Shown piece by piece: positions 1 through 64,000 of a DNA stretch of 64,000 nt. The DNA comes from Pseudomonadota bacterium. GTDB lineage: Bacteria; Pseudomonadota; Gammaproteobacteria; Burkholderiales; Burkholderiaceae_C. Below the pieces are notes generated by a model. That model searched no databases, was not told the origin of the DNA, and saw only the letters and a list, made by a program, of their open reading frames with translations. The stretch lies in contig JAIUPH010000026.1 in the NCBI GenBank assembly GCA_020161065.1, positions 62,001 to 126,000 of the forward strand, read 5' to 3'. Numbering within the stretch: the first letter of the stretch is position 1; each line of letters starts with the position of its first letter. The position numbers and the translations under genes were made by a program.

Positions 1-581
1 GCTTCATGGTCGGCGGGGTCGTAGGCCGCGCACGCGTCCTGCAGCAGCACGCAGGCATAGCCGTGGTCCACCGCCGACCGCAGCGTCGAAGCCACACAGC
101 ATTGCGTCGTGAGACCGGCCAGCAGCAGGGTGTCGATGCCGCGGACCCGGAGCACCGTGTCCAGCCTCGTCTGGTGGAAGGCACTGAAGCCGGCCTTGTC
201 GATCACTGGCTCGCGCACGACGGGGCGCAGCGCGGGGATGATCTCGGTCCCGGCCTCGCCCTTGATCAGGAAGCGGCCGAGCGGGCCGGGCGAGCCGATC
301 GCCGTGTCGTACCGGCGGCGGAACTGGTTCAGGTCGGACAGGTCCGGTGCGTAGCACTCCCGGGTGAAGAACACGAACAGGCCGGCATCGCGCGCCGCCG
401 CCAGCGCACGCTGTGCGGCGAGCAGGGCGGCGGCGAGCGGGCCCACGTCGGTCCCGGCCCGGGCGGCACGCCCTTCGGGCAGCACGAAATCCACCTGGAA
501 GTCGATGCACGCCAGCGCGGTGCGGGCGGGATCGAGGTCGATGGAGCGACCTCGCTCGCAGGACAAGGTGATGCGTGACAA
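1..581 (-). CDS. Isochorismatase-family cysteine hydrolase (3' end outside window)
   Basis: The leftward frame begins at a TTG at 581, ten bases after the receptor stop codon; no ATG or GTG fits better, so the start is uncertain. The protein has the three marks of the isochorismatase/nicotinamidase fold: an early Asp in 'CIDFQVDF', a Lys in 'VIDKAGFSAF' and the nucleophilic Cys in 'TTQCCVAST'. Such enzymes hydrolyse amides, ureido groups or vinyl ethers through a cysteine; the substrate cannot be told from sequence. It follows the TonB receptor gene on the same strand and is probably co-transcribed with it, so it may process an imported compound. The C-terminus lies beyond base 1. Confidence 0.85.
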   Translation of the reverse strand, partial: MSRITLSCERGRSIDLDPARTALACIDFQVDFVLPEGRAARAGTDVGPLAAALLAAQRALAAARDAGLFVFFTRECYAPDLSDLNQFRRRYDTAIGSPGPLGRFLIKGEAGTEIIPALRPVVREPVIDKAGFSAFHQTRLDTVLRVRGIDTLLLAGLTTQCCVASTLRSAVDHGYACVLLQDACAAYDPADHE

Positions 582-590
582 CTCGGGTCC

Positions 591-2783
591 TCAGAATCGG
601 GTGCCCACGCGCAACTCCACCGTGCGCGGCGCGGCGTAGGTCTCGATGTCGGCGAAGCCCGCGCTGTACGTTCGGTTCGAAAGGTAGGTCTTGTTCGTCA
701 GGTTGCGCCCGATCAGCGAGACGTAGGTCCGCTGGTCCGCGAAGCTGTAGCGCAGGTTCGCGTTGACCAGCGTGACCGCAGCGCGCCGTTCGATCGTGGT
801 GTCCTGCAGCGCCGGGAAGATCACGCTGCCCTGGCGGCTGATTTCGGCGCGTGCCGTGAGGGACCTTCCGTCGCCGAGCCCGAACCGGTACTGCGCGCCC
901 GCCGTGCCGCTGAACCGCGGCGACAGCGGCAGCGGCATCCCGCTCAAGTCGGTGCCCGTGGCGGGCGACACGTAGTCCTTCAGCGCGCTGTCGACCCAGG
1001 CCGCGTTGAAGTCCAGTGTCAGATCCTTTGAAGGGCGCGCGACGACGGCCAGTTCCAGTCCCTTGACGCTGGCCTTCGACACGTTCGAGATCGGCGCCTG
1101 GTTGCCGACCACGGTGCGAAGCTGCAGGTCGCGGTAGTCGTAGTGGAAGCCCGCCACATCCAGTTCGACCATGCCGCCGGCAAAGCTGCTCTTGCTGCCC
1201 AGTTCGAGCGCGACGATCTTCTCGGGCCGGTAGCTGCGCACCGGCGGGTTGAAGTTGATGCCGCCGCTCTTGAAGCCGCCGGTCACGCTGCCGTACAGCA
1301 TGTGTTCGGTCGAAGGCTTGTACTGCAACAGAACCTTGGGCGTGAACCGGCTCGAAGTCGTCGATTCCGCGCCGGAGAACGGCACCTGGTCGAAGGTGGC
1401 GAAATCGATGTCCGAGCCCTGGGACGCGCCGCTCAGCGTCTCGCGGGTGTAGCGGGCACCGGCCACCGCGGTCCATCGCGGCGACAGCGCGTAGGTCAGC
1501 TCACCGAAGACGGCCGAGGTCCGGCCCCTGGCTTCGAACTGCGCGGTGTAGAACGTAAACGGCGTCAGGTCGGCGGGATAGGCGTTGGAGTCCTCGACCA
1601 GCGAGAACCCGCGCGTCGTCTCCCGCGACAGATAGACGCCCGAGGTCCACGACAGTCCCTTCGCCGCTCCGCCGCTGAGCTGGAACTCCTGCGACCAGAA
1701 TTTCGAGTGGTCGTCGCCGCGGGTCGTTTCGATGAAGCCGCCCGTGCCGTCGGCATCGTAGAAGAAGCGGCTGTCGTAGCGCACGTAGCCGGTGATGGAC
1801 TTGAGCTCGATGCCGTTGCCCAGATCGGCCGCGATCTGGGCCGAGACCAGGGTGCCGCGACGGTGCACATCGGGCGGCGTGTCGACCTGGATGCGCCTGA
1901 CGCTTTCGCGTTGCGGCGGCTGCAGCGAGTTGACGAAGTTGTCCGCCTCGGGGTTCTCCTGCACGCCGTAGCCCAGCGTGCCGCGGTCCTCCACGTGCTG
2001 CACGGTCACGCGTGCCGTGACGGCGGTGCCAAGCTGGAACGCGCCCTTCAGGCGCACGGCCTTGAAGTCCCTGCCATCGATGCGCCCGCCCGACGGATGC
2101 AGGTTCTCGGTGTAGCCGTCATCGCGCGCGCCGGCCGCGCTGATGCGGAATCCGGCCGACTCGCCGGCGGCGATGTTCACCCCCGCCTGCGCACGGCGCA
2201 GTCCGAAGGAGCCGACGCCCACGAAGCCGTCGAAGCCGGTCTCCCCTGCCGGATCGCGTGTCAGGTAGTTGACGACGCCGGCCGTCGCGTTGCGTCCGTA
2301 CAGCGTGCCTTCGGGGCCCTTGAGCACTTCGATGCGATTCAGGTCGAAGGTCTCGCCCAGCGCCATCTCGGGCCGCGGCAGGTACACCCCGTCGATGTGG
2401 ACGGCGGTCGACGGTCCGCCGCCGCGCTGCGATGCGTTGTTGCTGACGCCCCGGATCGACACCTGGTTGCCTGGCCCGCTGACGGCGGCCACGCCGGGCG
2501 TCTTGAACTGCAGTTGTTCGAGCGAGGACACGCCCGCGGCCTCCAGCCCGGTGCCGGAAAAGACGTTCAGCGACTGCGGGACGTCCTGGCCCCGCTCCTC
2601 ACGCTTGCGCGCGGTCACGACGACTCGATTGAGCTCGGTCGCCTGGGCGTCGGCTGCAGGCGTTGCCGGCTCGGCGAGCGCGGTCTGCGCCAGCACCGGC
2701 TGGCCGGCCGCCACGGCGCAGAGGGTGCCGATGAAGCTCAGGCCCTGGAGGGCGCGGGCAATGGCGGAGGGGCGAGGCCGCAT
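591..2783 (-). CDS. TonB-dependent outer-membrane receptor
   Basis: A 730-residue protein with an N-terminal signal peptide ending near residue 29, then a TonB-box/plug region ('DVPQSLNVFSG', 'VSIRGVSNNASQ', 'RIEVLKGPEGTLYGRNATAG') and a long beta-barrel closing with the terminal Phe ('VGTRF') typical of outer-membrane proteins. It imports a bulky substrate energised by TonB. An iron chelate cannot be excluded, but the neighbours are D-peptidases rather than siderophore genes, so a peptide-like ligand is inferred. The ATG at 2783 is chosen because the signal peptide starts there; the open frame upstream belongs to no recognisable domain. Just ahead of the start lies an inverted repeat. Confidence 0.93.
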   Translation of the reverse strand: MRPRPSAIARALQGLSFIGTLCAVAAGQPVLAQTALAEPATPAADAQATELNRVVVTARKREERGQDVPQSLNVFSGTGLEAAGVSSLEQLQFKTPGVAAVSGPGNQVSIRGVSNNASQRGGGPSTAVHIDGVYLPRPEMALGETFDLNRIEVLKGPEGTLYGRNATAGVVNYLTRDPAGETGFDGFVGVGSFGLRRAQAGVNIAAGESAGFRISAAGARDDGYTENLHPSGGRIDGRDFKAVRLKGAFQLGTAVTARVTVQHVEDRGTLGYGVQENPEADNFVNSLQPPQRESVRRIQVDTPPDVHRRGTLVSAQIAADLGNGIELKSITGYVRYDSRFFYDADGTGGFIETTRGDDHSKFWSQEFQLSGGAAKGLSWTSGVYLSRETTRGFSLVEDSNAYPADLTPFTFYTAQFEARGRTSAVFGELTYALSPRWTAVAGARYTRETLSGASQGSDIDFATFDQVPFSGAESTTSSRFTPKVLLQYKPSTEHMLYGSVTGGFKSGGINFNPPVRSYRPEKIVALELGSKSSFAGGMVELDVAGFHYDYRDLQLRTVVGNQAPISNVSKASVKGLELAVVARPSKDLTLDFNAAWVDSALKDYVSPATGTDLSGMPLPLSPRFSGTAGAQYRFGLGDGRSLTARAEISRQGSVIFPALQDTTIERRAAVTLVNANLRYSFADQRTYVSLIGRNLTNKTYLSNRTYSAGFADIETYAAPRTVELRVGTRF

Positions 2784-2796
2784 GAAGGGTGCTCCT

Positions 2797-2823
2797 GTGC
2801 AACGGTGATGGAACCTGTTGCAC
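2797..2823. promoter_or_regulatory. Inverted repeat upstream of the TonB receptor gene
   Basis: Perfect 7-base arms GTGCAAC (2797-2803) and GTTGCAC (2817-2823) with a 13-base spacer lie 14 bases before the receptor start codon, in the gap after the LuxR-type gene. Position and symmetry suit an operator or a leader hairpin. Binding by the adjacent regulator is only inferred. Confidence 0.4.
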
Positions 2824-2896
2824 GAAGCGTAGGAGCGCCCTCCGGCGCCATCCATAGCAAGAACATGATGGCCGGCCGGTGCAACGACGCGACGCG

Positions 2897-3733
2897 TCAA
2901 GCCGGCCTCGGCTCGCGGGAGAGCGTCTCCAGGAACAGCGAGAAGAGTTGGCTCTGGGAGTGCACGCCGAGCTTCTCGTACACGTTGCGCTTGTGGTTGG
3001 TGACCGTGCCCTCGCTGATGCCCAGCCGGTGCGCGATCAGCTTGGAAGAATGGCCGCGCAGCGACAGCGCGATCACTTCCGCCTCGCGCGGCGTCAACTG
3101 GCCGGCGCCCATGTTCCGGATCACACCGTCGATGCCGCCGGCGGACCGGATGGGCGCGGCCTGAGAAGCCGCCAGGGCCCTGTCGCGCCACGCCCAATGC
3201 CGCCGCACGGCGCGGTCGATCAACGGCGTGAGCGCGTGAAGCCTGGCCAGCTCGGCCGGCGAGAACCGGGCCGCCGGCGACTCGCGCTCCAGGAACAGGT
3301 GGACCGATCGCCCCGGCGCCAGCGGGACGACGTAGTGAACTTCATCGAGCACGCCGACAGACGCGTAGAAGGCGACGAAGAACTCGGTCTGCTCGAAGTC
3401 TTCGGGCGCGACTTCGTGCAGGTGCAGCAGGCCCTGCCGGCGCTCCTGCATGTCCGCGACATAGAACGGATCCAGCATGTACAGCCCGTTCGTGTACGGC
3501 TGCATCTGCCGGCTCAGGTGCTCGATGTCGAGATTCGAGTGGACCAGCTCGGCGGCGAAACCCTGCCGGTACGCAAAGACGATGAAGTTCCTGATCGCCA
3601 CTTCGCGCGTCAGGCCCTCGAACAGCGTGGGCAGGAAGCGGCCGCCGTCGAGCTGTTCGATGAGTTGCGCCGCCAAGGCAATGGCATCGGCGCCGCCGGG
3701 CGGCGCAGCAGGAGAAGCGTCTGGCTTGCCCAT
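2897..3733 (-). CDS. LuxR-family transcriptional regulator
   Basis: A 278-residue regulator starting at the ATG at 3733. The last ~65 residues are a clear LuxR-type helix-turn-helix ('LTPREAEVIALSLRG', 'LGISEGTVTNHKRNVYEKL'). The N-terminal ~190 residues are not a receiver domain and not an obvious acyl-homoserine-lactone domain; they carry a 'LDPFY' motif and probably sense a small ligand. It lies between the TonB receptor and the first S12 hydrolase, all on one strand, so it is the likely local regulator of the peptide cluster. The effector is unknown. Confidence 0.88.
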   Translation of the reverse strand: MGKPDASPAAPPGGADAIALAAQLIEQLDGGRFLPTLFEGLTREVAIRNFIVFAYRQGFAAELVHSNLDIEHLSRQMQPYTNGLYMLDPFYVADMQERRQGLLHLHEVAPEDFEQTEFFVAFYASVGVLDEVHYVVPLAPGRSVHLFLERESPAARFSPAELARLHALTPLIDRAVRRHWAWRDRALAASQAAPIRSAGGIDGVIRNMGAGQLTPREAEVIALSLRGHSSKLIAHRLGISEGTVTNHKRNVYEKLGVHSQSQLFSLFLETLSREPRPA

Positions 3734-3800
3734 GCCGGCGAGTATCGGCCATCGGTCGCCGCGCCTCGTGCAGCGACGCCCGGCCGGCGCGCCGGGCGGC

Positions 3801-5435
3801 TCAGGCGGCCGTGTCCCTGTCGAATCGAAGTGCGCGCGTGCGGCCCGTGCTGACGACCACGGCCGTGACGCGGCCGTCCTGCCGCTCGATCCGGACCATC
3901 TTGGAAACCGGGAACCGGGGCGGCCAGAAGCGCACCAGGTCGGGGGTCCAGACTTCCGCCTCATAGAGGCCCGCACCGTGCTCGCCCCTGACCTGCACGG
4001 CCAGGCCGTCGGCGCGGAGTTCGAAGCGCATCGTCGCGCCGGCCTCGCCGCTGCAGAAGACGCCCGCCAGTTCACCGGCCAGTTGGCGAAGATCGACAGG
4101 CTGCCGCGCGAAGCGCAGCGCGCGATGCCAGGCGACGCCGTCGAAGTAGTCGAGTTCTGCCACCTGGCCCGCCGAGTCTCGCGCTCGCACCCTGAACCAG
4201 GTGTCGCCGGTGCCGATGTCTGCCACGAAGGGCAACACCCGATCGTCGGCGGGCCGCAGCCCGTCGAGCGGGAAGCTGCGGTCACCGAACAAGCCGAGCG
4301 CCAGGCTGCCGCCATCGTCCTCGAAGCCGAACACCCAACCCGTCTCCTCGCAGCGGTAGACGCCCAACAGGCCGGCGTGCCGGCACGCCTCGGGCCTGGG
4401 CAGCGGCGGCGCCAGCGCGTCGCCCAGCAGCCGTTCGGCAAGACCGTAGCCAAGGTCCACCGCCGGACCGGGGCGGTTGAGCAGCACGACGATGTGCAGT
4501 TCTTCGTCGGGCAGCATCATCAACACACTGTTGGCGCCCGGCAGTCCACCGGCATGCTGCACCACCCAGCGATCGCGCCAGCGCTGGCTGATCAGCCCGA
4601 AGCCGTACCGTGACGGCTCGCCCGCGTTCACGCGCGGCACGAAGCGGTCCAGCAGCCGCCGCCCCGCCACCGCGCGCTCGAGATGAACGGCCCAGCGCAA
4701 CAGGTCGCCGGCGCTGGACACCATCCCGCCGTCGCCGTACCGGTCGTCGGTCATGTCGGGCGGCGATGTCCAGCCCTCGGCGTGCTGCCGGTAGGTGCGC
4801 GCGACGTCGTGCTCCGATGCCGCCCGAGACGCCGGCAGTTCGGTGGCGTGAAGCCCGAGCGGACCCAGCAGATTGCGCGTGAGCAGGCGCGCGAAAGGCA
4901 TCGACGCAGCCCGTTCGGCCGCCAGCGACAGCAGCACGTAGCCTCCGTTGCTGTAGCTGGAGGCGGTGCCGGGTTCGAAGTTCAACAGCTGCTGCCGGCG
5001 AAGCCGATGCCACGGGTCGCCGGGCGGCATGGTTCGATAGCCGTCGAACATCCACTGATCCAGGTGACAGCGCATGCCGCCGGTGTGGTTCAACAACTGA
5101 AGCAGCGTCGGCGCCTGCACCGGCGGCGCCAGTTGCGGAAGCCAGCGCCCCACCGGGTCGTCCAGCGACAACAGACGACGCTCGACCAGGTCCAGCACCA
5201 GCGCCGCGGTGAACTGCTTGGTGATCGATCCGATGGGCAACCGGCTGTTCCACTGCACGGCGATGCCCTGCTCGAGGTTCGACAGTCCGAATGCCCGCCT
5301 GACGATCAGCCGACCCCGGTGCAGCGCGCCGACGACACCGCCCGGGCCGTCGCCGGTGGCCACGCGAGCCAGCAGCGCGTCGACGCTCTCGCGGCTGATC
5401 GGTGACGGAACCGGCGTCGGCGTCATGCGGCGCAT
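3801..5435 (-). CDS. Serine hydrolase, S12 D-aminopeptidase-like (copy 1)
   Basis: A 544-residue protein of the beta-lactamase/penicillin-binding fold. The serine triad motifs are visible: S-x-x-K at Ser70/Lys73 ('GSITKQF'), Y-x-N at Tyr161 ('YSNGG') and H-x-G at His294 ('HAGGLPG'). Spacing and length resemble the D-aminopeptidase DAP, which has a catalytic domain followed by two C-terminal beta-barrel domains; the ~200 residues after the catalytic part fit this. No signal peptide is evident, so a cytoplasmic enzyme releasing N-terminal D-residues or hydrolysing D-amino-acid amides/esters is inferred. A second start at 5426 is possible; neither has a clear ribosome site. It is divergent from copy 2. 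Confidence 0.85.
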   Translation of the reverse strand: MRRMTPTPVPSPISRESVDALLARVATGDGPGGVVGALHRGRLIVRRAFGLSNLEQGIAVQWNSRLPIGSITKQFTAALVLDLVERRLLSLDDPVGRWLPQLAPPVQAPTLLQLLNHTGGMRCHLDQWMFDGYRTMPPGDPWHRLRRQQLLNFEPGTASSYSNGGYVLLSLAAERAASMPFARLLTRNLLGPLGLHATELPASRAASEHDVARTYRQHAEGWTSPPDMTDDRYGDGGMVSSAGDLLRWAVHLERAVAGRRLLDRFVPRVNAGEPSRYGFGLISQRWRDRWVVQHAGGLPGANSVLMMLPDEELHIVVLLNRPGPAVDLGYGLAERLLGDALAPPLPRPEACRHAGLLGVYRCEETGWVFGFEDDGGSLALGLFGDRSFPLDGLRPADDRVLPFVADIGTGDTWFRVRARDSAGQVAELDYFDGVAWHRALRFARQPVDLRQLAGELAGVFCSGEAGATMRFELRADGLAVQVRGEHGAGLYEAEVWTPDLVRFWPPRFPVSKMVRIERQDGRVTAVVVSTGRTRALRFDRDTAA

Positions 5436-5459
5436 GCTAGGCGAGCGGATGGGGCTGCG

Positions 5460-5481
5460 GCATGTCAAGAACTCGACATGC
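5460..5481. promoter_or_regulatory. Inverted repeat in the divergent S12-S12 promoter region
   Basis: GCATGTC (5460-5466) and GACATGC (5475-5481) form a perfect 7-base inverted repeat with an 8-base spacer in the ~100-base gap between the two divergent hydrolase genes. A second palindrome, GCGGCATGCCGC, follows at 5489-5500. These are good candidates for the operator of the nearby LuxR-type regulator; the binding protein is inferred only. Confidence 0.45.
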
Positions 5482-5536
5482 GGCTGCCGCGGCATGCCGC
5501 CGAGAATCGGGCACCGCTGAACGAAAGGCCTGTTGG

Positions 5537-7201
5537 ATGTCGGCTCGCCCGCCTGCCACGTCAGTCGACGACGCGATGCTCCGGGCGCTCGATGCGATCT
5601 TCGATCCGCTGCGCAGCACGGACGCGCCGGGCGGCCTGGTCGGCATCGCGTTGAACGCAGAGGTCATCTACCGCAAGGGATTCGGGCTCGCCAGCGTCCA
5701 GCACGGGGTGGCCAACCGCCCGGAGACGCGGTTCCGGATCGCCTCCACCAGCAAGCACTTCACCTGCCTGGCGGTGCTGCTGCTGGCCGAAGACGGCCTG
5801 CTCGACATCGATGCGCCGGCAGCGCGCTACCTGCCCGGCCTGCCGGCGCCGCGGGGCGCGCCCACCTTGCGCGACTTCATGGCCCACACCAGCGGCTATC
5901 GGTGCACGCTGGAGATGGGCACCATCGCCAACGGCTACGCGGCGCAACCGCCGGCGTGGCAGTTGCAGGCGCTGCTGCGGCAGCGCGACGTGCACTTCGC
6001 CCCTGGGGACGGCCAGCTGTACTGCAACGGCACCTACCACGCCCTGTCGACCATCATCGAGCGGGTGTCCGGGATGGGATTCGAGGACTTTATGCGCCAG
6101 CGGATATTCGAGCCGCTGCAGATGTTCGACACCGCGTCGGTGCCAGACGACGCCCTGATGGTTCCGGGCCTGTCGTCCCCGCACGTGCCGGATGCCCTGG
6201 GCGGCTGGCGCCGGCCGCCGGTGGACAGCGAACTGCGCGGCGACGGCGGCATGGTGTCGACGCTCGACGACATGTTGCGCTGGCTGGCCCATCTGAACGG
6301 ACCCAGGCGAATCGGTGACGAAGCCACGTGGCAGGCGATGCTCGCGCCGACCCGTCTTCGCAACGGATTCCGGTCCACCTACGGACTGGGCCTGAAACGG
6401 CACGACTACCGCGGCGTCGAGATCGTGCATCACTCCGGCGGACTGCTCGGCCTGAGCGGGCAGATGCTCACGGTGCCCGCGATGGGCCTGGACGTGATCA
6501 TCCACGTCAACGGCGCACGCGCGAGCGCCGGCGGGCTCGCCAGGCAGGTGGTGGATGCCGTGCTCGGTGAAAGGCTCGCGAGCCTGGCGCCGCTGCCAGC
6601 GGCCGCAAGCGACTTTGCGAACGTGGTCGGGCATCGTTTCGCCGGACCGGGCGGACTGCTGCTGGGCTTCGACGCGGTCGACGACCACCTGGCGCTCTCC
6701 CTGATGTTCATGCACCCCCAACTGGTGCTCCAAAGGCGCGGCGATGAGCTCATCGCGACGTTCGAGGACATCGGCTTCGGCCCCCTGACGTGGCGGGTGT
6801 CGGAGCTGGCGCAGGTCGGCCGCGGCGACGACGGCGACCTGCTGCCGCTCACCATCGCCGGTCAGCGGGTGCTGATGCGACGCATTGCCGCTCCTGCCGA
6901 AGTGCCCGCGGCCCTGGCCGCGGCCTGGCCCGGTCGCTACGTCTGCAAGGACCTCGGCTGCGAAGCCGAGGTGGCGGACCGGCGGGACGGGATCGTTCTG
7001 AGACTGAGGGGCGACTACAGCGGCTGGCGCAGCTTCCACGTGAAGGCCTTGGGACGCCATCACGCAGGCCTGGAGAGCGAGTCACGGGATGAGCGATACG
7101 CCGCGGAGATCGATGTGCCGCCCGGCAGCGGACACGCCGCCGGATTCTGGATCGACAGCTATCGTGCCCGGCGCCTTCGCTTCGAGCGAACCGGTGCCTG
7201 A
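5537..7201 (+). CDS. Serine hydrolase, S12 D-aminopeptidase-like (copy 2)
   Basis: A 554-residue paralogue of the hydrolase encoded divergently. It has S-x-x-K at Ser70/Lys73 ('ASTSKHF'), Y-x-N at Tyr162 ('YCNGTYH') and an H-x-G motif near His299 ('HHSGG'). The C-terminal ~200 residues again look like the beta-barrel extension of DAP-type D-aminopeptidases. The ATG at 5537 has AAAGG about ten bases upstream and matches where homology begins; 25 further in-frame residues upstream overlap the control region and are rejected. AGGAG at its 3' end serves the M55 peptidase gene, so the two are co-transcribed. Different substrate preference from copy 1 is likely but unproven. Confidence 0.86.
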   Translation: MSARPPATSVDDAMLRALDAIFDPLRSTDAPGGLVGIALNAEVIYRKGFGLASVQHGVANRPETRFRIASTSKHFTCLAVLLLAEDGLLDIDAPAARYLPGLPAPRGAPTLRDFMAHTSGYRCTLEMGTIANGYAAQPPAWQLQALLRQRDVHFAPGDGQLYCNGTYHALSTIIERVSGMGFEDFMRQRIFEPLQMFDTASVPDDALMVPGLSSPHVPDALGGWRRPPVDSELRGDGGMVSTLDDMLRWLAHLNGPRRIGDEATWQAMLAPTRLRNGFRSTYGLGLKRHDYRGVEIVHHSGGLLGLSGQMLTVPAMGLDVIIHVNGARASAGGLARQVVDAVLGERLASLAPLPAAASDFANVVGHRFAGPGGLLLGFDAVDDHLALSLMFMHPQLVLQRRGDELIATFEDIGFGPLTWRVSELAQVGRGDDGDLLPLTIAGQRVLMRRIAAPAEVPAALAAAWPGRYVCKDLGCEAEVADRRDGIVLRLRGDYSGWRSFHVKALGRHHAGLESESRDERYAAEIDVPPGSGHAAGFWIDSYRARRLRFERTGA

Positions 7202-7213
7202 GGAGCCCCGGTG

Positions 7214-8035
7214 ATGAAGGTCTATGTCAGCGTGGACATCGAGGGTGTCGCCTGCGTCGCCGCCCCTTCCGAGACCGACATCGGACAACCGGCCGAGTAC
7301 GGGCCCTTCCGCGAGCAGATGTCGCGGGAGGCCGCCGCGGCCTGCGAAGCCGCCTTCGCGGCGGGCGCCGACGCCGTGGTGGTCAAGGACGCGCACGCGA
7401 CGGGGCGGAACATCGATCCACGACTTCTGCAGACGCCGCAAGGCCGGCAACTCGAGCTGATTCGCGGCTGGAGCGGGCATCCTTTCGCGATGGTGCAGGG
7501 CCTGGACGATTCGTTCGACGCGGTGGTGTTCGTGGGGTTTCACAGCGCGGCCGGCAGCGACGGCAGCCCGCTCGCGCACACGGTCAACGGGCGCCTGTTC
7601 ACCGCCGTGAGGCTCAACGGAGAGCCCGCCTCGGAGTTCCGCCTCTACGCCATGGCGGCCGCTTCGGTCGGCGTGCCGGTGGTGTTCGTCTCCGGCGACG
7701 ACGCCTTGTGCGGCGAGGCGCGCCGGCTCATCGAGGGCATCGGCGCGGTGGCCGTGCTCCAGGGCTCAGGTCAGTCGGTACGGTCAGTGCTTCCCGGCGA
7801 AGCCACCCGCCGCATCCGCGAGGGGGTCGAGCGCGCGATCACCTCCCCCTGTACCAGCCGGATCGACGTGCCGCCCAGGCTCAGCTTCGTGCTCGAGTTT
7901 GCCAAGGCGGCGGACGCCTACGCCCGGTCGTTCTACCCGGGCGTTCAGCAGATCTCGCCGCGCGAGCTGCAACTGGACACGAATCGCCTGATGGACGTGC
8001 TGACCTTCCTGCGATTCGCGGCGAGGTACCAGTGA
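7214..8035 (+). CDS. M55 family zinc D-aminopeptidase (DppA-like)
   Basis: A 273-residue protein opening with the family signature 'VSVDIEGV', giving metal ligands Asp8 and Glu10; His61 ('DAHATG'), His110 ('GFHSAAG') and Glu141 match the other ligand positions of Bacillus subtilis DppA, and His122 ('AHTVNG') lies in the conserved catalytic region. DppA is a decameric zinc D-aminopeptidase that removes N-terminal D-Ala from D-peptides. A GTG directly precedes the chosen ATG; AGGAG at 7201-7205 is better spaced for the ATG. The gene follows S12 copy 2 by 12 bases, so both are probably made together for stepwise breakdown of D-residue peptides. Confidence 0.92.
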   Translation: MKVYVSVDIEGVACVAAPSETDIGQPAEYGPFREQMSREAAAACEAAFAAGADAVVVKDAHATGRNIDPRLLQTPQGRQLELIRGWSGHPFAMVQGLDDSFDAVVFVGFHSAAGSDGSPLAHTVNGRLFTAVRLNGEPASEFRLYAMAAASVGVPVVFVSGDDALCGEARRLIEGIGAVAVLQGSGQSVRSVLPGEATRRIREGVERAITSPCTSRIDVPPRLSFVLEFAKAADAYARSFYPGVQQISPRELQLDTNRLMDVLTFLRFAARYQ

Positions 8036-8046
8036 GCCGAAGGCGC

Positions 8047-8547
8047 TCAGCCGCCGCGCCGCGCGCCCCCGCGCTGCAGCGCGGCACCCGCCAGCATGGC
8101 CGGCACGAACCACAGCGCCTCGGGGTTGAGCAGGCCCAGCGCGGCGACCGCGGGGCCCGGGCAATAGCCAACCAATCCCCAGCCGACGCCGAACAGCGCC
8201 GAGCCCAGCAGCAGCGGTGCGTCCAGCCGCGGCGCGGCCGGCGGCTCGAAGGCCGGTGCCAGCCACGGCGCGCGGCGCCGGCGCAGCAGCAGCGCGAAGC
8301 CCGCCGCGGCCACCGGCACCGCGCTGCCCAGCACGAACAGCAGGCTGGCGTCCCAGGGGCCCAGCAGGTCCAGGAAGTTCAGCACCTTGCGCGGGTCGCT
8401 CATCTGCGAGACCACGAGCCCGGCGCCGAACACCAGCCCGGCCAGGGCGGCGGCGGCCAGTGTCGGCCAAGGTGACAGGCCCTCGTCCCCCGCCTGCTCC
8501 CGCACGCGGGAGCAGGCGCCCGCGTCGTGGTGTGCGGCGCGCTTCAT
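8047..8547 (-). CDS. YeeE/YedE-type membrane protein, C-terminal half (DUF6691)
   Basis: A 166-residue membrane protein with four hydrophobic segments and the family motif 'GWGLVGYCPGPAVAALG', whose Cys is conserved in YeeE/YedE sulfur-compound transporters. With the upstream gene it forms the usual two-gene version of this family, thought to take up thiosulfate or other sulfur species. The first ~25 residues ('SRVREQAGDEGLSPW') are unlike the family's normal short N-terminus and come from a strong DNA palindrome at 8491-8518, so this looks like an in-frame insertion. Its ATG overlaps the upstream stop codon (ATGA). Confidence 0.85.
   Translation of the reverse strand: MKRAAHHDAGACSRVREQAGDEGLSPWPTLAAAALAGLVFGAGLVVSQMSDPRKVLNFLDLLGPWDASLLFVLGSAVPVAAAGFALLLRRRRAPWLAPAFEPPAAPRLDAPLLLGSALFGVGWGLVGYCPGPAVAALGLLNPEALWFVPAMLAGAALQRGGARRGG
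8491..8518. repeat. Palindrome inside the DUF6691 coding sequence
   Basis: Perfect 12-base arms CGCCTGCTCCCG (8491-8502) and CGGGAGCAGGCG (8507-8518) around loop CACG. The element is translated in frame; the peptide 'SRVREQAGDEGL' resembles what the cysW element would encode on its opposite strand ([12 protein letters not shown]). It is probably a degraded single-hairpin member of the same palindrome family. Confidence 0.55.
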
Positions 8548-8993
8548 GCCAGCGCCAGCCCATGGCGCAGCAGCACCGCGGTGGCGATGCCGGTGGCCAG
8601 GAACACCGCCACCGCGGCCAGCGAGCGCGGCGACAGCCGCGCCAGCCCGCAGACGCCGTGGCCGCTGGTGCAGCCGCGCGCCAGCGCAGTGCCGTAGCCC
8701 ACCAGCAAGCCGCCGGCCAGCAGCAGCAGCGGCGGGTAGCCCATGCGCGGCGCGCCGAAGCGGCCGCCGAGCACGGCGCCCGCCAGCGCGGCGCCGGCGA
8801 CCAGGCCCAGCACGAAGGCGACGCGCCAGCCGCGGCCGCCGGCGGGGCGGCGGTCGAGCAGGCCGCCGACGATGCCGCTGATGCCGGCGATGCGGCCGAC
8901 CAGCCCAAACAGCAGCACGGCGGCCAGGCCGATCAGCGCGCCGCCGGCCACCGCGGCCAGCGGCGTGAAGGGAGTTGCAGTGACGAAGTTCAT
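8544..8993 (-). CDS. YeeE/YedE family sulfur transporter, N-terminal half
   Basis: A 149-residue membrane protein with four to five hydrophobic helices and the motif 'ARGCTSGHGVCGLARLS', which holds the conserved Cys residues of the YeeE/YedE family. In the fused thiosulfate transporter TsuA, conserved Cys residues relay the substrate through the pore; here the two halves are separate, overlapping genes. The ATG at 8993 is preferred because the first membrane helix starts soon after. Function as importer of a sulfur compound is by family only. Confidence 0.87.
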   Translation of the reverse strand: MNFVTATPFTPLAAVAGGALIGLAAVLLFGLVGRIAGISGIVGGLLDRRPAGGRGWRVAFVLGLVAGAALAGAVLGGRFGAPRMGYPPLLLLAGGLLVGYGTALARGCTSGHGVCGLARLSPRSLAAVAVFLATGIATAVLLRHGLALA

Positions 8994-9114
8994 GGGCGGC
9001 GACTCTAGCGGCCCCGCCACAGGGCCTGGCTGGTGGCGGCGCACGGCCGTTCAAGCCGACGCTTGCCGGCGTTCGTGACGAAGTACCGGCGGCCGGCCAT
9101 TTGTCGCGCAGGTC

Positions 9115-9142
9115 ATAAGTTTTCCCGACGCAAGGACGAGGG
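9115..9142 (+). promoter_or_regulatory. Possible sigma-28 (FliA) promoter for the chemoreceptor gene
   Basis: ATAAGTTT (9115-9122), a 12-base spacer and GACGAGGG (9135-9142) loosely resemble the flagellar sigma-28 pattern TAAAGTTT / GCCGATAA. Chemoreceptor genes often use this sigma factor. The -10 match is poor, so this is weak. Confidence 0.25.
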
Positions 9143-9197
9143 GGCGCCGTCCGAAGTTGCGGCATCCCTTGTCAAGGCATGTTTGAGGAGCCCTTCG

Positions 9198-10772
9198 ATG
9201 AATCTTCCGCGTCTCACCATCAAGGCCAAGCTGGGCCTGGCCTTCGGCGGCCTGGCCGCGTTGCTGCTGCTGGTGGCCACGATCGCGCTGCTGGCGCTGG
9301 GCGAAGCGAACACGCGCTTCAGCCGTTATGTCGAGGGCGTCAACGCCCGCGCCGTCCTGGCCGCGCAGGTGCGCCAGGCGGTGGACGCGCGCGCCATTGC
9401 CGCACGCAACATGGTGCTGGCCACGGCGACGGCCGATGCCGAGTCGGCGCAGGCCGCCGCCAAGGCCGCGCACGCCACCGTGCAGACGCAACTGGCGGTG
9501 CTGAAGAAGCAGCTCATCGATGCGCCCGACGCCACCGACAAGGGCCGCGCCATGGTGGGCGAGATCGACCAGATCGAAGCCAAGTACGGCCCGGTGGCGC
9601 TGGCCATCGTCGAGCTGGCCGCCGCCGGCAAGCGCGACGACGCCATCGCCAAGATGAACCGCGACTGCCGGCCGCTGCTGACGGCGCTGGGCAAGGCCTC
9701 CGACGACTACGCCTCGTTCAACGAAGACCGCGCGCGCCAGCTCGTCGTGCATTCGGCCGAGGAATATGCGCAGCAGCGCGGCATCGCGATCGGCGTGTGC
9801 GCCGTCGCCTTCCTGCTGGCGGTGGCCGCCGGCGTGTGGATCACCCGCGGGCTGCTGCGCGCGCTGGGCGCCGAGCCCGACCACCTGAGCCAGGCCGCCG
9901 ACCTGGTGGCGCGCGGCGACCTGAACGCGATCGCCGGCGCCGAGCGCGCGCCGTCGGGCAGCGTGATGGCGTCGCTGTCGGCCATGCAGGTCAGCCTGGC
10001 GGCCATCGTGCGCCAGGTGCGCGAGGCTTCCGAAGGCATCGCCAGCGGCTCGTCGCAGATCGCCCAGGGCAACGCCGACCTGAGCCAGCGCACCGAGGAG
10101 CAGGCCAGCGCGCTGCAGCAGACGGCGGCCACGATGGACGAGCTGAGCTCCACCGTGCGCAGCAACTCCGACAACGCGCGCCAGGCCGACCAGTTGGCCA
10201 ACGGCGCCTCCACCGTCGCCAGCCAGGGCGGCGAGGTGGTCGGCCAGGTGGTGCAGACGATGCGCGACATCAACACCACGTCGAAGAAGATCGCCGAGAT
10301 CATTTCGGTGATCGACAGCATCGCGTTCCAGACCAACATCCTGGCGCTCAACGCGGCCGTCGAGGCGGCGCGTGCCGGCGAGCAGGGCCGCGGCTTCGCG
10401 GTGGTGGCCGGCGAGGTGCGCTCGCTGGCGCAGCGCAGCGCCAGCGCGGCCAAGGAGATCAACACGCTGATCAGCGGCAGCGTCGACCAGGTGGAGCAAG
10501 GCGCCGTGCTGGCCGAGAAGGCGGGCTCGACGATGGCCGAGATCCTGGCCGCCATCCGCCGCGTCGGCACCACGGTGGCCGAGATCAGCGCCGCCAGCGC
10601 CGAGCAGAGCACCGGCGTCACGCAGGTGGGCCAGGCCGTCACGCAGATGGACCAGGTGACGCAGCGCAACGCGGCGCTGGTGGAAGAAAGCGCCGCCGCC
10701 GCCGAGGGCTTGCGGCAGCAGGCCGACCAGCTGGTGCAGTCGGTGGCGGTGTTCAAGCTGGCGCTGGGCTGA
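9198..10772 (+). CDS. Methyl-accepting chemotaxis protein
   Basis: A 524-residue transmembrane chemoreceptor: TM1 around residues 12-34, a periplasmic helical sensor of about 160 residues (four-helix-bundle type), TM2 near 190-215 ('[17 protein letters not shown]'), a HAMP linker and a long cytoplasmic signalling coil. The hairpin tip that binds CheA/CheW is the conserved '[20 protein letters not shown]', flanked by glutamine/glutamate-rich methylation helices. GAGGAG at 9185-9190 sets the ATG at 9198. No C-terminal CheR-tethering pentapeptide is seen. The ligand is unknown. It is a lone receptor with no other che genes here. Confidence 0.95.
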
Positions 10773-10785
10773 GCTGAGCTGAGCT
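10771..10785 (+). repeat. (GAGCT)x3 microsatellite at the chemoreceptor stop codon
   Basis: Three perfect GAGCT units start within the TGA stop (10770-10772). Slippage would not alter the protein, so a functional role is unlikely. Confidence 0.6.
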
Positions 10786-10810
10786 GCCGGAACGGAACGC
10801 GCAGCGCGCG

Positions 10811-10835
10811 CGGCGGGCCGGACGGCCGGCCGCCG
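10811..10835. terminator. Possible bidirectional terminator hairpin
   Basis: A GC-rich imperfect inverted repeat (CGGCGGGCCG-GACGG-CCGGCCGCCG) lies between the convergent chemoreceptor and TctC-type genes. There is no T-run, so it would act only as a weak or Rho-assisted terminator. Confidence 0.3.
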
Positions 10836-10845
10836 CCGCCGCGCT

Positions 10846-11820
10846 TCAATCGATCACGACGTTCGCCTGCTTCACGAGCCGGGCGAACTTTTCCGTCTCC
10901 TCCCGGATCTGCCGCGCCATCTGCTCCGGCGTGTTGCCGATCGGCTCGGCGCCGATCTCGTCCATGCGCTTTCTGAACTCCGGCGTGCGGATGATCTTCT
11001 GCATCTCGTCGGACAACCGGGTCGTGATGGCCTTGGGCGTGGCCGCCGGCGCCAGCACGCCGAACCAGGTGCCGATGTCGAAGCCGGGCAGGCCCGACTC
11101 GGCCAGCGTCGGCACCTGCGGCAGTGCCGACGAGCGCTTGGCCGTCGTCACCGCCAGCGGGCGCAGCTTGCCGGCCTGGATGTGCGGCAGCACCGGCGTG
11201 ATGGTGTCGAACGACATCGTCACCTGGCCGCCGAGCAGGTCGGTGGTCAGCGGCCCGCTGCCCTTGTAGGGGATGTGCAGCAGCGTCGTGCCCGTCTGGT
11301 TCTGGAACTGCGTGCCGATCAGGTGCTGCGCGGTGCCGTTGCCGTTGGAGCCGAAGCTCAACTCCGGCTTCGCGGCCTTGGCCTGCGCGACGAGGTCGGC
11401 CACCGACTTCGCCGGCGAGGCCGCGCTGACGACCAGCACGTTGGGCACCATCGCGATGAGGGTCAGCGGCTGGAAGTCGCGCTGCAAGTCGTACGGCAGC
11501 TTCTTGTAGACGCTGGTGGCGATGGTGTGGTGCACCGCGCCGACCAGCAGCGTGTAGCCGTCGGGCCTGGCCTTGGCGACGACGTCGGCGCCCAGCGTGG
11601 CGCCGGCGCCGGGCTTGCTTTCGACGATCACCGCCTGGCCGAGCGCGGCCTGCAGCTTCTCGGCCAGCGCCCGCGCCAGCACGTCGGTCGTGCCGCCGGC
11701 GGGAAACGGAACCACCAGCGTGATCGGCCTCTCGGGCCAGGCCTGCGCGCCGGCGCCGCCGGCCAGGCACAGGGCCGCGGCGGCCAGCATCGCGCGCCGC
11801 ATGGGCGTCGTTCTCGTCAT
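10846..11820 (-). CDS. Bug/TctC-family tripartite tricarboxylate transporter binding protein
   Basis: A 324-residue periplasmic binding protein with a signal peptide ending at 'GGAGAQA' followed by the family start 'WPERPITLVVPFPAGGTTD'. 'GSNGNGTAQHL' and 'PYKGSGPLTTDLLGGQV' are typical Bug motifs. Members capture carboxylates and similar small organic acids, some for a TctAB permease, many as orphans with no permease nearby, as here. The ATG at 11820 is chosen over an upstream one because the signal peptide begins with 'MTRTTPMRRAML'. It is on the same strand as the tartrate/malate dehydrogenase gene, 87 bases upstream, so a C4-dicarboxylate ligand is plausible. Confidence 0.93.
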   Translation of the reverse strand: MTRTTPMRRAMLAAAALCLAGGAGAQAWPERPITLVVPFPAGGTTDVLARALAEKLQAALGQAVIVESKPGAGATLGADVVAKARPDGYTLLVGAVHHTIATSVYKKLPYDLQRDFQPLTLIAMVPNVLVVSAASPAKSVADLVAQAKAAKPELSFGSNGNGTAQHLIGTQFQNQTGTTLLHIPYKGSGPLTTDLLGGQVTMSFDTITPVLPHIQAGKLRPLAVTTAKRSSALPQVPTLAESGLPGFDIGTWFGVLAPAATPKAITTRLSDEMQKIIRTPEFRKRMDEIGAEPIGNTPEQMARQIREETEKFARLVKQANVVID

Positions 11821-11907
11821 CGAATGTCTCCGCGGGTTGGACGTGGGTGGGACAGCGCGTGGCAACGGCGCCGCGCGCGGATGCTCAGCGTGTAGCGGCG
11901 CCGCGGC

Positions 11908-12984
11908 TCAGCGCGCGGCCGCGGCCAGCTGGCGGCAGACCGCTTGCGTGACCTCGGCCGTCGTCGCGCGGCCGCCGAGGTCGCGCGTGTGCAGCGCCGG
12001 CGTGGCGGTGACGGTCTCGATCGCCTGCATCAGGCGCCGCGCCGCGGCCGCCTCGCCGAGGTGCTCGAGCAGCATCACGCAGCTCCAGAAGGTGCCCACC
12101 GGGTTGGCCAGGCCCTGGCCCATGATGTCGAAGGCCGAGCCGTGGATCGGCTCGAACATGCTGGGGTAGCGGCGCTCGGGGTCGAGGTTGGCGGTCGGCG
12201 CGATGCCCAGGCTGCCGGCCAGCGCGGCCGCCAGGTCGCTGAGGATGTCGGCATGCAGGTTGGTCGCGACCACGGTGTCGATCGACGCCGGCCGGTTGAC
12301 CATGCGCGCGGTCATCGCGTCGACCAGTTCCTTGTCCCAGCGGACTTCGGGGAAGTCCTGCGCGACCTGCGCGGCCACCTCGTCCCACATCACCATCGCG
12401 TGCCGCTGCGCATTGCTCTTGGTGACGACGGTCAGCAGCCGGCGCGGCCGCGAGCGCGCCAGCTCGAAGGCGAAGCGCAGGATGCGCTCGACGCCGACGC
12501 GCGTCATCATCGAGACGTCGGTGGCCACCTCGATCGGATGGCCCTGGTGCGCGCGGCCGCCGACGCCGGCGTACTCGCCCTCGGAGTTCTCGCGCACGAT
12601 CACCCAGTCCAGGTCCTCGGGCCGGCAGCGCTTCAGCGGCGCGTCGATGCCCGGCAGGATGCGCGTCGGCCGCACGTTGGCGTACTGGTCGAAGCCCTGG
12701 CAGATCTTCAGCCGCAGGCCCCACAGCGTGACGTGATCGGGGATGTGCGGGTCGCCGGCCGAGCCGAACAGGATCGCGTCCTTGCCGCGCAGCGCCGCCA
12801 GGCCATCGGCGGGCATCATCTCGCCGTGGGCGCGGAACCAGTCGCCGCCCCAGCCGAAGTCTTCGAACTCGAAAGCGAAGCCACCCGAGGCGGCGGCTAC
12901 TGCTTCCAACACCCGGCGCCCCGCGGGCACCACTTCCTTGCCGATGCCGTCTCCGGGGATGGTGGCGATGGCGTAGGTCTTCAT
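11908..12984 (-). CDS. Tartrate/D-malate dehydrogenase family protein
   Basis: A 358-residue beta-decarboxylating dehydrogenase of the isocitrate/isopropylmalate family. Visible motifs are 'IPGDGIGKEVVPAG' at the N-terminus, 'VRENSEGEYAGVGG' and the nucleotide/metal-site region 'FEPIHGSAFDIMGQGLANP'. The 'WGLRLKICQGFDQYANVRP' stretch fits the TtuC/DmlA branch (tartrate dehydrogenase or D-malate dehydrogenase) better than LeuB. The ATG at 12984 is set by the conserved start 'MKTYAIATIPGD'. It is divergent from a LysR gene, the usual layout for D-malate or tartrate use, and precedes a TctC-type binding protein. TtuC and DmlA cannot be told apart by eye. Confidence 0.88.
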   Translation of the reverse strand: MKTYAIATIPGDGIGKEVVPAGRRVLEAVAAASGGFAFEFEDFGWGGDWFRAHGEMMPADGLAALRGKDAILFGSAGDPHIPDHVTLWGLRLKICQGFDQYANVRPTRILPGIDAPLKRCRPEDLDWVIVRENSEGEYAGVGGRAHQGHPIEVATDVSMMTRVGVERILRFAFELARSRPRRLLTVVTKSNAQRHAMVMWDEVAAQVAQDFPEVRWDKELVDAMTARMVNRPASIDTVVATNLHADILSDLAAALAGSLGIAPTANLDPERRYPSMFEPIHGSAFDIMGQGLANPVGTFWSCVMLLEHLGEAAAARRLMQAIETVTATPALHTRDLGGRATTAEVTQAVCRQLAAAAR

Positions 12985-13098
12985 GGGTCTCGTCCTGTCG
13001 TTGCTGGCCGTGGCCCGGACTGTAGGCAAGCGCAGCGGAAAAAATCGCGCCAGAATTCAATCCATGATGAACCGCAGGTTCACGCTCGGCGCGGCGGC
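12985..13098. promoter_or_regulatory. Divergent control region, dehydrogenase / LysR
   Basis: This 114-base gap contains the most AT-rich patch locally (about 13039-13069, with GGAAAAAATCG and CAGAATTCAATCC). Divergent promoters and LysR binding are expected here, but no convincing T-N11-A box could be fixed. A 12-codon open frame lies inside it and overlaps the LysR start. Confidence 0.35.
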
Positions 13099-13102
13099 AT
13101 GA
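13064..13102 (+). other. 12-codon ORF coupled to the LysR gene
   Basis: The frame reads MMNRRFTLGAAA and stops at a TGA (13100-13102) that overlaps the LysR ATG as ATGA. The peptide looks like the start of a twin-arginine or Bug-protein signal sequence ('NRRFTLGAA'). It could be a leader that couples translation, a remnant of a lost binding-protein gene, or chance. Confidence 0.3.
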
Positions 13103-14019
13103 ACAAGGTGATGCCGGCCGACCTGGCCTTCTTCTCGGTGCTGGCGCGCGTCGGCAGCCTCAGCGCCGCGGCGCGCGAACTGGGCATCTCGACGCCCGCC
13201 GTCAGCAAGCACCTGGCGCAGATGGAGTCGCGCGTGGGCGTGCGGCTGCTCAACCGCAGCACGCGGCGCATGAGCCTGACGCCCGAGGGCGAGCTCTACG
13301 TCGAGCACGCGCGCCGCATCCTGGGCGGCATCGAAGAACTCGAGCAGGCGCTGGGCGCCGTCAAGGCCACGCCCAAGGGGCTGCTGCGCGTCAATGCCAC
13401 GCTCGGCTTCGGGCGCAGCCACGTGGCGCCGCAGATCTCGCGTTTCAACCGCAAGTTCCCGCAGGTCGAAGTGCAGCTGCAGTTGTCGGTGGAGCCGCCG
13501 CCGCTGACCGACGATGCCTTCGACGTCTGCGTGCGCTTCGGCGCGCCGCCGGAATCGCGCGTCGTCGCGCGGCGGCTGGCGGCGAACCGCCGGCTGCTGT
13601 GCGCGGCGCCGGCGTATCTGGCGCGGCATGGCACGCCGCGCTTCCCCGAAGACCTGGCCCGCCACCAGTGCATCACCATCCGCCAGGGCAACCAGGCCTA
13701 TGGCGTCTGGCGCCTCACCGGCCGCGGCCGGCGCGGCACGTTGCAGTCGGTCAAGGTGGGCGGCGCGCTGTCGACCAACGACGGCGGCATCGCCGTCAAC
13801 TGGGCGCTGGACGGCCACGGCATCCTGATGCGCGCCGAGTGGGACATCGCCCGCCACCTGCGCAGCGGCCGGCTGGTGCAGGTCTTGCCGCAGTACGCCA
13901 CGCCGGATGCCGACATCTTCGCGGTCTACCCGCAGGGCCTGCGCGGCTCGCAGCGGGTGCTGGCCTTCGTCGACCACCTGGCGCTGGCCTTCGGCGGACG
14001 CGAGATCGGCGCGACCTGA
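13099..14019 (+). CDS. LysR-family transcriptional regulator
   Basis: A 306-residue regulator with the LysR N-terminal helix-turn-helix ('LARVGSLSAAARELGIS', 'PAVSKHLAQMESRVGVRLL') and a C-terminal effector-binding domain of the periplasmic-binding fold. It is divergent from the tartrate/malate dehydrogenase gene and most likely controls it in response to the substrate. The ATG at 13099 is the natural start, with 'MPADLAFFSVLARVG' following the first few residues; in-frame codons far upstream run antisense to the dehydrogenase and are not real. Confidence 0.92.
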   Translation: MNKVMPADLAFFSVLARVGSLSAAARELGISTPAVSKHLAQMESRVGVRLLNRSTRRMSLTPEGELYVEHARRILGGIEELEQALGAVKATPKGLLRVNATLGFGRSHVAPQISRFNRKFPQVEVQLQLSVEPPPLTDDAFDVCVRFGAPPESRVVARRLAANRRLLCAAPAYLARHGTPRFPEDLARHQCITIRQGNQAYGVWRLTGRGRRGTLQSVKVGGALSTNDGGIAVNWALDGHGILMRAEWDIARHLRSGRLVQVLPQYATPDADIFAVYPQGLRGSQRVLAFVDHLALAFGGREIGAT

Positions 14020-14071
14020 GGCCGGCACCGGCGCACGCCCTGGCTTCGCCCAACCCCGCCCAACGCGGAAC

Positions 14072-14101
14072 GCATAAGCATCGTCGCTTTCATTCGTTTC
14101 C
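14072..14101 (+). promoter_or_regulatory. Possible CysB-controlled promoter region of the sulfate operon
   Basis: An AT-richer stretch (ATAAGCA followed by CTTTCATTCGTTTC) lies 60-90 bases before sbp, in the only sizeable gap ahead of the operon. Sulfate-uptake operons are normally activated by the LysR-type protein CysB under sulfur limitation. The sequence is suggestive, but CysB sites are too loose to call by eye. Confidence 0.25.
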
Positions 14102-14161
14102 CGTTGCGGCGCCGCTTCCTAGCATGCGGGCATCGAATCTCACCGATGCGGAGCCCCGTTC

Positions 14162-15205
14162 ATGCGCTTGCCTTCCCTTCGCCGCCGCGCGGCGCTGGCC
14201 TTGTCTTGGTCCTTGTCGTTGTCGCTGGGCGCCTCGCTGGCCGCCGTGGCGCTGCCGGCCGCGGCGAAAGAGGTGGCGCTGCTCAACGTCAGCTACGACC
14301 CCACGCGCGAGCTGTACGCCGACTTCAACAAGGCCTTTGCCGCGCACTGGAAGGGCAAGACCGGCGACACCGTGGCGGTCAAGCAAAGCCACGGCGGGTC
14401 GGGCAAGCAGGCGCGCTCGGTGATCGACGGGCTGGATGCCGACGTGGTGACGCTGGCGCTGGCCTACGACGTCGACGAACTGGCCGCGAAGGCCAAGCTG
14501 ATCCCCGCCGACTGGCAAAAGCGCCTGCCGCACAACAGCTCGCCCTACACCAGCACCTACATCTTCCTGGTGCGCAAGGGCAACCCCAAGGGCATCAAGA
14601 ACTGGGACGACCTGGTCAAGCCCGGCGTCTCGGTGGTCACTGCCAACCCCAAGACCAGCGGCGGCGCACGCTGGGGCTACCTGGCAGCTTACGGATACGC
14701 GCTGAAGCAGCCCGGCGGCAATGACACCAAGGCGCGCGACTTCGTCGCCAAGTTGTTCAGCAACGTGCCGGTGCTGGACAGCGGCGCCCGCGGCTCCACC
14801 GTGACCTTTGCCGAGCGCGGCATCGGCGACGTGCTGCTGGCCTGGGAGAACGAAGCGCACCTGTCGCTCAAGGAATTCGGCGCCGACAAGTTCGACATCG
14901 TCTACCCGCCGCTCAGCATCCTGGCCGAGCCACCGGTGACCGTGGTCGACAAGAACGTCGACCGCCGCGGCACGCGCGCCGTGGCGCAGGCCTACCTCGA
15001 ATACCTGTACTCGCCCGAAGGCCAGGAGATCGCCGCGCGCCACTTCTACCGTCCGATCGAAGCCAAGGTGGCGGCCAAGTACGACAAGAGCTTTCCGAAG
15101 CTGAACCTCTTCACCATCGACGAGGTGTTCGGCGGCTGGACCCAGGCGCAGAAGACGCACTTCGCCGACGGCGGCGTGTTCGACCAGATCTACACCCGAA
15201 AGTAA
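14162..15205 (+). CDS. sbp: Sulfate ABC transporter periplasmic binding protein
   Basis: A 347-residue periplasmic protein with an N-terminal signal peptide (cleavage near 'LPAAAKE') and the Sbp/CysP signatures '[13 protein letters not shown]', '[19 protein letters not shown]' and '[10 protein letters not shown]', which hold the groups that bind sulfate by hydrogen bonds alone. It delivers sulfate or thiosulfate to the CysT-CysW-CysA transporter encoded directly downstream. The ATG at 14162 opens the signal peptide. The length is normal for the family. sbp and cysP naming overlaps; sbp is used here. Confidence 0.95.
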
Positions 15206-15224
15206 GCGTACCGCCGGCGCTGCG

Positions 15225-16061
15225 ATGATCTTTTCCCGCACCCTGCTGCGGCGGCACAGCGTGCTGCCCGGCTTCGACCTCGCGCTGGGCTTCGCGCTGC
15301 TGTACCTGAGCCTGATCGTGCTGATCCCGCTCTCGGCGGCGTTCCTCAAGACCTTCACGCTGAGCTGGGCCCAGTTCGTCGACGCGGTGGCCACGCCGCG
15401 CGTGCTGGCCTCGTACCGGCTGACCTTCGGCGCCTCGTTCGCGGCGGCGGCGCTGAACACCGTGTTCGGCCTCGTCATCGCCTGGGTGCTGGTGCGCTAC
15501 CGCTTCCCGGCCAAGCGCTTCGTCGACGCGCTGGTCGACCTTCCGTTCGCGCTGCCCACCGCGGTGGCCGGCATCGCGCTGACGGCCATCTACGCGCAAA
15601 ACGGCTGGATCGGCCGCTGGCTGCCGTTCAAGGTGAGCTTCACGCCGCTGGGCGTGTGGGTGGCGCTGGTCTTCATCGGGCTGCCCTTCGTGGTGCGCAC
15701 GCTGCAGCCGGTGCTGGAAGACCTGAACCGCGAGCTGGAAGAAGCCGCCGCAACCCTGGGCGCCAGCCGGCGGCAGACCTTCGCGAAGGTGATCCTGCCC
15801 ATCGTCACGCCGGCGCTGCTGACCGGCTTTGCGCTGGCCTTCGCGCGCGCCTTGGGCGAATACGGCAGCGTGATCTTCATCGCCGGCAACCTGCCGATGG
15901 TCAGCGAGATCACGCCGCTGCTCATCATCACCAAGCTGGAGCAGTACGACTACGCCGGCGCCACCGCGATCGCCGTGGTGATGCTGGTGGCCGCGTTTGC
16001 GTTGTTATTGATCATCAATCTGCTGCAGGCCTGGTCGCGCAAGCGGCAGGGGGGACTGTGA
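15225..16061 (+). CDS. cysT: Sulfate ABC transporter permease CysT
   Basis: A 278-residue inner-membrane permease with about six helices. The cytoplasmic coupling loop motif '[15 protein letters not shown]' contacts CysA, and '[19 protein letters not shown]' is typical of CysT. It forms half of the channel with CysW for sulfate/thiosulfate import. The start follows sbp by 19 bases, and the stop overlaps the cysW GTG start (GTGA), so translation is coupled. Confidence 0.95.
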
Positions 16062-17080
16062 GTACCGTGGCAGCCGGGCAGAGGCCCTCACCCCTGACCC
16101 TCTCCCGCAAGCGGGAGAGGGAGTCCACGCCCCCTCTCCCGCTTGCGGGAGAGGGTTGGGGTGAAGGCCGGCGCACCGCAACGGCCGAGCCGCGCTGGGT
16201 GCAATGGACGCTGATCGCGCTGGCGCTCGGCTTCATGACGCTGTTTCTCTTCATCCCGCTGGCCACCGTCTTCGCCGAGGCTTTCAAGAAGGGCTGGCAG
16301 GTCTACCTGACGGCCATCACCGAGCCCGACGCGCTGGCGGCGATCAAGCTGACGCTGATCGCCGCCGCCATCAGCGTGCCGCTGAACCTGGTCTTCGGCC
16401 TGGCGGCGGCCTGGGCGATCGCCAAGTTCGACTTCCGCGGCAAGCAGCTGCTGCTGACGCTGATCGACCTGCCGTTCTCGGTGAGCCCGGTGATCGCCGG
16501 CCTGATCTACGTGCTGGTGTTCGGGCTGCAGGGCTGGTTCGGCGAATGGTTGCGCGAGCACGACCTGAAGATCATCTTTGCGGTGCCCGGCATCGTGCTG
16601 GCCACGGTGTTCGTGACCTTCCCTTTCGTCGCCCGCGAGCTGATTCCGCTGATGCAGGCGCAAGGCATCGAGCAGGAAGAGGCGGCGCGCGTGCTGGGCG
16701 CCGGCGGCTGGCAGATCCTGCGCCGCGTGACGCTGCCCAACGTGCAGTGGGCGCTGCTGTACGGCGTGATCCTGTGCAACGCGCGCGCGATGGGCGAGTT
16801 CGGCGCCGTCAGCGTGGTCTCGGGCCACATCCGCGGCCAGACCAACACGATGCCGCTGCACATCGAGATCGCCTACAACGAATACCAGTTTGCCGCCGCC
16901 TTCGCGGTGGCATCGCTGCTGGCCGCGCTGGCGCTGGTGACGCTGGCGCTGAAGTACCTCGTCGAACGCCGGCTGCAACAGGAAAAGCGCGGGATCCCTC
17001 AAGTTGATCCGGCTCTGGCGGTCAACTTGAACCCCCGCGGGGGGCGGGCCGGGCTGGCCCGGACCAGGGGGCACTCATGA
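16058..17080 (+). CDS. cysW: Sulfate ABC transporter permease CysW with palindrome-encoded N-terminal insert
   Basis: A 340-residue permease. From residue ~45 onward it is a normal CysW: first helix after '[14 protein letters not shown]', coupling loop '[17 protein letters not shown]', and '[19 protein letters not shown]'. Residues ~10-37 are abnormal and are the translation of a DNA palindrome (16085-16167), giving a charged then Gly/Pro-rich peptide ('[20 protein letters not shown]'). The insert sits ahead of the first membrane helix, where it should be harmless. The GTG start at 16058 overlaps the cysT stop; no later start codon is better placed. The stop overlaps the cysA ATG. Confidence 0.93.
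16085..16167. repeat. In-frame palindromic repeat element within cysW
   Basis: A nested palindrome. Outer arms are CCCTCACCCC (16085-16094) and GGGGTGAAGG (16158-16167). It contains two hairpins with identical 11-base arms: CCCTCTCCCGC-AA-GCGGGAGAGGG (16098-16121) and CCCTCTCCCGC-TT-GCGGGAGAGGG (16132-16155). It has no stop codon in the cysW frame. A related element lies in gspB. Confidence 0.9.
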
Positions 17081-18102
17081 GCATTGCCGTCCGCCAGCTG
17101 AACAAGCGCTTCGGCGCCACCGTCGCCTGCGACCACATCGACCTCGACATCCCGTCGGGCGAACTGGTCGCGCTGCTGGGCCCTTCGGGCTGCGGCAAGA
17201 CCACGCTGTTGCGCATCATCGCCGGGCTGGAAGTGCCCGACTCGGGCCACGTGCTGTTCCACGGCGAAGACGCCACCCACACCGACGTGCGCGAACGCCA
17301 GGTCGGCTTCGTCTTCCAGCATTACGCGCTGTTCGGCCACATGACGATCTTCGAGAACGTGGCGTTCGGGCTGCGGGTACGGCCCAAGTCCACGCGGCCG
17401 CCCGAAGCCGAGATCCGCAAGAAGGTGATGGCGCTGCTGGAGCTGGTGCAGTTGGCGTTCCTCGCCGACCGCTACCCGCACCAGTTGTCCGGCGGCCAGC
17501 GCCAGCGCATCGCACTGGCCCGTGCCTTGGCCGTCGAGCCGCAGGTGCTGCTGCTCGACGAACCCTTCGGCGCGCTCGACGCCAAGGTGCGCAAGGAGCT
17601 GCGCCGCTGGCTGCGCCGGCTGCACGACGAGGTGCACGTCACCAGCGTCTTCGTCACCCACGACCAGGACGAGGCGATGGAAGTCGCCGACCGCGTGGTG
17701 GTGATGAACCACGGCAAGGTCGAACAGCAGGGCAGCCCCGACCAGGTCTACGACCACCCGGCCACGCCTTTCGTGCTGCAGTTCCTGGGCGACGTCAACC
17801 TCTTCCACGGCCGCGTGGAACAAGGCGCCGGCGAGGTGAGCTACGTGCGCCCGCACGAGCTGGAGATCGTCGCCGAGGCCGGCGCCGACACCTGGCCCGT
17901 GACGCTGGCGCAGACCCTGACCGTGGGCCCGCAGACGCGGCTGGAGTTCCGCCGCGACGGCGACCAAGGCTTCATCGACGTGGAACTGCCGCGCGAACGC
18001 TGGAACGTGCTGCGCGAGCAGCTGCGCCTGGCGCCCGGCATCCGCGTGCACTTGCGGCCGCGGCGGGTGACGCGGTTTCAGGCGGGAGCTGCGGTCGCCT
18101 GA
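17077..18102 (+). CDS. cysA: Sulfate/thiosulfate import ATP-binding protein CysA
   Basis: A 341-residue ABC ATPase with Walker A 'GPSGCGKTT', signature 'LSGGQRQR', Walker B 'VLLLDEP' and the switch His in '[16 protein letters not shown]'. A C-terminal TOBE-type domain ('[10 protein letters not shown]') is present. It powers sulfate uptake through CysT/CysW. The ATG overlaps the cysW stop. It is the last gene of the operon; a short inverted repeat follows. Confidence 0.95.
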
Positions 18103-18130
18103 GCGCCGGGAAGCGCCGGGAAGCGCCGTA

Positions 18131-18146
18131 AAGCGGCGGGCCGCTT
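18131..18146 (+). terminator. Short hairpin after cysA
   Basis: AAGCGG-CGGG-CCGCTT forms a perfect 6-base stem 28 bases after the cysA stop, between convergent genes and just after a GCGCCGGGAA tandem. There is no T-run, so its efficiency is uncertain. Confidence 0.4.
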
Positions 18147-18181
18147 GCGCGGACGGCCCGCCCCGCGTCGCCCGCCAACCC

Positions 18182-18937
18182 TCAATACCGCGTCTGCGAC
18201 CGGATCTGCTCGGCCATCACCTCTTCGGCCACGCGCAGCTGGCGCTGCGAGCAGGGCGGGCTGCTGCGCACGCGGCGGCCGCTCGCGCTGAGTTGCACCA
18301 CGCAGTTGTTGGTGTAGATCGCCTCGCCGCTGCCGTTGGGGCTGACCACCAGATTCGGCGGCGTGTTGTCGTCGCCGCGGTCGCCGCGGTTCCACGAGCG
18401 GTCGTTGTCGTAGCGGTCGTGGCCTTGCTGGTCGCGGTAGGCGCGCATCGCCTCGTCGGCGCGGCGCACCTGGCGTTCGTTGCAGCCGCCGCGCGACTGG
18501 CCGCGGCGGCCCTGCGGGTCGTAGAACACCATGCAGCCGTTGTCGAAGATGACGCGGCCGAAGCGGTTGCCGTCCATGTGGATCTGCGGCGCGCGGTCTT
18601 CGTTCCAGCGGCCGTCGCGGCGGTCGACCTCGCGCACCGACGAGACGTTGTCGTTCAGCCCCATCGGCCGCAGCGACGGATAGCGCCCCGGCCCCAGCGT
18701 GATGCACTGGCCCTTGAAGTCGGCGTCGGTGCACAGCAGCCAGTTGCCGCTGCGGATCATCACCGACGAGACGCGGTCGTTGAAGCCTTCGTCGGTCAGG
18801 TTGCGCACGGCCTGCCCGACGACCATCGAGCGGCCGCGGAAGTCGTCGTCCTGGTACAGCGCCAGATCGGCCTTGGCGCCGGCGGCGGCCAGCATCAGGC
18901 CCACGGCGGCCAGCGCGACACGTGCATCGAGTTTCAT
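18182..18937 (-). CDS. Secreted beta/gamma-crystallin-family protein
   Basis: A 251-residue exported protein (signal peptide ending near 'AAGAKA'). Residues ~25-105 form two Greek-key motifs of the beta/gamma-crystallin type ('ALYQDDDFRGRSMVVGQAV', 'NDRVSSVMIRSGNWLLC', 'FKGQCITLGPGRYPSL', 'NDNVSSVREV'); such domains can bind Ca2+ and stabilise. The remainder is polar, Arg/Asp-rich and Cys-containing with no recognised domain. The ATG at 18937 starts the signal sequence. The role is unknown; it stands alone, convergent with cysA. Confidence 0.8.
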   Translation of the reverse strand: MKLDARVALAAVGLMLAAAGAKADLALYQDDDFRGRSMVVGQAVRNLTDEGFNDRVSSVMIRSGNWLLCTDADFKGQCITLGPGRYPSLRPMGLNDNVSSVREVDRRDGRWNEDRAPQIHMDGNRFGRVIFDNGCMVFYDPQGRRGQSRGGCNERQVRRADEAMRAYRDQQGHDRYDNDRSWNRGDRGDDNTPPNLVVSPNGSGEAIYTNNCVVQLSASGRRVRSSPPCSQRQLRVAEEVMAEQIRSQTRY

Positions 18938-19058
18938 TGCAGCTCTCCATGCCGGGTGGTCCGGCTTCGGCAACGGTACCGCAGCGGCGCGCGGCGGCGC
19001 AAGCGGGCCGCCGATGGCGGCGACGGCCGCGGCCGCGGCCGCGGCAGGCAACGCGGCG

Positions 19059-19403
19059 TTACTTCTTCTTCGCCGCCGCCTTCTTCGCCGCCGGCGCGGC
19101 CTTGCCGCCCTGGCTCTTGGCCAGCAGTTCGTCCAGCGTGCCCTGGATTTCCGACTCGATGGTCCTGGCGAAGGCGCCGAGCAGGAAGCCGAGCTTGGCA
19201 TCGAGGTCGAAGTGGTCGGCCGCCACGATCAGCCGGCCATTGACGCCGGCGCGCGTGAACTCCACCGTGTCGCTGGTCTCGCCTTCGATCACCGTGCACT
19301 GCATGTCGAAGCGGCGCTCCGCCTGCTCGGCCCAGGTCCAGGCGACCTTGCGCGCCTTGGGCAGGCCGAGCTGGTGTTCACGGTGGATGCGGATGTCGGG
19401 CAC
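19059..19403 (-). CDS. Polyhydroxyalkanoic acid system family protein
   Basis: A 114-residue protein beginning 'MPDIRIHREHQLGLPKAR', the signature of a family found with polyhydroxyalkanoate storage systems and thought to bind granules or DNA. The last ~14 residues are an Ala/Lys tail ('APAAKKAAAKKK') like those of histone-like proteins, which could contact the nucleoid. The start is GTG at 19403, supported by GAAGGAG about ten bases upstream. It follows the aminopeptidase gene by 14 bases on the same strand. Confidence 0.85.
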   Translation of the reverse strand: MPDIRIHREHQLGLPKARKVAWTWAEQAERRFDMQCTVIEGETSDTVEFTRAGVNGRLIVAADHFDLDAKLGFLLGAFARTIESEIQGTLDELLAKSQGGKAAPAAKKAAAKKK

Positions 19404-19417
19404 GGTGGCGGTCTCCT

Positions 19418-20482
19418 TCAGCGGACGATGGCGTCGAGTGTGGCGCGCCGCTCGGCCTTCGGCAAGGCGGCCAGGCGCCGCACTTCGGCATAGAAGCGCG
19501 GGAAGTCGCCGCCCTCGCGCGCGAACAGGCGCTCGAAGGCCGGCACCAGTTCGTGGTAGGCCGCCTGCACGCCGAAGCTGGCGTTGTTGGCGCGCGCCAC
19601 CACGCCGTCGTAGCTGGCGTCGCCGCCCCAGTGCTGGGCCTTGAATTGAGCGTACTCGGCGCGCCACTGGCTCATCAGTTCGGCCTTGCGCGCGCGCTTG
19701 GCGGCATCGTCCAGCGTGCCGGCGTACAAGGCCAGCAGCCGCTCGCGCTGGGTCTGCATCAGCACGCGGAATTCGGCGCGCCGGCGGTCGGCGCGCGCCA
19801 GTTCGGCGCGCGCCTGCGGCCGGTCGGCCAGCCAGCGGTCGCCGCCCAGGCGCTCCACTGCGGTGGCGAAGCTTTCGTTGAAGGTGGTGTCGTCGGCCGC
19901 GTAGGCCACCTGGTGCGCCAGCTCGTGGAAGATCAACCGCGCCAGGTCGCCCTCGGGCCAGTCGATGAAGGTGTTGAGCAGCGGGTCGCCGCCGATCCAG
20001 TTGCTCCAGCCCAGGCTGGAATAGGCCGGCACGCCGTAGACGCTGACCTCGAAGCCCTCGCCCTGCAGCCGGTCGCCCAGCGCCTGCGCGGCGGCGCGGT
20101 CGAAATAACCCCGATAGCCCACGCACCCCATGACGGGAAAGCACCAGGTCTTGAGCGTCAGCGACAGCTCGGGCGCCGCCACCACGTTCCACACCGCGGC
20201 GGCTCGCTGCAGGTCGGCATAGGCGCGGTAGCTGCGGTTGTCGGGCAAAGCCAGCTCTCGGCTGGCGAAGTCGCGCATCCGCTGCGCCAGCGCCAGGCGT
20301 TCGCGCAAGTGCGGCGACATGTCGGGCTCGGCCAGCCAATCAGCCACCGGCCGCGCGCGGTGCATCAGCTCCAGATGCCCTTGCAGCGCCTGGCCGTAGT
20401 AGCCCAGCGTCGAGCAGCCGCTGCCCAGGCAGACGGCGGCGGCCGCCAGCGCCGCCGTGCCCGCAAGGCCGACCGAGGCCAT
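19418..20482 (-). CDS. Putative zinc aminopeptidase lipoprotein
   Basis: A 354-residue protein with a lipoprotein-type signal sequence ending in 'GSGC-STLGYYGQA' and a zinc-protease motif 'HELAHQVAY' (H-E-x-x-H) followed by 'FNESFATAVE', whose Glu is the probable third ligand. This fits the bacterial putative-aminopeptidase family (PF10023). A location at a membrane surface in the periplasm is inferred. The ATG at 20482 lies 13 bases after the oxidoreductase stop and directly opens the signal sequence; upstream in-frame residues lie inside that gene. Confidence 0.85.
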   Translation of the reverse strand: MASVGLAGTAALAAAAVCLGSGCSTLGYYGQALQGHLELMHRARPVADWLAEPDMSPHLRERLALAQRMRDFASRELALPDNRSYRAYADLQRAAAVWNVVAAPELSLTLKTWCFPVMGCVGYRGYFDRAAAQALGDRLQGEGFEVSVYGVPAYSSLGWSNWIGGDPLLNTFIDWPEGDLARLIFHELAHQVAYAADDTTFNESFATAVERLGGDRWLADRPQARAELARADRRRAEFRVLMQTQRERLLALYAGTLDDAAKRARKAELMSQWRAEYAQFKAQHWGGDASYDGVVARANNASFGVQAAYHELVPAFERLFAREGGDFPRFYAEVRRLAALPKAERRATLDAIVR

Positions 20483-20495
20483 CAGCAGCCGGCGC

Positions 20496-22544
20496 CTAAC
20501 CCGCGGCCACGTCCACCAGGCAGTCGTAGAACGTGGGCCCACGGCCGATGTCGGTCAGGCGCTGGTGCGTCAGCTCGTTGACGTTGCGGCCGTCGAGGCC
20601 GAACTTGCGCCACCAGATGCCCAGCCCGTTGACGACGCCGGGCCGCGCGCGAACGCTGACCTCGGCCTTGCAGCGGTAGCGGCCGCGATCGTTGAAGACG
20701 GTGACGGTCTGCCCGCTTTCGATGCCGCGCGCCGCGGCGTCGTCGGGGTGGATCTCCACGATCGGCTCGCCTTCCACCGAGCGCAGGCTTTTCACGTTGA
20801 CGAAGGTGGAGTTGAGGAAGTGCCGCGCCGGCGGCGAGATCATCGCCAGCGGGTAGCGCGCCGCCAGTTCGGGCGTGCGCTCGGCCGATTCGTGGTTGGC
20901 CACGTGGTCGGCCACGCCCAGGCCCGGCGGGTCGGCCTGGGCACGGCCGTTGGCGGTGTGGAAGCCGCCGTGGGCAAACGGCGCGTCGGGCACCGGCAGC
21001 GGCGCCCAGCCCTCGCGCAGCAGCCGCTCGCGATCGACCTGCGCGGCGCTGAAGGCGCTGCAGGCCAGCGCCTCGTCGCCGTCGGCGAAGCAGGGATCGT
21101 CGAAGCCCAGGCGCGCGGCCAGCAGGCGGAAGATCTCGGCATTGGACTTCGCCTGGCCTTGCGGCGCCACCGCCGGGCGGTTGAGGATGACGTCGGTGTG
21201 GCCGTAGGTGCCGTGCACGTCCCAGTGTTCGAGCTGGGTCGTGGCCGGCAGCACATAATCTGCGAAATCAGCGGTATCGGTCAGGAAGTGCTCCAGCACC
21301 ACGGTGAACAGGTCTTCGCGCGCGAAGCCGGCCGCCACCTTGGCGCCTTCCGGCGCCACCGCCACCGGGTTGCTGTTGTAGACCACCAGCGCCTGCACGC
21401 GCGGGCCGAAGGCGGGCGAGGCTTCGCGCAGCAGATCGTCGCCGATCGTGCTCATGTTGATGGTGCGCGGCCGGCGGCCGGCCAGCAGGTCGGGCCGCTG
21501 CAGCGCGGCGTCGTCGCGGGCGCGTGCGAACCAGCCCGACGACGACAGCAGCAGCCCGCCGCCGCGCTGCCGCCAGGCGCCCACCAGGCAGGGCAGCAGC
21601 GCCGCCAGCCGCACCGCGCTGCCGCCGCCGTGCACGCGCTGCATGCCGTAGTTGAGGCGGATGGCCGCGGGCTTGATGGTCCCGTAGTCGCGCGCGAGTT
21701 GGCGCACCTCGTCGGCCGTGATGCCGCAGGTGGCGGCCACGCGCTCGGGCGGCCATTGCAGCGCGCGTTCGCGCAAGGCCGGCCAGCCGTCGAGATGGCG
21801 CGCGATGTAGTCGTGGTCCAGCCAGTCGTGCCGGATCAGCTGGTGCATCAGGCCGAGCGCCAGCGCGCCGTCGGTGCCGGGGCGCAGCGCGATGTGCTGG
21901 TGGCACTTCTCGGCCGTCTCGCTGCGCCGCGGGTCGATGCAGACCAGCTTGGCGCCGTCGCGCTTGGCCTGCTGCGCCAGCGTCCAGAAATGCAGGTTGG
22001 ACGCGATCGAGTTGCTGCCCCAGATCAGGATCAGCCGGCTCTCGGTGAAGAAGCGGGTTTGCATGCCCACCTTGCCGCCGTAGGTGGCGGCCAGCGCCTC
22101 GCCGCCGGCGGACGAGCAGATGGTGCGGTCCAGCCGGCTGGCGCCGAGCTTGTGGAAGAAGCGCATCGCCATCGTCTCGCCCTGCACCAGGCCCATGGTG
22201 CCGGCGTAGCTGTAGGGCAGGATGCCCTGCGGGTCGCGCGCGGCGATGGTCTGCAGCCGCGCGGCGATGTCGGCCAGCGCGGCGTCCCAGCTCACCGGCT
22301 CGAAGCGGCCCTCGCCCTTGGGCCCCACGCGGCGCAGCGGCTGCAGCACGCGCTCGGGATGGTAGGTGCGCTCGACATAACGGCTGACCTTGGTGCACAA
22401 CACGCCCTGCGTGTTGGGGTGGCCGGGGTTGCCGGTCACGCGCACGGCGCGGCCGCCGGCCACGCTGACCTGCAGCGAACAGGTGTCGGGACAATCGTGC
22501 GGGCAGGCCGCCAGCACGGTGCGAAGCTCGGCAGGGGCGTTCAT
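20496..22544 (-). CDS. Molybdopterin oxidoreductase with 4Fe-4S cluster
   Basis: A 682-residue member of the formate dehydrogenase/DMSO reductase superfamily. Cys14, Cys18, Cys22 and Cys50 form the N-terminal 4Fe-4S site. A Mo-bis-MGD domain follows ('LPYSYAGTMGLVQGE', 'WGSNSIASNLHFW', 'GGGSAVRLAALLPCLVGAW'), and a C-terminal dinucleotide-binding domain ('SPPARHFLNSTFVN'). There is no Tat signal, so it is cytoplasmic. No membrane or electron-transfer partner gene is adjacent, leaving its substrate unknown. It is first in a three-gene leftward operon with the aminopeptidase and the PHA-system protein. Confidence 0.92.
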   Translation of the reverse strand: MNAPAELRTVLAACPHDCPDTCSLQVSVAGGRAVRVTGNPGHPNTQGVLCTKVSRYVERTYHPERVLQPLRRVGPKGEGRFEPVSWDAALADIAARLQTIAARDPQGILPYSYAGTMGLVQGETMAMRFFHKLGASRLDRTICSSAGGEALAATYGGKVGMQTRFFTESRLILIWGSNSIASNLHFWTLAQQAKRDGAKLVCIDPRRSETAEKCHQHIALRPGTDGALALGLMHQLIRHDWLDHDYIARHLDGWPALRERALQWPPERVAATCGITADEVRQLARDYGTIKPAAIRLNYGMQRVHGGGSAVRLAALLPCLVGAWRQRGGGLLLSSSGWFARARDDAALQRPDLLAGRRPRTINMSTIGDDLLREASPAFGPRVQALVVYNSNPVAVAPEGAKVAAGFAREDLFTVVLEHFLTDTADFADYVLPATTQLEHWDVHGTYGHTDVILNRPAVAPQGQAKSNAEIFRLLAARLGFDDPCFADGDEALACSAFSAAQVDRERLLREGWAPLPVPDAPFAHGGFHTANGRAQADPPGLGVADHVANHESAERTPELAARYPLAMISPPARHFLNSTFVNVKSLRSVEGEPIVEIHPDDAAARGIESGQTVTVFNDRGRYRCKAEVSVRARPGVVNGLGIWWRKFGLDGRNVNELTHQRLTDIGRGPTFYDCLVDVAAG

Positions 22545-22568
22545 CGGTGAAACTATGGCACAGCGCGT

Positions 22569-22599
22569 GGGCCGGGTGCGGCGGGCGGCGGGCGGCGGG
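22569..22599 (+). other. Possible G-quadruplex in a divergent intergenic region
   Basis: Five GGG runs (22569, 22574, 22583, 22590, 22597) with short loops lie in the gap between the divergent oxidoreductase and binding-protein genes, including a GGGCGGC tandem. The pattern meets the usual G-quadruplex rule, but GC-rich genomes give many by chance. Confidence 0.4.
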
Positions 22600-22723
22600 C
22601 GGCACTCGGGGCCGTCGAAGCCCCCTGCACCCTCGGGGTCCTCGGGTGACGCACCGATGCCCGACGGCCGCGCGACGCGCTAGGCTAGTGCCCCCGTTGT
22701 TGCAGCCTCTCCGCAGTACCCCC

Positions 22724-23860
22724 ATGACGCAAGTTTCCGCGCGCCGCCGCGCGCTGGGCCACCTGGCCGGCGCCGCCGCGGCACTGGCGCTGCCGGCCCT
22801 GGCGCAGGAGCGCCCGCTGCTGCTGGGCCAGTCGGCCCCCACCACCGGCGCCGCCGCGCAACTGGGCATCCAGATGCACCACGGCGCCAAGCTCTACCTC
22901 GACCATTTCAACGCGCAAGGCGGCGTCGGCGGGCGGCCGGTCGAGCTGCGGCTGCTGGACGACGGCTACGAGCCCGACCGCTGCAAGGCCAACACCGAGC
23001 AGTTCATCCGCGACGACGCCTTCGCGCTGCTGGGCTACGTCGGCACGCCCACCAGCCTGGCGGTGCTGCCGCTGGTCAACCAGGCGCGCATTCCGTTCTT
23101 CGGCCCGTTCACCGGCGCGCAGGCGCTGCGCGAGCCGCTGTCGCGCTGGGTCTTCCACGTGCGCGCCTCGTATTTCGACGAGACGGCGTTGATCGTGCGT
23201 CAGCTGACCGAGCTGGGGCTCAAGCGCATTGCCGTGTTCCGCCAGAACGACAGCTACGGCCAGGCCGGGCTCGACGGCGTGCTGCGCGCGCTGGCGCCGC
23301 AGGGGCTGCAGCCGGTGGCGGTGGGCACGGTGGAGCGCAACAGCGTCGACGTGGCGGCGGCGGTCAAGGCCATCGTGCCGCAGATGCCGCACGCGGTGGT
23401 GCAGATCAGCGCCTACAAGAGCTGCGCCGCCTTCGTGCGCGCGGCGCGCCAGGCCGGCTACGGCGGCACGTTCTACAACGTGAGCTTCGTCGGCAGCCAG
23501 GCGCTGGCCGACGAGCTGGGCGGCGACGGCCGCGGCGTGATGATCAGCCAGGTGATGCCGCACCCGTCGTCCACCACCACCGGCATCGCGCGCGAGTACC
23601 TCGACGCGGTGCGCCGCGCCGGCGGCGGCACGGCGCCGAACTACAGCAGCATCGAAGGCTACGTGGCCGCGCGCGTGTTCGCCGAAGGCCTGCGCCGCGC
23701 CGGCAAGGCGGCCACGCGCGAGGGCCTGGTGTCGGCGCTGGAAGGCCTGTCGCGGCTGGACCTGGGCGGCTTCGCGGTGGGCTTCAGCCCGCGCAACCAC
23801 GCCGGGTCGAGCTTCGCGGAGCTGACGGTGCTGACCGGCGACGGCAAGGTCAGACGGTAG
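22724..23860 (+). CDS. ABC transporter substrate-binding protein, branched-chain amino-acid type
   Basis: A 378-residue periplasmic type I binding protein. The signal peptide is Arg-rich and ends 'ALPALAQE'. The body starts 'LLLGQSAPTTGAAAQLG' and holds 'FNAQGGVGGRPVELRLLDD', both hallmarks of LivK-like proteins. The ligand may be an amino acid, amide or aromatic acid. No LivHMGF permease genes are near, so it is an orphan. The ATG at 22724 begins the signal peptide. Confidence 0.92.
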   Translation: MTQVSARRRALGHLAGAAAALALPALAQERPLLLGQSAPTTGAAAQLGIQMHHGAKLYLDHFNAQGGVGGRPVELRLLDDGYEPDRCKANTEQFIRDDAFALLGYVGTPTSLAVLPLVNQARIPFFGPFTGAQALREPLSRWVFHVRASYFDETALIVRQLTELGLKRIAVFRQNDSYGQAGLDGVLRALAPQGLQPVAVGTVERNSVDVAAAVKAIVPQMPHAVVQISAYKSCAAFVRAARQAGYGGTFYNVSFVGSQALADELGGDGRGVMISQVMPHPSSTTTGIAREYLDAVRRAGGGTAPNYSSIEGYVAARVFAEGLRRAGKAATREGLVSALEGLSRLDLGGFAVGFSPRNHAGSSFAELTVLTGDGKVRR

Positions 23861-23902
23861 CTGGAGCCCCCGGCCGTCGGGCGGCCGCCCCCCGTGGGGG
23901 CA

Positions 23903-23936
23903 CCGAACCCGACCGGCAAAGCCGGATCGGGTTCGG
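23903..23936. terminator. Strong hairpin after the binding-protein gene
   Basis: CCGAACCCGACCGGC, loop AAA, then GCCGGATCGGGTTCGG: a 15-base stem with one bulged base, 42 bases after the stop. It lacks a T-run, but its stability and placement fit a terminator or 3'-end protecting structure. The flanks (GCCCCCCGTGGGGGC, and CCCTC/GAGGGGG pairs) add smaller stems. Confidence 0.55.
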
Positions 23937-24071
23937 CCCGCTTCTCACCGCCGCTCCCCCTGGTCGCCTGCGGCGGCCTGTCCCCGAGGGGGAAGGCGGC
24001 GCTGCGTACGACGGGTATCGGGTAGCGGCGTAAACTGATTCGCTCCCCTCTTTGCCAGCAGCAGGCCCGCC

Positions 24072-25265
24072 ATGCAGATGATCGAATCCATCCTCGCCGA
24101 CGCCGCCGCCATCACCGCGCTGCGCCGCGACATCCACGCCCATCCCGAGCTGTGCTTCCAGGAGCAGCGCACCGCCGACCTGGTGGCCAAGGCGCTCACC
24201 GATTGGGGCATTCCCATCCACCGCGGCCTGGGCACCACCGGCGTCGTCGGCATCGTCAAGAACGGCACTTCAGCGCGCGCCGTGGGGCTGCGCGCCGACA
24301 TCGACGCGCTGCCGATGACCGAGCACAACCACTTCGCCCACGCCAGCACCCACCAGGGCAAGATGCACGCCTGCGGCCACGACGGCCACACCGCCATGCT
24401 GCTGGCCGCGGCCAAGCATTTGTCCAAGCACCGCAACTTCGACGGCACGGTCTACCTCGTCTTCCAGCCGGCCGAGGAAGGCGGCGGCGGCGCGCGCGAG
24501 ATGATGAAGGACGGCCTGTTCGACAAGTTCCCGATGGAGGCCATCTTCGGCATGCACAACTGGCCGGGCATGAAGGTCGGCCAGTTTGCGCTGACCCCGG
24601 GGCCGATGATGGCCAGCTCCAACGAGTTCAAGATCACCATCGTCGGCAAGGGGGCGCACGCGGCGCTGCCGCACAACGGCGTCGACCCGGTGCCGGTGGC
24701 CTGCCAGATGGTGCAGGCCTTCCAGACCATCGTCACGCGCAACAAGCGGCCGATCGACACCGCGGTGATCTCGGTGACGATGATCCACGCCGGCGAAGCG
24801 AGCAACGTGATTCCCGACAGCTGCGAGATCCAGGGCACCGTGCGCACCTTCAGCAGCGACGTGCTCGACCTGGTGGAGCGGCGCATGAAGACCATCGCCG
24901 AAGCCACCTGCGCGGCCTTCGAGGCGAGCTGCGTCTTCGAGTTCCACCGCAACTACCCGCCCACCATCAACCACGCCGCCGAGACCGAATTCGCGCGCAG
25001 CGTGCTGGCCCAGGTGGTGGGGCCCGAGAACGTGCTGCCCTACGAGCCGACCATGGGCTCGGAGGACTTCAGCTACTTCCTGCAGGCCAAGCCGGGCTGC
25101 TACTTCGTCATCGGCAACGGCGACGGCAGCCACCGCGCCATGGGCCACGGCGAAGGCCCTTGCATGCTGCACAACCCGAACTACGACTTCAACGACGAGT
25201 TGATCCCGCTGGGCGCGACGGCCTGGGTGCGCATGGCCGAAGCCTGGCTGGCCCAGCCGCGCTGA
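24072..25265 (+). CDS. M20 family amidohydrolase (hippurate/N-acyl-amino-acid hydrolase type)
   Basis: A 397-residue metalloenzyme. Metal-ligand motifs are 'HAHPELCFQE', 'GLRADIDALPM', 'HACGHDGHTAML' and 'FQPAEEGGGGA' (catalytic Glu), and a dimerisation domain follows. Family members cleave N-acyl or N-aroyl amino acids. It starts a rightward operon with a DUF2817 peptidase seven bases downstream and a YdjM-like gene, which suggests joint peptide or amide degradation. The length is standard. Confidence 0.93.
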   Translation: MQMIESILADAAAITALRRDIHAHPELCFQEQRTADLVAKALTDWGIPIHRGLGTTGVVGIVKNGTSARAVGLRADIDALPMTEHNHFAHASTHQGKMHACGHDGHTAMLLAAAKHLSKHRNFDGTVYLVFQPAEEGGGGAREMMKDGLFDKFPMEAIFGMHNWPGMKVGQFALTPGPMMASSNEFKITIVGKGAHAALPHNGVDPVPVACQMVQAFQTIVTRNKRPIDTAVISVTMIHAGEASNVIPDSCEIQGTVRTFSSDVLDLVERRMKTIAEATCAAFEASCVFEFHRNYPPTINHAAETEFARSVLAQVVGPENVLPYEPTMGSEDFSYFLQAKPGCYFVIGNGDGSHRAMGHGEGPCMLHNPNYDFNDELIPLGATAWVRMAEAWLAQPR

Positions 25266-25272
25266 GGCCGCG

Positions 25273-26382
25273 ATGGCCGACGACGCTGCTGCCGAACTCC
25301 CCGCCGCCTTCGCCCAGAGCTACGCCGAAGCGCGCAACAAGTTCCTGCAGGCCGCCGCCGGCGCCGGGCTGGCGGTGCACGCCCACCGCCACCCGCTGCT
25401 GGGCCGCGACGGCGAAGAGCTGGCCGTCGACGTGGCCCGCCATGGCGCCGCCGATGCGCCAAGCCTGCTGATCGTCACCAGCGGCTGCCATGGGTTGGAG
25501 GGCTTCTGCGGCTCGGGCATCCAGGTGCGGCTGCTGCAACAGGGCCAGGTGCTGCGCCAGGCGGCGCAGGCCGGCGTGGCGCTGCTGTTCGTGCACGCGC
25601 TCAACCCCTGGGGCTTCAGCTGGTGGCGGCGCACGACGCAGGAGAACGTCGACCTCAACCGCAACTTCGTCGACTTCGGCCAACCGCTGCCGGCCAACCC
25701 CGGCTACGACGAGCTGGCCCACGCGCTGGTGCCGGTGCACTGGCCGCCCGCGGCGGCCGCCGAGCAGGTGATTGCCGGGTTCATCGCCCGCCACGGCATG
25801 AAGGGCTTCCAGACCGCCGTCAGCAGCGGCCAGCACGATCACCCCGAAGGCCTGTTCTTCGCCGGCCGCAACCCGAGCTGGAGCCAGCGCACCTGGCGCG
25901 AGATCCTGCGCGAGCACGCGCAGCGCTGCCGCCGTCTGGGCTGGATCGACCTGCACACCGGCCTCGGGCCCAACGGCCACGGCGAACGCATCTTCAGCGC
26001 CCGCGAAGACGCCGCCACGCTGGCGCGCGCGCGGCAGTGGTGGGGCGAGCAGGTCACGTCGATCTACGACGGATCGTCCACCTCGGCGCGGCTTTTCGGC
26101 ATGGCCTTCGAGGCCGTCTACCAAGAATGCCCGCAGGCCGAGTACACCGGCATCGCGCTGGAATACGGCACGCTGCCGATGACCGAGGTGATGACCGCGC
26201 TGCGCGCCGACCAGTGGCTGGAGAACCACCCCGAAACGCCCGACGACGTGCGCCGCACCATCAAGCGCCAGACGCGCGACGCCTTCTACACCGACAGCGA
26301 CGACTGGAAGCGCCAGGTGGTGGCACAGGCGGACGAAGCGGTGCAGCAGGCGCTGGCGGGATTGGCCGCACCCGGACGCTGA
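25273..26382 (+). CDS. DUF2817 / M14-like metallopeptidase
   Basis: A 369-residue protein with 'VTSGCHGLEGFCGSG' (H-x-x-E metal site as in carboxypeptidases), 'HALNPWGFSWWRRTTQENVD', 'LNRNF' and 'IDLHTGLG'. These match the DUF2817 group of M14-type peptidases. It is probably cytoplasmic, as no signal peptide is seen. Its close coupling to the M20 amidohydrolase suggests that the two trim one substrate class. The substrate is not known. Confidence 0.88.
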   Translation: MADDAAAELPAAFAQSYAEARNKFLQAAAGAGLAVHAHRHPLLGRDGEELAVDVARHGAADAPSLLIVTSGCHGLEGFCGSGIQVRLLQQGQVLRQAAQAGVALLFVHALNPWGFSWWRRTTQENVDLNRNFVDFGQPLPANPGYDELAHALVPVHWPPAAAAEQVIAGFIARHGMKGFQTAVSSGQHDHPEGLFFAGRNPSWSQRTWREILREHAQRCRRLGWIDLHTGLGPNGHGERIFSAREDAATLARARQWWGEQVTSIYDGSSTSARLFGMAFEAVYQECPQAEYTGIALEYGTLPMTEVMTALRADQWLENHPETPDDVRRTIKRQTRDAFYTDSDDWKRQVVAQADEAVQQALAGLAAPGR

Positions 26383-26392
26383 CGCCGCCGAC

Positions 26393-27403
26393 GTGGATTC
26401 GCTGACCCACGTCGCGCTGGGCGCCGCGGTCGGCATGGCGGTGCTGCGCCGGCGCACGGCGCCGTGGAAGGCGGCGCTGTGGGGCGCGGTGGCCGGCACG
26501 CTGCCCGACCTGGACGTGCTGGTCGACCACGGCGACCCCATCCTCGACATGGTGCTGCACCGCGCCGAGTCGCACGCGCTGTTCTGGCTGACGCTGGCGT
26601 CGCCGCTGCTCACCGCGCTGGTCGTCGCCGTGCACCGCGAGCAGGCGCATTGGCGCGCGTGGTGGCTGGCGCTTTGGCTGGCGCTGGTGACGCATCCGCT
26701 GCTGGACGCCCTCACCGTGTACGGCACGCAGCTCGCGCTGCCGTTCTCCAACCGGCCGTTCGGCGTGGGCAGCGTCTTCATCATCGACCCGCTGGTCACG
26801 CTGCCGTGGCTGGCCGGCGCCGCCTGGGCACTGGCCGCGCGCGGCAGCACGGCCGGGCTGCGCGCCAATGCCATCGGACTGGCGCTCGGTGGCGCCTACC
26901 TCGCCTGGGGCCTGGCGGCGCAGGCCATCGTCACGCAGCGCGCGCAGGCCGCGCTGCAGCCGCAAGGCATCGTGGCCGAGCGGCTGCTGGTCACGCCGGC
27001 GGCCTTCAGCTCGCTGTTGTGGCGCGTGGTGGCGGTGTCCGGCGCGCAATACCACGAAGGTTTTCACTCGCTGCTGGACGCGCCGGAGCCGATCGCCTTC
27101 GATCGCTTCGAGCGCGGCGCCGCGCTCGACGAGCAGTTCCGCGCCAACGCCGATGTGCAGCGCATCCGCGACTTCAGCCGCGGCTTGTACAAGCTGCACG
27201 CCGCCGGCGAACGCGTCGTCGTCGCCGACCTGCGGATGGGCGTCGAACCCGACTACACCTTCGCTTTCGCGGTGGCCGAGCGCGGACCCCCACCGCGGCC
27301 GCTGGCGCCGCCGCAGGCCGTTGGCCGGCGGCCCGACCTCGTGCGCGCCTGGCCCTGGCTGTGGCGGCGTACGCTGGGCGATCCGCTGCCACCGCCGCGC
27401 TGA
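26393..27403 (+). CDS. Membrane-bound metal-dependent hydrolase, YdjM/DUF457 family
   Basis: A 336-residue inner-membrane protein starting at GTG 26393. 'MDSLTHVALGAAVG' at the N-terminus, 'LHRAESHALFW' and 'THPLLDALTVYGT' carry the conserved His/Asp of the YdjM family (E. coli member LexA-regulated). About five hydrophobic helices are followed by a soluble C-terminal part. It is ten bases after the peptidase gene and ends 13 bases from a convergent HAD gene. Confidence 0.87.
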   Translation: MDSLTHVALGAAVGMAVLRRRTAPWKAALWGAVAGTLPDLDVLVDHGDPILDMVLHRAESHALFWLTLASPLLTALVVAVHREQAHWRAWWLALWLALVTHPLLDALTVYGTQLALPFSNRPFGVGSVFIIDPLVTLPWLAGAAWALAARGSTAGLRANAIGLALGGAYLAWGLAAQAIVTQRAQAALQPQGIVAERLLVTPAAFSSLLWRVVAVSGAQYHEGFHSLLDAPEPIAFDRFERGAALDEQFRANADVQRIRDFSRGLYKLHAAGERVVVADLRMGVEPDYTFAFAVAERGPPPRPLAPPQAVGRRPDLVRAWPWLWRRTLGDPLPPPR

Positions 27404-27416
27404 GCGGCACAAATCT

Positions 27417-28058
27417 TCATCGAGCCGCGCCGGCCGGCAGCCAGCCGCGCTGCCGCAGCGCCTGCTCGCACGACGTGGCATCGGCGAACTGCAGCGTCTG
27501 CCAGCCGCGGCCGGCGGCGGCCTGCACGTTGCCGGCGTGGTCGTCGATGAACAGCGTGTGCGCCGGGTCGAGCGCGAAGCGCGTTTCCGCCAGCGCATAG
27601 ATCGCGGCATCGGGCTTCATCAGCCCGACGCGGCCCGAGAAGATGCCGTCGGCAAACTCGGCGATGAAGGGGTTGCAACGTTCCAGGTGATCGGCATACG
27701 GCCGCGGCATGTTCGACAGGTAGAACAGCCGGTGCCCGGCGGCGCGCAGCGGGCCGAGCAGCGCCACAGTGGCGGGCTGCGGCTGCAGGTGCGGCGGGAT
27801 GGCGTCGATCACGCGCCGGGCCTGCGCCGCGCCGATGCCGATGCGCGCGGCGATGCGCTCGGCCAGCTCGGCCTCGGCGATGCGGCCGAGGTCGAAGCGC
27901 GCCCAGTCGCTGTCGGGCGTGAAGCTCTCGAAGATCTGCGCCGCCAGCCGGCGCGCGGCGGCGTCGTCGGTGGCCAGTTCGGGCACGCAGCCGCGCAGCA
28001 GCGCCAGCGGCTGCCACTGGAAGAGCACGGCGCCGAAGTCGAAGACGACGGCGCTCAT
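27417..28058 (-). CDS. HAD-superfamily hydrolase (subfamily IA)
   Basis: A 213-residue phosphatase-like protein: nucleophile Asp7 in 'VVFDFGAVLF', motif II 'FYLSNMP', Lys in 'GLMKPDAAIY' and acidic motif IV 'LFIDDHAGNVQAA'. The second Asp of the usual DxD is Gly here, as in the 'DFGGV' group that includes epoxide-hydrolase-N/YihX-like sugar-phosphate phosphatases. Its ATG overlaps the pgi stop, so it probably acts on a sugar phosphate; YihX dephosphorylates glucose-1-phosphate. Confidence 0.88.
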   Translation of the reverse strand: MSAVVFDFGAVLFQWQPLALLRGCVPELATDDAAARRLAAQIFESFTPDSDWARFDLGRIAEAELAERIAARIGIGAAQARRVIDAIPPHLQPQPATVALLGPLRAAGHRLFYLSNMPRPYADHLERCNPFIAEFADGIFSGRVGLMKPDAAIYALAETRFALDPAHTLFIDDHAGNVQAAAGRGWQTLQFADATSCEQALRQRGWLPAGAAR

Positions 28059-29695
28059 CGCATCAGTCGCTGCAGCAGCCCCGCGGTGGAGCCGTCCAGC
28101 CCTGCCGCATCGCCATTGGCGAAGCGCGGCAGCAACTGGTTGCACAAGGCCTTGCCCAGTTCCACGCCCCATTGGTCGAAGCTGTTGATGCCCCACAGCG
28201 CGCCGCTGGTGAACACGCGGTGCTCGTACATCGCCAGCAGCGCGCCCAGCGAACGCGGCGTCAGCTCGTCCAGCACGAAGGTGGTGCTGGGCCGGTTGCC
28301 GGGAAAGCTGCGCTGCCGCGCCAGCGCCGCGCGGTCGACCGTGGGCGATGCGGTGGGCGGGTGCTCGGTGGCCGCCTCGGCGGCGGTCTTGCCCTGCATC
28401 AGCGCCTGGCTTTGCGCCAGGCAGTTGGCCAGCAGCATGGTGTGCAGCGCCGGGTAGTCGTGGCCCGGCCGCTTGACGGCGATGAACTCGACCGGAATCA
28501 CGTCGGTGCCCTGATGCAGCATCTGGAAGTAGGCATGCTGGCCGTTGGTGCCGGGCTCGCCCCAGACCACCGGGCTGGTGCCCAGCGTGGCGGGCAGCGG
28601 CTCGCCGTCGGCGCCGACGCGCTTGCCGTTGCTTTCCATCTCCAGTTGCTGCAGGTAGGCCGGCAGCCGGCGCAGGCCCTGGTGATAGGGCGCGATGCTG
28701 CGCGAGGCGAAGCGGTGGAAGTTGCGGTACCAGACGTCCAGCAACCCCAACTGCAGCGGCAGGTTGGCGGCGGGCGCGGCCTCGACGAAGTGGCGGTCCA
28801 TCGCGTGCGCGCCGGCCAGCAGCGCGCGGAAGTTCGCCGCGCCGATGGCGATGGCGATCGGCAGGCCGATCGCGCTCCACAGCGAGTAGCGGCCGCCCAC
28901 CCAGTCCCAGAAGCCGAAGGTGCGCGCGATGCCGAACGCGGCGGCCGCCTGCACGTTGGTGGTGGTGGCGCAGAAGTGGCGGCCGATTTCGCTTTCGGCC
29001 ATGCCCTGCGCCAGGAACCAACGCCGCGCCACGGCGGCGTTGGCCATGGTCTCCTGCGTCGTGAAGGTCTTGCTGGCGATGATGAACAGCGTCTGGCGCG
29101 GCTGCAGTTCGCGCAGCACCGGCGCGATGTCGTGGCCGTCGACGTTGCTGACGAAGTGCAGCCGCAGGCCGCGCTGGCCGAAGGCGTCGAGCGCCGGCAC
29201 CGCCATCGCCGGGCCCAGGTCGCTGCCGCCGATGCCGATGTTGACCACGTCGGTGAAGGCACCGTCGCCGCGCACCTGCTCGGCGAAGGCCAGCATCTCG
29301 TCGAGCACGCCGTGCACCTCGGCGCTGAACGGCGCGGTGCCGGGCGGCGCGCGCAAGGCGGTGTGCAGCACGGCGCGGCCTTCGCTGGTGTTGATGGGCG
29401 CGCCGGCGAACATGGCGTCGCGCCGCTCGGCGATGCGGCATTCGCGCGCCAGGTCGAGCAGGAAGCGCCGCGTCGCCACGTCGATGAGGTTCTTCGACAA
29501 GTCGGCAAAGACCTCGGGCGCCTGCAGGCTGAAGGCGTCGAAGCGGCCGGCGTCGCGCGCGAAGGCCTCGCGCAGGTCCAGCTCGCGGCCATGGGCCTCG
29601 AAGTGGCCTTGCAGCGCGCCCCAGGCCTTGGTGCGGTCGCAGCGGGGCGCGGTGACGACGGCGGCGGCGGCGGCGGAGGCCGCGGCGGCGTTCAT
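28055..29695 (-). CDS. pgi: Glucose-6-phosphate isomerase
   Basis: A 546-residue enzyme interconverting glucose-6-P and fructose-6-P. Motifs are '[12 protein letters not shown]', '[15 protein letters not shown]', the family signature around '[10 protein letters not shown]', and '[13 protein letters not shown]' with the catalytic His. The full family length is present. An Ala-rich N-terminal run is slightly longer than usual. The stop overlaps the HAD gene start, and its start overlaps the tal stop by four bases: one operon tal-pgi-HAD. Confidence 0.96.
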
Positions 29696-30645
29696 GCGCG
29701 CGCCTTGTCGATCAGCGCGTCCAGCTTCACGGCATCGGCGGCGAAGGCGCGGATGCCTTCGGCCAGCTTGTCGCTGGCCATCGCGTCTTCGTTCAGCGCC
29801 CAGCGGAAGCTGCGCTCGTCGTGGTGCACGGCCGGCAGGTCCATCGCCTGCGCGGCGGCCGCGTCCAGCGCGCGCGGCACCGGCGCGTCGGCGCCCTGCA
29901 ACTGGGCCAGCAGCTCGGGGCTGATGGTCAGCAGGTCGCAGCCGGCCAGCGCCAGCACCTGGCCGACGTTGCGGAAGCTGGCGCCCATCACTTCGGTCTT
30001 GATGCCGTGGCGCTTGTAGTGGTTGAAGATCGCCGTCACCGAGCGCACGCCGGGGTCGTTGGCGCCGGCGTTGGCGGCCTCGTCCCAGGCCGCGCCGGCG
30101 GCCTTCTTGTACCAGTCGTAGATGCGGCCGACGAAGGGGCTGATCAGCCGCACGCCGGCGTCGGCGCAGGCCACGGCCTGGCAGAAGGCGAACAGCAGCG
30201 TCAGGTTGCAGTGGATGCCTTCGCGCTCCAGCGTCTCGGCGGCGCGGATGCCTTCCCAGGTGGCCGCCACCTTGACCAGCACGCGCTCGCGGCCGACGCC
30301 GGCCGCGGCGTAGAGGTCGACCAGCCGGCGCGCGCGCGCCACGCTGGCCGCGGTGTCGAACGACAGCCGCGCATCGACCTCGGTGCTGACGCGGCCGGGA
30401 ACGATCTTCAGGATCTCCAGACCGAAGCGCACCAGCACGCGGTCGACCAGCGCGTCCAGCGGCTCGCCGCGGTGCGCGGCCACCGCGTCGGCCAGCAGCG
30501 GCGCGTAGTCGGCCTGCTGCACCGCCTTGAGGATCAGCGACGGGTTGGTCGTGGCGTCGCGCGGCGCGAAGGCCGCCATCTGCTTGAAGTTGCCGGTGTC
30601 GGCGACGACGACGGTGTACTGCTTCAGTTGATCGAGCTGGTTCAT
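29692..30645 (-). CDS. tal: Transaldolase
   Basis: A 317-residue class I transaldolase of the TalB type: '[11 protein letters not shown]' near the N-terminus, the Schiff-base Lys in '[11 protein letters not shown]', and '[12 protein letters not shown]', '[13 protein letters not shown]'. It moves a dihydroxyacetone unit between sugar phosphates in the pentose phosphate pathway. It is the first gene of the tal-pgi-HAD operon. No HexR-like palindrome like that before zwf was seen upstream. Confidence 0.96.
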
Positions 30646-30698
30646 GCCGGCATTAGAACCCGAGCGCGCGCGAAGGGGTTACCAACGGGGTACGGGCT

Positions 30699-32381
30699 AT
30701 GCTGCCGGCCATGTACGCGCCCTTCTTCGGCCTGCGGCAGGAGGCGTTCGCGATCGCACCCGATCCGCGCTTCCTGCACCTGAGCACGATGCACCGCGAA
30801 GCGCTGGCGCATCTGCTGTACGGGCTGCAGGGCGGCGGCGGCTTCGTGCTGCTGACCGGCGAGATCGGCACCGGCAAGACCACGGTGTGCCGCTGCTTCC
30901 TCGATCAGATTCCCCCGGGCCACCGCGTCGCCTACGTCTACAACCCCAAGCTCACGCCGGTGGAGCTGCTGCAGACCATCTGCCAGGAGTTCGGCATCGC
31001 GCTCGATGCGGCGGCGCCGCCGCCGGCCACCGTCAAGCCGTACATCGACGCGCTCAACCGCTTCCTGCTGGACACGCACGCGCGCGGCGAAAAGTGCCTG
31101 CTGGTGGTCGACGAAGCGCAAGCCCTGTCGGCCGACCTGCTGGAGCAATTGCGGCTGCTGACCAACCTGGAGACCACCGAGCGCAAGCTGCTGCAGATCG
31201 TGCTGATCGGCCAGCCCGAGCTGCGCGACAAGCTGGCGCGGCCCGAGCTGGAGCAGTTGTCGCAGCGCGTGATCGCGCGCGTGCACCTGGGGCCGCTGAC
31301 CGCCGCCGAGACCGCCGACTACGTGCAGCACCGGCTGACGGTGGCGGGCTTGAGCGGCCCCTCGCCTTTCGACCGCCGCGCGCTGGCGCGCGTGCACGCC
31401 TTGAGCGGCGGCGTGCCGCGGCGCATCAACCTGCTGTGCGAGCGCGCGCTGCTCGGCGCCTACGCCGAAGGCCGCCCGCACGTCGACGCGGCCACCGTGC
31501 GCCGCGCGGCGCTGGAAGCCTTCGGCGCCGAACGGCCGCGCGGCCGCCGCCGCGGCTGGCCCTGGGCCTGGCCGGCCGGCCTGCTGGCGCTGGGCGCCGC
31601 GGTGGCGGTGGCGGTGGCGGCGGTGCTGCCGCGGCACTGGCCGTTCGCGGGCACGGCGGCGCGGCCGGCGGCATCTACCGCATCGGCCGCAGCGGCCGCA
31701 GCGGCCGCAGCGGCGGCAGCGACGGCCGGCTCGGCGGCGTCGGCCGCATCCGCACCATCGGCCGCCATCGCCGTCGTCGACACGCCCACGCCTTTTGCCG
31801 ATGCCGAGGCCGCCGGCGCTGCACTGGCCGCCGCCTGGGGGCTGGCGGCGTCGGCCCCTGGCGGTGCTGCCGGCGCGAACGGCGCGAACACCGCGACCGG
31901 CGATGCCTGCAGCCGCGCGCGCACGCTGGGCCTGGCCTGCCACCAGGGCCGCGGCGACCTGGCGCTGCTGCGCCGCCTGGACCGCCCGCTGCTGCTGACG
32001 CTGAACGGCGACGGCATGGTGCTGCTGCAGGCGCTGGGCAGCGATCACGCGCTGCTGCGCGGCGCCGCCGGCGAGCAGCGGCTGTCGCTGCAACGCCTGC
32101 CGGCGCTGTGGAGCGGCGAGTGGCTGGCCTGGTGGCGGCCGCCGCCGCTGGCGGCCGACCGGCCCGCGGCCGACTGGGCGCTGGAGCGCTTGCTCGCGCT
32201 GCAAGGCGCCGACAGCCCCAGCGCCCCGCCGGTGGCCCGCGACGAAGCCTTGCGCCGGCGCGTCTACGCCTTCCAGCTGGCGCAAGGCCTGCCGGCCGAT
32301 GGCCTGCTGGGCCCGCTGACGCTGATGCAGATCCAGCGCGCCGCCGGCGCCGACGAACCCCAGCTGCGCGCGGAGCCCTGA
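30699..32381 (+). CDS. exeA: ExeA-like general secretion ATPase with peptidoglycan-binding domain
   Basis: A 560-residue protein. The N-terminal AAA ATPase has Walker A 'GEIGTGKTT' and Walker B 'CLLVVDEAQ'. A membrane helix lies near residues 288-307, then comes an Ala-rich linker made of tandem DNA repeats, and a C-terminal peptidoglycan-binding helix set ('FQLAQGLPADGLLGPLTL'). In Aeromonas, ExeA with ExeB opens the wall for assembly of the type II secretin. The partner gene overlaps directly downstream (TGATG). The start could also be the ATG at 30711. Other type II secretion genes are not in the window. Confidence 0.9.
   Translation: MLPAMYAPFFGLRQEAFAIAPDPRFLHLSTMHREALAHLLYGLQGGGGFVLLTGEIGTGKTTVCRCFLDQIPPGHRVAYVYNPKLTPVELLQTICQEFGIALDAAAPPPATVKPYIDALNRFLLDTHARGEKCLLVVDEAQALSADLLEQLRLLTNLETTERKLLQIVLIGQPELRDKLARPELEQLSQRVIARVHLGPLTAAETADYVQHRLTVAGLSGPSPFDRRALARVHALSGGVPRRINLLCERALLGAYAEGRPHVDAATVRRAALEAFGAERPRGRRRGWPWAWPAGLLALGAAVAVAVAAVLPRHWPFAGTAARPAASTASAAAAAAAAAAAATAGSAASAASAPSAAIAVVDTPTPFADAEAAGAALAAAWGLAASAPGGAAGANGANTATGDACSRARTLGLACHQGRGDLALLRRLDRPLLLTLNGDGMVLLQALGSDHALLRGAAGEQRLSLQRLPALWSGEWLAWWRPPPLAADRPAADWALERLLALQGADSPSAPPVARDEALRRRVYAFQLAQGLPADGLLGPLTLMQIQRAAGADEPQLRAEP
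31684..31719 (+). repeat. 9-bp tandem repeat in the exeA linker
   Basis: Four head-to-tail copies of CGGCCGCAG, the last with one mismatch, encode part of a poly-Ala linker. Slippage would lengthen or shorten the linker in steps of three residues without breaking the frame. Confidence 0.8.
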
Positions 32382-33112
32382 TGTCGTACATCCTCGATGC
32401 CCTGCGCCGTGCCGAGGCCGAACGCCGCCGCGGCGAGCCGCCGGCGCTCGACCAGGTGGCGCGCTGGCCGACGCTGGACACCGCGCCGGCGAGGCCGCGC
32501 GACGGCCGCGCCGGCTGGCTGCTTACGTTGGCGGCGGCGCTGTGCCTGGCGCTGGCCGTCGCGGCTTGGTGGGGCTGGTCGAGGCCGTCGCCGACAGCGG
32601 CGCCGCCCTTGGCCACGGCACCGGTCACGGCGCCGGCGCCACCGCCGCCAAGGCCGGTGGTTGCTCAGCCCAGCGCCGAGCCGGCTGCGACGCCCCTCAC
32701 CCCTACGCTCTCCCCGCGGGGAGAGGACACGAACGCCCTCTCCCGCAAGGCGGGAGAGGGCCGGGGTGAGGGTGGGAGCGCCGGCCTGAACCGCACGACA
32801 TCAAAGCAGTCCACAGCCGCAGCCAAGCCCGCCGCATCGACCGCCAGCGCGCCCGTCGCACCCGCCGCCAGCGCCCCCGCGCCGCCCCCGGTCAACGCCG
32901 CCACGCTGCCCGAAGCGCAGCGCAGCGCGCTGGCCCGTCTGGGCCTGGCCGGCGGCGTCTACTCGCCCGAGCGCAGCCAGCGCTTCGTGCTGGTGGGCGG
33001 GCAGATCGCGCACGAAGGCGACCCGCTGGCGCCGGGCATCGTGCTGGAACGCATCCAGCCGCGCTCGGTGCTGCTGCGCGTCGAGGGGCGGCTGGTCGAG
33101 ATGCCGTTGTGA
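32381..33112 (+). CDS. gspB: General secretion protein GspB (ExeB-like) with palindrome-encoded linker
   Basis: A 243-residue protein starting 'MSYILDALRRAEAERRRG', the typical N-terminus of GspB/ExeB. One membrane helix (about 46-66) is followed by a Pro/Ala linker and a C-terminal GspB domain ('YSPERSQRFVLVGGQIAHEG', 'LVEMPL'). It is the periplasmic partner of the ATPase encoded upstream. The linker contains an in-frame palindromic DNA element (32694-32772) encoding 'TPLTPTLSPRGEDTNALSRK' and a Gly/Glu-rich tail. Confidence 0.88.
   Translation: MSYILDALRRAEAERRRGEPPALDQVARWPTLDTAPARPRDGRAGWLLTLAAALCLALAVAAWWGWSRPSPTAAPPLATAPVTAPAPPPPRPVVAQPSAEPAATPLTPTLSPRGEDTNALSRKAGEGRGEGGSAGLNRTTSKQSTAAAKPAASTASAPVAPAASAPAPPPVNAATLPEAQRSALARLGLAGGVYSPERSQRFVLVGGQIAHEGDPLAPGIVLERIQPRSVLLRVEGRLVEMPL
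32694..32772. repeat. In-frame palindromic repeat element within gspB
   Basis: Perfect outer arms CCCTCACCCC (32694-32703) and GGGGTGAGGG (32763-32772) enclose two hairpins: CTCTCCCCGCGGGGAGAG (32708-32725) and CCCTCTCCCGC-AAG-GCGGGAGAGGG (32736-32760). The architecture and arm sequences match the element in cysW. Confidence 0.9.
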
Positions 33113-33119
33113 TGCGGCG

Positions 33120-34166
<1,047 letters not shown>

Positions 34167-34170
34167 GTTG

Positions 34171-36378
34171 TCAGTGTCCTTGCGTGCCGCGGCGGCCGAG
34201 CTTGCGCTCGCCGACGATGAACTGGATCAGCGCGGTGGCCAGCGACATCAGCACGATCAGCACCGTGCAGTAGGCCAGCGCGACGCCGTAGTCGCCGTTG
34301 CCGACGCGGCCGATGATGTAGGTGGTGGCCAGCTCGTTCTCGGCGGTGACCAGGAAGACCACGGCCGAGACCGTGGTCATGCTGCGCACGAAGCTGTAGA
34401 CCAGCGCCGCCACCACCGCCGGCTTGAGCAGCGGCAGCACCACGCGGCGCAGCGTGGTGGCGGTGCCGGCGCGCAGCATCAGGCTGGCCTCGTCGAGGCT
34501 CTTGTCGAGCTGCTTGAAGCTGGCGGTGCCGGCGCGCACGCCGACCGGCAGGTTGCGGAACACGAAGCACAGCACGATGATCAGCGCGGTGCCGGTCAGC
34601 TCGAAGGGCGGCACGTTGAAGGCCAGGATGTAGCTCACGCCGAGCACGGTGCCGGGGATCGCGAAGGCCAGCAGCGCGCCGAACTCGAAGGCCTTCTGGC
34701 CGACGAACTGCGTGCGCGCCAGCAGCCAGCTGATCAAGAGGCCGATGGCCGCGCAGATCGGCGCCGCGATGGCCGAGAGCTTGAGCGTCGTGAAGAGCGA
34801 GTTCCAGGCGGTGCCGGCCCAGACCAAGCCGTAGTCGCCCCATTGCAGGTCGAACGCGGTCTTGAAGTGGCGCAGCGTGGGCGTGTAGTCGCGGCCCCAG
34901 GTCTGCACGAAACCGCCGGTGAAGGCGAAGACGTAGACGATCACCGTGAACGCCAGCCAGGGCAGCGCCACGCCACGACAGAGCTTGCGCACGCGCTCGG
35001 GCAGCGGCATCGCGAAGCCCGAGTCGCCCTTGCCGGTCAGCGTGGTGTAGCTGCTCTTGCCGAGCAGCCGCTGCTGCAGGAAGAACACCGCCAGCGCGAA
35101 GCCGGTGAGGATCAGCGCCAGCGAGGCGGCGCGCCCCTGGTCGTACTGCGCGCCGACGATGGCGAAGAAGATGTCGGTCGACAGAACCGCGTACTGGCCG
35201 CCCACCACCACCGGGTTGCCGAAGTCGGCCATGCTCTCGATGAAGCCGACCAGGAAGGCGTTGGCCAGACCCGGCTTCATCAGCGGCAGCGTCACCGTCG
35301 TGAAGGTCTGCCAGCGGCTGGCGCGCAGCGTCTGCGCCGCCTCTTCCATGCTGGGGCTGATGCCTTGCACGACGCCGCGCATGATCATGAAGGCGATCGG
35401 CGTGAAGGCGAACAGCTGCGCCAGCCAGATGCCGAACAGCCCGTAGAACCAGCGCGAGGGCGTGATGCCGAAGGCCCATTCGAGGAACTGGTTGACCAGC
35501 CCGGCGCGGCCGAACAGCAGGATCAGCCCGAGGCCGACGACGAAGGGCGGCGTGATGATGGGCAGCAGCGCCAGGATGTTCAGCGGCTTGGCGTAGGCGC
35601 GGCTGCCGCGCTCGGCCATCAGGGCGATCAGCGTGCCGAGAGCCGTGGTGCCGGCGGCCGTGAGCAGCGCCAGGAACAGCGTGTTCCAGGCCACGCCGCA
35701 GCGCACGCCGCCGACCAGGCACGACAGGCCCCACACGCGGTCCTGCCCCAGCCGCTCGGCCAGCGCCTGCGGCGAGAAGGCGCCGCCCTCGTCGAGGAAG
35801 GCGCCGATCAGGCTCTTGCCGACCGGCAGCGCGACGAACAGCAGCAGCAGTGCCGCGCACAGCAGCACGGCGGCGGCGACGAAGAGGTCGCCGCGGAAGA
35901 AGCCCAGCCGGGCGACGCCGGCGCCCATCAGCATCAGCAAGGCCAGCAGCGCCAGCGCGGCGCCGAGGCCGATGCCGAACTGGCCACCGCCCAAGTCGCC
36001 GAAGATGCGGGTTAGCCATTCGTACGACCAGCCCTGCGCGCCGATGGCAAAGCCGCTGGCCAGCAGCCCGAAGAGCCCGAGCGCACCGCCGCCCAGCCAC
36101 AGCTTGCCCTGCGTGCGCCCCGCCGGCAGCCACCAGCCGGCGGCCGCCAGCAGCAGCCCGGCGACGCCGACCCACAGCCAGGGCTTGTGGTGCACCGCCG
36201 CCTGCACCAGGCCGCTGGCCGTCTCGCTGCCGCCGAAGATGCCGGGCAGCGACTTCAGCAGGCTGAGGTTCTGCGGAAAGTACCAGGGCAGCAGCGTGTA
36301 CGCGGCCAGCCCCAGCAACAGCCAGCCTGCGACGATGCGGCGCGACCGGACCTGGCCGCGCGTGAGCGAAGACGTCAC
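34171..36378 (-). CDS. ABC transporter permease, fused double domain (FbpB-like)
   Basis: A 735-residue inner-membrane protein with two permease domains in one chain. Coupling loops with the EAA pattern occur in each half ('EEAAQTLRASRWQTF' and 'DEASLMLRAGTATTLRR'). The N-terminal ~190 residues add several extra membrane helices not found in short FbpB proteins, an arrangement seen in some betaproteobacterial iron-type permeases. Gaps of four bases to both neighbours mark a tight operon. Confidence 0.92.
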   Translation of the reverse strand: MTSSLTRGQVRSRRIVAGWLLLGLAAYTLLPWYFPQNLSLLKSLPGIFGGSETASGLVQAAVHHKPWLWVGVAGLLLAAAGWWLPAGRTQGKLWLGGGALGLFGLLASGFAIGAQGWSYEWLTRIFGDLGGGQFGIGLGAALALLALLMLMGAGVARLGFFRGDLFVAAAVLLCAALLLLFVALPVGKSLIGAFLDEGGAFSPQALAERLGQDRVWGLSCLVGGVRCGVAWNTLFLALLTAAGTTALGTLIALMAERGSRAYAKPLNILALLPIITPPFVVGLGLILLFGRAGLVNQFLEWAFGITPSRWFYGLFGIWLAQLFAFTPIAFMIMRGVVQGISPSMEEAAQTLRASRWQTFTTVTLPLMKPGLANAFLVGFIESMADFGNPVVVGGQYAVLSTDIFFAIVGAQYDQGRAASLALILTGFALAVFFLQQRLLGKSSYTTLTGKGDSGFAMPLPERVRKLCRGVALPWLAFTVIVYVFAFTGGFVQTWGRDYTPTLRHFKTAFDLQWGDYGLVWAGTAWNSLFTTLKLSAIAAPICAAIGLLISWLLARTQFVGQKAFEFGALLAFAIPGTVLGVSYILAFNVPPFELTGTALIIVLCFVFRNLPVGVRAGTASFKQLDKSLDEASLMLRAGTATTLRRVVLPLLKPAVVAALVYSFVRSMTTVSAVVFLVTAENELATTYIIGRVGNGDYGVALAYCTVLIVLMSLATALIQFIVGERKLGRRGTQGH

Positions 36379-36382
36379 CGGA

Positions 36383-37450
36383 TCAGCGCGGCAGGCTGTT
36401 GACGTCCTTCTCCCACTTGCCGATCAGGCGCTTGCGTTCGTTGCTGGCGCCGTACTTGGCGTAGTCGTAGTTGATGAACTTGATCTTCTTGAAGTCGGGC
36501 ACGCGCGGGTCGATCTTGGCGGCCTTGTTCGACGGCACCTGGAACTGCTTGGCGGCGGCGCCCATCTCCTGCGCCGCCGGCGTCAGCGCCCATTCGTAGA
36601 ACTTCTTGGCGTTGTCGAGGTTGCGCGCGCCTTTGATGATGGTCATCGAGCCGATCTCGGCGCCGGTGCCTTCGGAGGGCGTGATGGTGGCCACCGGAAA
36701 GCCCTGCATCGCCTCGCCCGGGCCGTCGTGCACGAAGCTGATCGACAGCGTGGTCTCGCCGCGCGCCACCGCCTTGATCGGCCCGGTGCCGCTGCGCGTG
36801 TAGGCGGCGATGTTCTTGTGCAGCGCCTTCAGGTAGTCGAAGGCCTTGTCCTCGCCCATCAGCTGCACCAGCGTCGCGATCATCGTGTACGCGGTGCCGC
36901 TGCTGGCCGGGTTGGCGACCTGGATCTCGCCCTTGTAGATGGGCTTGAGCAGATCGGCCCAGCTCTGCGGCACGGGCAGCTTCTTCTTGGCGATCAGCTC
37001 GGTGTTGTAGCCGAAGCCCAGCGGGCCGCTGTAGATGCCCACCGTCTTGTAGCCGCTTTGCTGGGCCTGCTGCTGCGCCCAGAGGTGGAGCTGGCCTAAG
37101 GCCGGGCTCTTGTACTCGAGCGCCAGGCCTTGCTCGGCGGCCTGCAGGTGGGGGTCGCCGGTGCCGCCGAACCAGACGTCGGTCTTCGGGTTGGCGCGCT
37201 CGGCGATCAACTGCGCCAGCGCCTCGCCCGAGCCCTTCAGCGACATGTTGACCTTGATGCCCGTGGTGCGCGCGAACACGGTCTGGATCATGTTGCACCA
37301 CTCGGCCTGCACCGAGCAGATCACGTTGAGCTGGCCGGCGTCTTGCGCGCGCGCGGCGCCAACGGGGACGGCCAGCGCGGCCAGCACGGCCAGGGACAAC
37401 GACAGGGACCGGGACCGGGACCAGGTACAGGCGATCGGGCCTTGCTTCAT
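36383..37450 (-). CDS. ABC transporter substrate-binding protein (FbpA-like)
   Basis: A 355-residue periplasmic protein with a signal peptide (ending 'GAARAQ') and the binding fold typical of the FbpA/AfuA group ('VICSVQAEWCNMIQTVF', 'GSGEALAQL', 'DVWFGGTGDPH'). Such proteins bind ferric iron, though relatives bind 2-aminoethylphosphonate or sugar phosphates. A Tyr-containing segment 'FINYDYAKYG' lies near the C-terminus. It is the first gene of the operon; GGAG is present just before the ATG. The signal region is encoded by a repetitive GGGACC/GACAGG stretch. Confidence 0.92.
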   Translation of the reverse strand: MKQGPIACTWSRSRSLSLSLAVLAALAVPVGAARAQDAGQLNVICSVQAEWCNMIQTVFARTTGIKVNMSLKGSGEALAQLIAERANPKTDVWFGGTGDPHLQAAEQGLALEYKSPALGQLHLWAQQQAQQSGYKTVGIYSGPLGFGYNTELIAKKKLPVPQSWADLLKPIYKGEIQVANPASSGTAYTMIATLVQLMGEDKAFDYLKALHKNIAAYTRSGTGPIKAVARGETTLSISFVHDGPGEAMQGFPVATITPSEGTGAEIGSMTIIKGARNLDNAKKFYEWALTPAAQEMGAAAKQFQVPSNKAAKIDPRVPDFKKIKFINYDYAKYGASNERKRLIGKWEKDVNSLPR

Positions 37451-37475
37451 GAAGCGACGCTCCTAGATTCTTGGC

Positions 37476-37500
37476 AAAGGAAGAAGGGAAAGGGAAAGAA
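37476..37500 (+). repeat. Homopurine tract between divergent genes
   Basis: A 25-base pure purine run (AAAGGAAGAAGGG, then AAAGGGAAAGAA) lies in the 5' region of the binding-protein gene, where it is a pyrimidine run on the coding strand. It stands out in a very GC-rich context and could be part of the promoter or leader. Confidence 0.5.
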
Positions 37501-37619
37501 CGGAAATGATCGCACGAGGATGACAGCCCCCTCGCCGGCCGGCCAGCGGGGAAGCCCCAGCAGTGCAACGATCGCGGCGCCGGGTTGGATGGCCCCCGGA
37601 TGGCGCCAGAATCGGCCGC

Positions 37620-38798
37620 ATGCCGATGTCGTTGTTGTCTCGCCTGCCCGCCCGCCGTTCGGGCCTGGCCGCCGTCCTCGTCTTGTGGGGTGGACTGGCC
37701 CAGGCCGCCACCTGGATCGTCGGGCCCGACAAGCCGTCGATGACGCTGGCCGAGGCGCTGGCCGCCGCGGCCGACGGCGACACCGTGGCGTTGATGCCCG
37801 GCCGCTACAAGGGCCAGACCGGCGTGGTGACCAAGCGGCTGACGCTGCGCGCCGTGGCCGAGCGCCCGGTGCTCGAAGCCGCCGGCCAGATGGCCGAGCG
37901 CAAGGGCATCCTGGTGGTGCGCGGCGGCGAGGTCACGGTCGACAACATCGAGTTTCGCGGCGCCCGCGCGGCCGACGCCGACGGCTCGGGCATCCGCCAC
38001 GAAAGCGGCAGCCTCACGGTGCGCAACTGCCTGTTCTTCGACAACGAGAAAGGGCTGATGAGCACCAACGACGAACAGGCGCGGCTGGTCATCGAAGACA
38101 GCGAGTTCGGCCTGGCGCCGCACGTCGAAGGCGGCTTGCCGCACCTGCTGTACGTCGGCCGCATCGCCAGCTTCAGCCTGCGCGGCAGCCGCTTCTACGG
38201 CGGCTACGAAGGCCACCTGGTGAAGAGCCGCGCGCGCGAGAGCCGCATCACGTACAACCTGATCTACGACGGCAACGAAGGCCAGTCCTCGTACGAGATC
38301 GACCTGCCCGAAGGCGGGCTGGCCTGGATCATCGGCAACATCATCGGCCAGAGCGAACACGCGCAGAACCCGGTGGTCGTGGCCTACGGCGCCGAGGGCG
38401 GGCACTGGCCGAAGAACGCGCTGTATCTGTCGCACAACAGCTTCATCGGCAACCCGTGGCCGCCGAGCTGGAACCTGCGCGTGTTCGAAAGCCGGCTGCC
38501 CGGCCCGGTGGACGTGAAGGCCGTCAACAACCTCAGCCTCGGGCTGGGCGTGTTCAGCCCCGGCACCAGCGGCGTGTTCGAAGGCAACCGCTGGGCCTTG
38601 CGCCGGCGCGCCGTGCAAAGCATTTACACGCTGGAGTTCGGCCTCACCGAAGCCTCGGGCCTGCGCGGCAGCGTTGGCCCCGCCGGCCAGGGCGGCGGCG
38701 AGTCGCTGCAGCCCACGGCCGAGTTCAAGCTGCCGCGCGGCACGCGGCCGATCCAGCCGCCGGCGGCGTGGTCGCCGGGCGCGATGCAGACGCCCTGA
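37620..38798 (+). CDS. Secreted right-handed parallel beta-helix protein (paralogue 1)
   Basis: A 392-residue protein with a signal peptide (cleavage near 'GLAQA-ATW'). It shows serial beta-helix rungs: 'ILVVRGGEVTVDNIEFRGAR', 'LTVRNCLFFDN', 'FSLRGSRFYGGYEGHLVKS', 'ESRITYNLIYDG' and 'YLSHNSFIGN'. The fold is used by polysaccharide lyases and adhesins, but no catalytic set is recognised. It is about 40% similar by eye to the protein encoded after zwf, with matching block order. The start could be 37620 or 37626. Confidence 0.83.
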   Translation: MPMSLLSRLPARRSGLAAVLVLWGGLAQAATWIVGPDKPSMTLAEALAAAADGDTVALMPGRYKGQTGVVTKRLTLRAVAERPVLEAAGQMAERKGILVVRGGEVTVDNIEFRGARAADADGSGIRHESGSLTVRNCLFFDNEKGLMSTNDEQARLVIEDSEFGLAPHVEGGLPHLLYVGRIASFSLRGSRFYGGYEGHLVKSRARESRITYNLIYDGNEGQSSYEIDLPEGGLAWIIGNIIGQSEHAQNPVVVAYGAEGGHWPKNALYLSHNSFIGNPWPPSWNLRVFESRLPGPVDVKAVNNLSLGLGVFSPGTSGVFEGNRWALRRRAVQSIYTLEFGLTEASGLRGSVGPAGQGGGESLQPTAEFKLPRGTRPIQPPAAWSPGAMQTP

Positions 38799-38823
38799 CG
38801 CCGTGACGCCCTGACGGCCGCCC

Positions 38824-38843
38824 GCGCCGGCCGCGGCCGGCGC
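38824..38843. terminator. 20-bp perfect palindrome after the beta-helix gene
   Basis: GCGCCGGCCG and CGGCCGGCGC form a perfect palindrome 26 bases after the stop codon and just before the zwf promoter. It may end the upstream transcript. There is no T-run. Confidence 0.4.
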
Positions 38844-38872
38844 CGCGACCGCGTTGCGCCGCGACCGCGTTG
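38841..38872 (+). repeat. 16-bp perfect tandem duplication before zwf
   Basis: CGCCGCGACCGCGTTG occurs twice head to tail (38841-38856 and 38857-38872). The end of the second copy supplies the first bases of the proposed zwf -35 box. Confidence 0.85.
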
Positions 38873-38898
38873 ACCGGCGGACGAAACTCATGCATAGT
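38870..38898 (+). promoter_or_regulatory. Sigma-70 promoter of zwf
   Basis: TTGACC (38870-38875) and CATAGT (38893-38898) are separated by exactly 17 bases. A transcript would start near 38905, inside the adjacent palindrome, so a repressor bound there would block initiation. Confidence 0.6.
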
Positions 38899-38901
38899 GA
38901 A

Positions 38902-38922
38902 GTTCGTAACTAAATTACGAAC
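38902..38922. promoter_or_regulatory. HexR-like operator upstream of zwf
   Basis: GTTCGTAA-CTAAA-TTACGAAC is a perfect 8-base inverted repeat 15 bases before the zwf ATG. Its core GTAA-CTAAA-TTAC closely resembles the known gammaproteobacterial HexR site, TGTAATTAAATTACA. A HexR-type gene lies 2.6 kb downstream in the same cluster. Binding is inferred. Confidence 0.65.
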
Positions 38923-38937
38923 CCACTCCTTCTGCGC

Positions 38938-40383
38938 ATGTCCTTCGATCTCGTGTTCTTCGGCGGTACCGGCGACCTCACCTGGCGCAAGCTGATGCCG
39001 GCGCTGTTCCAGGCCTTCCGGCACGGCAAGCTGCCGCCCGGCGGCCGCATCCTGGCGGTGGCGCGCGACGAGCGCAGCGACGAGCAGTACCGCGCCCTCA
39101 TCCGCGAGCGCTTCGCCGAGGTCGAGCCCTCCAAGCGCCCCAGCGACGAAGAGTTCGCGCGCTTCGCCGAGATGCTGCACTACCGGCGCATGGACTTGTC
39201 GCAGCCCGAGCACTACGCCGGCCTCAAGCAGTGGATCGACGCGCGCGACGCCGACACCGCGGTGCTCTACCTGGCGACCAGCCCCTACCTGTTTCCGGTG
39301 ATCTGCGAGCAGCTCGGCGCCGCCGGCCTGAACGGCCCCAAGGTGCGCGTGGTGCTGGAAAAGCCGCTCGGCCACGACCTCGACAGCGCGCGCCAGATCA
39401 ACCGCGTCGTGCGCTCGGCCTTCCACGAGACGCAGGCCTTCCGCATCGACCACTACCTGGGCAAGCCGGCAGTGCAGAACCTGATGGCGCTGCGCTTCGG
39501 CAACACCTTGTTCGAGCCGCTGTGGCGGCGCGAGTGCATCGCCAACATCCAGATCACGCTGGCCGAGGCGCTGGGCGTGGGCACCCGCGGCGACTACTAC
39601 GACAAGACCGGCGCCTTGCGCGACATGGTGCAGAACCACGCGCTGCAGTTGCTGACGATGATCGCGATGGAGCCGCCGTCGACCAACGACGCCGACGCCA
39701 TCCGCGACGAGAAGCTCAAGGTGCTGCGCTCGCTCAAGCCCTTCACGCCCGACAGCGTGGCGCGCGACGTGGTGCGCGGCCAGTACCGCGCCGGCAGCGC
39801 CGACGGCAAGCCGGTGGTCGGCTACCTCGAAGAAGTGAAGGTGCCCCCTGGCAGCCATTGCGAGACCTTCGTCGCGCTGCGCACCGAGGTGCAGAACTGG
39901 CGCTGGGCCGGCGTGCCCTTCTACCTGCGCACCGGCAAGCGGCTGGCGGCGCGCGACTCGCAGATCGTCGTCAACTTCCGCGAGGTGCCGCACCCCATCT
40001 TCCCCGGCACGCGGCGCGCCAACAAGCTGGTGATCAAGCTGCAGCCCGAGGACGGGCTGGAGCTGCACCTGCTGGCCGTCAAGGGCGGCGGCACCAACGA
40101 GCGGCTGACGCCGGTGTCGCTGGACCTCGACTTCGACAAGGCCTTCCCGACCGAGCGCGTCGGCGCCTACGAGCGGCTGCTGCTCGACGCCATCGCCGGG
40201 CGGCTGAACCTGTTCGTGCGCAGCGACGAGCAGGAGCAGGCCTGGACCTGGGTGATGCCCATCCTCGACGCCTGGGCCGCCGACCCCGCGGGCCCGCGGC
40301 CCTATGCCGCCGGCACCTGGGGCCCGGCCGCCGCCAGCGCGCTGGTGGCGCGCGACGGCTGCGCCTGGGACGAAGAGGAATGA
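38938..40383 (+). CDS. zwf: Glucose-6-phosphate 1-dehydrogenase
   Basis: A 481-residue enzyme oxidising glucose-6-P to 6-phosphogluconolactone with NADP+. The dinucleotide motif is 'FFGGTGDLTWRKLMPAL' and the active-site signature 'FRIDHYLGKPAVQN' with the catalytic His. Length is normal. It feeds the pentose phosphate and Entner-Doudoroff routes; pgi and tal lie on the other side of the cluster. A sigma-70 promoter and a palindrome directly precede it. The second beta-helix gene starts eight bases after its stop, so both are probably co-transcribed. Confidence 0.96.
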   Translation: MSFDLVFFGGTGDLTWRKLMPALFQAFRHGKLPPGGRILAVARDERSDEQYRALIRERFAEVEPSKRPSDEEFARFAEMLHYRRMDLSQPEHYAGLKQWIDARDADTAVLYLATSPYLFPVICEQLGAAGLNGPKVRVVLEKPLGHDLDSARQINRVVRSAFHETQAFRIDHYLGKPAVQNLMALRFGNTLFEPLWRRECIANIQITLAEALGVGTRGDYYDKTGALRDMVQNHALQLLTMIAMEPPSTNDADAIRDEKLKVLRSLKPFTPDSVARDVVRGQYRAGSADGKPVVGYLEEVKVPPGSHCETFVALRTEVQNWRWAGVPFYLRTGKRLAARDSQIVVNFREVPHPIFPGTRRANKLVIKLQPEDGLELHLLAVKGGGTNERLTPVSLDLDFDKAFPTERVGAYERLLLDAIAGRLNLFVRSDEQEQAWTWVMPILDAWAADPAGPRPYAAGTWGPAAASALVARDGCAWDEEE

Positions 40384-40390
40384 CCCCGGC

Positions 40391-41530
40391 GTGAAGCGCC
40401 GCACCGGCCTGGGCGCGCTGCTGGCCGCGGCCTGCGTGCCGGGGCTGGCGCGCGGCCGCACGCTGCGCGTGGAGCCGGGCGACAGCCTGCAGCAGGCGCT
40501 GGACGGCGCGCGCGACGGCGACCTCATCGAGCTGGCCGAGGGCGAGCATCGCGGCCAGGCCGCCATCATCACGCAGCGCGCGCTGACGCTGCGCGGCGCC
40601 GGCCGCGGCGCGCTGCTGCACGCCGACGGCGCGCACGCCGAGGGCAAGGCGCTGCTGGTGGTGCGCGGCGGCCGCGTGCGCATCGACAACCTCGAATTCC
40701 GCGGCGCGCGCGTTGCCGACGGCAACGGCGCCGGCATCCGCTTCGAGCGCGGCGCGCTGGACCTGCGGCGCTGCCGCTTCTTCGACAACGAGATGGGCCT
40801 GCTGTCGGCCAACGACGAAGACGCCGAGCTGGCCGTGCACGACTGCGACTTCGGCGACGCGCCGCGCCACGAAGGCCTGCTGCACCACCTGCTGTACGTG
40901 GGCCGCATGCGCAGCCTGGTGCTGACCGGCAGCCGCTTCGGCAACGGCTGGCGCGGCCACCTGGTGAAGTCGCGCGCGGCGCGCAACCTGGTGGCCTGCA
41001 ACCAGTTCGTCGACGGCGGCGACGGCGAATGCAGCTACGAGCTCGAATTCCCCAACGGCGGCCTGGTCTGGGTGATCGGCAACGTGCTGGGCCAGGGGCC
41101 GCGGCCGCAGAACACGACGCTGCTGGCCTATGGCGCCGAGCGCGACGCGCACGCCGACAGCGCGCTGTTCGTCGCCCACAACAGCTTCGTCAACGACGCC
41201 GGGCTGCCGGCGGTCTTCGTGCGCCGGTGGCCCGAGCGGCTGCCGGCCGACGCCGGACTGCAGCTGGCCAACAACCTGCTGCTGGGCGAAGGCACGTGCG
41301 CCGAGGCCGGCGTCGACACGGGCAACGTTTCACGTGAGCTGGCTGCGCTGGACCGCGCCCGCGGGCTGCTGGCCGGGCTGCGCGCGCTGGCGCCCGCGCT
41401 GCCGGCGGTGGCCGCGGCCGGCTGCGCGCGCGGCGTCGCCCTGGCGCCGGCCGACGAGATCGACGCGCCGCTGGGCGTGCGGCCGCTGGCCGCGCCGGCA
41501 CGGTGGCGCCCCGGCGCCTTCCAGGACTGA
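40391..41530 (+). CDS. Secreted right-handed parallel beta-helix protein (paralogue 2)
   Basis: A 379-residue protein starting at GTG 40391, with an Arg-containing signal peptide ('KRRTGLGALLAAACVPGLAR'). Blocks match paralogue 1 in order: 'LLVVRGGRVRIDNLEFRGAR', 'CRFFDNEMGLLSANDEDAEL', 'SRFGNGWRGHLVKSRAARN' and 'LFVAHNSFVNDAG'. No catalytic residues are recognised. Its place between zwf and hexR suggests shared expression with sugar catabolism; a role at the cell surface in polysaccharide binding or cleavage is possible but unproven. Confidence 0.82.
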   Translation: MKRRTGLGALLAAACVPGLARGRTLRVEPGDSLQQALDGARDGDLIELAEGEHRGQAAIITQRALTLRGAGRGALLHADGAHAEGKALLVVRGGRVRIDNLEFRGARVADGNGAGIRFERGALDLRRCRFFDNEMGLLSANDEDAELAVHDCDFGDAPRHEGLLHHLLYVGRMRSLVLTGSRFGNGWRGHLVKSRAARNLVACNQFVDGGDGECSYELEFPNGGLVWVIGNVLGQGPRPQNTTLLAYGAERDAHADSALFVAHNSFVNDAGLPAVFVRRWPERLPADAGLQLANNLLLGEGTCAEAGVDTGNVSRELAALDRARGLLAGLRALAPALPAVAAAGCARGVALAPADEIDAPLGVRPLAAPARWRPGAFQD

Positions 41531-41568
41531 CCCCCGACGAACCCACGACGAAAGACGGAGACAAGCCC

Positions 41569-42477
41569 ATGCTGGACCGCATCCGCGCATCGATCCCCGC
41601 GCTGCCGCCGGCCGAGCAGCGCGTCGCGCGGCTGCTGCTGGCCGACCCGCGCAGCTTTGCCACGCTGCCGGTGGCCGAGCTGGCCGAGCGCTCGCATGTC
41701 AGCAAGCCCACCGTGGTGCGCTTTTGCCGCAGCGTGGGCTACGACGGGCTGGCCGACTTCAAGCTCAAGCTGGCCGGCAGCGTCAACGAAGGCGTGCCCT
41801 TCGTGCACCGCGCGGTCGACGAGGACGACAAGGCCGGCGACATCACCGTCAAGGTGATCGACAACGCGGTGGCCGCGCTGCTGCGCTACCGCAACGCGGC
41901 CGCCGGGCAGGCGGTGGAGCGCGCCATCAAGGCGCTGGTGCGCGCCGGCAGCGAAGGGCGGCGCATCGAGTTCTACGGCGTCGGCAACTCGGGCATCGTC
42001 GCGCAGGATGCGCAGCACAAGTTCTTCCGCCTGGGCGTGCGCTCGTCGGCGGTCAGCGACGGCCACGTGCAGGTGATGAGCGCCACCATGCTGGCGCCCG
42101 GCGACTGCGCCGTCATCATCTCCAACAGCGGCCGCAGCAAGGACTTGCTCGACGTGGCCGACATCGCGCGCCGCAAGGGCGCCACGGTGATCGCCATCAC
42201 CGCCAGCGGCTCGCCGCTGGCGCACGAGGTGCAGGGGCCGCAGCACGTGCTGCTGGCCGCCGACCATCCGGAAGACGCCGACCGCTACAGCCCGATGGTC
42301 TCGCGGCTGCTGCACCTGTTGATCGTCGACATCCTGACCACCGGCGTCGCGCTGCGCTTAAGCAGCGCCGGCCTGCGGCCGCTGCTGGCCGAGATGAAGA
42401 AGAACCTGCGTCTAAGGCGTTATGTGGGCGCAGCGCCGGGCCCGGGGTCGAGCGACAACAGCCCGAGCACGCCGTAG
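41569..42477 (+). CDS. hexR: RpiR/HexR-family transcriptional regulator
   Basis: A 302-residue regulator: an N-terminal helix-turn-helix of the RpiR type ('LPVAELAERSHVSKPTVVRF') and a C-terminal SIS sugar-phosphate-binding domain ('YGVGNSGIVAQDAQHKF', 'IISNSGRSKDLLDVADIA'). HexR represses zwf and Entner-Doudoroff genes and is released by 2-keto-3-deoxy-6-phosphogluconate. The domains normally end near 'KKNLRLRRY'; the final ~18 residues are a Gly/Pro/Ser tail that reads through the 3' end of the convergent mlaB gene (58-base overlap). The ATG at 41569 fits the family start. Confidence 0.92.
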   Translation: MLDRIRASIPALPPAEQRVARLLLADPRSFATLPVAELAERSHVSKPTVVRFCRSVGYDGLADFKLKLAGSVNEGVPFVHRAVDEDDKAGDITVKVIDNAVAALLRYRNAAAGQAVERAIKALVRAGSEGRRIEFYGVGNSGIVAQDAQHKFFRLGVRSSAVSDGHVQVMSATMLAPGDCAVIISNSGRSKDLLDVADIARRKGATVIAITASGSPLAHEVQGPQHVLLAADHPEDADRYSPMVSRLLHLLIVDILTTGVALRLSSAGLRPLLAEMKKNLRLRRYVGAAPGPGSSDNSPSTP

Positions 42478-42722
42478 AGCTGCGCCAGCTCGCGCAGCTT
42501 GGCCGGCGCGTGCAGCACCTGCAGCCGGCTGCCGCGCGCGCGCACGACGCGCTGCGCGTGCAGCAGCAGCGCGATGGCCGAGCTGTCGAAGCGCTGCAGC
42601 GCCGCGGCGTCGATCTGCAGGCCCTCGGCCGCCGTGGCGCCGGCGGCCGCGGCGTCAACCGCGGCCAGCAGCGCGCCGGCCTGTTCGAGGCCGGCCTCGG
42701 CCGGCAGCTGCAGGCTGGGCAT
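42420..42722 (-). CDS. mlaB: STAS-domain protein, MlaB-type
   Basis: A 100-residue STAS domain with 'LQRFDSSAIALLLHAQR', where the Ser pair matches the conserved Asp-Ser/Thr site of MlaB. In the MlaFEDB inner-membrane complex MlaB stabilises the MlaF ATPase. It is the last gene of the leftward mla operon, four bases after mlaC. Its 3' 58 bases overlap the end of hexR on the opposite strand. Confidence 0.88.
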   Translation of the reverse strand: MPSLQLPAEAGLEQAGALLAAVDAAAAGATAAEGLQIDAAALQRFDSSAIALLLHAQRVVRARGSRLQVLHAPAKLRELAQLYGVLGLLSLDPGPGAAPT

Positions 42723-42726
42723 CGCC

Positions 42727-43341
42727 TCAGCTCTTGGCGGCGGCCTTGTTGCGCTCGGCCAGCTTGCCGATCAGCCCGTCGATGCCGCCGGCGCCCAGCT
42801 CCTGCGCGAACTGCGAGCGGTAGCTCGTCACCAGCCAGATGCCGCCGACGTTGACGTCGATGATCTTCCAGTCGGCGTCGAACTTGTCGAGCCGGTAGTC
42901 GAGCTTGATCGCGTCGCCGCTGCCGCGCACCTCGCTTTGCACGACGACCTGGTTGCTCTGCGGCACGGCCTGGGTCTTGGTGATCTCGACCGTCTGGTCC
43001 TTGATCTGCGTGAGCGCGCCGGCATACACGCGCACCAGCAGCGTCTTGAATTCGGCCTGCAGCCGGCTGCGCTGCTCGGGCGTGGCCTCGCGCCACTTGG
43101 GGCCGACGGCCGAGCGCGTCATGACCTCGAAGTTGACGCTGGGCATCACCTTGGCGTCGACCAGCGCGATGATCTTGTTGATGTCGCCGCCCTGGATGGC
43201 CTTGTCGGCCTTGGCGGTGTCGATCACCTCGGTGGAGATGCGCTTCACCAGGGCGTCGGGCGTCGCCTGGGCGAGCGCGGCCCCGGCGAGCGAGAGCGCC
43301 ATCCAGGCACCGATCAGCAGCTTCTTGAACACGTTCTTCAT
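42727..43341 (-). CDS. mlaC: Phospholipid-binding periplasmic protein MlaC
   Basis: A 204-residue protein with a signal peptide (ending 'GAALAQA') and the MlaC/Ttg2D fold: 'YAGALTQIKDQTVEI', 'YRLDKFDADWKIIDVNVGGI' and 'SYRSQFAQEL'. It carries phospholipid between the outer-membrane MlaA and the inner-membrane MlaFEDB complex. The ATG at 43341 starts the signal peptide; a slightly earlier ATG at 43353 is less likely. Confidence 0.95.
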   Translation of the reverse strand: MKNVFKKLLIGAWMALSLAGAALAQATPDALVKRISTEVIDTAKADKAIQGGDINKIIALVDAKVMPSVNFEVMTRSAVGPKWREATPEQRSRLQAEFKTLLVRVYAGALTQIKDQTVEITKTQAVPQSNQVVVQSEVRGSGDAIKLDYRLDKFDADWKIIDVNVGGIWLVTSYRSQFAQELGAGGIDGLIGKLAERNKAAAKS

Positions 43342-43416
43342 CCTTTCGGCCAAAACGGCCCTTGGGTGGCCGCCCGGCTACAACGCAGCGCGGGCCGCCG
43401 CGGTTGGCCCGCGCGC

Positions 43417-44259
43417 TCAGCTCCCCTTCTTGGGTGGTGCGTCGGTCGTCTTGGGCGCGGGATCGTCGGCCCCTTCGTCCTCGAACTTCTCCAGCGGCGG
43501 CGCGCCGTCGTAGACCTGGTCGCGCCGGCGCGCGAAATAGGCATCGCGCAGGAAGCTGTACTTGTCCAGCGAGATGTCGCTCAGCAGTTGCGTGGTGGCC
43601 AGCAGCTCGGCGCGGACGCTGACGAGCTGCAGCGCGCTGGTGGCCCAGACGTTGGCGTCGAAGTACAGGCTGGTCGAGCCGGCATAGCGGTCGAACGGCA
43701 GCGCCGCGGCGTCGCGCACCGACGACGGCCCGAACACCGGCAGCACGACGTAAGGCCCGGCCGGCACGCCCCACACGCCCAGCGTCTGGCCGAGGTCTTC
43801 CGAGCGCCGCGGCAGCCGCAGTTCGGTGGCCGGGTCGAGGATGCCGCCCAGCCCGAACAGCGTGTTGCTGAGCACGCGCATGCCCATCTCGAAGCCCGAG
43901 CCCACCTTGCCTTGCAGGAAGTGGTTGGCGGTGGACCAGACGTCGCCGATGTTGCCGAAGAAGTTGCCGACGCCGGTGCGCACCAGCGGCGGCACGACGT
44001 CGCGATAGGCCTGCGCCACCGGCCGCAGCACGGCTTCGTCCAGCGCTTCGTTGAAGGCGAAGACCTTGCGGTTCCAGCGCTCCCACGGGTCGACCGGGTT
44101 GACCACCGGGGTGGCCTTGGTCGTCGCAGTGGCCGCGGTGGCCGTGGTGGCCGTGGTGGCCGAGGTGGCCGTGGTTGAGGCCGCCGGCGGCACGCTGGCG
44201 CAGCCGCTGGCCAGCGCCAGCGTGGCGGCGGCGCAGGCGAGGCCGAGGGCGCGCCTCAC
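43417..44259 (-). CDS. mlaA: Outer-membrane lipoprotein MlaA (VacJ)
   Basis: A 280-residue lipoprotein (lipobox 'LASGC') containing 'NPVDPWERWNRKVFAFNEAL', 'VGNFFGNIGDVWSTANHFLQ' and 'GPYVVLPVFGPSSVRDA', all typical of MlaA, which removes misplaced phospholipids from the outer leaflet. After the lipidated Cys lies an Ala/Thr-rich spacer coded by a 9-base tandem repeat. The start is GTG at 44259, overlapping the mlaD stop (GTGA). In betaproteobacteria mlaA commonly lies inside the mla operon, unlike in E. coli. Confidence 0.94.
   Translation of the reverse strand: MRRALGLACAAATLALASGCASVPPAASTTATSATTATTATAATATTKATPVVNPVDPWERWNRKVFAFNEALDEAVLRPVAQAYRDVVPPLVRTGVGNFFGNIGDVWSTANHFLQGKVGSGFEMGMRVLSNTLFGLGGILDPATELRLPRRSEDLGQTLGVWGVPAGPYVVLPVFGPSSVRDAAALPFDRYAGSTSLYFDANVWATSALQLVSVRAELLATTQLLSDISLDKYSFLRDAYFARRRDQVYDGAPPLEKFEDEGADDPAPKTTDAPPKKGS
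44129..44173 (-). repeat. 9-bp tandem repeat in the mlaA spacer
   Basis: Five units of GTGGCCGTG (with single-base variants) encode an Ala/Thr repeat between the lipid anchor and the folded domain. Copy-number change would alter spacer length in frame. Confidence 0.8.
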
Positions 44260-44759
44260 TTGAGCGCTCCGCTGGCGGCCGGGGCCGGAGCCGGCGCGGT
44301 GCCCGCCTCGGCGGCCTTGCCGGTGAGGAACTGGCCGATCAGGTTTTCCAGCACCACGGCCGACTGCGTCTGCGCGATGGTGTCGCCGGGCTGCAGGTTC
44401 TTGTCGTCGCCGCCGGGCTCGATGCCGACGTACTGGTCGCCCAGCAGCCCGGCGGTGAGGATCTTGGCCGCCGAATCTTTCGGGAACTGGAAGCGGCGGT
44501 CGACGTCGAGCGTCACCACGCCCTGGTAGCTCTTGGCGTCCAGCGTGATGCCGGTGACGCGGCCCACCACCACGCCGGCGCTGCGCACCGGGGCACGCGC
44601 CTTCAGGCCGCCGATGTTGTCGAAGCGCGCGCTCAAGGTGTAGGTGGCGCCGCCGCTGAAGCTGGTGAGGTTGGCCGCCTTCAGCGCCACGAAAACCAGC
44701 GCCAGCAGGCCCAGCAGCACGAACAGGCCGACCAGGATCTCGATGTTTCTTTTCGCCAT
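44256..44759 (-). CDS. mlaD: Phospholipid transport protein MlaD
   Basis: A 167-residue MCE-domain protein: one N-terminal membrane helix ('EILVGLFVLLGLLALVFVAL'), then the MCE core 'VRSAGVVVGRVTGITLD' and 'ILTAGLLGDQYVGIEPGG'. It forms the hexameric ring of the MlaFEDB complex that conducts lipid in the periplasm. The tail is Ala/Pro-rich. The stop overlaps the mlaA start. Confidence 0.95.
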   Translation of the reverse strand: MAKRNIEILVGLFVLLGLLALVFVALKAANLTSFSGGATYTLSARFDNIGGLKARAPVRSAGVVVGRVTGITLDAKSYQGVVTLDVDRRFQFPKDSAAKILTAGLLGDQYVGIEPGGDDKNLQPGDTIAQTQSAVVLENLIGQFLTGKAAEAGTAPAPAPAASGALK

Positions 44760-44774
44760 TGCCTTGTTCCTTGC

Positions 44775-45560
44775 TCAGCGCCCGGTCGAGAACATCAGCG
44801 CGGTGAGGATGAAGTCCATGCCCAGCACGCACAGCGACGAGACCACCACCGTGCGCGTGGTGGCGTAGGCCACGCCTTCGGGCGTGGCCTCGGTCTCGTA
44901 GCCCTGGTACAGCGCGACGGTGGTGCAGATGATGCCGAACACGAAGCTCTTGAGCACGCCGTTGCCGACGTCGCGCCAGACGTCGACGCCGTTTTGCTGG
45001 ATCGACCAGAAGTTGCCCGGGTCGATGCCGATCAGCCCCACCGCCACCAGCCAGGCGCCGAGGATGCCGATCGCCGAAAACAGGATGGCCAGCAAGGGCA
45101 TCGAGACGATGCCGGCCAGGAAGCGCGGCGCCAGCACGCGCTGGCGCGGGTCGAGCGCCATCAGCTCGAGCGCGGCGATCTGCTCGCCGGCTTTCATCAG
45201 CCCGATCTCGGCGGTCAGCGAGGTGCCGGCGCGGCCGGCGAACAGCAGCGCCGTCACCACCGGCCCCAGCTCGCGCACCAGCGAGAGGTTGACGATCAGC
45301 CCCAGGCTCTCGGCCGCGCCGTAGGTGACCAGCGCGTAGTACATCTGCAGCGCCAGCACGAAGCCGACCGCCATGCCCGAGGCCAGGATGATCAGCAGCG
45401 AGCGGTTGCCGATGGCGTGCACCTGCTCGATCACCAGCCCGAAGCGGCGCAGCGACGCCGGCAGCGCGCGCAGCAGGTCGGCGAAGAACAGCGCCGCGCG
45501 GCCCCAAGCGCGCAGCATCTGCAGCGCGCGGCTGCCCAGGCTGGCCAGCAGGTCCATCAT
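44775..45560 (-). CDS. mlaE: Phospholipid ABC transporter permease MlaE
   Basis: A 261-residue inner-membrane permease: 'VRELGPVVTALLFAGRAG', 'EIGLMKAGEQIAALELMAL' and 'LAPRFLAGIVSMPLL' are signatures of the MlaE/YrbE family. Two start codons are adjacent (ATGATG at 45560 and 45557); the first overlaps the mlaF stop as ATGA and is chosen. It lies upstream of mlaD by 15 bases. Confidence 0.95.
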   Translation of the reverse strand: MMDLLASLGSRALQMLRAWGRAALFFADLLRALPASLRRFGLVIEQVHAIGNRSLLIILASGMAVGFVLALQMYYALVTYGAAESLGLIVNLSLVRELGPVVTALLFAGRAGTSLTAEIGLMKAGEQIAALELMALDPRQRVLAPRFLAGIVSMPLLAILFSAIGILGAWLVAVGLIGIDPGNFWSIQQNGVDVWRDVGNGVLKSFVFGIICTTVALYQGYETEATPEGVAYATTRTVVVSSLCVLGMDFILTALMFSTGR

Positions 45561-46414
45561 GCGGCGGGGCCTGCGGCAGGGCCGGCAACGGGGCCGGCCG
45601 CGTTGGGAGCAGCCAGGCCGAAGTCTTCGGCGATCGGCACGGCCGGGTAGTCGAACTTGACCGGGCCGTCGGGCTCGCCGCGCACGAACTGGCGCACCTC
45701 GGCGTCGGTGGAGGCCATCAGCTCGGCCGGCGTGCCTTGCGCCACCAGGCGGCCGCCGGTGGCCAGCAGCACCACCCAGTCGCTGATGGCCATGCATTCG
45801 GGCACGTCGTGGCTGATCACCAGCGAGGTGGCGCCGGTGGCGTCGTTGAGCGTGCGGATCAGCTTGGCGGCGACGCCCATGCTGATCAGGTCGAGCCCGG
45901 CGAAGGGCTCGTCGTACATGATCAGCTCGGGGTCGAGCGCGATCGCGCGCGCCAGCGCGATGCGGCGCGCCATGCCGCCCGAGACCTCGCTGATCTTCAG
46001 CGGCGCGGCGCCGCGCAGACCGACGGCGTTGAGCTTCATCAGCACGATGTCGCGGATCATCTCTTCCGGCAGATCGGTCATCTCGCGCAGCGGGAAGGCG
46101 ACGTTGTCGAACACCGTGAGGTCGGTGAACAGCGCGCCGAACTGGAACAGCATGCCCAGGCGCCGGCGCAGCCGGTAGAGCTGGTCGCGGTCGTGCACGT
46201 CGACCACTTCGCCGTCGAACACCACGCGGCCGCTGTTGACGCCGTGCACGCCGCCGATCAGCCGCAGCAGCGTGGTCTTGCCGCACCCCGACCCGCCGAG
46301 CACCGCGGTGACCTTGCCGCGCATGAAGCGCAGGCTCAGGTCCTTGAGGATGGTGCGCCTTTCGTCGTAGCCGAAAGTGACGTGGTCGATCTCGATGAAG
46401 GCGTCGGACTTCAA
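45557..46414 (-). CDS. mlaF: Phospholipid ABC transporter ATP-binding protein MlaF
   Basis: A ~285-residue ATPase with Walker A 'GGSGCGKTT', signature 'VSGGMARRIALARA' (MlaF-type, SGGM) and Walker B 'LIMYDEPFAGLD'. It powers lipid movement by MlaE/MlaD. No ATG or GTG exists in frame near the expected start: TTG at 46414 ('KSDAFIEIDHVTFGY' follows) fits the family length, while TTG at 46492 would add 26 unconserved residues. The C-terminus has an unusual Ala/Gly/Pro repeat ('AGPVAGPAAGPAA'). Confidence 0.92.
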   Translation of the reverse strand: MKSDAFIEIDHVTFGYDERRTILKDLSLRFMRGKVTAVLGGSGCGKTTLLRLIGGVHGVNSGRVVFDGEVVDVHDRDQLYRLRRRLGMLFQFGALFTDLTVFDNVAFPLREMTDLPEEMIRDIVLMKLNAVGLRGAAPLKISEVSGGMARRIALARAIALDPELIMYDEPFAGLDLISMGVAAKLIRTLNDATGATSLVISHDVPECMAISDWVVLLATGGRLVAQGTPAELMASTDAEVRQFVRGEPDGPVKFDYPAVPIAEDFGLAAPNAAGPVAGPAAGPAA

Positions 46415-46522
46415 ACCGGAGGGGCGGGGCCTGGGGTGATGCGAAACATTGTCGCATGCACCCCCGGGGTAACCCCCAGGCCGCTTACGCAAAGGCTTGT
46501 AGGCGGCTTGTAGCCGCTTGTG

Positions 46523-48001
<1,479 letters not shown>

Positions 48002-48042
48002 GATGTTTGCGCTCTTCGGTTCTTCGCTTCGGTTGTCTTGGT

Positions 48043-52779
<4,737 letters not shown>

Positions 52780-52831
52780 GGCTACTCCAGGCGTGCGAAT
52801 CGCGGGAGGCGCGAGCCTACCGCAGTGCAGC

Positions 52832-52914
52832 AATAGGGACAATCGGCAATAAATGGGGTCAGGTTGCTTAAACGGCTGCGCGTTCGATCGAAGTTTTTAA
52901 AATGGGGACATATT
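52832..52914. repeat. Three degenerate AATGGGGACA-type repeats beside the RAYT-like gene
   Basis: AATAGGGACAATCG (52832), AATGGGGTCAGGTTG (52852) and AATGGGGACATATTG (52900) are diverged direct repeats within 85 bases, in the gap between gltB and the 3' end of the transposase-like gene. The stretch is far more AT-rich than its surroundings. Similar motifs are common beside REP-associated transposase genes. Confidence 0.6.
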
Positions 52915-52974
52915 GAAGACACGGGCGCGCGGCGGCATCCATGCACGCAGCGTGCCGGTCCGGCAAAAAAGCGG

Positions 52975-53697
52975 TCAGGCGGGGGCGCTGCCGCGGCGCG
53001 GCCGCCCGCGCGGACGCGGCTGCGCCGGGCGGCGGCTGGCCTGCGCCAGTCGCTGCAGGAAGCCGGCGCTGCCCAGCGCCCAGCCGCGCGACAACGCGCT
53101 GCGCAGCGCGGCTTGGTCGGCGTCAGTCAGCGCCTCGGCGAGCAGGCGGCGGTACTGCGACTCGCGCTCGAACGGCGTGTTGCCGAGCTGCCAGTAAGCC
53201 GGCGGGTCGACCAGCGCGGCATCGCGGCGCTGGCCCAGGCGGTGCGGCAGGCTGCTGCGCTCGATGCCTTCGCCGGCAGCGGCGGCTGCGGCGTCGGGGC
53301 CTGCGGCCGCGGGCGCCTGCGCCGGCGCCGACTCCACCAGGCGCAGCGCCAGCAGCGCCGCCGGGCCCGACTCGATCAGCGCCGAGCGGAAGCGGCCGTC
53401 CCACAGCGCGCCGCTGCGGCCGTGGCGGCGGTTGAAGGCGGCAGCATGGCGGCGGCCCAGCGCCTGCATGGTGCGGCTGATGCCTTCGGCCGTGTCGGGC
53501 GTGGCCAGCAGGCGCAGCTCGCTGGCGGTCACGGCGTAGGCATGCAGCGCCACGCCGTGCAGCCGGGCGGCCTCGCGCAGGGCCTGCAGCAGCTGGTCGC
53601 TGTCCTGGGCGTCGAGCACGATCGCACCACCGTTGTGCCCGCGCTGCTGCACGAGGTGCATCACGCCGGGCAGCGACAGGCGCGGCTGTCGGGCCAT
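52975..53697 (-). CDS. RAYT-like (REP-associated transposase family) protein lacking the HUH motif
   Basis: A 240-residue protein aligned by eye with the Y1/IS200-type REP-associated transposases: start 'ARQPRLSLPGVMHLVQQRGH', middle 'LLQALREAARLHGVALHAYAV', then 'MQALGRRHAAAFNRRHGRSG' and 'LWDGRFRSALIE'. Where active enzymes read roughly 'MPNHVHLL', this protein has 'TASELRLLATPD', so the metal-binding His pair is gone; the catalytic Tyr region is also replaced ('LRLVESAPAQAP'). The C-terminal 'RPRGRPRRG' is basic. It is an intact frame, so it may be a DNA/RNA-binding protein derived from a transposase. It lies 21 bases after dgt. Confidence 0.75.
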   Translation of the reverse strand: MARQPRLSLPGVMHLVQQRGHNGGAIVLDAQDSDQLLQALREAARLHGVALHAYAVTASELRLLATPDTAEGISRTMQALGRRHAAAFNRRHGRSGALWDGRFRSALIESGPAALLALRLVESAPAQAPAAAGPDAAAAAAGEGIERSSLPHRLGQRRDAALVDPPAYWQLGNTPFERESQYRRLLAEALTDADQAALRSALSRGWALGSAGFLQRLAQASRRPAQPRPRGRPRRGSAPA

Positions 53698-53718
53698 GGT
53701 CGCCGGCCTCGTGGCGCG

Positions 53719-54897
53719 TCAGGCGCCGGCAACGGCCGGCGCCGGGTGCAGCGCCGCCGGGAACGGCACGCGGCCGGTCAGGCGGTGGTATTCGCGCAGC
53801 GCGAAGCGGTCGGTCATGCCGGCGATGTAGTCGGCGACTGCGCGCGGGCGATCGTCGGCGGCGCTGAAATCGGCCGGCATTTCCTGCGGCGCGGCGGCGT
53901 AGGCGTCGAACAGCTCGCTGACCACCTGCCGCGCCGCGGCGGTGGTCTGCATCACCTGCGGGTGGCGGTACAGCGCGCTGAACAGGAAGCGCTTGAGCTC
54001 GTCGAACTCGGCGCGCGCCGGCGGCGGCAACTGGGCCAGCAGCGGCAGCCGGCGCAAGGCGTCGGCGTCGGCGGGCGCGTGCTCGCGCAAGGCCTGGCGC
54101 AGATGGTCGACCAGCTGCCGCACCTGGCCGGCGAGCATGCGGCGCAGCACCTCGAACAGCAGCCGGCGGCCGGCGGATTCGAGCCCCGGGTGCTCGGCCA
54201 GCACCTCGCGGCGGATGCGGCCGTAGGCGGCCAGGCCGACGAGCTGCGCCTCGTCGAGCAGGCCCGAGCGCATGCCGTCGTCGACGTCGTGCGCGTTGTA
54301 GGCGATCTCGTCGGCGAGGTTGACCACCTGCGCTTCCAGGCTGGGACGGGTGCCCTCGATGAAGCGGCGCGCCACGCCGCCGGGCTCGGCCGCTTCCAGC
54401 GCCTCGGCGCGCCGCCGCGAGCAATGCTTGAGGATGCCTTCGCGCGTCTCGAAGCTGAGGTTGAGGCCGTCGAACGCCGGGTAGCGCTGCTCCAGCCGGT
54501 CCACCACCCGCAGGCTTTGCAGGTTATGTTCGAAGCCGCCGTGGGCGGCCATGCAAGCCTGCAGCGCGTCCTGCCCGGCGTGGCCGAAGGGCGTGTGGCC
54601 CATGTCGTGGGCCAGCGCGATGGCCTCGACGAGGTCTTCGTTGAGCGCCAGCGTGCGGGCCACCGAGCGCGACAGCTGCGCGACCTCCAGCGAATGCGTC
54701 AGCCGCGTGCGGAACAGGTCGCCTTCGTGGTTGATGAAGACCTGGGTCTTGTACATCAGCCGCCGGAACGCCGTGCTGTGGACGACGCGGTCGCGGTCGC
54801 GCTGGTGTTCGCCGCGGTCCAGCGCCGGCGGCTCGGGGTGGCGGCGGCCGCGGCTGCGGGCCGGGTCCACCGCCCACGGCGCCAGCGCCGCGGTCAC
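53719..54897 (-). CDS. dgt: Deoxyguanosinetriphosphate triphosphohydrolase-like protein
   Basis: A 392-residue HD-domain enzyme: '[14 protein letters not shown]', '[14 protein letters not shown]', '[13 protein letters not shown]' and '[16 protein letters not shown]' supply the metal-binding His/Asp set. It hydrolyses dNTPs to nucleosides and triphosphate; the family members of this length are often called dGTPase-like. The start is GTG at 54897, overlapping the aroB stop (GTGA). The aroB-dgt coupling is conserved in betaproteobacteria. Confidence 0.93.
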
Positions 54898-56018
54898 GCC
54901 GCCGCCGGCTGGGTGTGGCGGGCGATGACCTCGCGCACCAGCGCGTCGGGCGCCGGACGCACGGCCGCGCGGCCCAGCGCCTCGATGACGACGAAGCGGA
55001 TCTCGCCGCCCTCGGCCTTCTTGTCGACGCGCATCAGCTCGATGAAGCGCTCGACGCCGATCGCCGCCGGCGCCTGCACCGGCAGCCCGGCGCGCTGCAG
55101 CAGGTGGCGCAGGCGCTCGACGAAGGCTTCCGGCATCAGCCCCAGGCGCCGCGACAGGTCGGCCGCCATCACCATGCCGCAGGCCACGGCCTCGCCATGC
55201 AGCCACTGGCCGTAGCCGAGGCCGGCCTCGATCGCATGGCCGAAGGTGTGGCCGAAGTTGAGGATGGCGCGCAGCCCGCTTTCGCGTTCGTCCTGGCCGA
55301 CGACCCAGGCCTTGATCTCGCACGAGCGGCGCACCGCGTGCAGCAACGCCGCCGGCTCGCGCGCCAGCAGGGCGTCGAGCTGGGCCTCGATCCAGTCGAG
55401 GAAGGCGACGTCGGCGATCGGCCCGTACTTGATGACCTCGGCCAGGCCGGCGGCCAGCTCGCGCGGCGGCAGCGTGCGCAGCGTGTCGAGGTCGCAGACC
55501 ACGCGCTGCGGCTGGTAGAACGCGCCGATCATGTTCTTGCCCAGCGGGTGGTTGATCGCGGTCTTGCCGCCGACCGACGAATCCACCTGCGCCAGCAAGG
55601 TGGTGGGCACCTGCACGAAAGGCACGCCACGCATGTAGCAGGCGGCGGCAAAGCCGGTGAGGTCGCCGACCACCCCGCCGCCCAGCGCGAAGAGCACGGT
55701 CTTGCGGTCGCAGCCGGCGGCCAGCAGGTGGTCGAACACCTGGTTCAGCGTCTGCCAGTCCTTGTAGGCCTCGCCATCGGGCAGCGCCAGCACCGCGACG
55801 CGGCCGTAGTGCGGCGCCAGCGCCCGCTGCAGCGCCGCGGCATACAGCGCCTGCACGGTGGTGTTGGTGACGATCACCGCCTGCGCGGCGGCCGGCAGGC
55901 CCTGCCAGGCCGCCGGGTCGGCCAGCGCGCCGGCGGCGATGTGGATGTCGTAGCGGTGGCCGGGCGTGCTGACCGGCACGTCGGCGCGCAGAAGCAGGGG
56001 CGCGGCAGTCGAACTCAT
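54894..56018 (-). CDS. aroB: 3-dehydroquinate synthase
   Basis: A 374-residue enzyme of the shikimate pathway that turns DAHP into 3-dehydroquinate with bound NAD+ and Zn2+. Signatures are '[13 protein letters not shown]', '[16 protein letters not shown]', '[19 protein letters not shown]' and '[11 protein letters not shown]' (zinc ligand). The ATG at 56018 is chosen; an in-frame start 48 bases upstream adds only basic, unconserved residues. It follows aroK by 57 bases. Confidence 0.96.
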
Positions 56019-56075
56019 GAAGGGCAGTGTACGGCGCGGGCCTGCGGCACTGCGGCGCGGCCGCACCGCCGCTGC

Positions 56076-56609
56076 TCAGGTGGGTTCGCGCGGCGGCGCC
56101 AGGCCGGCCAGTTCGAGCTGCATCAGCACCATGCCGGTCAGCGCGTGCACCGAGGGCCGCGCCGCTTCAACCACGAAGTGGGCAGTGCGCCGGTACAGCG
56201 GGTCGCGGTCGCGGTAGAGCTCGCGCAGGCGCTTGAGCGGATCGTCCACCTGCAGCAGCGGCCGCTGGGTGTCGTGCCGCAGCCGGCGGAACAGCTCCTC
56301 GGGGCTGGAGCGCAGGTAGAAGACGTGGCAGCGCGAATGCAGCGCGTTGCGGTTGGAGGGCCGCAGCACCGCGCCACCGCCGGTGGCCAGCACGGCGCCG
56401 TCCTGCTGGCTGAGCTCGTCGATCACCGCCTGCTCAGCGTCGCGAAAGGCCTCTTCGCCGTGCTGCGCGAACCAGTCGCGGATCGGCATGCCCAGGCGGC
56501 GTTCGACGACGTGGTCGCTGTCGACGAAGGCCAGTTCGAGCTGGCGGGCCAGTTGGCGGCCCACCGTCGACTTGCCCGATCCGGGCATGCCGACGAGGGC
56601 GATGGTCAT
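56076..56609 (-). CDS. aroK: Shikimate kinase
   Basis: A 177-residue P-loop kinase: 'LVGMPGSGKSTVGRQLA' (Walker A), 'FVDSDHVVERR' and 'VLATGGGAVLRP' (shikimate binding), and 'RPLLQVDDPLKRLRELYRDR' (lid region). It phosphorylates shikimate in aromatic amino-acid synthesis. The ATG at 56609 is unambiguous. It lies eight bases after the Ig-like lipoprotein gene in the pil-aro block. Confidence 0.96.
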   Translation of the reverse strand: MTIALVGMPGSGKSTVGRQLARQLELAFVDSDHVVERRLGMPIRDWFAQHGEEAFRDAEQAVIDELSQQDGAVLATGGGAVLRPSNRNALHSRCHVFYLRSSPEELFRRLRHDTQRPLLQVDDPLKRLRELYRDRDPLYRRTAHFVVEAARPSVHALTGMVLMQLELAGLAPPREPT

Positions 56610-56617
56610 GGCCGGCG

Positions 56618-58678
56618 TCAGTTCGGGTTGGTGCAGGCCGACGCGTTGCCGTAGGGGCTGAGCACGAACGACGGCGCCACCGTCTCCACCGTCAGCTCGG
56701 AAGCCATCACCGGCAGGATGCCCACGTAGCGGGCGCGCGCCTCGGTGCCGGCGACGCCGGAAGCAGTGACGGTGATCGTGTACTTCAGCCAGCTGCCCAG
56801 GCTCTTGCCGTACTCGATCTGCAAGACGGCCAAGCCGTTGGCATCGGTCTTCGCGGAACCGACCATCGTGATCGCGACGTCGGACTTGCGCGGATCGAGC
56901 TCGCCGTTCCAGTTCATGTCTTCCTGGCGCGCCGCCAGCGCGGGCGCCACGCCGGCGCCGAAGCTGCCGGCCTCGCGCACGCCGTTGCGGTTGACGTCTT
57001 CGTTCGGGCAGATGACGTCGGCGGCGCCGGTGTTGAGCTCCCAGGCCGAGCCGTTCCAGACGTATTTCTCGGTGCTGGCCAGCGTCATCACCTGCGCCCA
57101 GGTGGTGCCGTTCCAGCTGTAGTGGCCCTTGTAATAACCGTCGAGATCGACGGAAGGCGTGATCTGCGCGTCGGGCTTGGCCTGGCCGGCGGAGTCGACC
57201 ACCATCACCACGTATTCCTTGATGTAGGTGAGCCCGTTGCGGCCTTCCTTGATCTGGTTGTTGGTGCGGATGCTCACCGCCAGCGCCTCGGACGACACCG
57301 TCAACGTCGCCGTCGCGGTGTGCGCGGCACCGTCGCAGGAGGTGGGGCTCGGGCTGGCGAAATCCACCGTGTCGTAGCAGACGCGAACCGTCACGCCGTT
57401 GGTCGGGCTGGAACGCTGGCCCGGCGTGAAGGTGGCGCGCGCGATGCCGTTGTCGTCGGAGTACGCATAGCTGCCGACCATGCTGATCACGCCGTCGGTG
57501 TTGCTGGCGTTGCCGGCGAGGTCGAAGCGCGCACGCACGTTCTTGATCGGCTTGTTGTTGGCGCCGACGAAAAGGGCGCGCAACTCCACCTGGTTGCTGC
57601 TGCTGCCCACGGTATTGACGGTCACCACGGTCGGCGTGGGCGTCACCGACGCCGATTGCGGGAACTCGGCCGCCGCCGGGATGCCCGTACCGGCCGACGT
57701 GACCGACACCGACTGCGTGTTCTGGTCGCCGGCCGCGGTGGCCACGATGGTCAGCGTGGTCGGCGATGCCGGGGCGGTGTAGTTGTAGCGGAACTTGCCG
57801 TTCAGGTCGGTCGTCCCGGTCACCGTGGGCAAGCCGTTGCCGGAGACGGTGATCGACTGGCTGGCCATCGCGATCGCGTTGAAGTCGACCAGCGTGTACT
57901 CGATGACGTTGGCGCTGCCCGCCACGACCAGCGGCGACGCGGAAGCCGTCAGCTTGGCACCGGTGACCGCGAACGAGGCCGTGCGCACCAGCGTGCCGGA
58001 CGTGGCGGTGACCGTGATCACGCGGTTGGAGCGGTCGGAGCCGATGCCGATCGTCGCCGTGATGACGCCCGAGGGGTTGGTCGTGGCGCCGCTGACGGTG
58101 GCGGTGGCGCCGCCGTCGACCGTGAAGGTCACCGGAATGCCGCCCACGGCGTTGCGGTTGCTGTCCACCGCCGTCACGGTGGCCGTGACGGTGGAGCCGC
58201 CGCCATTGGTGACGCTGGGCGCGCTGAGGGTCAGGCTCAGGTCGCTGGCGACCGGCGTGCCGCTGTTGGGGTCGGTCACGACGCGCAGCACGGTGCTGCG
58301 CGTGATGCCGCCGGCCGACGCGGTGACGGTGATGTTGCGGTTGCTGCGGTCGGAGCCGATGCCGATGGTGGCGGTGACCGAGCCGGTGGCGTCGGTGGTG
58401 GTGCTGCTCTGCGAGACGACGGCGTTGTTGTCGACGCCGACCGTGACGGTGACGCCCGAGACGCCGCGGCGATTGCTGTCGACGGCCGTCACTGTGGCGG
58501 TGACCGTCGCCGCGCCGGTGTTGGCGATGGTGTCGGAACTGAGCACGATGACGAGGTCGGCCAGGCTGCCGCCGCCGCCGCCCAACCCCGGCGTGCCGGC
58601 ATTGCCGCTGCCGCCGCCGCCACAAGCCGCCAGCCCGATCAGGGCCAGCCAGGCCAGCAGTTGTTTCAGATACCTCAT
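56618..58678 (-). CDS. Lipoprotein with bacterial Ig-like (Big-1-type) repeats
   Basis: A 686-residue protein with lipobox 'GLAAC' and a Gly/Ser spacer. It has at least two near-identical Ig-like repeats (about residues 36-135 and 145-240; shared 'TVTATVTAVDSNR' and 'TATIGIGSDRSNR'), then further beta-rich modules and a C-terminal part with a possible Ca-binding loop ('NEDVNRNGVREAG', 'DMNWNGELDPRKSD'). It is probably on the cell surface. Wedged between pilQ and aroK on one strand, it is likely expressed with the type IV pilus genes and may aid adhesion or pilus anchoring; this is inference. Confidence 0.85.
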   Translation of the reverse strand: MRYLKQLLAWLALIGLAACGGGGSGNAGTPGLGGGGGSLADLVIVLSSDTIANTGAATVTATVTAVDSNRRGVSGVTVTVGVDNNAVVSQSSTTTDATGSVTATIGIGSDRSNRNITVTASAGGITRSTVLRVVTDPNSGTPVASDLSLTLSAPSVTNGGGSTVTATVTAVDSNRNAVGGIPVTFTVDGGATATVSGATTNPSGVITATIGIGSDRSNRVITVTATSGTLVRTASFAVTGAKLTASASPLVVAGSANVIEYTLVDFNAIAMASQSITVSGNGLPTVTGTTDLNGKFRYNYTAPASPTTLTIVATAAGDQNTQSVSVTSAGTGIPAAAEFPQSASVTPTPTVVTVNTVGSSSNQVELRALFVGANNKPIKNVRARFDLAGNASNTDGVISMVGSYAYSDDNGIARATFTPGQRSSPTNGVTVRVCYDTVDFASPSPTSCDGAAHTATATLTVSSEALAVSIRTNNQIKEGRNGLTYIKEYVVMVVDSAGQAKPDAQITPSVDLDGYYKGHYSWNGTTWAQVMTLASTEKYVWNGSAWELNTGAADVICPNEDVNRNGVREAGSFGAGVAPALAARQEDMNWNGELDPRKSDVAITMVGSAKTDANGLAVLQIEYGKSLGSWLKYTITVTASGVAGTEARARYVGILPVMASELTVETVAPSFVLSPYGNASACTNPN

Positions 58679-58727
58679 GTCCTGGTCCCTAATGTCTGGA
58701 GTCGCTGCCCGGCCGCTGTGGCGTGGC

Positions 58728-60929
58728 TCAACGGATCGCCGACCGATCGGTCACGATCTTGGGGGTGATGAAGATCAGCAGTTCGGTCTTGTTGGCGATG
58801 CGCGTCTTGCTGCGGAACAGGGCGCCGAGGTAGGGGATGTCGCCCAGCAGCGGCACCTTTTGCACATCGTCGCTTTCGTCGAGCTGGAAGATGCCGCCGA
58901 TGACCACGGTGCCGCCGTTTTCCACCAGCACCTGGGTGTCGGCGCGCTTGGTGTTGATCGCCGGGCCGGCGTTGGGCGTCAGCGCGCCGCGGCTGTCCTT
59001 GCTGACGCTGACCAGCATGATCACATTGCCTTCGGGCGTGATCTGCGGCGTGACTTCCAGGCGCAGCGAAGCCTTCTTGAACTGGATCGAGGTCGCGCCG
59101 CTGGAGGTGGCCACGTTGTAGGGGATTTCTTCGCCCTGCTCGATGCTGGCCTTTTGCTGGTCGGCGGTGACGATGCGCGGGCTGGAGACGATCTTGCCCT
59201 TGCCCTCCGTCTCCATCGCCGAGAGTTCCAGGTTCAGGAAGCGGTTGGCCGCGGCGCTGAACAGCGACAGGCCCACCGTGGCCGCCGAGGCCACGCCCAG
59301 TGCGCTGGCGTTGGCGGGCAGGTTGACCATCTGCGAATCGGGCGTGTAGCTGGTCGACGTGTTCGGCGTCTGCACGGTCTGCACGCCGACGTTGGAGTAG
59401 TTGCCGCCGATCGTCACGTAGTTGCCGCCGCCAACGCTGTAGCCCGGGATGCCGCCGCGCAGGCCGCGCAGGTCGGTGGTGCCCAGCTTGACGCCCAGCG
59501 CGCGCCCGAAGCTGTCGTTGGCTTCGACGATGCGCGCCTCGATCAACACCTGGCGCACCGGGATGTCGATCTTGGCGATCAGCGTCGTCACCTCTTCCAG
59601 CTTGGACGGGATGTCGGAGACGAAGAGCTGGTTGGTGCGCGTCTCGTACAGCACGCTGCCGCGCGGCGACAGGATGCGCGTGGTGGTGGACTGGTTGCTG
59701 CCGCCGCCGCCGCCCTGCCCGGGGGTCTGCCCGGTCAGGCCCTTGGCGATGTCTTCGGCCTTGGTGTAGTTGAGCTGGAACGCCTGCGTGCGCAGCGGCT
59801 CGAGTTCGGCCACCTTCTTCTTGGCTTCCAGGTCGACCTGCTCCTTGGCCGACAGCTCGTCCTTGGGCGCGATCCACAGCACGTTGCCGGACTTGCGAAC
59901 GCCCAGGCCCTTGCTCTGCATGATGATGTCCAGCGCCTGGTCCCAGGGCACGTCTTTCAAGCGCAGCGTCACGTTGCCGGTGACGGTGTCGCTGGTCACC
60001 ACGTTGAAGTTGGTGAAGTCGGCGATGACCTGCAGCAGCGCCCGCACCTCGATGTTCTGGAAATTCAGCGACAGCTTCTCGCCCTGGTAGCCCGGGCCTT
60101 GCGTCAGCTTGTTGGGGTCGACCTTCATCGGCCGCACTTCCAGCACGAACTGGTTGTCGGTCTGGTAGGCGCTGTGTTCCCAGGCACCGCGCGGCTCGAC
60201 CACCATGCGCACGCGGTCGCTCGACTGGAAGGTGGAGATCGACTGCACCGGCGTCCCGAAGTCGGTGACGTCCAGCCGGCGGCGCAAGTTGTCGGGCAGC
60301 GACGAACGCAGGAACTCGACCACCAGGTTCTGGCCCTGCTGGCGGATGTCAACGCCCACCTGGTTGCTGGGCAGGCTGACCACCACGCGCCCGGCGCCGT
60401 CGGCGCCGCGACGGAAGTCGATGTCGCGCAGGCTCTGCACCTCGGTGTTCTGCGCCGGCGCGAACTGCACCGTCGGCGGCTGGCCGCCGCCGGCCGCCGC
60501 CCTCGCGGCGCCCCTGGGCTCCAGCACCACCAGCAAGGCCTTGCCCTGCACCTGCGTCTTGAAGCTGGCGGCCTGCTTGAGGTTGAGCACCAGGCGCGTA
60601 CGGTCGCCGGCCTGGGCCACCGCCACCGAGCGCAGGTTGCCCTGGTTGATCTCGACGGTGTTGCGGCCGAGCGCGTTGCCGACGCCGGGCAGGTCGATCG
60701 CCACGCGCGGCGGCGCCTGCACCGCAAAGCCGGTCGGCGGCGCGGCGAGGGCTTCGCTCAGCTCGATGCGCACGACCTCGGTACCGGCTTGCTGGGTGCT
60801 GGTGATGGCCTGGATCGCGTTCTGGGCCCACGCGGCAAGCGGCGCGCAGATCGTCGTGCCCAGCAGCACGAGCGCAGCCGGCAGTGTTCGCCACTTGCAC
60901 ATGTTGGAGATCTCCTCAGTCTTCCTCAT
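58728..60929 (-). CDS. pilQ: Type IV pilus secretin PilQ
   Basis: A 733-residue outer-membrane secretin. AMIN domains lie at the N-terminus ('RIELSEALAAPPTGF', 'VEINQGNLRSVAVAQAG'), then an STN/N0 domain ('LSLNFQNIEVRALLQVIADF'), an N1 domain, and the secretin core with 'RQVLIEARIVEANDSFGRAL' and 'VENGGTVVIGGIFQ'. It forms the pore through which the pilus exits. The ATG at 60929 overlaps the pilP stop; an ATG at 60902 would begin directly at the signal peptide and is the alternative. Confidence 0.96.
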   Translation of the reverse strand: MRKTEEISNMCKWRTLPAALVLLGTTICAPLAAWAQNAIQAITSTQQAGTEVVRIELSEALAAPPTGFAVQAPPRVAIDLPGVGNALGRNTVEINQGNLRSVAVAQAGDRTRLVLNLKQAASFKTQVQGKALLVVLEPRGAARAAAGGGQPPTVQFAPAQNTEVQSLRDIDFRRGADGAGRVVVSLPSNQVGVDIRQQGQNLVVEFLRSSLPDNLRRRLDVTDFGTPVQSISTFQSSDRVRMVVEPRGAWEHSAYQTDNQFVLEVRPMKVDPNKLTQGPGYQGEKLSLNFQNIEVRALLQVIADFTNFNVVTSDTVTGNVTLRLKDVPWDQALDIIMQSKGLGVRKSGNVLWIAPKDELSAKEQVDLEAKKKVAELEPLRTQAFQLNYTKAEDIAKGLTGQTPGQGGGGGSNQSTTTRILSPRGSVLYETRTNQLFVSDIPSKLEEVTTLIAKIDIPVRQVLIEARIVEANDSFGRALGVKLGTTDLRGLRGGIPGYSVGGGNYVTIGGNYSNVGVQTVQTPNTSTSYTPDSQMVNLPANASALGVASAATVGLSLFSAAANRFLNLELSAMETEGKGKIVSSPRIVTADQQKASIEQGEEIPYNVATSSGATSIQFKKASLRLEVTPQITPEGNVIMLVSVSKDSRGALTPNAGPAINTKRADTQVLVENGGTVVIGGIFQLDESDDVQKVPLLGDIPYLGALFRSKTRIANKTELLIFITPKIVTDRSAIR

Positions 60930-61486
60930 CGCGCCTTCTCCTGCAGTTGCAGGGAGCTCATCCGTTCGGTCCATTCGCCGGCGGCGTCCTGCACCACCTC
61001 GCGCAGGCTGACCTCGGTCTCGCCGATCTTGGTGATGCGGCCGTAGTTCTGCCCCAGGTAGTCACCCACCTTGACCTGGTAGATCAGGTTGTCCACGCGC
61101 AGCAGCGCGAACGGGCGGCCGCCGCGGGTGAAGCTGCCGACCATCGCCATGTTGTCCAGCGGATAGGCTTCCAGCGGCTCCTTGCGGCGGTTCAGCTCGG
61201 AGGCCAACAAGGGGTTGAGCTGCCGCGCTTCCTGCTTGAGCGCCACCGTCAGCTTCTGGATGCTGAACGGGTCGACGGCCTGCGCCGAGGTGTAGGGCTC
61301 GGGGTCGAACTTCTTCGGCGGCTGCAGCTTGGGCACGCTGGGCTTGGCCTCGCGCCGCTTGGCGTCGGTCCACTGCTGCAACTCGTCCAGGTCGCTGGAG
61401 CAGCCGGCCAGGCCGCTCAACATCAAGGCCAGCATCAGGGCCGGCAGCAGGCCGCGGCCGGCAGGGGAAGTGCCGCGGCCGTTCAT
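60926..61486 (-). CDS. pilP: Type IV pilus lipoprotein PilP
   Basis: A 186-residue lipoprotein (lipobox 'LAGC-SSDLDEL') with a disordered linker and the C-terminal PilP domain ('YPLDNMAMVGSF', 'LLRVDNLIYQVKVGDYLGQN', 'VSLREVVQDAAGEW'). It links the inner-membrane PilMNO platform to PilQ. The ATG overlaps the pilO stop (ATGA). Confidence 0.95.
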   Translation of the reverse strand: MNGRGTSPAGRGLLPALMLALMLSGLAGCSSDLDELQQWTDAKRREAKPSVPKLQPPKKFDPEPYTSAQAVDPFSIQKLTVALKQEARQLNPLLASELNRRKEPLEAYPLDNMAMVGSFTRGGRPFALLRVDNLIYQVKVGDYLGQNYGRITKIGETEVSLREVVQDAAGEWTERMSSLQLQEKAR

Positions 61487-62199
61487 GGCTTCTTCGCTCC
61501 CGCCACCTTGGCGGCGGCGGCCTTCTTCTGCTCGGCCACTTCGCTGGCGTCCAGGTAGCGGTAGGTGCGCGCCACGGCGTTCATCCACAACTGGCCGCCG
61601 GGCGCGTCCCGGGACTGCTGCACCGGCACGACGTTGAGGTTGTGCAGCGTGACGATGCGCGAGAGGTTGGCCACGTCGGCCGCGAAAGCGCCGATGTCGT
61701 GGTAGCGGCCGCTGACGCGCACTTCGATCGGCAGCTCGGCGTAGTAGTCCTTCACTTCGACCTGCCCGGGCTTGAACAGGTCGAACACCAGCCCGCGGCC
61801 GAGGCCGGCCTGGTTGATGTCGGACAGCAGCGCGTCCATCTCGGCCTTGCCGGGAAGCTGCTTCTCCAGTTGCGTCACGTATTCCTGCACCTGCAGCTTC
61901 TGCTTGCGCAGCTCACCCAGGTTGACGGCCTGCGCCAGCTTGGACTCGAACTGCTGGCGCAAGCCGGGCTCGCGGTCGCGCTCGGCCTGCAAATCGTCGA
62001 CCGCCGAACTGAGCAGCGCGAACCAGCCGACGACGACGACGGCCACCGCCACCGCCAGGAACACCGCCGCCTTGGGCAGCCACGGCCATTGCCCGGGCTC
62101 GCTGGGGTTGAGGCCGCGGAACTGCGAAACCGCCTGGTCCCAGAGGCCCGAGGCGTCGAAGCCGCTGGAGGTCGTCGGGTTGTTGCTGGTGGTCGCCAT
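61483..62199 (-). CDS. pilO: Type IV pilus inner-membrane protein PilO
   Basis: A 238-residue protein with a short cytoplasmic start, one membrane helix (~44-64), a coiled-coil stretch ('LQVQEYVTQLEKQLPGK') and the ferredoxin-like PilO domain ('YYAELPIEVRVSGRYHDIGA'). It pairs with PilN. A Lys/Ala tail ends it. It is eight bases after pilN. Confidence 0.95.
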   Translation of the reverse strand: MATTSNNPTTSSGFDASGLWDQAVSQFRGLNPSEPGQWPWLPKAAVFLAVAVAVVVVGWFALLSSAVDDLQAERDREPGLRQQFESKLAQAVNLGELRKQKLQVQEYVTQLEKQLPGKAEMDALLSDINQAGLGRGLVFDLFKPGQVEVKDYYAELPIEVRVSGRYHDIGAFAADVANLSRIVTLHNLNVVPVQQSRDAPGGQLWMNAVARTYRYLDASEVAEQKKAAAAKVAGAKKP

Positions 62200-62207
62200 C
62201 GCGTCCC

Positions 62208-62837
62208 TCACGAAGCCTTGGCCACGGCCTTGACGGGCGCCGACGCGGCGGAGGCTGCCGCCGCCGCGGCGGGCACCACCGGCTGCTTGATGCGCACCTT
62301 CAAGGTGTAGCGGAACAGGCGCCGCAGTTCCTTGCCGCCGGTGTTGACGCTCTCCGCGCGGATTTCGCCGAGTTCGGGGTGCTCCAGCCAGGTGGAGTTG
62401 TAGAGCAGGTTGCGCAGCAACTCGGCCACGCGCTCGTTGGACTGCGCGATGCCTACCACCTCGACCAGGTAGCCGGTCTGCTTGATCGAGGTGATGTAGA
62501 CGCCCTCGGGCCACTGCTTGACCAGTTCGTCGAGCAGGCGCACCGGCGTGTTGCGGTCGGTCTGCAGGTCTTCCACCGCCTTTTGCCGCGCCTTGAGCGC
62601 GTCGATCTCGGCGCGCAGCGAGGCGATGTCCTTGATCTGCACGTCGAGCCGGGCGATCTCTTCGTTGAGGAACTGCGTGCGCGCCTGCTGGTTGGCCATC
62701 AACTGCTGCAGCACCAGGTACCAGACGCCCGCGATCACGAGGCCGGCGACCACCGCCGCGGCAACGCCAGCGAAGAACGCCTGCTTGCGTTGGCGCCGCT
62801 TCGCCTCGCGGTGAGGCAGCAGGTTGATCAGGATCAC
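62208..62837 (-). CDS. pilN: Type IV pilus inner-membrane protein PilN
   Basis: A 209-residue protein beginning 'MILINLLPHREAKRRQRK', whose 'INLLPHRE' motif binds PilM in the cytoplasm. One membrane helix (~22-43), a coiled coil and a periplasmic fold follow. It works with PilM, PilO and PilP as the alignment complex. The ATG overlaps the pilM stop. Confidence 0.96.
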   Translation of the reverse strand: MILINLLPHREAKRRQRKQAFFAGVAAAVVAGLVIAGVWYLVLQQLMANQQARTQFLNEEIARLDVQIKDIASLRAEIDALKARQKAVEDLQTDRNTPVRLLDELVKQWPEGVYITSIKQTGYLVEVVGIAQSNERVAELLRNLLYNSTWLEHPELGEIRAESVNTGGKELRRLFRYTLKVRIKQPVVPAAAAAASAASAPVKAVAKAS

Positions 62838-63913
62838 TGCACGAATCTCCGCATCGCGAGGCCGCAGGCCGTGAGGTAGGAGGCCGCCTCACGCCGGATC
62901 CGGTTCTCGCGCACCGACGATCCGAGCTGCATGCTGTCGAAGGGATTGACCACCATCGAGGCAAAGCCCGTCAGGTCGGTCACGCGGTCCTTGAGGCCGG
63001 GCAAGGTGGCGGTGCCGCCGGCCAGCATCACGTAGTGCACCTTGTGGTGCGGGGTGCTGGTGAAGAAGTACTGCAGCGCGCGCCCGATTTCCTGCGACAG
63101 GCTGTCGACGAAGGGGCCGAGGATGGTGGTCTCGTAGTCCTCGGGCAGGTCGCCGGCGAGCTTTTTCTGCTCGGCCTCTTCGAACGAGAAGCCGTACTGG
63201 CGCGAGATCAACTGCGTGAGCTGGGCGCCGCCGAAGGCCTGGTCGCGGTCGTAGAGCTGCTCGTCGTCGCGCAGCACCTTCAGGCTGGTGGTGTCGGCGC
63301 CGATCTCGAACAGCGCCACCAGCGCATCGCGCCCTTCGTTGGGCAGCGCGGCGATCACGCGGCTCATCGCCAGCCGCGAGGCATGAGATTCGATGTCGAG
63401 GATCACCGGCGTCAGCCCGGCCGCCTCGGCCAGGCCCTGGCGGTCTTGGACGCGGTCTTTGCGCGAGGCGGCAATCAACACTTCAACATCGCCCAGCGAG
63501 GCGGGGCTGGGACCGATGACGCAGAAGTCGAGGCTCACTTCGTCCAGCGAGAAGGGGATGTACTGGTTGGCTTCGGACTCGACCTGCAGTTCCATCTCTT
63601 CTTCACGCAGGCCGGCGGGCAGCACGATCTTCTTGGTGATGACCGACGACTGCGGCATCGCCATCACCACCTGCTTGGTGCGCGTGCCGCTCTTGCTGAC
63701 CACCTTGCGGACCGCTTCGGCCACTTCGTCGAACTTCTCGATCTGGCCGTCGGTGATCCAGCCCTTTTCGAAAGGCTCCAGCGCAAAGCGCTCGAGCACG
63801 TATTCGCCCGACGCGGTCTGGCCCAGTTCCACCAGCTTGACGCTGGACGAACTGACATCCAGGCCGATCATCGGCGGCGATTTACGGCCCAGCAGTCGAT
63901 CCAGAAAACTCAC
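62834..63913 (-). CDS. pilM: Type IV pilus assembly ATPase-like protein PilM
   Basis: A 359-residue actin-fold protein: 'MIGLDVSSSSVKLVEL' (phosphate 1), 'FEIGADTTSLKVL' (phosphate 2) and 'VMLAGGTATLPGLKDRV' (adenosine site). It binds the PilN N-terminus inside the cell. The GTG at 63913 is chosen because GAGGAG lies nine bases upstream; the ATG at 63949 precedes that ribosome site. It leads the pilMNOPQ operon. Confidence 0.95.
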   Translation of the reverse strand: MSFLDRLLGRKSPPMIGLDVSSSSVKLVELGQTASGEYVLERFALEPFEKGWITDGQIEKFDEVAEAVRKVVSKSGTRTKQVVMAMPQSSVITKKIVLPAGLREEEMELQVESEANQYIPFSLDEVSLDFCVIGPSPASLGDVEVLIAASRKDRVQDRQGLAEAAGLTPVILDIESHASRLAMSRVIAALPNEGRDALVALFEIGADTTSLKVLRDDEQLYDRDQAFGGAQLTQLISRQYGFSFEEAEQKKLAGDLPEDYETTILGPFVDSLSQEIGRALQYFFTSTPHHKVHYVMLAGGTATLPGLKDRVTDLTGFASMVVNPFDSMQLGSSVRENRIRREAASYLTACGLAMRRFVQ

Positions 63914-63970
63914 TTCGGAGCACTCCTCATGCACCCAGCGAGGCGCCAAGCTTGTTAAGAAGTTACTTCA

Positions 63971-63999
63971 ATGCTAGCAGTAAACCCCTTGTACTCCAA
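63971..63999 (-). promoter_or_regulatory. Sigma-70-type promoter of the pilMNOPQ operon
   Basis: On the leftward strand TTGGAG (63999-63994), 17 bases, then TAGCAT (63976-63971) preceded by TG at the extended -10 position. The spacing is ideal. It lies about 60 bases before the pilM start, in an AT-richer stretch that also has a GAAG/CTTC inverted repeat. The window ends here, so the divergent neighbour is unseen. Confidence 0.5.
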
Positions 64000-64000
64000 T

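Follow-up and report, generated by a model that had tools for sequence, protein, structure and literature searches.

Results

Palindromes within the reading frames of cysW and gspB

The window analysed here, a stretch of 64,000 nt from contig JAIUPH010000026.1, contains cysW, whose GTG start overlaps the cysT stop codon, and gspB (Table 1); the latter also matches NF037978 at 43.7 bits, under the cut-off of 100. Each gene carries a nested palindrome that lies in the open frame, of 83 bp in cysW (16085-16167) and of 79 bp in gspB (32694-32772). Numbered by hand, the inserts span residues 10-37 of CysW and residues 105-131 of GspB, within a Pro/Ala linker. In the predicted structure of GspB, the insert forms a block with pLDDT 46-50, without secondary structure; the CysW model, with a mean pLDDT of 54.7, is too weak to show disorder.

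Table 1. Genes, repeat units and hairpin discussed in the text, with positions in the window
Feature	Position	Strand	Details
Hairpin, N-terminus of DUF6691 gene	8491..8518		outside the TM family
cysW, sulfate permease subunit	16058..17080	+	TIGR02140, 416 bits (cut-off 329)
TM unit 1, cysW	16085..16121	-	CCCTCTCCC-GCTTGC-GGGAGAGGG-TCAG-GGGTGAGGG, minus-strand reading
TM unit 2, cysW	16132..16167	+	CCCTCTCCC-GCTTGC-GGGAGAGGG-TTG-GGGTGAAGG; 1 mismatch to strict pattern
gspB, type II secretion protein B	32381..33112	+	PF16537, 49.2 bits (cut-off 28.4)
TM unit 1, gspB	32694..32728	-	diverged, 2 mismatches
TM unit 2, gspB	32736..32772	+	CCCTCTCCC-GCAAGGC-GGGAGAGGG-CCG-GGGTGAGGG

An earlier note, made from the window alone, had described nested palindromes with these arms in both genes, and both pattern searches and folding bear this out. 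The pattern CCCTCTCCCN{2,12}GGGAGAGG has six matches in the window (three hairpins, both strands) and none in each of 100 shuffles. Folded as single-stranded DNA, the cysW and gspB palindromes reach z = -10.3 and -6.3, respectively, and none of 200 shuffles is as stable. It is the arms and the hairpin in combination that stand out, not the single parts: with one mismatch allowed, neither the outer-arm 10-mer alone (4 matches versus 6.3 expected) nor CTCTCCCGC (16 versus 47) is enriched. The note had also named a third relative, at the N-terminus of the DUF6691 gene. This is a real hairpin (z = -5.2), which we nevertheless reject as a member, as it has another stem (CTGCTCCCGC), lacks the outer arms and does not match the family pattern. 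Across the 6.29-Mb genome, its own pattern, GCTCCCGCN{0,8}GCGGGAGC, occurs at a single place, as does the reversed control.

Relation to the TM_ECO repeat

Both palindromes are an inverted pair of one unit, which runs CCCTCTCCC, loop, GGGAGAGGG, 3-4 nt, GGGTGAGGG. By sequence, they belong to the known TM_ECO or potential intrastrand-triplex (PIT) repeat, hereafter TM, described in Holder 2015 (PMC4666352) and in the earlier work by Hoyne and Maher that it cites. Common to both are the three blocks CCCTCNCCC / GGGNGAGGG / GGGNGAGGG, the inverted pairs, the patchy copy numbers across close relatives and the absence of any mobility gene found next to the repeat. The differences are that loops here are sometimes one base longer, and that the copies of E. 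coli MG1655 are all intergenic, whereas several here lie in frame within genes. Intergenic position is, however, an observation of the Holder authors in E. coli MG1655 and not part of the definition of TM_ECO.

The strict pattern, CCCTCNCCC N3-6 GGGNGAGGG N3 GGGNGAGGG allowing up to one mismatch, is matched on at least one strand at 11 of the 14 sites in the window's genome. One of the four window units meets it, two more do so with a loop longer by one base, and one has two mismatches. Unit 1 of cysW, for example, has no mismatches when a 4-nt second loop is allowed and three when 3 nt are required; unit 2 of gspB has none with a 7-nt first loop and two under the strict pattern. That three of four units miss the strict published pattern is counted against the explanation favoured below. 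The hairpins are flanked by TCACCCC/GGGGTGA arms, without the GTAG or CGTC tetranucleotide of REPs. An Rfam search of the window at the gathering threshold returned no family.

Copies across the genome and in orthologues

Genome-wide, CTCTCCCN{4,14}GGGAGAG finds 19 hairpins versus 3 for the reversed control pattern, and CTCACCCCN{2,12}CTCTCC finds 16 places versus 0 for the control. The search that the earlier note had called for thus yields 12 further sites beyond cysW and gspB. All told, the 14 sites comprise two in frame within genes, one that forms a gene end and 11 that are intergenic; two facing hairpins are present at four of them. One 165-bp unit with a TM pair is 89% identical between two unlinked places.

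The comparison of orthologues proposed in the note succeeded in part. Among 105 CysW loci read, the element is present in the window's genome only, and none of 80 named cysW loci has a TM site in its flanks; the GspB insert is found in 1 of 17 readable orthologues, namely the window's own. For cysW and gspB, even the closest relatives are too distant to yield an exact empty site at the nucleotide level, and target duplication was therefore not seen.

The window's genome yielded no Y1 transposase. A search of eight TM-rich genomes with PF01797 (Y1, RAYT-type) gave none in G000, G008, G023 and G032 and at least one in each of G010, G022, G025 and G034. A general role of Y1 transposases in moving the repeat is not supported. 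Searched against plasmids, the insert peptide has a single match, in Pantoea (E = 8e-3), without an annotated gene.

In-frame copies in related genomes

Of 95 TM sites surveyed in six genomes, at least 13 are in frame, those of cysW and gspB included. The other 11, in relatives, were identified by scoring, and their genes were named by Pfam and NCBIfam. One caveat is that the scorer missed the cysW and gspB copies at its first setting and, once loosened for this reason, missed them again; one site (L234) that passed only the first setting was left out of the count. Host genes within the same genus encode UreC, a UvrA-like protein, HrpA, LigA, an amidoligase and an ABC ATPase. A frame-breaking copy was not confirmed. 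Four of the 95 sites have coding sequence on both sides, on one strand and in different frames; judged by eye from their end peptides, these resemble ordinary gene junctions.

The same places recur as hosts. TM occupies the urease loop in G010 and G023 (2 of 30 UreC sequences, 25 of which have a 14-residue loop) and the DUF3418 loop of HrpA in G023 and G034. In the UvrA-like protein, the linker carries TM in 3 of 15 readable genomes (G010, G034 and G025), and the first loop in 3 of 22. The site is empty in most orthologues of UreC and of the UvrA-like protein. The arrangement of TM in the UvrA-like linker differs among the three genomes, all open in frame: at this one linker, copies have turned over between three closely related species. 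Copy number differs sharply between sister species, with TM-rich and TM-poor partners in the pairs G022/G033, G023/G020 and G008/G017. G025 has 138 pattern matches, and one TM pair is present there in 20 copies whose flanks are distinct.

Discussion

We have described a coding variant of the known TM_ECO repeat. In our judgment, the chances are about three in four that the cysW and gspB palindromes are inverted pairs of TM_ECO, and that this is a small, non-autonomous element able to multiply and move within the genus. Copies would land across the genome. Those within genes would survive only if the net frame is kept and the element is read in a stop-free frame, and they would also need a disordered tail, a domain linker or a loop; flexible linkers and loops have been proposed as tolerant places for REPs (PMC3733652). 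The insert would then be retained in the protein, and the peptide that it adds is probably a tolerated by-product, without function of its own. The sequences themselves show the family resemblance, the dispersed copies, their presence or absence relative to orthologues, the in-frame reading, the recurrence in tolerant places and the turnover at the UvrA-like linker; movement as such is inferred from them. The note's suggestion of a repeat that is, or once was, mobile and that tolerates translation is well supported: for cysW and gspB, neither outcome that the note had set as a refutation occurred, since orthologues lack the peptide and the genome has 12 further sites. The many in-frame cases in related genomes agree with it.

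It is also possible, if unlikely, that TM is kept for a role at the RNA or DNA level, such as mRNA stability, cysT-cysW polarity or a replication or recombination signal, with translation incidental. The folds are very stable, a predicted gene 3′ end is no more than 17 nt away from 7 of the 11 intergenic copies of the window's genome, and such roles of REPs are discussed in PMC3733652. However, neither a terminator-like nor a promoter-like site was found at the cysT-cysW junction, the gspB, UreC and UvrA-like copies lie within coding sequence, and close species lack TM at the same genes. Holder et al. (PMC4666352) likewise report that the repeats of E. coli occupy no consistent position with respect to regulation.

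We give little credence to a non-coding cysW leader, with translation from the GTG at 16199, behind the element. Our coding model does set the start there, the TIGR02140 match begins at residue 48, and PMC3733652 warns that many N-terminal REPs are misannotated. Yet the coding model is insensitive here and misses most of gspB too, where the insert is internal and a leader inapplicable. Moreover, the orthologues start at the overlapping GTG or ATG and then read a conserved ATTEPRW stretch, which here reads ATAEPRW and falls between the insert and 16199. An origin in place by mutation, or ancestral peptides lost elsewhere, seems highly improbable. The CysW N-terminal tail and the GspB linker do vary freely in length and composition among orthologues, but near-identical DNA is present at other unlinked places, and unrelated genes read the same TM DNA in different frames.

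A more speculative proposal is unlikely. TM may be a coding mobile element of this betaproteobacterial group that returns again and again to the same positions in the same conserved enzymes, such as those in UreC, HrpA and the UvrA-like protein. It would do so either through a target preference or because selection sometimes favours the added peptide or the local DNA structure, for example to alter repair enzymes (compare the speculation of Di Nocera et al. on REPs).

The earlier note had likened the palindromes to Rickettsia palindromic elements (RPEs). The parallel holds for behaviour: RPEs are palindromic repeats that occur between genes and also as in-frame fusions in conserved proteins (PMC2229807). 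RPEs are 105-146 bp long; the palindromes in the window measure 79 and 83 bp and are, by sequence, of the TM_ECO type (PMC4666352). The comparison is an analogy of behaviour, and TM probably belongs to another family. GTAG/CGTC REPs, as described in PMC3733652, also form in-frame intragenic palindromes, often in pairs, and their host genes include uvrA and DNA ligase. These REPs differ in their GTAG or CGTC tag, where TM has GGGGTGAGGG, and the GTAG type is often near RAYT genes; unlike RAYT-mobilised REPs, TM shows no observed link to Y1 transposases (PF01797, eight genomes).

Finally, the widespread TM_ECO repeats join the Rickettsia elements and the GTAG/CGTC REPs as palindromes inserted in frame into genes. 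A TM origin accounts for odd peptides, one of them of 12 residues, that could be mistaken for protein features; seven such insert peptide strings had no match in the literature searched. A comparison of sister species rich and poor in TM could seek the mover. The copies in UreC, the UvrA-like protein, HrpA and LigA provide natural insertion maps of the tolerant places in these proteins.

Results

Both palindromes reported in the earlier note, in cysW and gspB, are present. Each is built from a unit that occurs twice, the two copies pointing in opposite directions and their arms CCCTCACCCC/GGGGTGAGGG facing outward; one arm of the cysW element carries a single mismatch. The hairpin pattern has 6 matches in the window (three hairpins, both strands) versus none in 100 shuffles, and the two palindromes, folded as single strands, reach z = -10.3 and -6.3. 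With a mismatch allowed, neither the arm 10-mer alone nor the stem 9-mer alone is enriched within the window. Three of six frames are stop-free in the cysW element and four of six in the gspB element. In a single-sequence model, the GspB insert lacks secondary structure (block pLDDT 46-50), and the C-terminal domain beside it is well predicted (pLDDT 73-90).

Coordinates of TM elements and associated features (first three rows, window positions; C, contigs of the window's genome, G000)
Feature	Location	Context
cysW element	16085-16167	cysW, 16058..17080 +, sulfate permease subunit
gspB element	32694-32772	gspB, 32381..33112 +, type II secretion protein B
Excluded hairpin	8491-8518	N-terminus of DUF6691 gene
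L002	C4 ~203.0 kb	end of predicted gene
L005	C7 ~103.9 kb	variant repeat adjoining TM unit
L013	C21 ~87.1 kb	165-bp unit
L030	C37 ~165.6 kb	165-bp unit
L014	C32 ~17.8 kb	second palindrome behind TM unit
L029	C37 ~126.2 kb	second palindrome behind TM unit
L391	about 3570-3870	G025, nested piece in UvrA-like linker

Searching the literature for the arm and stem sequences brought up Holder et al. 2015, who describe the potential intrastrand-triplex repeat TM_ECO, CCCTCNCCC N3-6 GGGNGAGGG N3 GGGNGAGGG (PMC4666352). That paper counts 3610 copies across 262 proteobacterial genomes, mentions inverted pairs, gives TTA or CCG as second loops in E. coli, places every copy of E. coli MG1655 between genes, and reports that no mobility genes were found beside the repeat (PMC4666352). 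The four window units have second loops TTG, TCAG, CCG and TAG; one fits the pattern strictly, two others fit when a loop is allowed an extra base, and the fourth carries two mismatches. At 11 of the 14 sites in the window's genome, at least one strand lies within one mismatch of the pattern. Judged by sequence, the window elements belong with TM_ECO. The DUF6691 hairpin, which the earlier note took as a third relative, is left out of the family because it has a different sequence, no outer arm and no match to the family pattern, and because its stem occurs at one place genome-wide, as does the reversed control pattern.

The closest named cysW loci belong to Rubrivivax, Methylibium and other Burkholderiales, so the organism probably comes from this group. 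Across the 6.29 Mb and 41 contigs of its genome, CTCACCCCN{2,12}CTCTCC occurs at 16 places (reversed control, 0) and the bare hairpin at 19 (reversed control, 3). Requiring at least one arm and one hairpin half, with three motifs in total, yields 14 sites, so the element does recur in the genome, as a mobile or formerly mobile repeat was expected to. Two lie inside genes (cysW and gspB), 11 are intergenic, and at one (L002) the TM unit supplies the final residues and stop codon of a predicted gene. Genes were called, roughly, with a codon-pair model that we trained on the window's sequence. By these calls, seven of the 11 intergenic copies lie at most 17 nt from the 3′ end of a predicted gene, and another is 1 nt away from a predicted start. 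A 165-bp unit containing a TM pair is 89% identical (147/165) between two unlinked places. One of its copies, L013, has ends GCAACGAAG and CTTCGTTGC, resembling a small transposon-like element. At L014 and L029, the TM unit is followed by a further palindrome, of the form CCCTCGGGGAC.GGTCGCC.CAGGCGACCAGGGGG, that seems to belong to a different repeat family; the variant at L005 has TTCTCCC/GGGAGAA stems and a CCCTCATCCC arm.

The orthologues that were readable share neither insert, in keeping with the insertion proposed earlier. Among 105 CysW loci (25 + 80, several evidently the same genome twice; L065 truncated by a contig end, and the cysT stop not located by script in seven), the tail before the first membrane helix contains TM in the window's genome only. 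This tail is naturally variable, with MIATTEPRWVQ in L062 at the short end and others much longer. Three loci (L055, L151, L182) were flagged through a chance 7-mer and lack the TM peptide. For GspB, 24 of 30 loci were given to the script and 17 were readable from MSYIL or VSYIL on; TM is present in one of the 17, the window's own. The gspB linker of relative G012 (L088) contains PSPRAGEGSGTEG, encoded by CCTTCGCCGCGCGCGGGCGAAGG, perhaps a decayed element.

To survey relatives of the same genus, 80 stretches around the pattern matches listed were fetched (G000, 1; G010, 19; G012, 6; G023, 19; G032, 9; G034, 26), giving 95 scored sites, 14 of them from G000. Of the places listed in these draft genomes, five in G034 and one in G032 were omitted, and G032 has at least the places listed. 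The first threshold scored five sites as in frame and a looser one 11; L234 is among the five but not among the 11. Since cysW and gspB went undetected at either threshold, the scorer lacks sensitivity where Pro and Ala abound; with these two, at least 13 of 95 sites are in frame. By Pfam and NCBIfam, the 11 hosts are HrpA (3), a UvrA-like protein (3), UreC (2), LigA, a DUF2126 amidoligase and a two-domain ABC ATPase. Nucleic-acid enzymes host 7 of the 13, in a score that detects long genes more easily. In HrpA, the G023 (L226) and G034 (L251) copies share one DUF3418 offset, 306-307 residues after the domain start. In G025, 1 of 34 sites scored in frame; its UvrA-like linker copy, read separately, was not reported by the scorer. 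No frame-breaking copy was confirmed among the 95 sites, a score that genes broken beyond recognition would evade. Four of the 95 have coding sequence on two sides in different frames and by eye resemble gene junctions.

In UreC, 25 of 30 orthologues have 14 residues between TWQTAHKM and DN.R..R, where the best solved relative (8hcn_C) reads QRGALAEETGDNDNFR. This stretch holds a whole TM unit in G010 and G023 (29 and 33 residues), and 25-26 residues without TM DNA in G035, G030 and G002. Since the UvrA-like tree does not join G010 and G023 as sisters, their copies reflect two separate insertions, a transfer of ureC, or losses in other genomes.

The best evidence for turnover under selection for frame comes from the UvrA-like protein. 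TM occurs in its linker (15 readable genomes) and first loop (22 readable) in G010, G034 and G025 only. These form one clade, yet the arrangement differs in each: a pair, a single hairpin, or units facing other ways. In G025 (L391), a further piece is nested within the linker unit, between GGGG and TGAG. All these arrangements, nested piece included, are open in the coding frame.

Discussion

TM counts are uneven among relatives. Across 61 genomes they range from 0 to 154, with at least one match in 24; single matches mean little, since reversed controls also give them in a few genomes. On the UvrA-like tree, built by a quick method with some forks open, the sister pairs G022/G033 and G023/G020 have 26/0 and 36/0 matches, and G008, with 27, clusters with G017 and G003, which have none. 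G025, with 138 full matches, carries at least 20 copies of one 87-92-nt TM pair with distinct flanks, some sharing further flanks and others not. The arms of this pair face inward, for example at L395, L405 and L404, and the pair often lies within a longer repeat whose outer parts have CCAGGAACC and GGTTCC. A Y1 transposase does not look required: among the eight genomes with at least 16 matches, it was found in G010, G022, G025 and G034 and not in G000, G008, G023 and G032, several of these being drafts.

Whereas TM_ECO of E. coli MG1655 is described as always intergenic (PMC4666352), copies here also lie in frame inside genes. The comparison with Rickettsia palindromic elements drawn in the earlier note fits the behaviour (PMC2229807), but sequence places the elements with TM_ECO. 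Intragenic GTAG/CGTC REPs behave alike, with uvrA and DNA ligase also among their hosts (PMC3733652). In-frame TM_ECO copies or their peptides were not met among the top-ranked results from open-licence PubMed Central papers; given that coverage, this is weak evidence that they are new.

The likeliest mechanism is one by which TM pairs are copied or moved as small units. The majority of insertions into genes would be lost, and the survivors would be those in frame, read in a stop-free frame and placed in tails, linkers or loops. We infer that the insert peptide is retained in the mature protein and is functionless.
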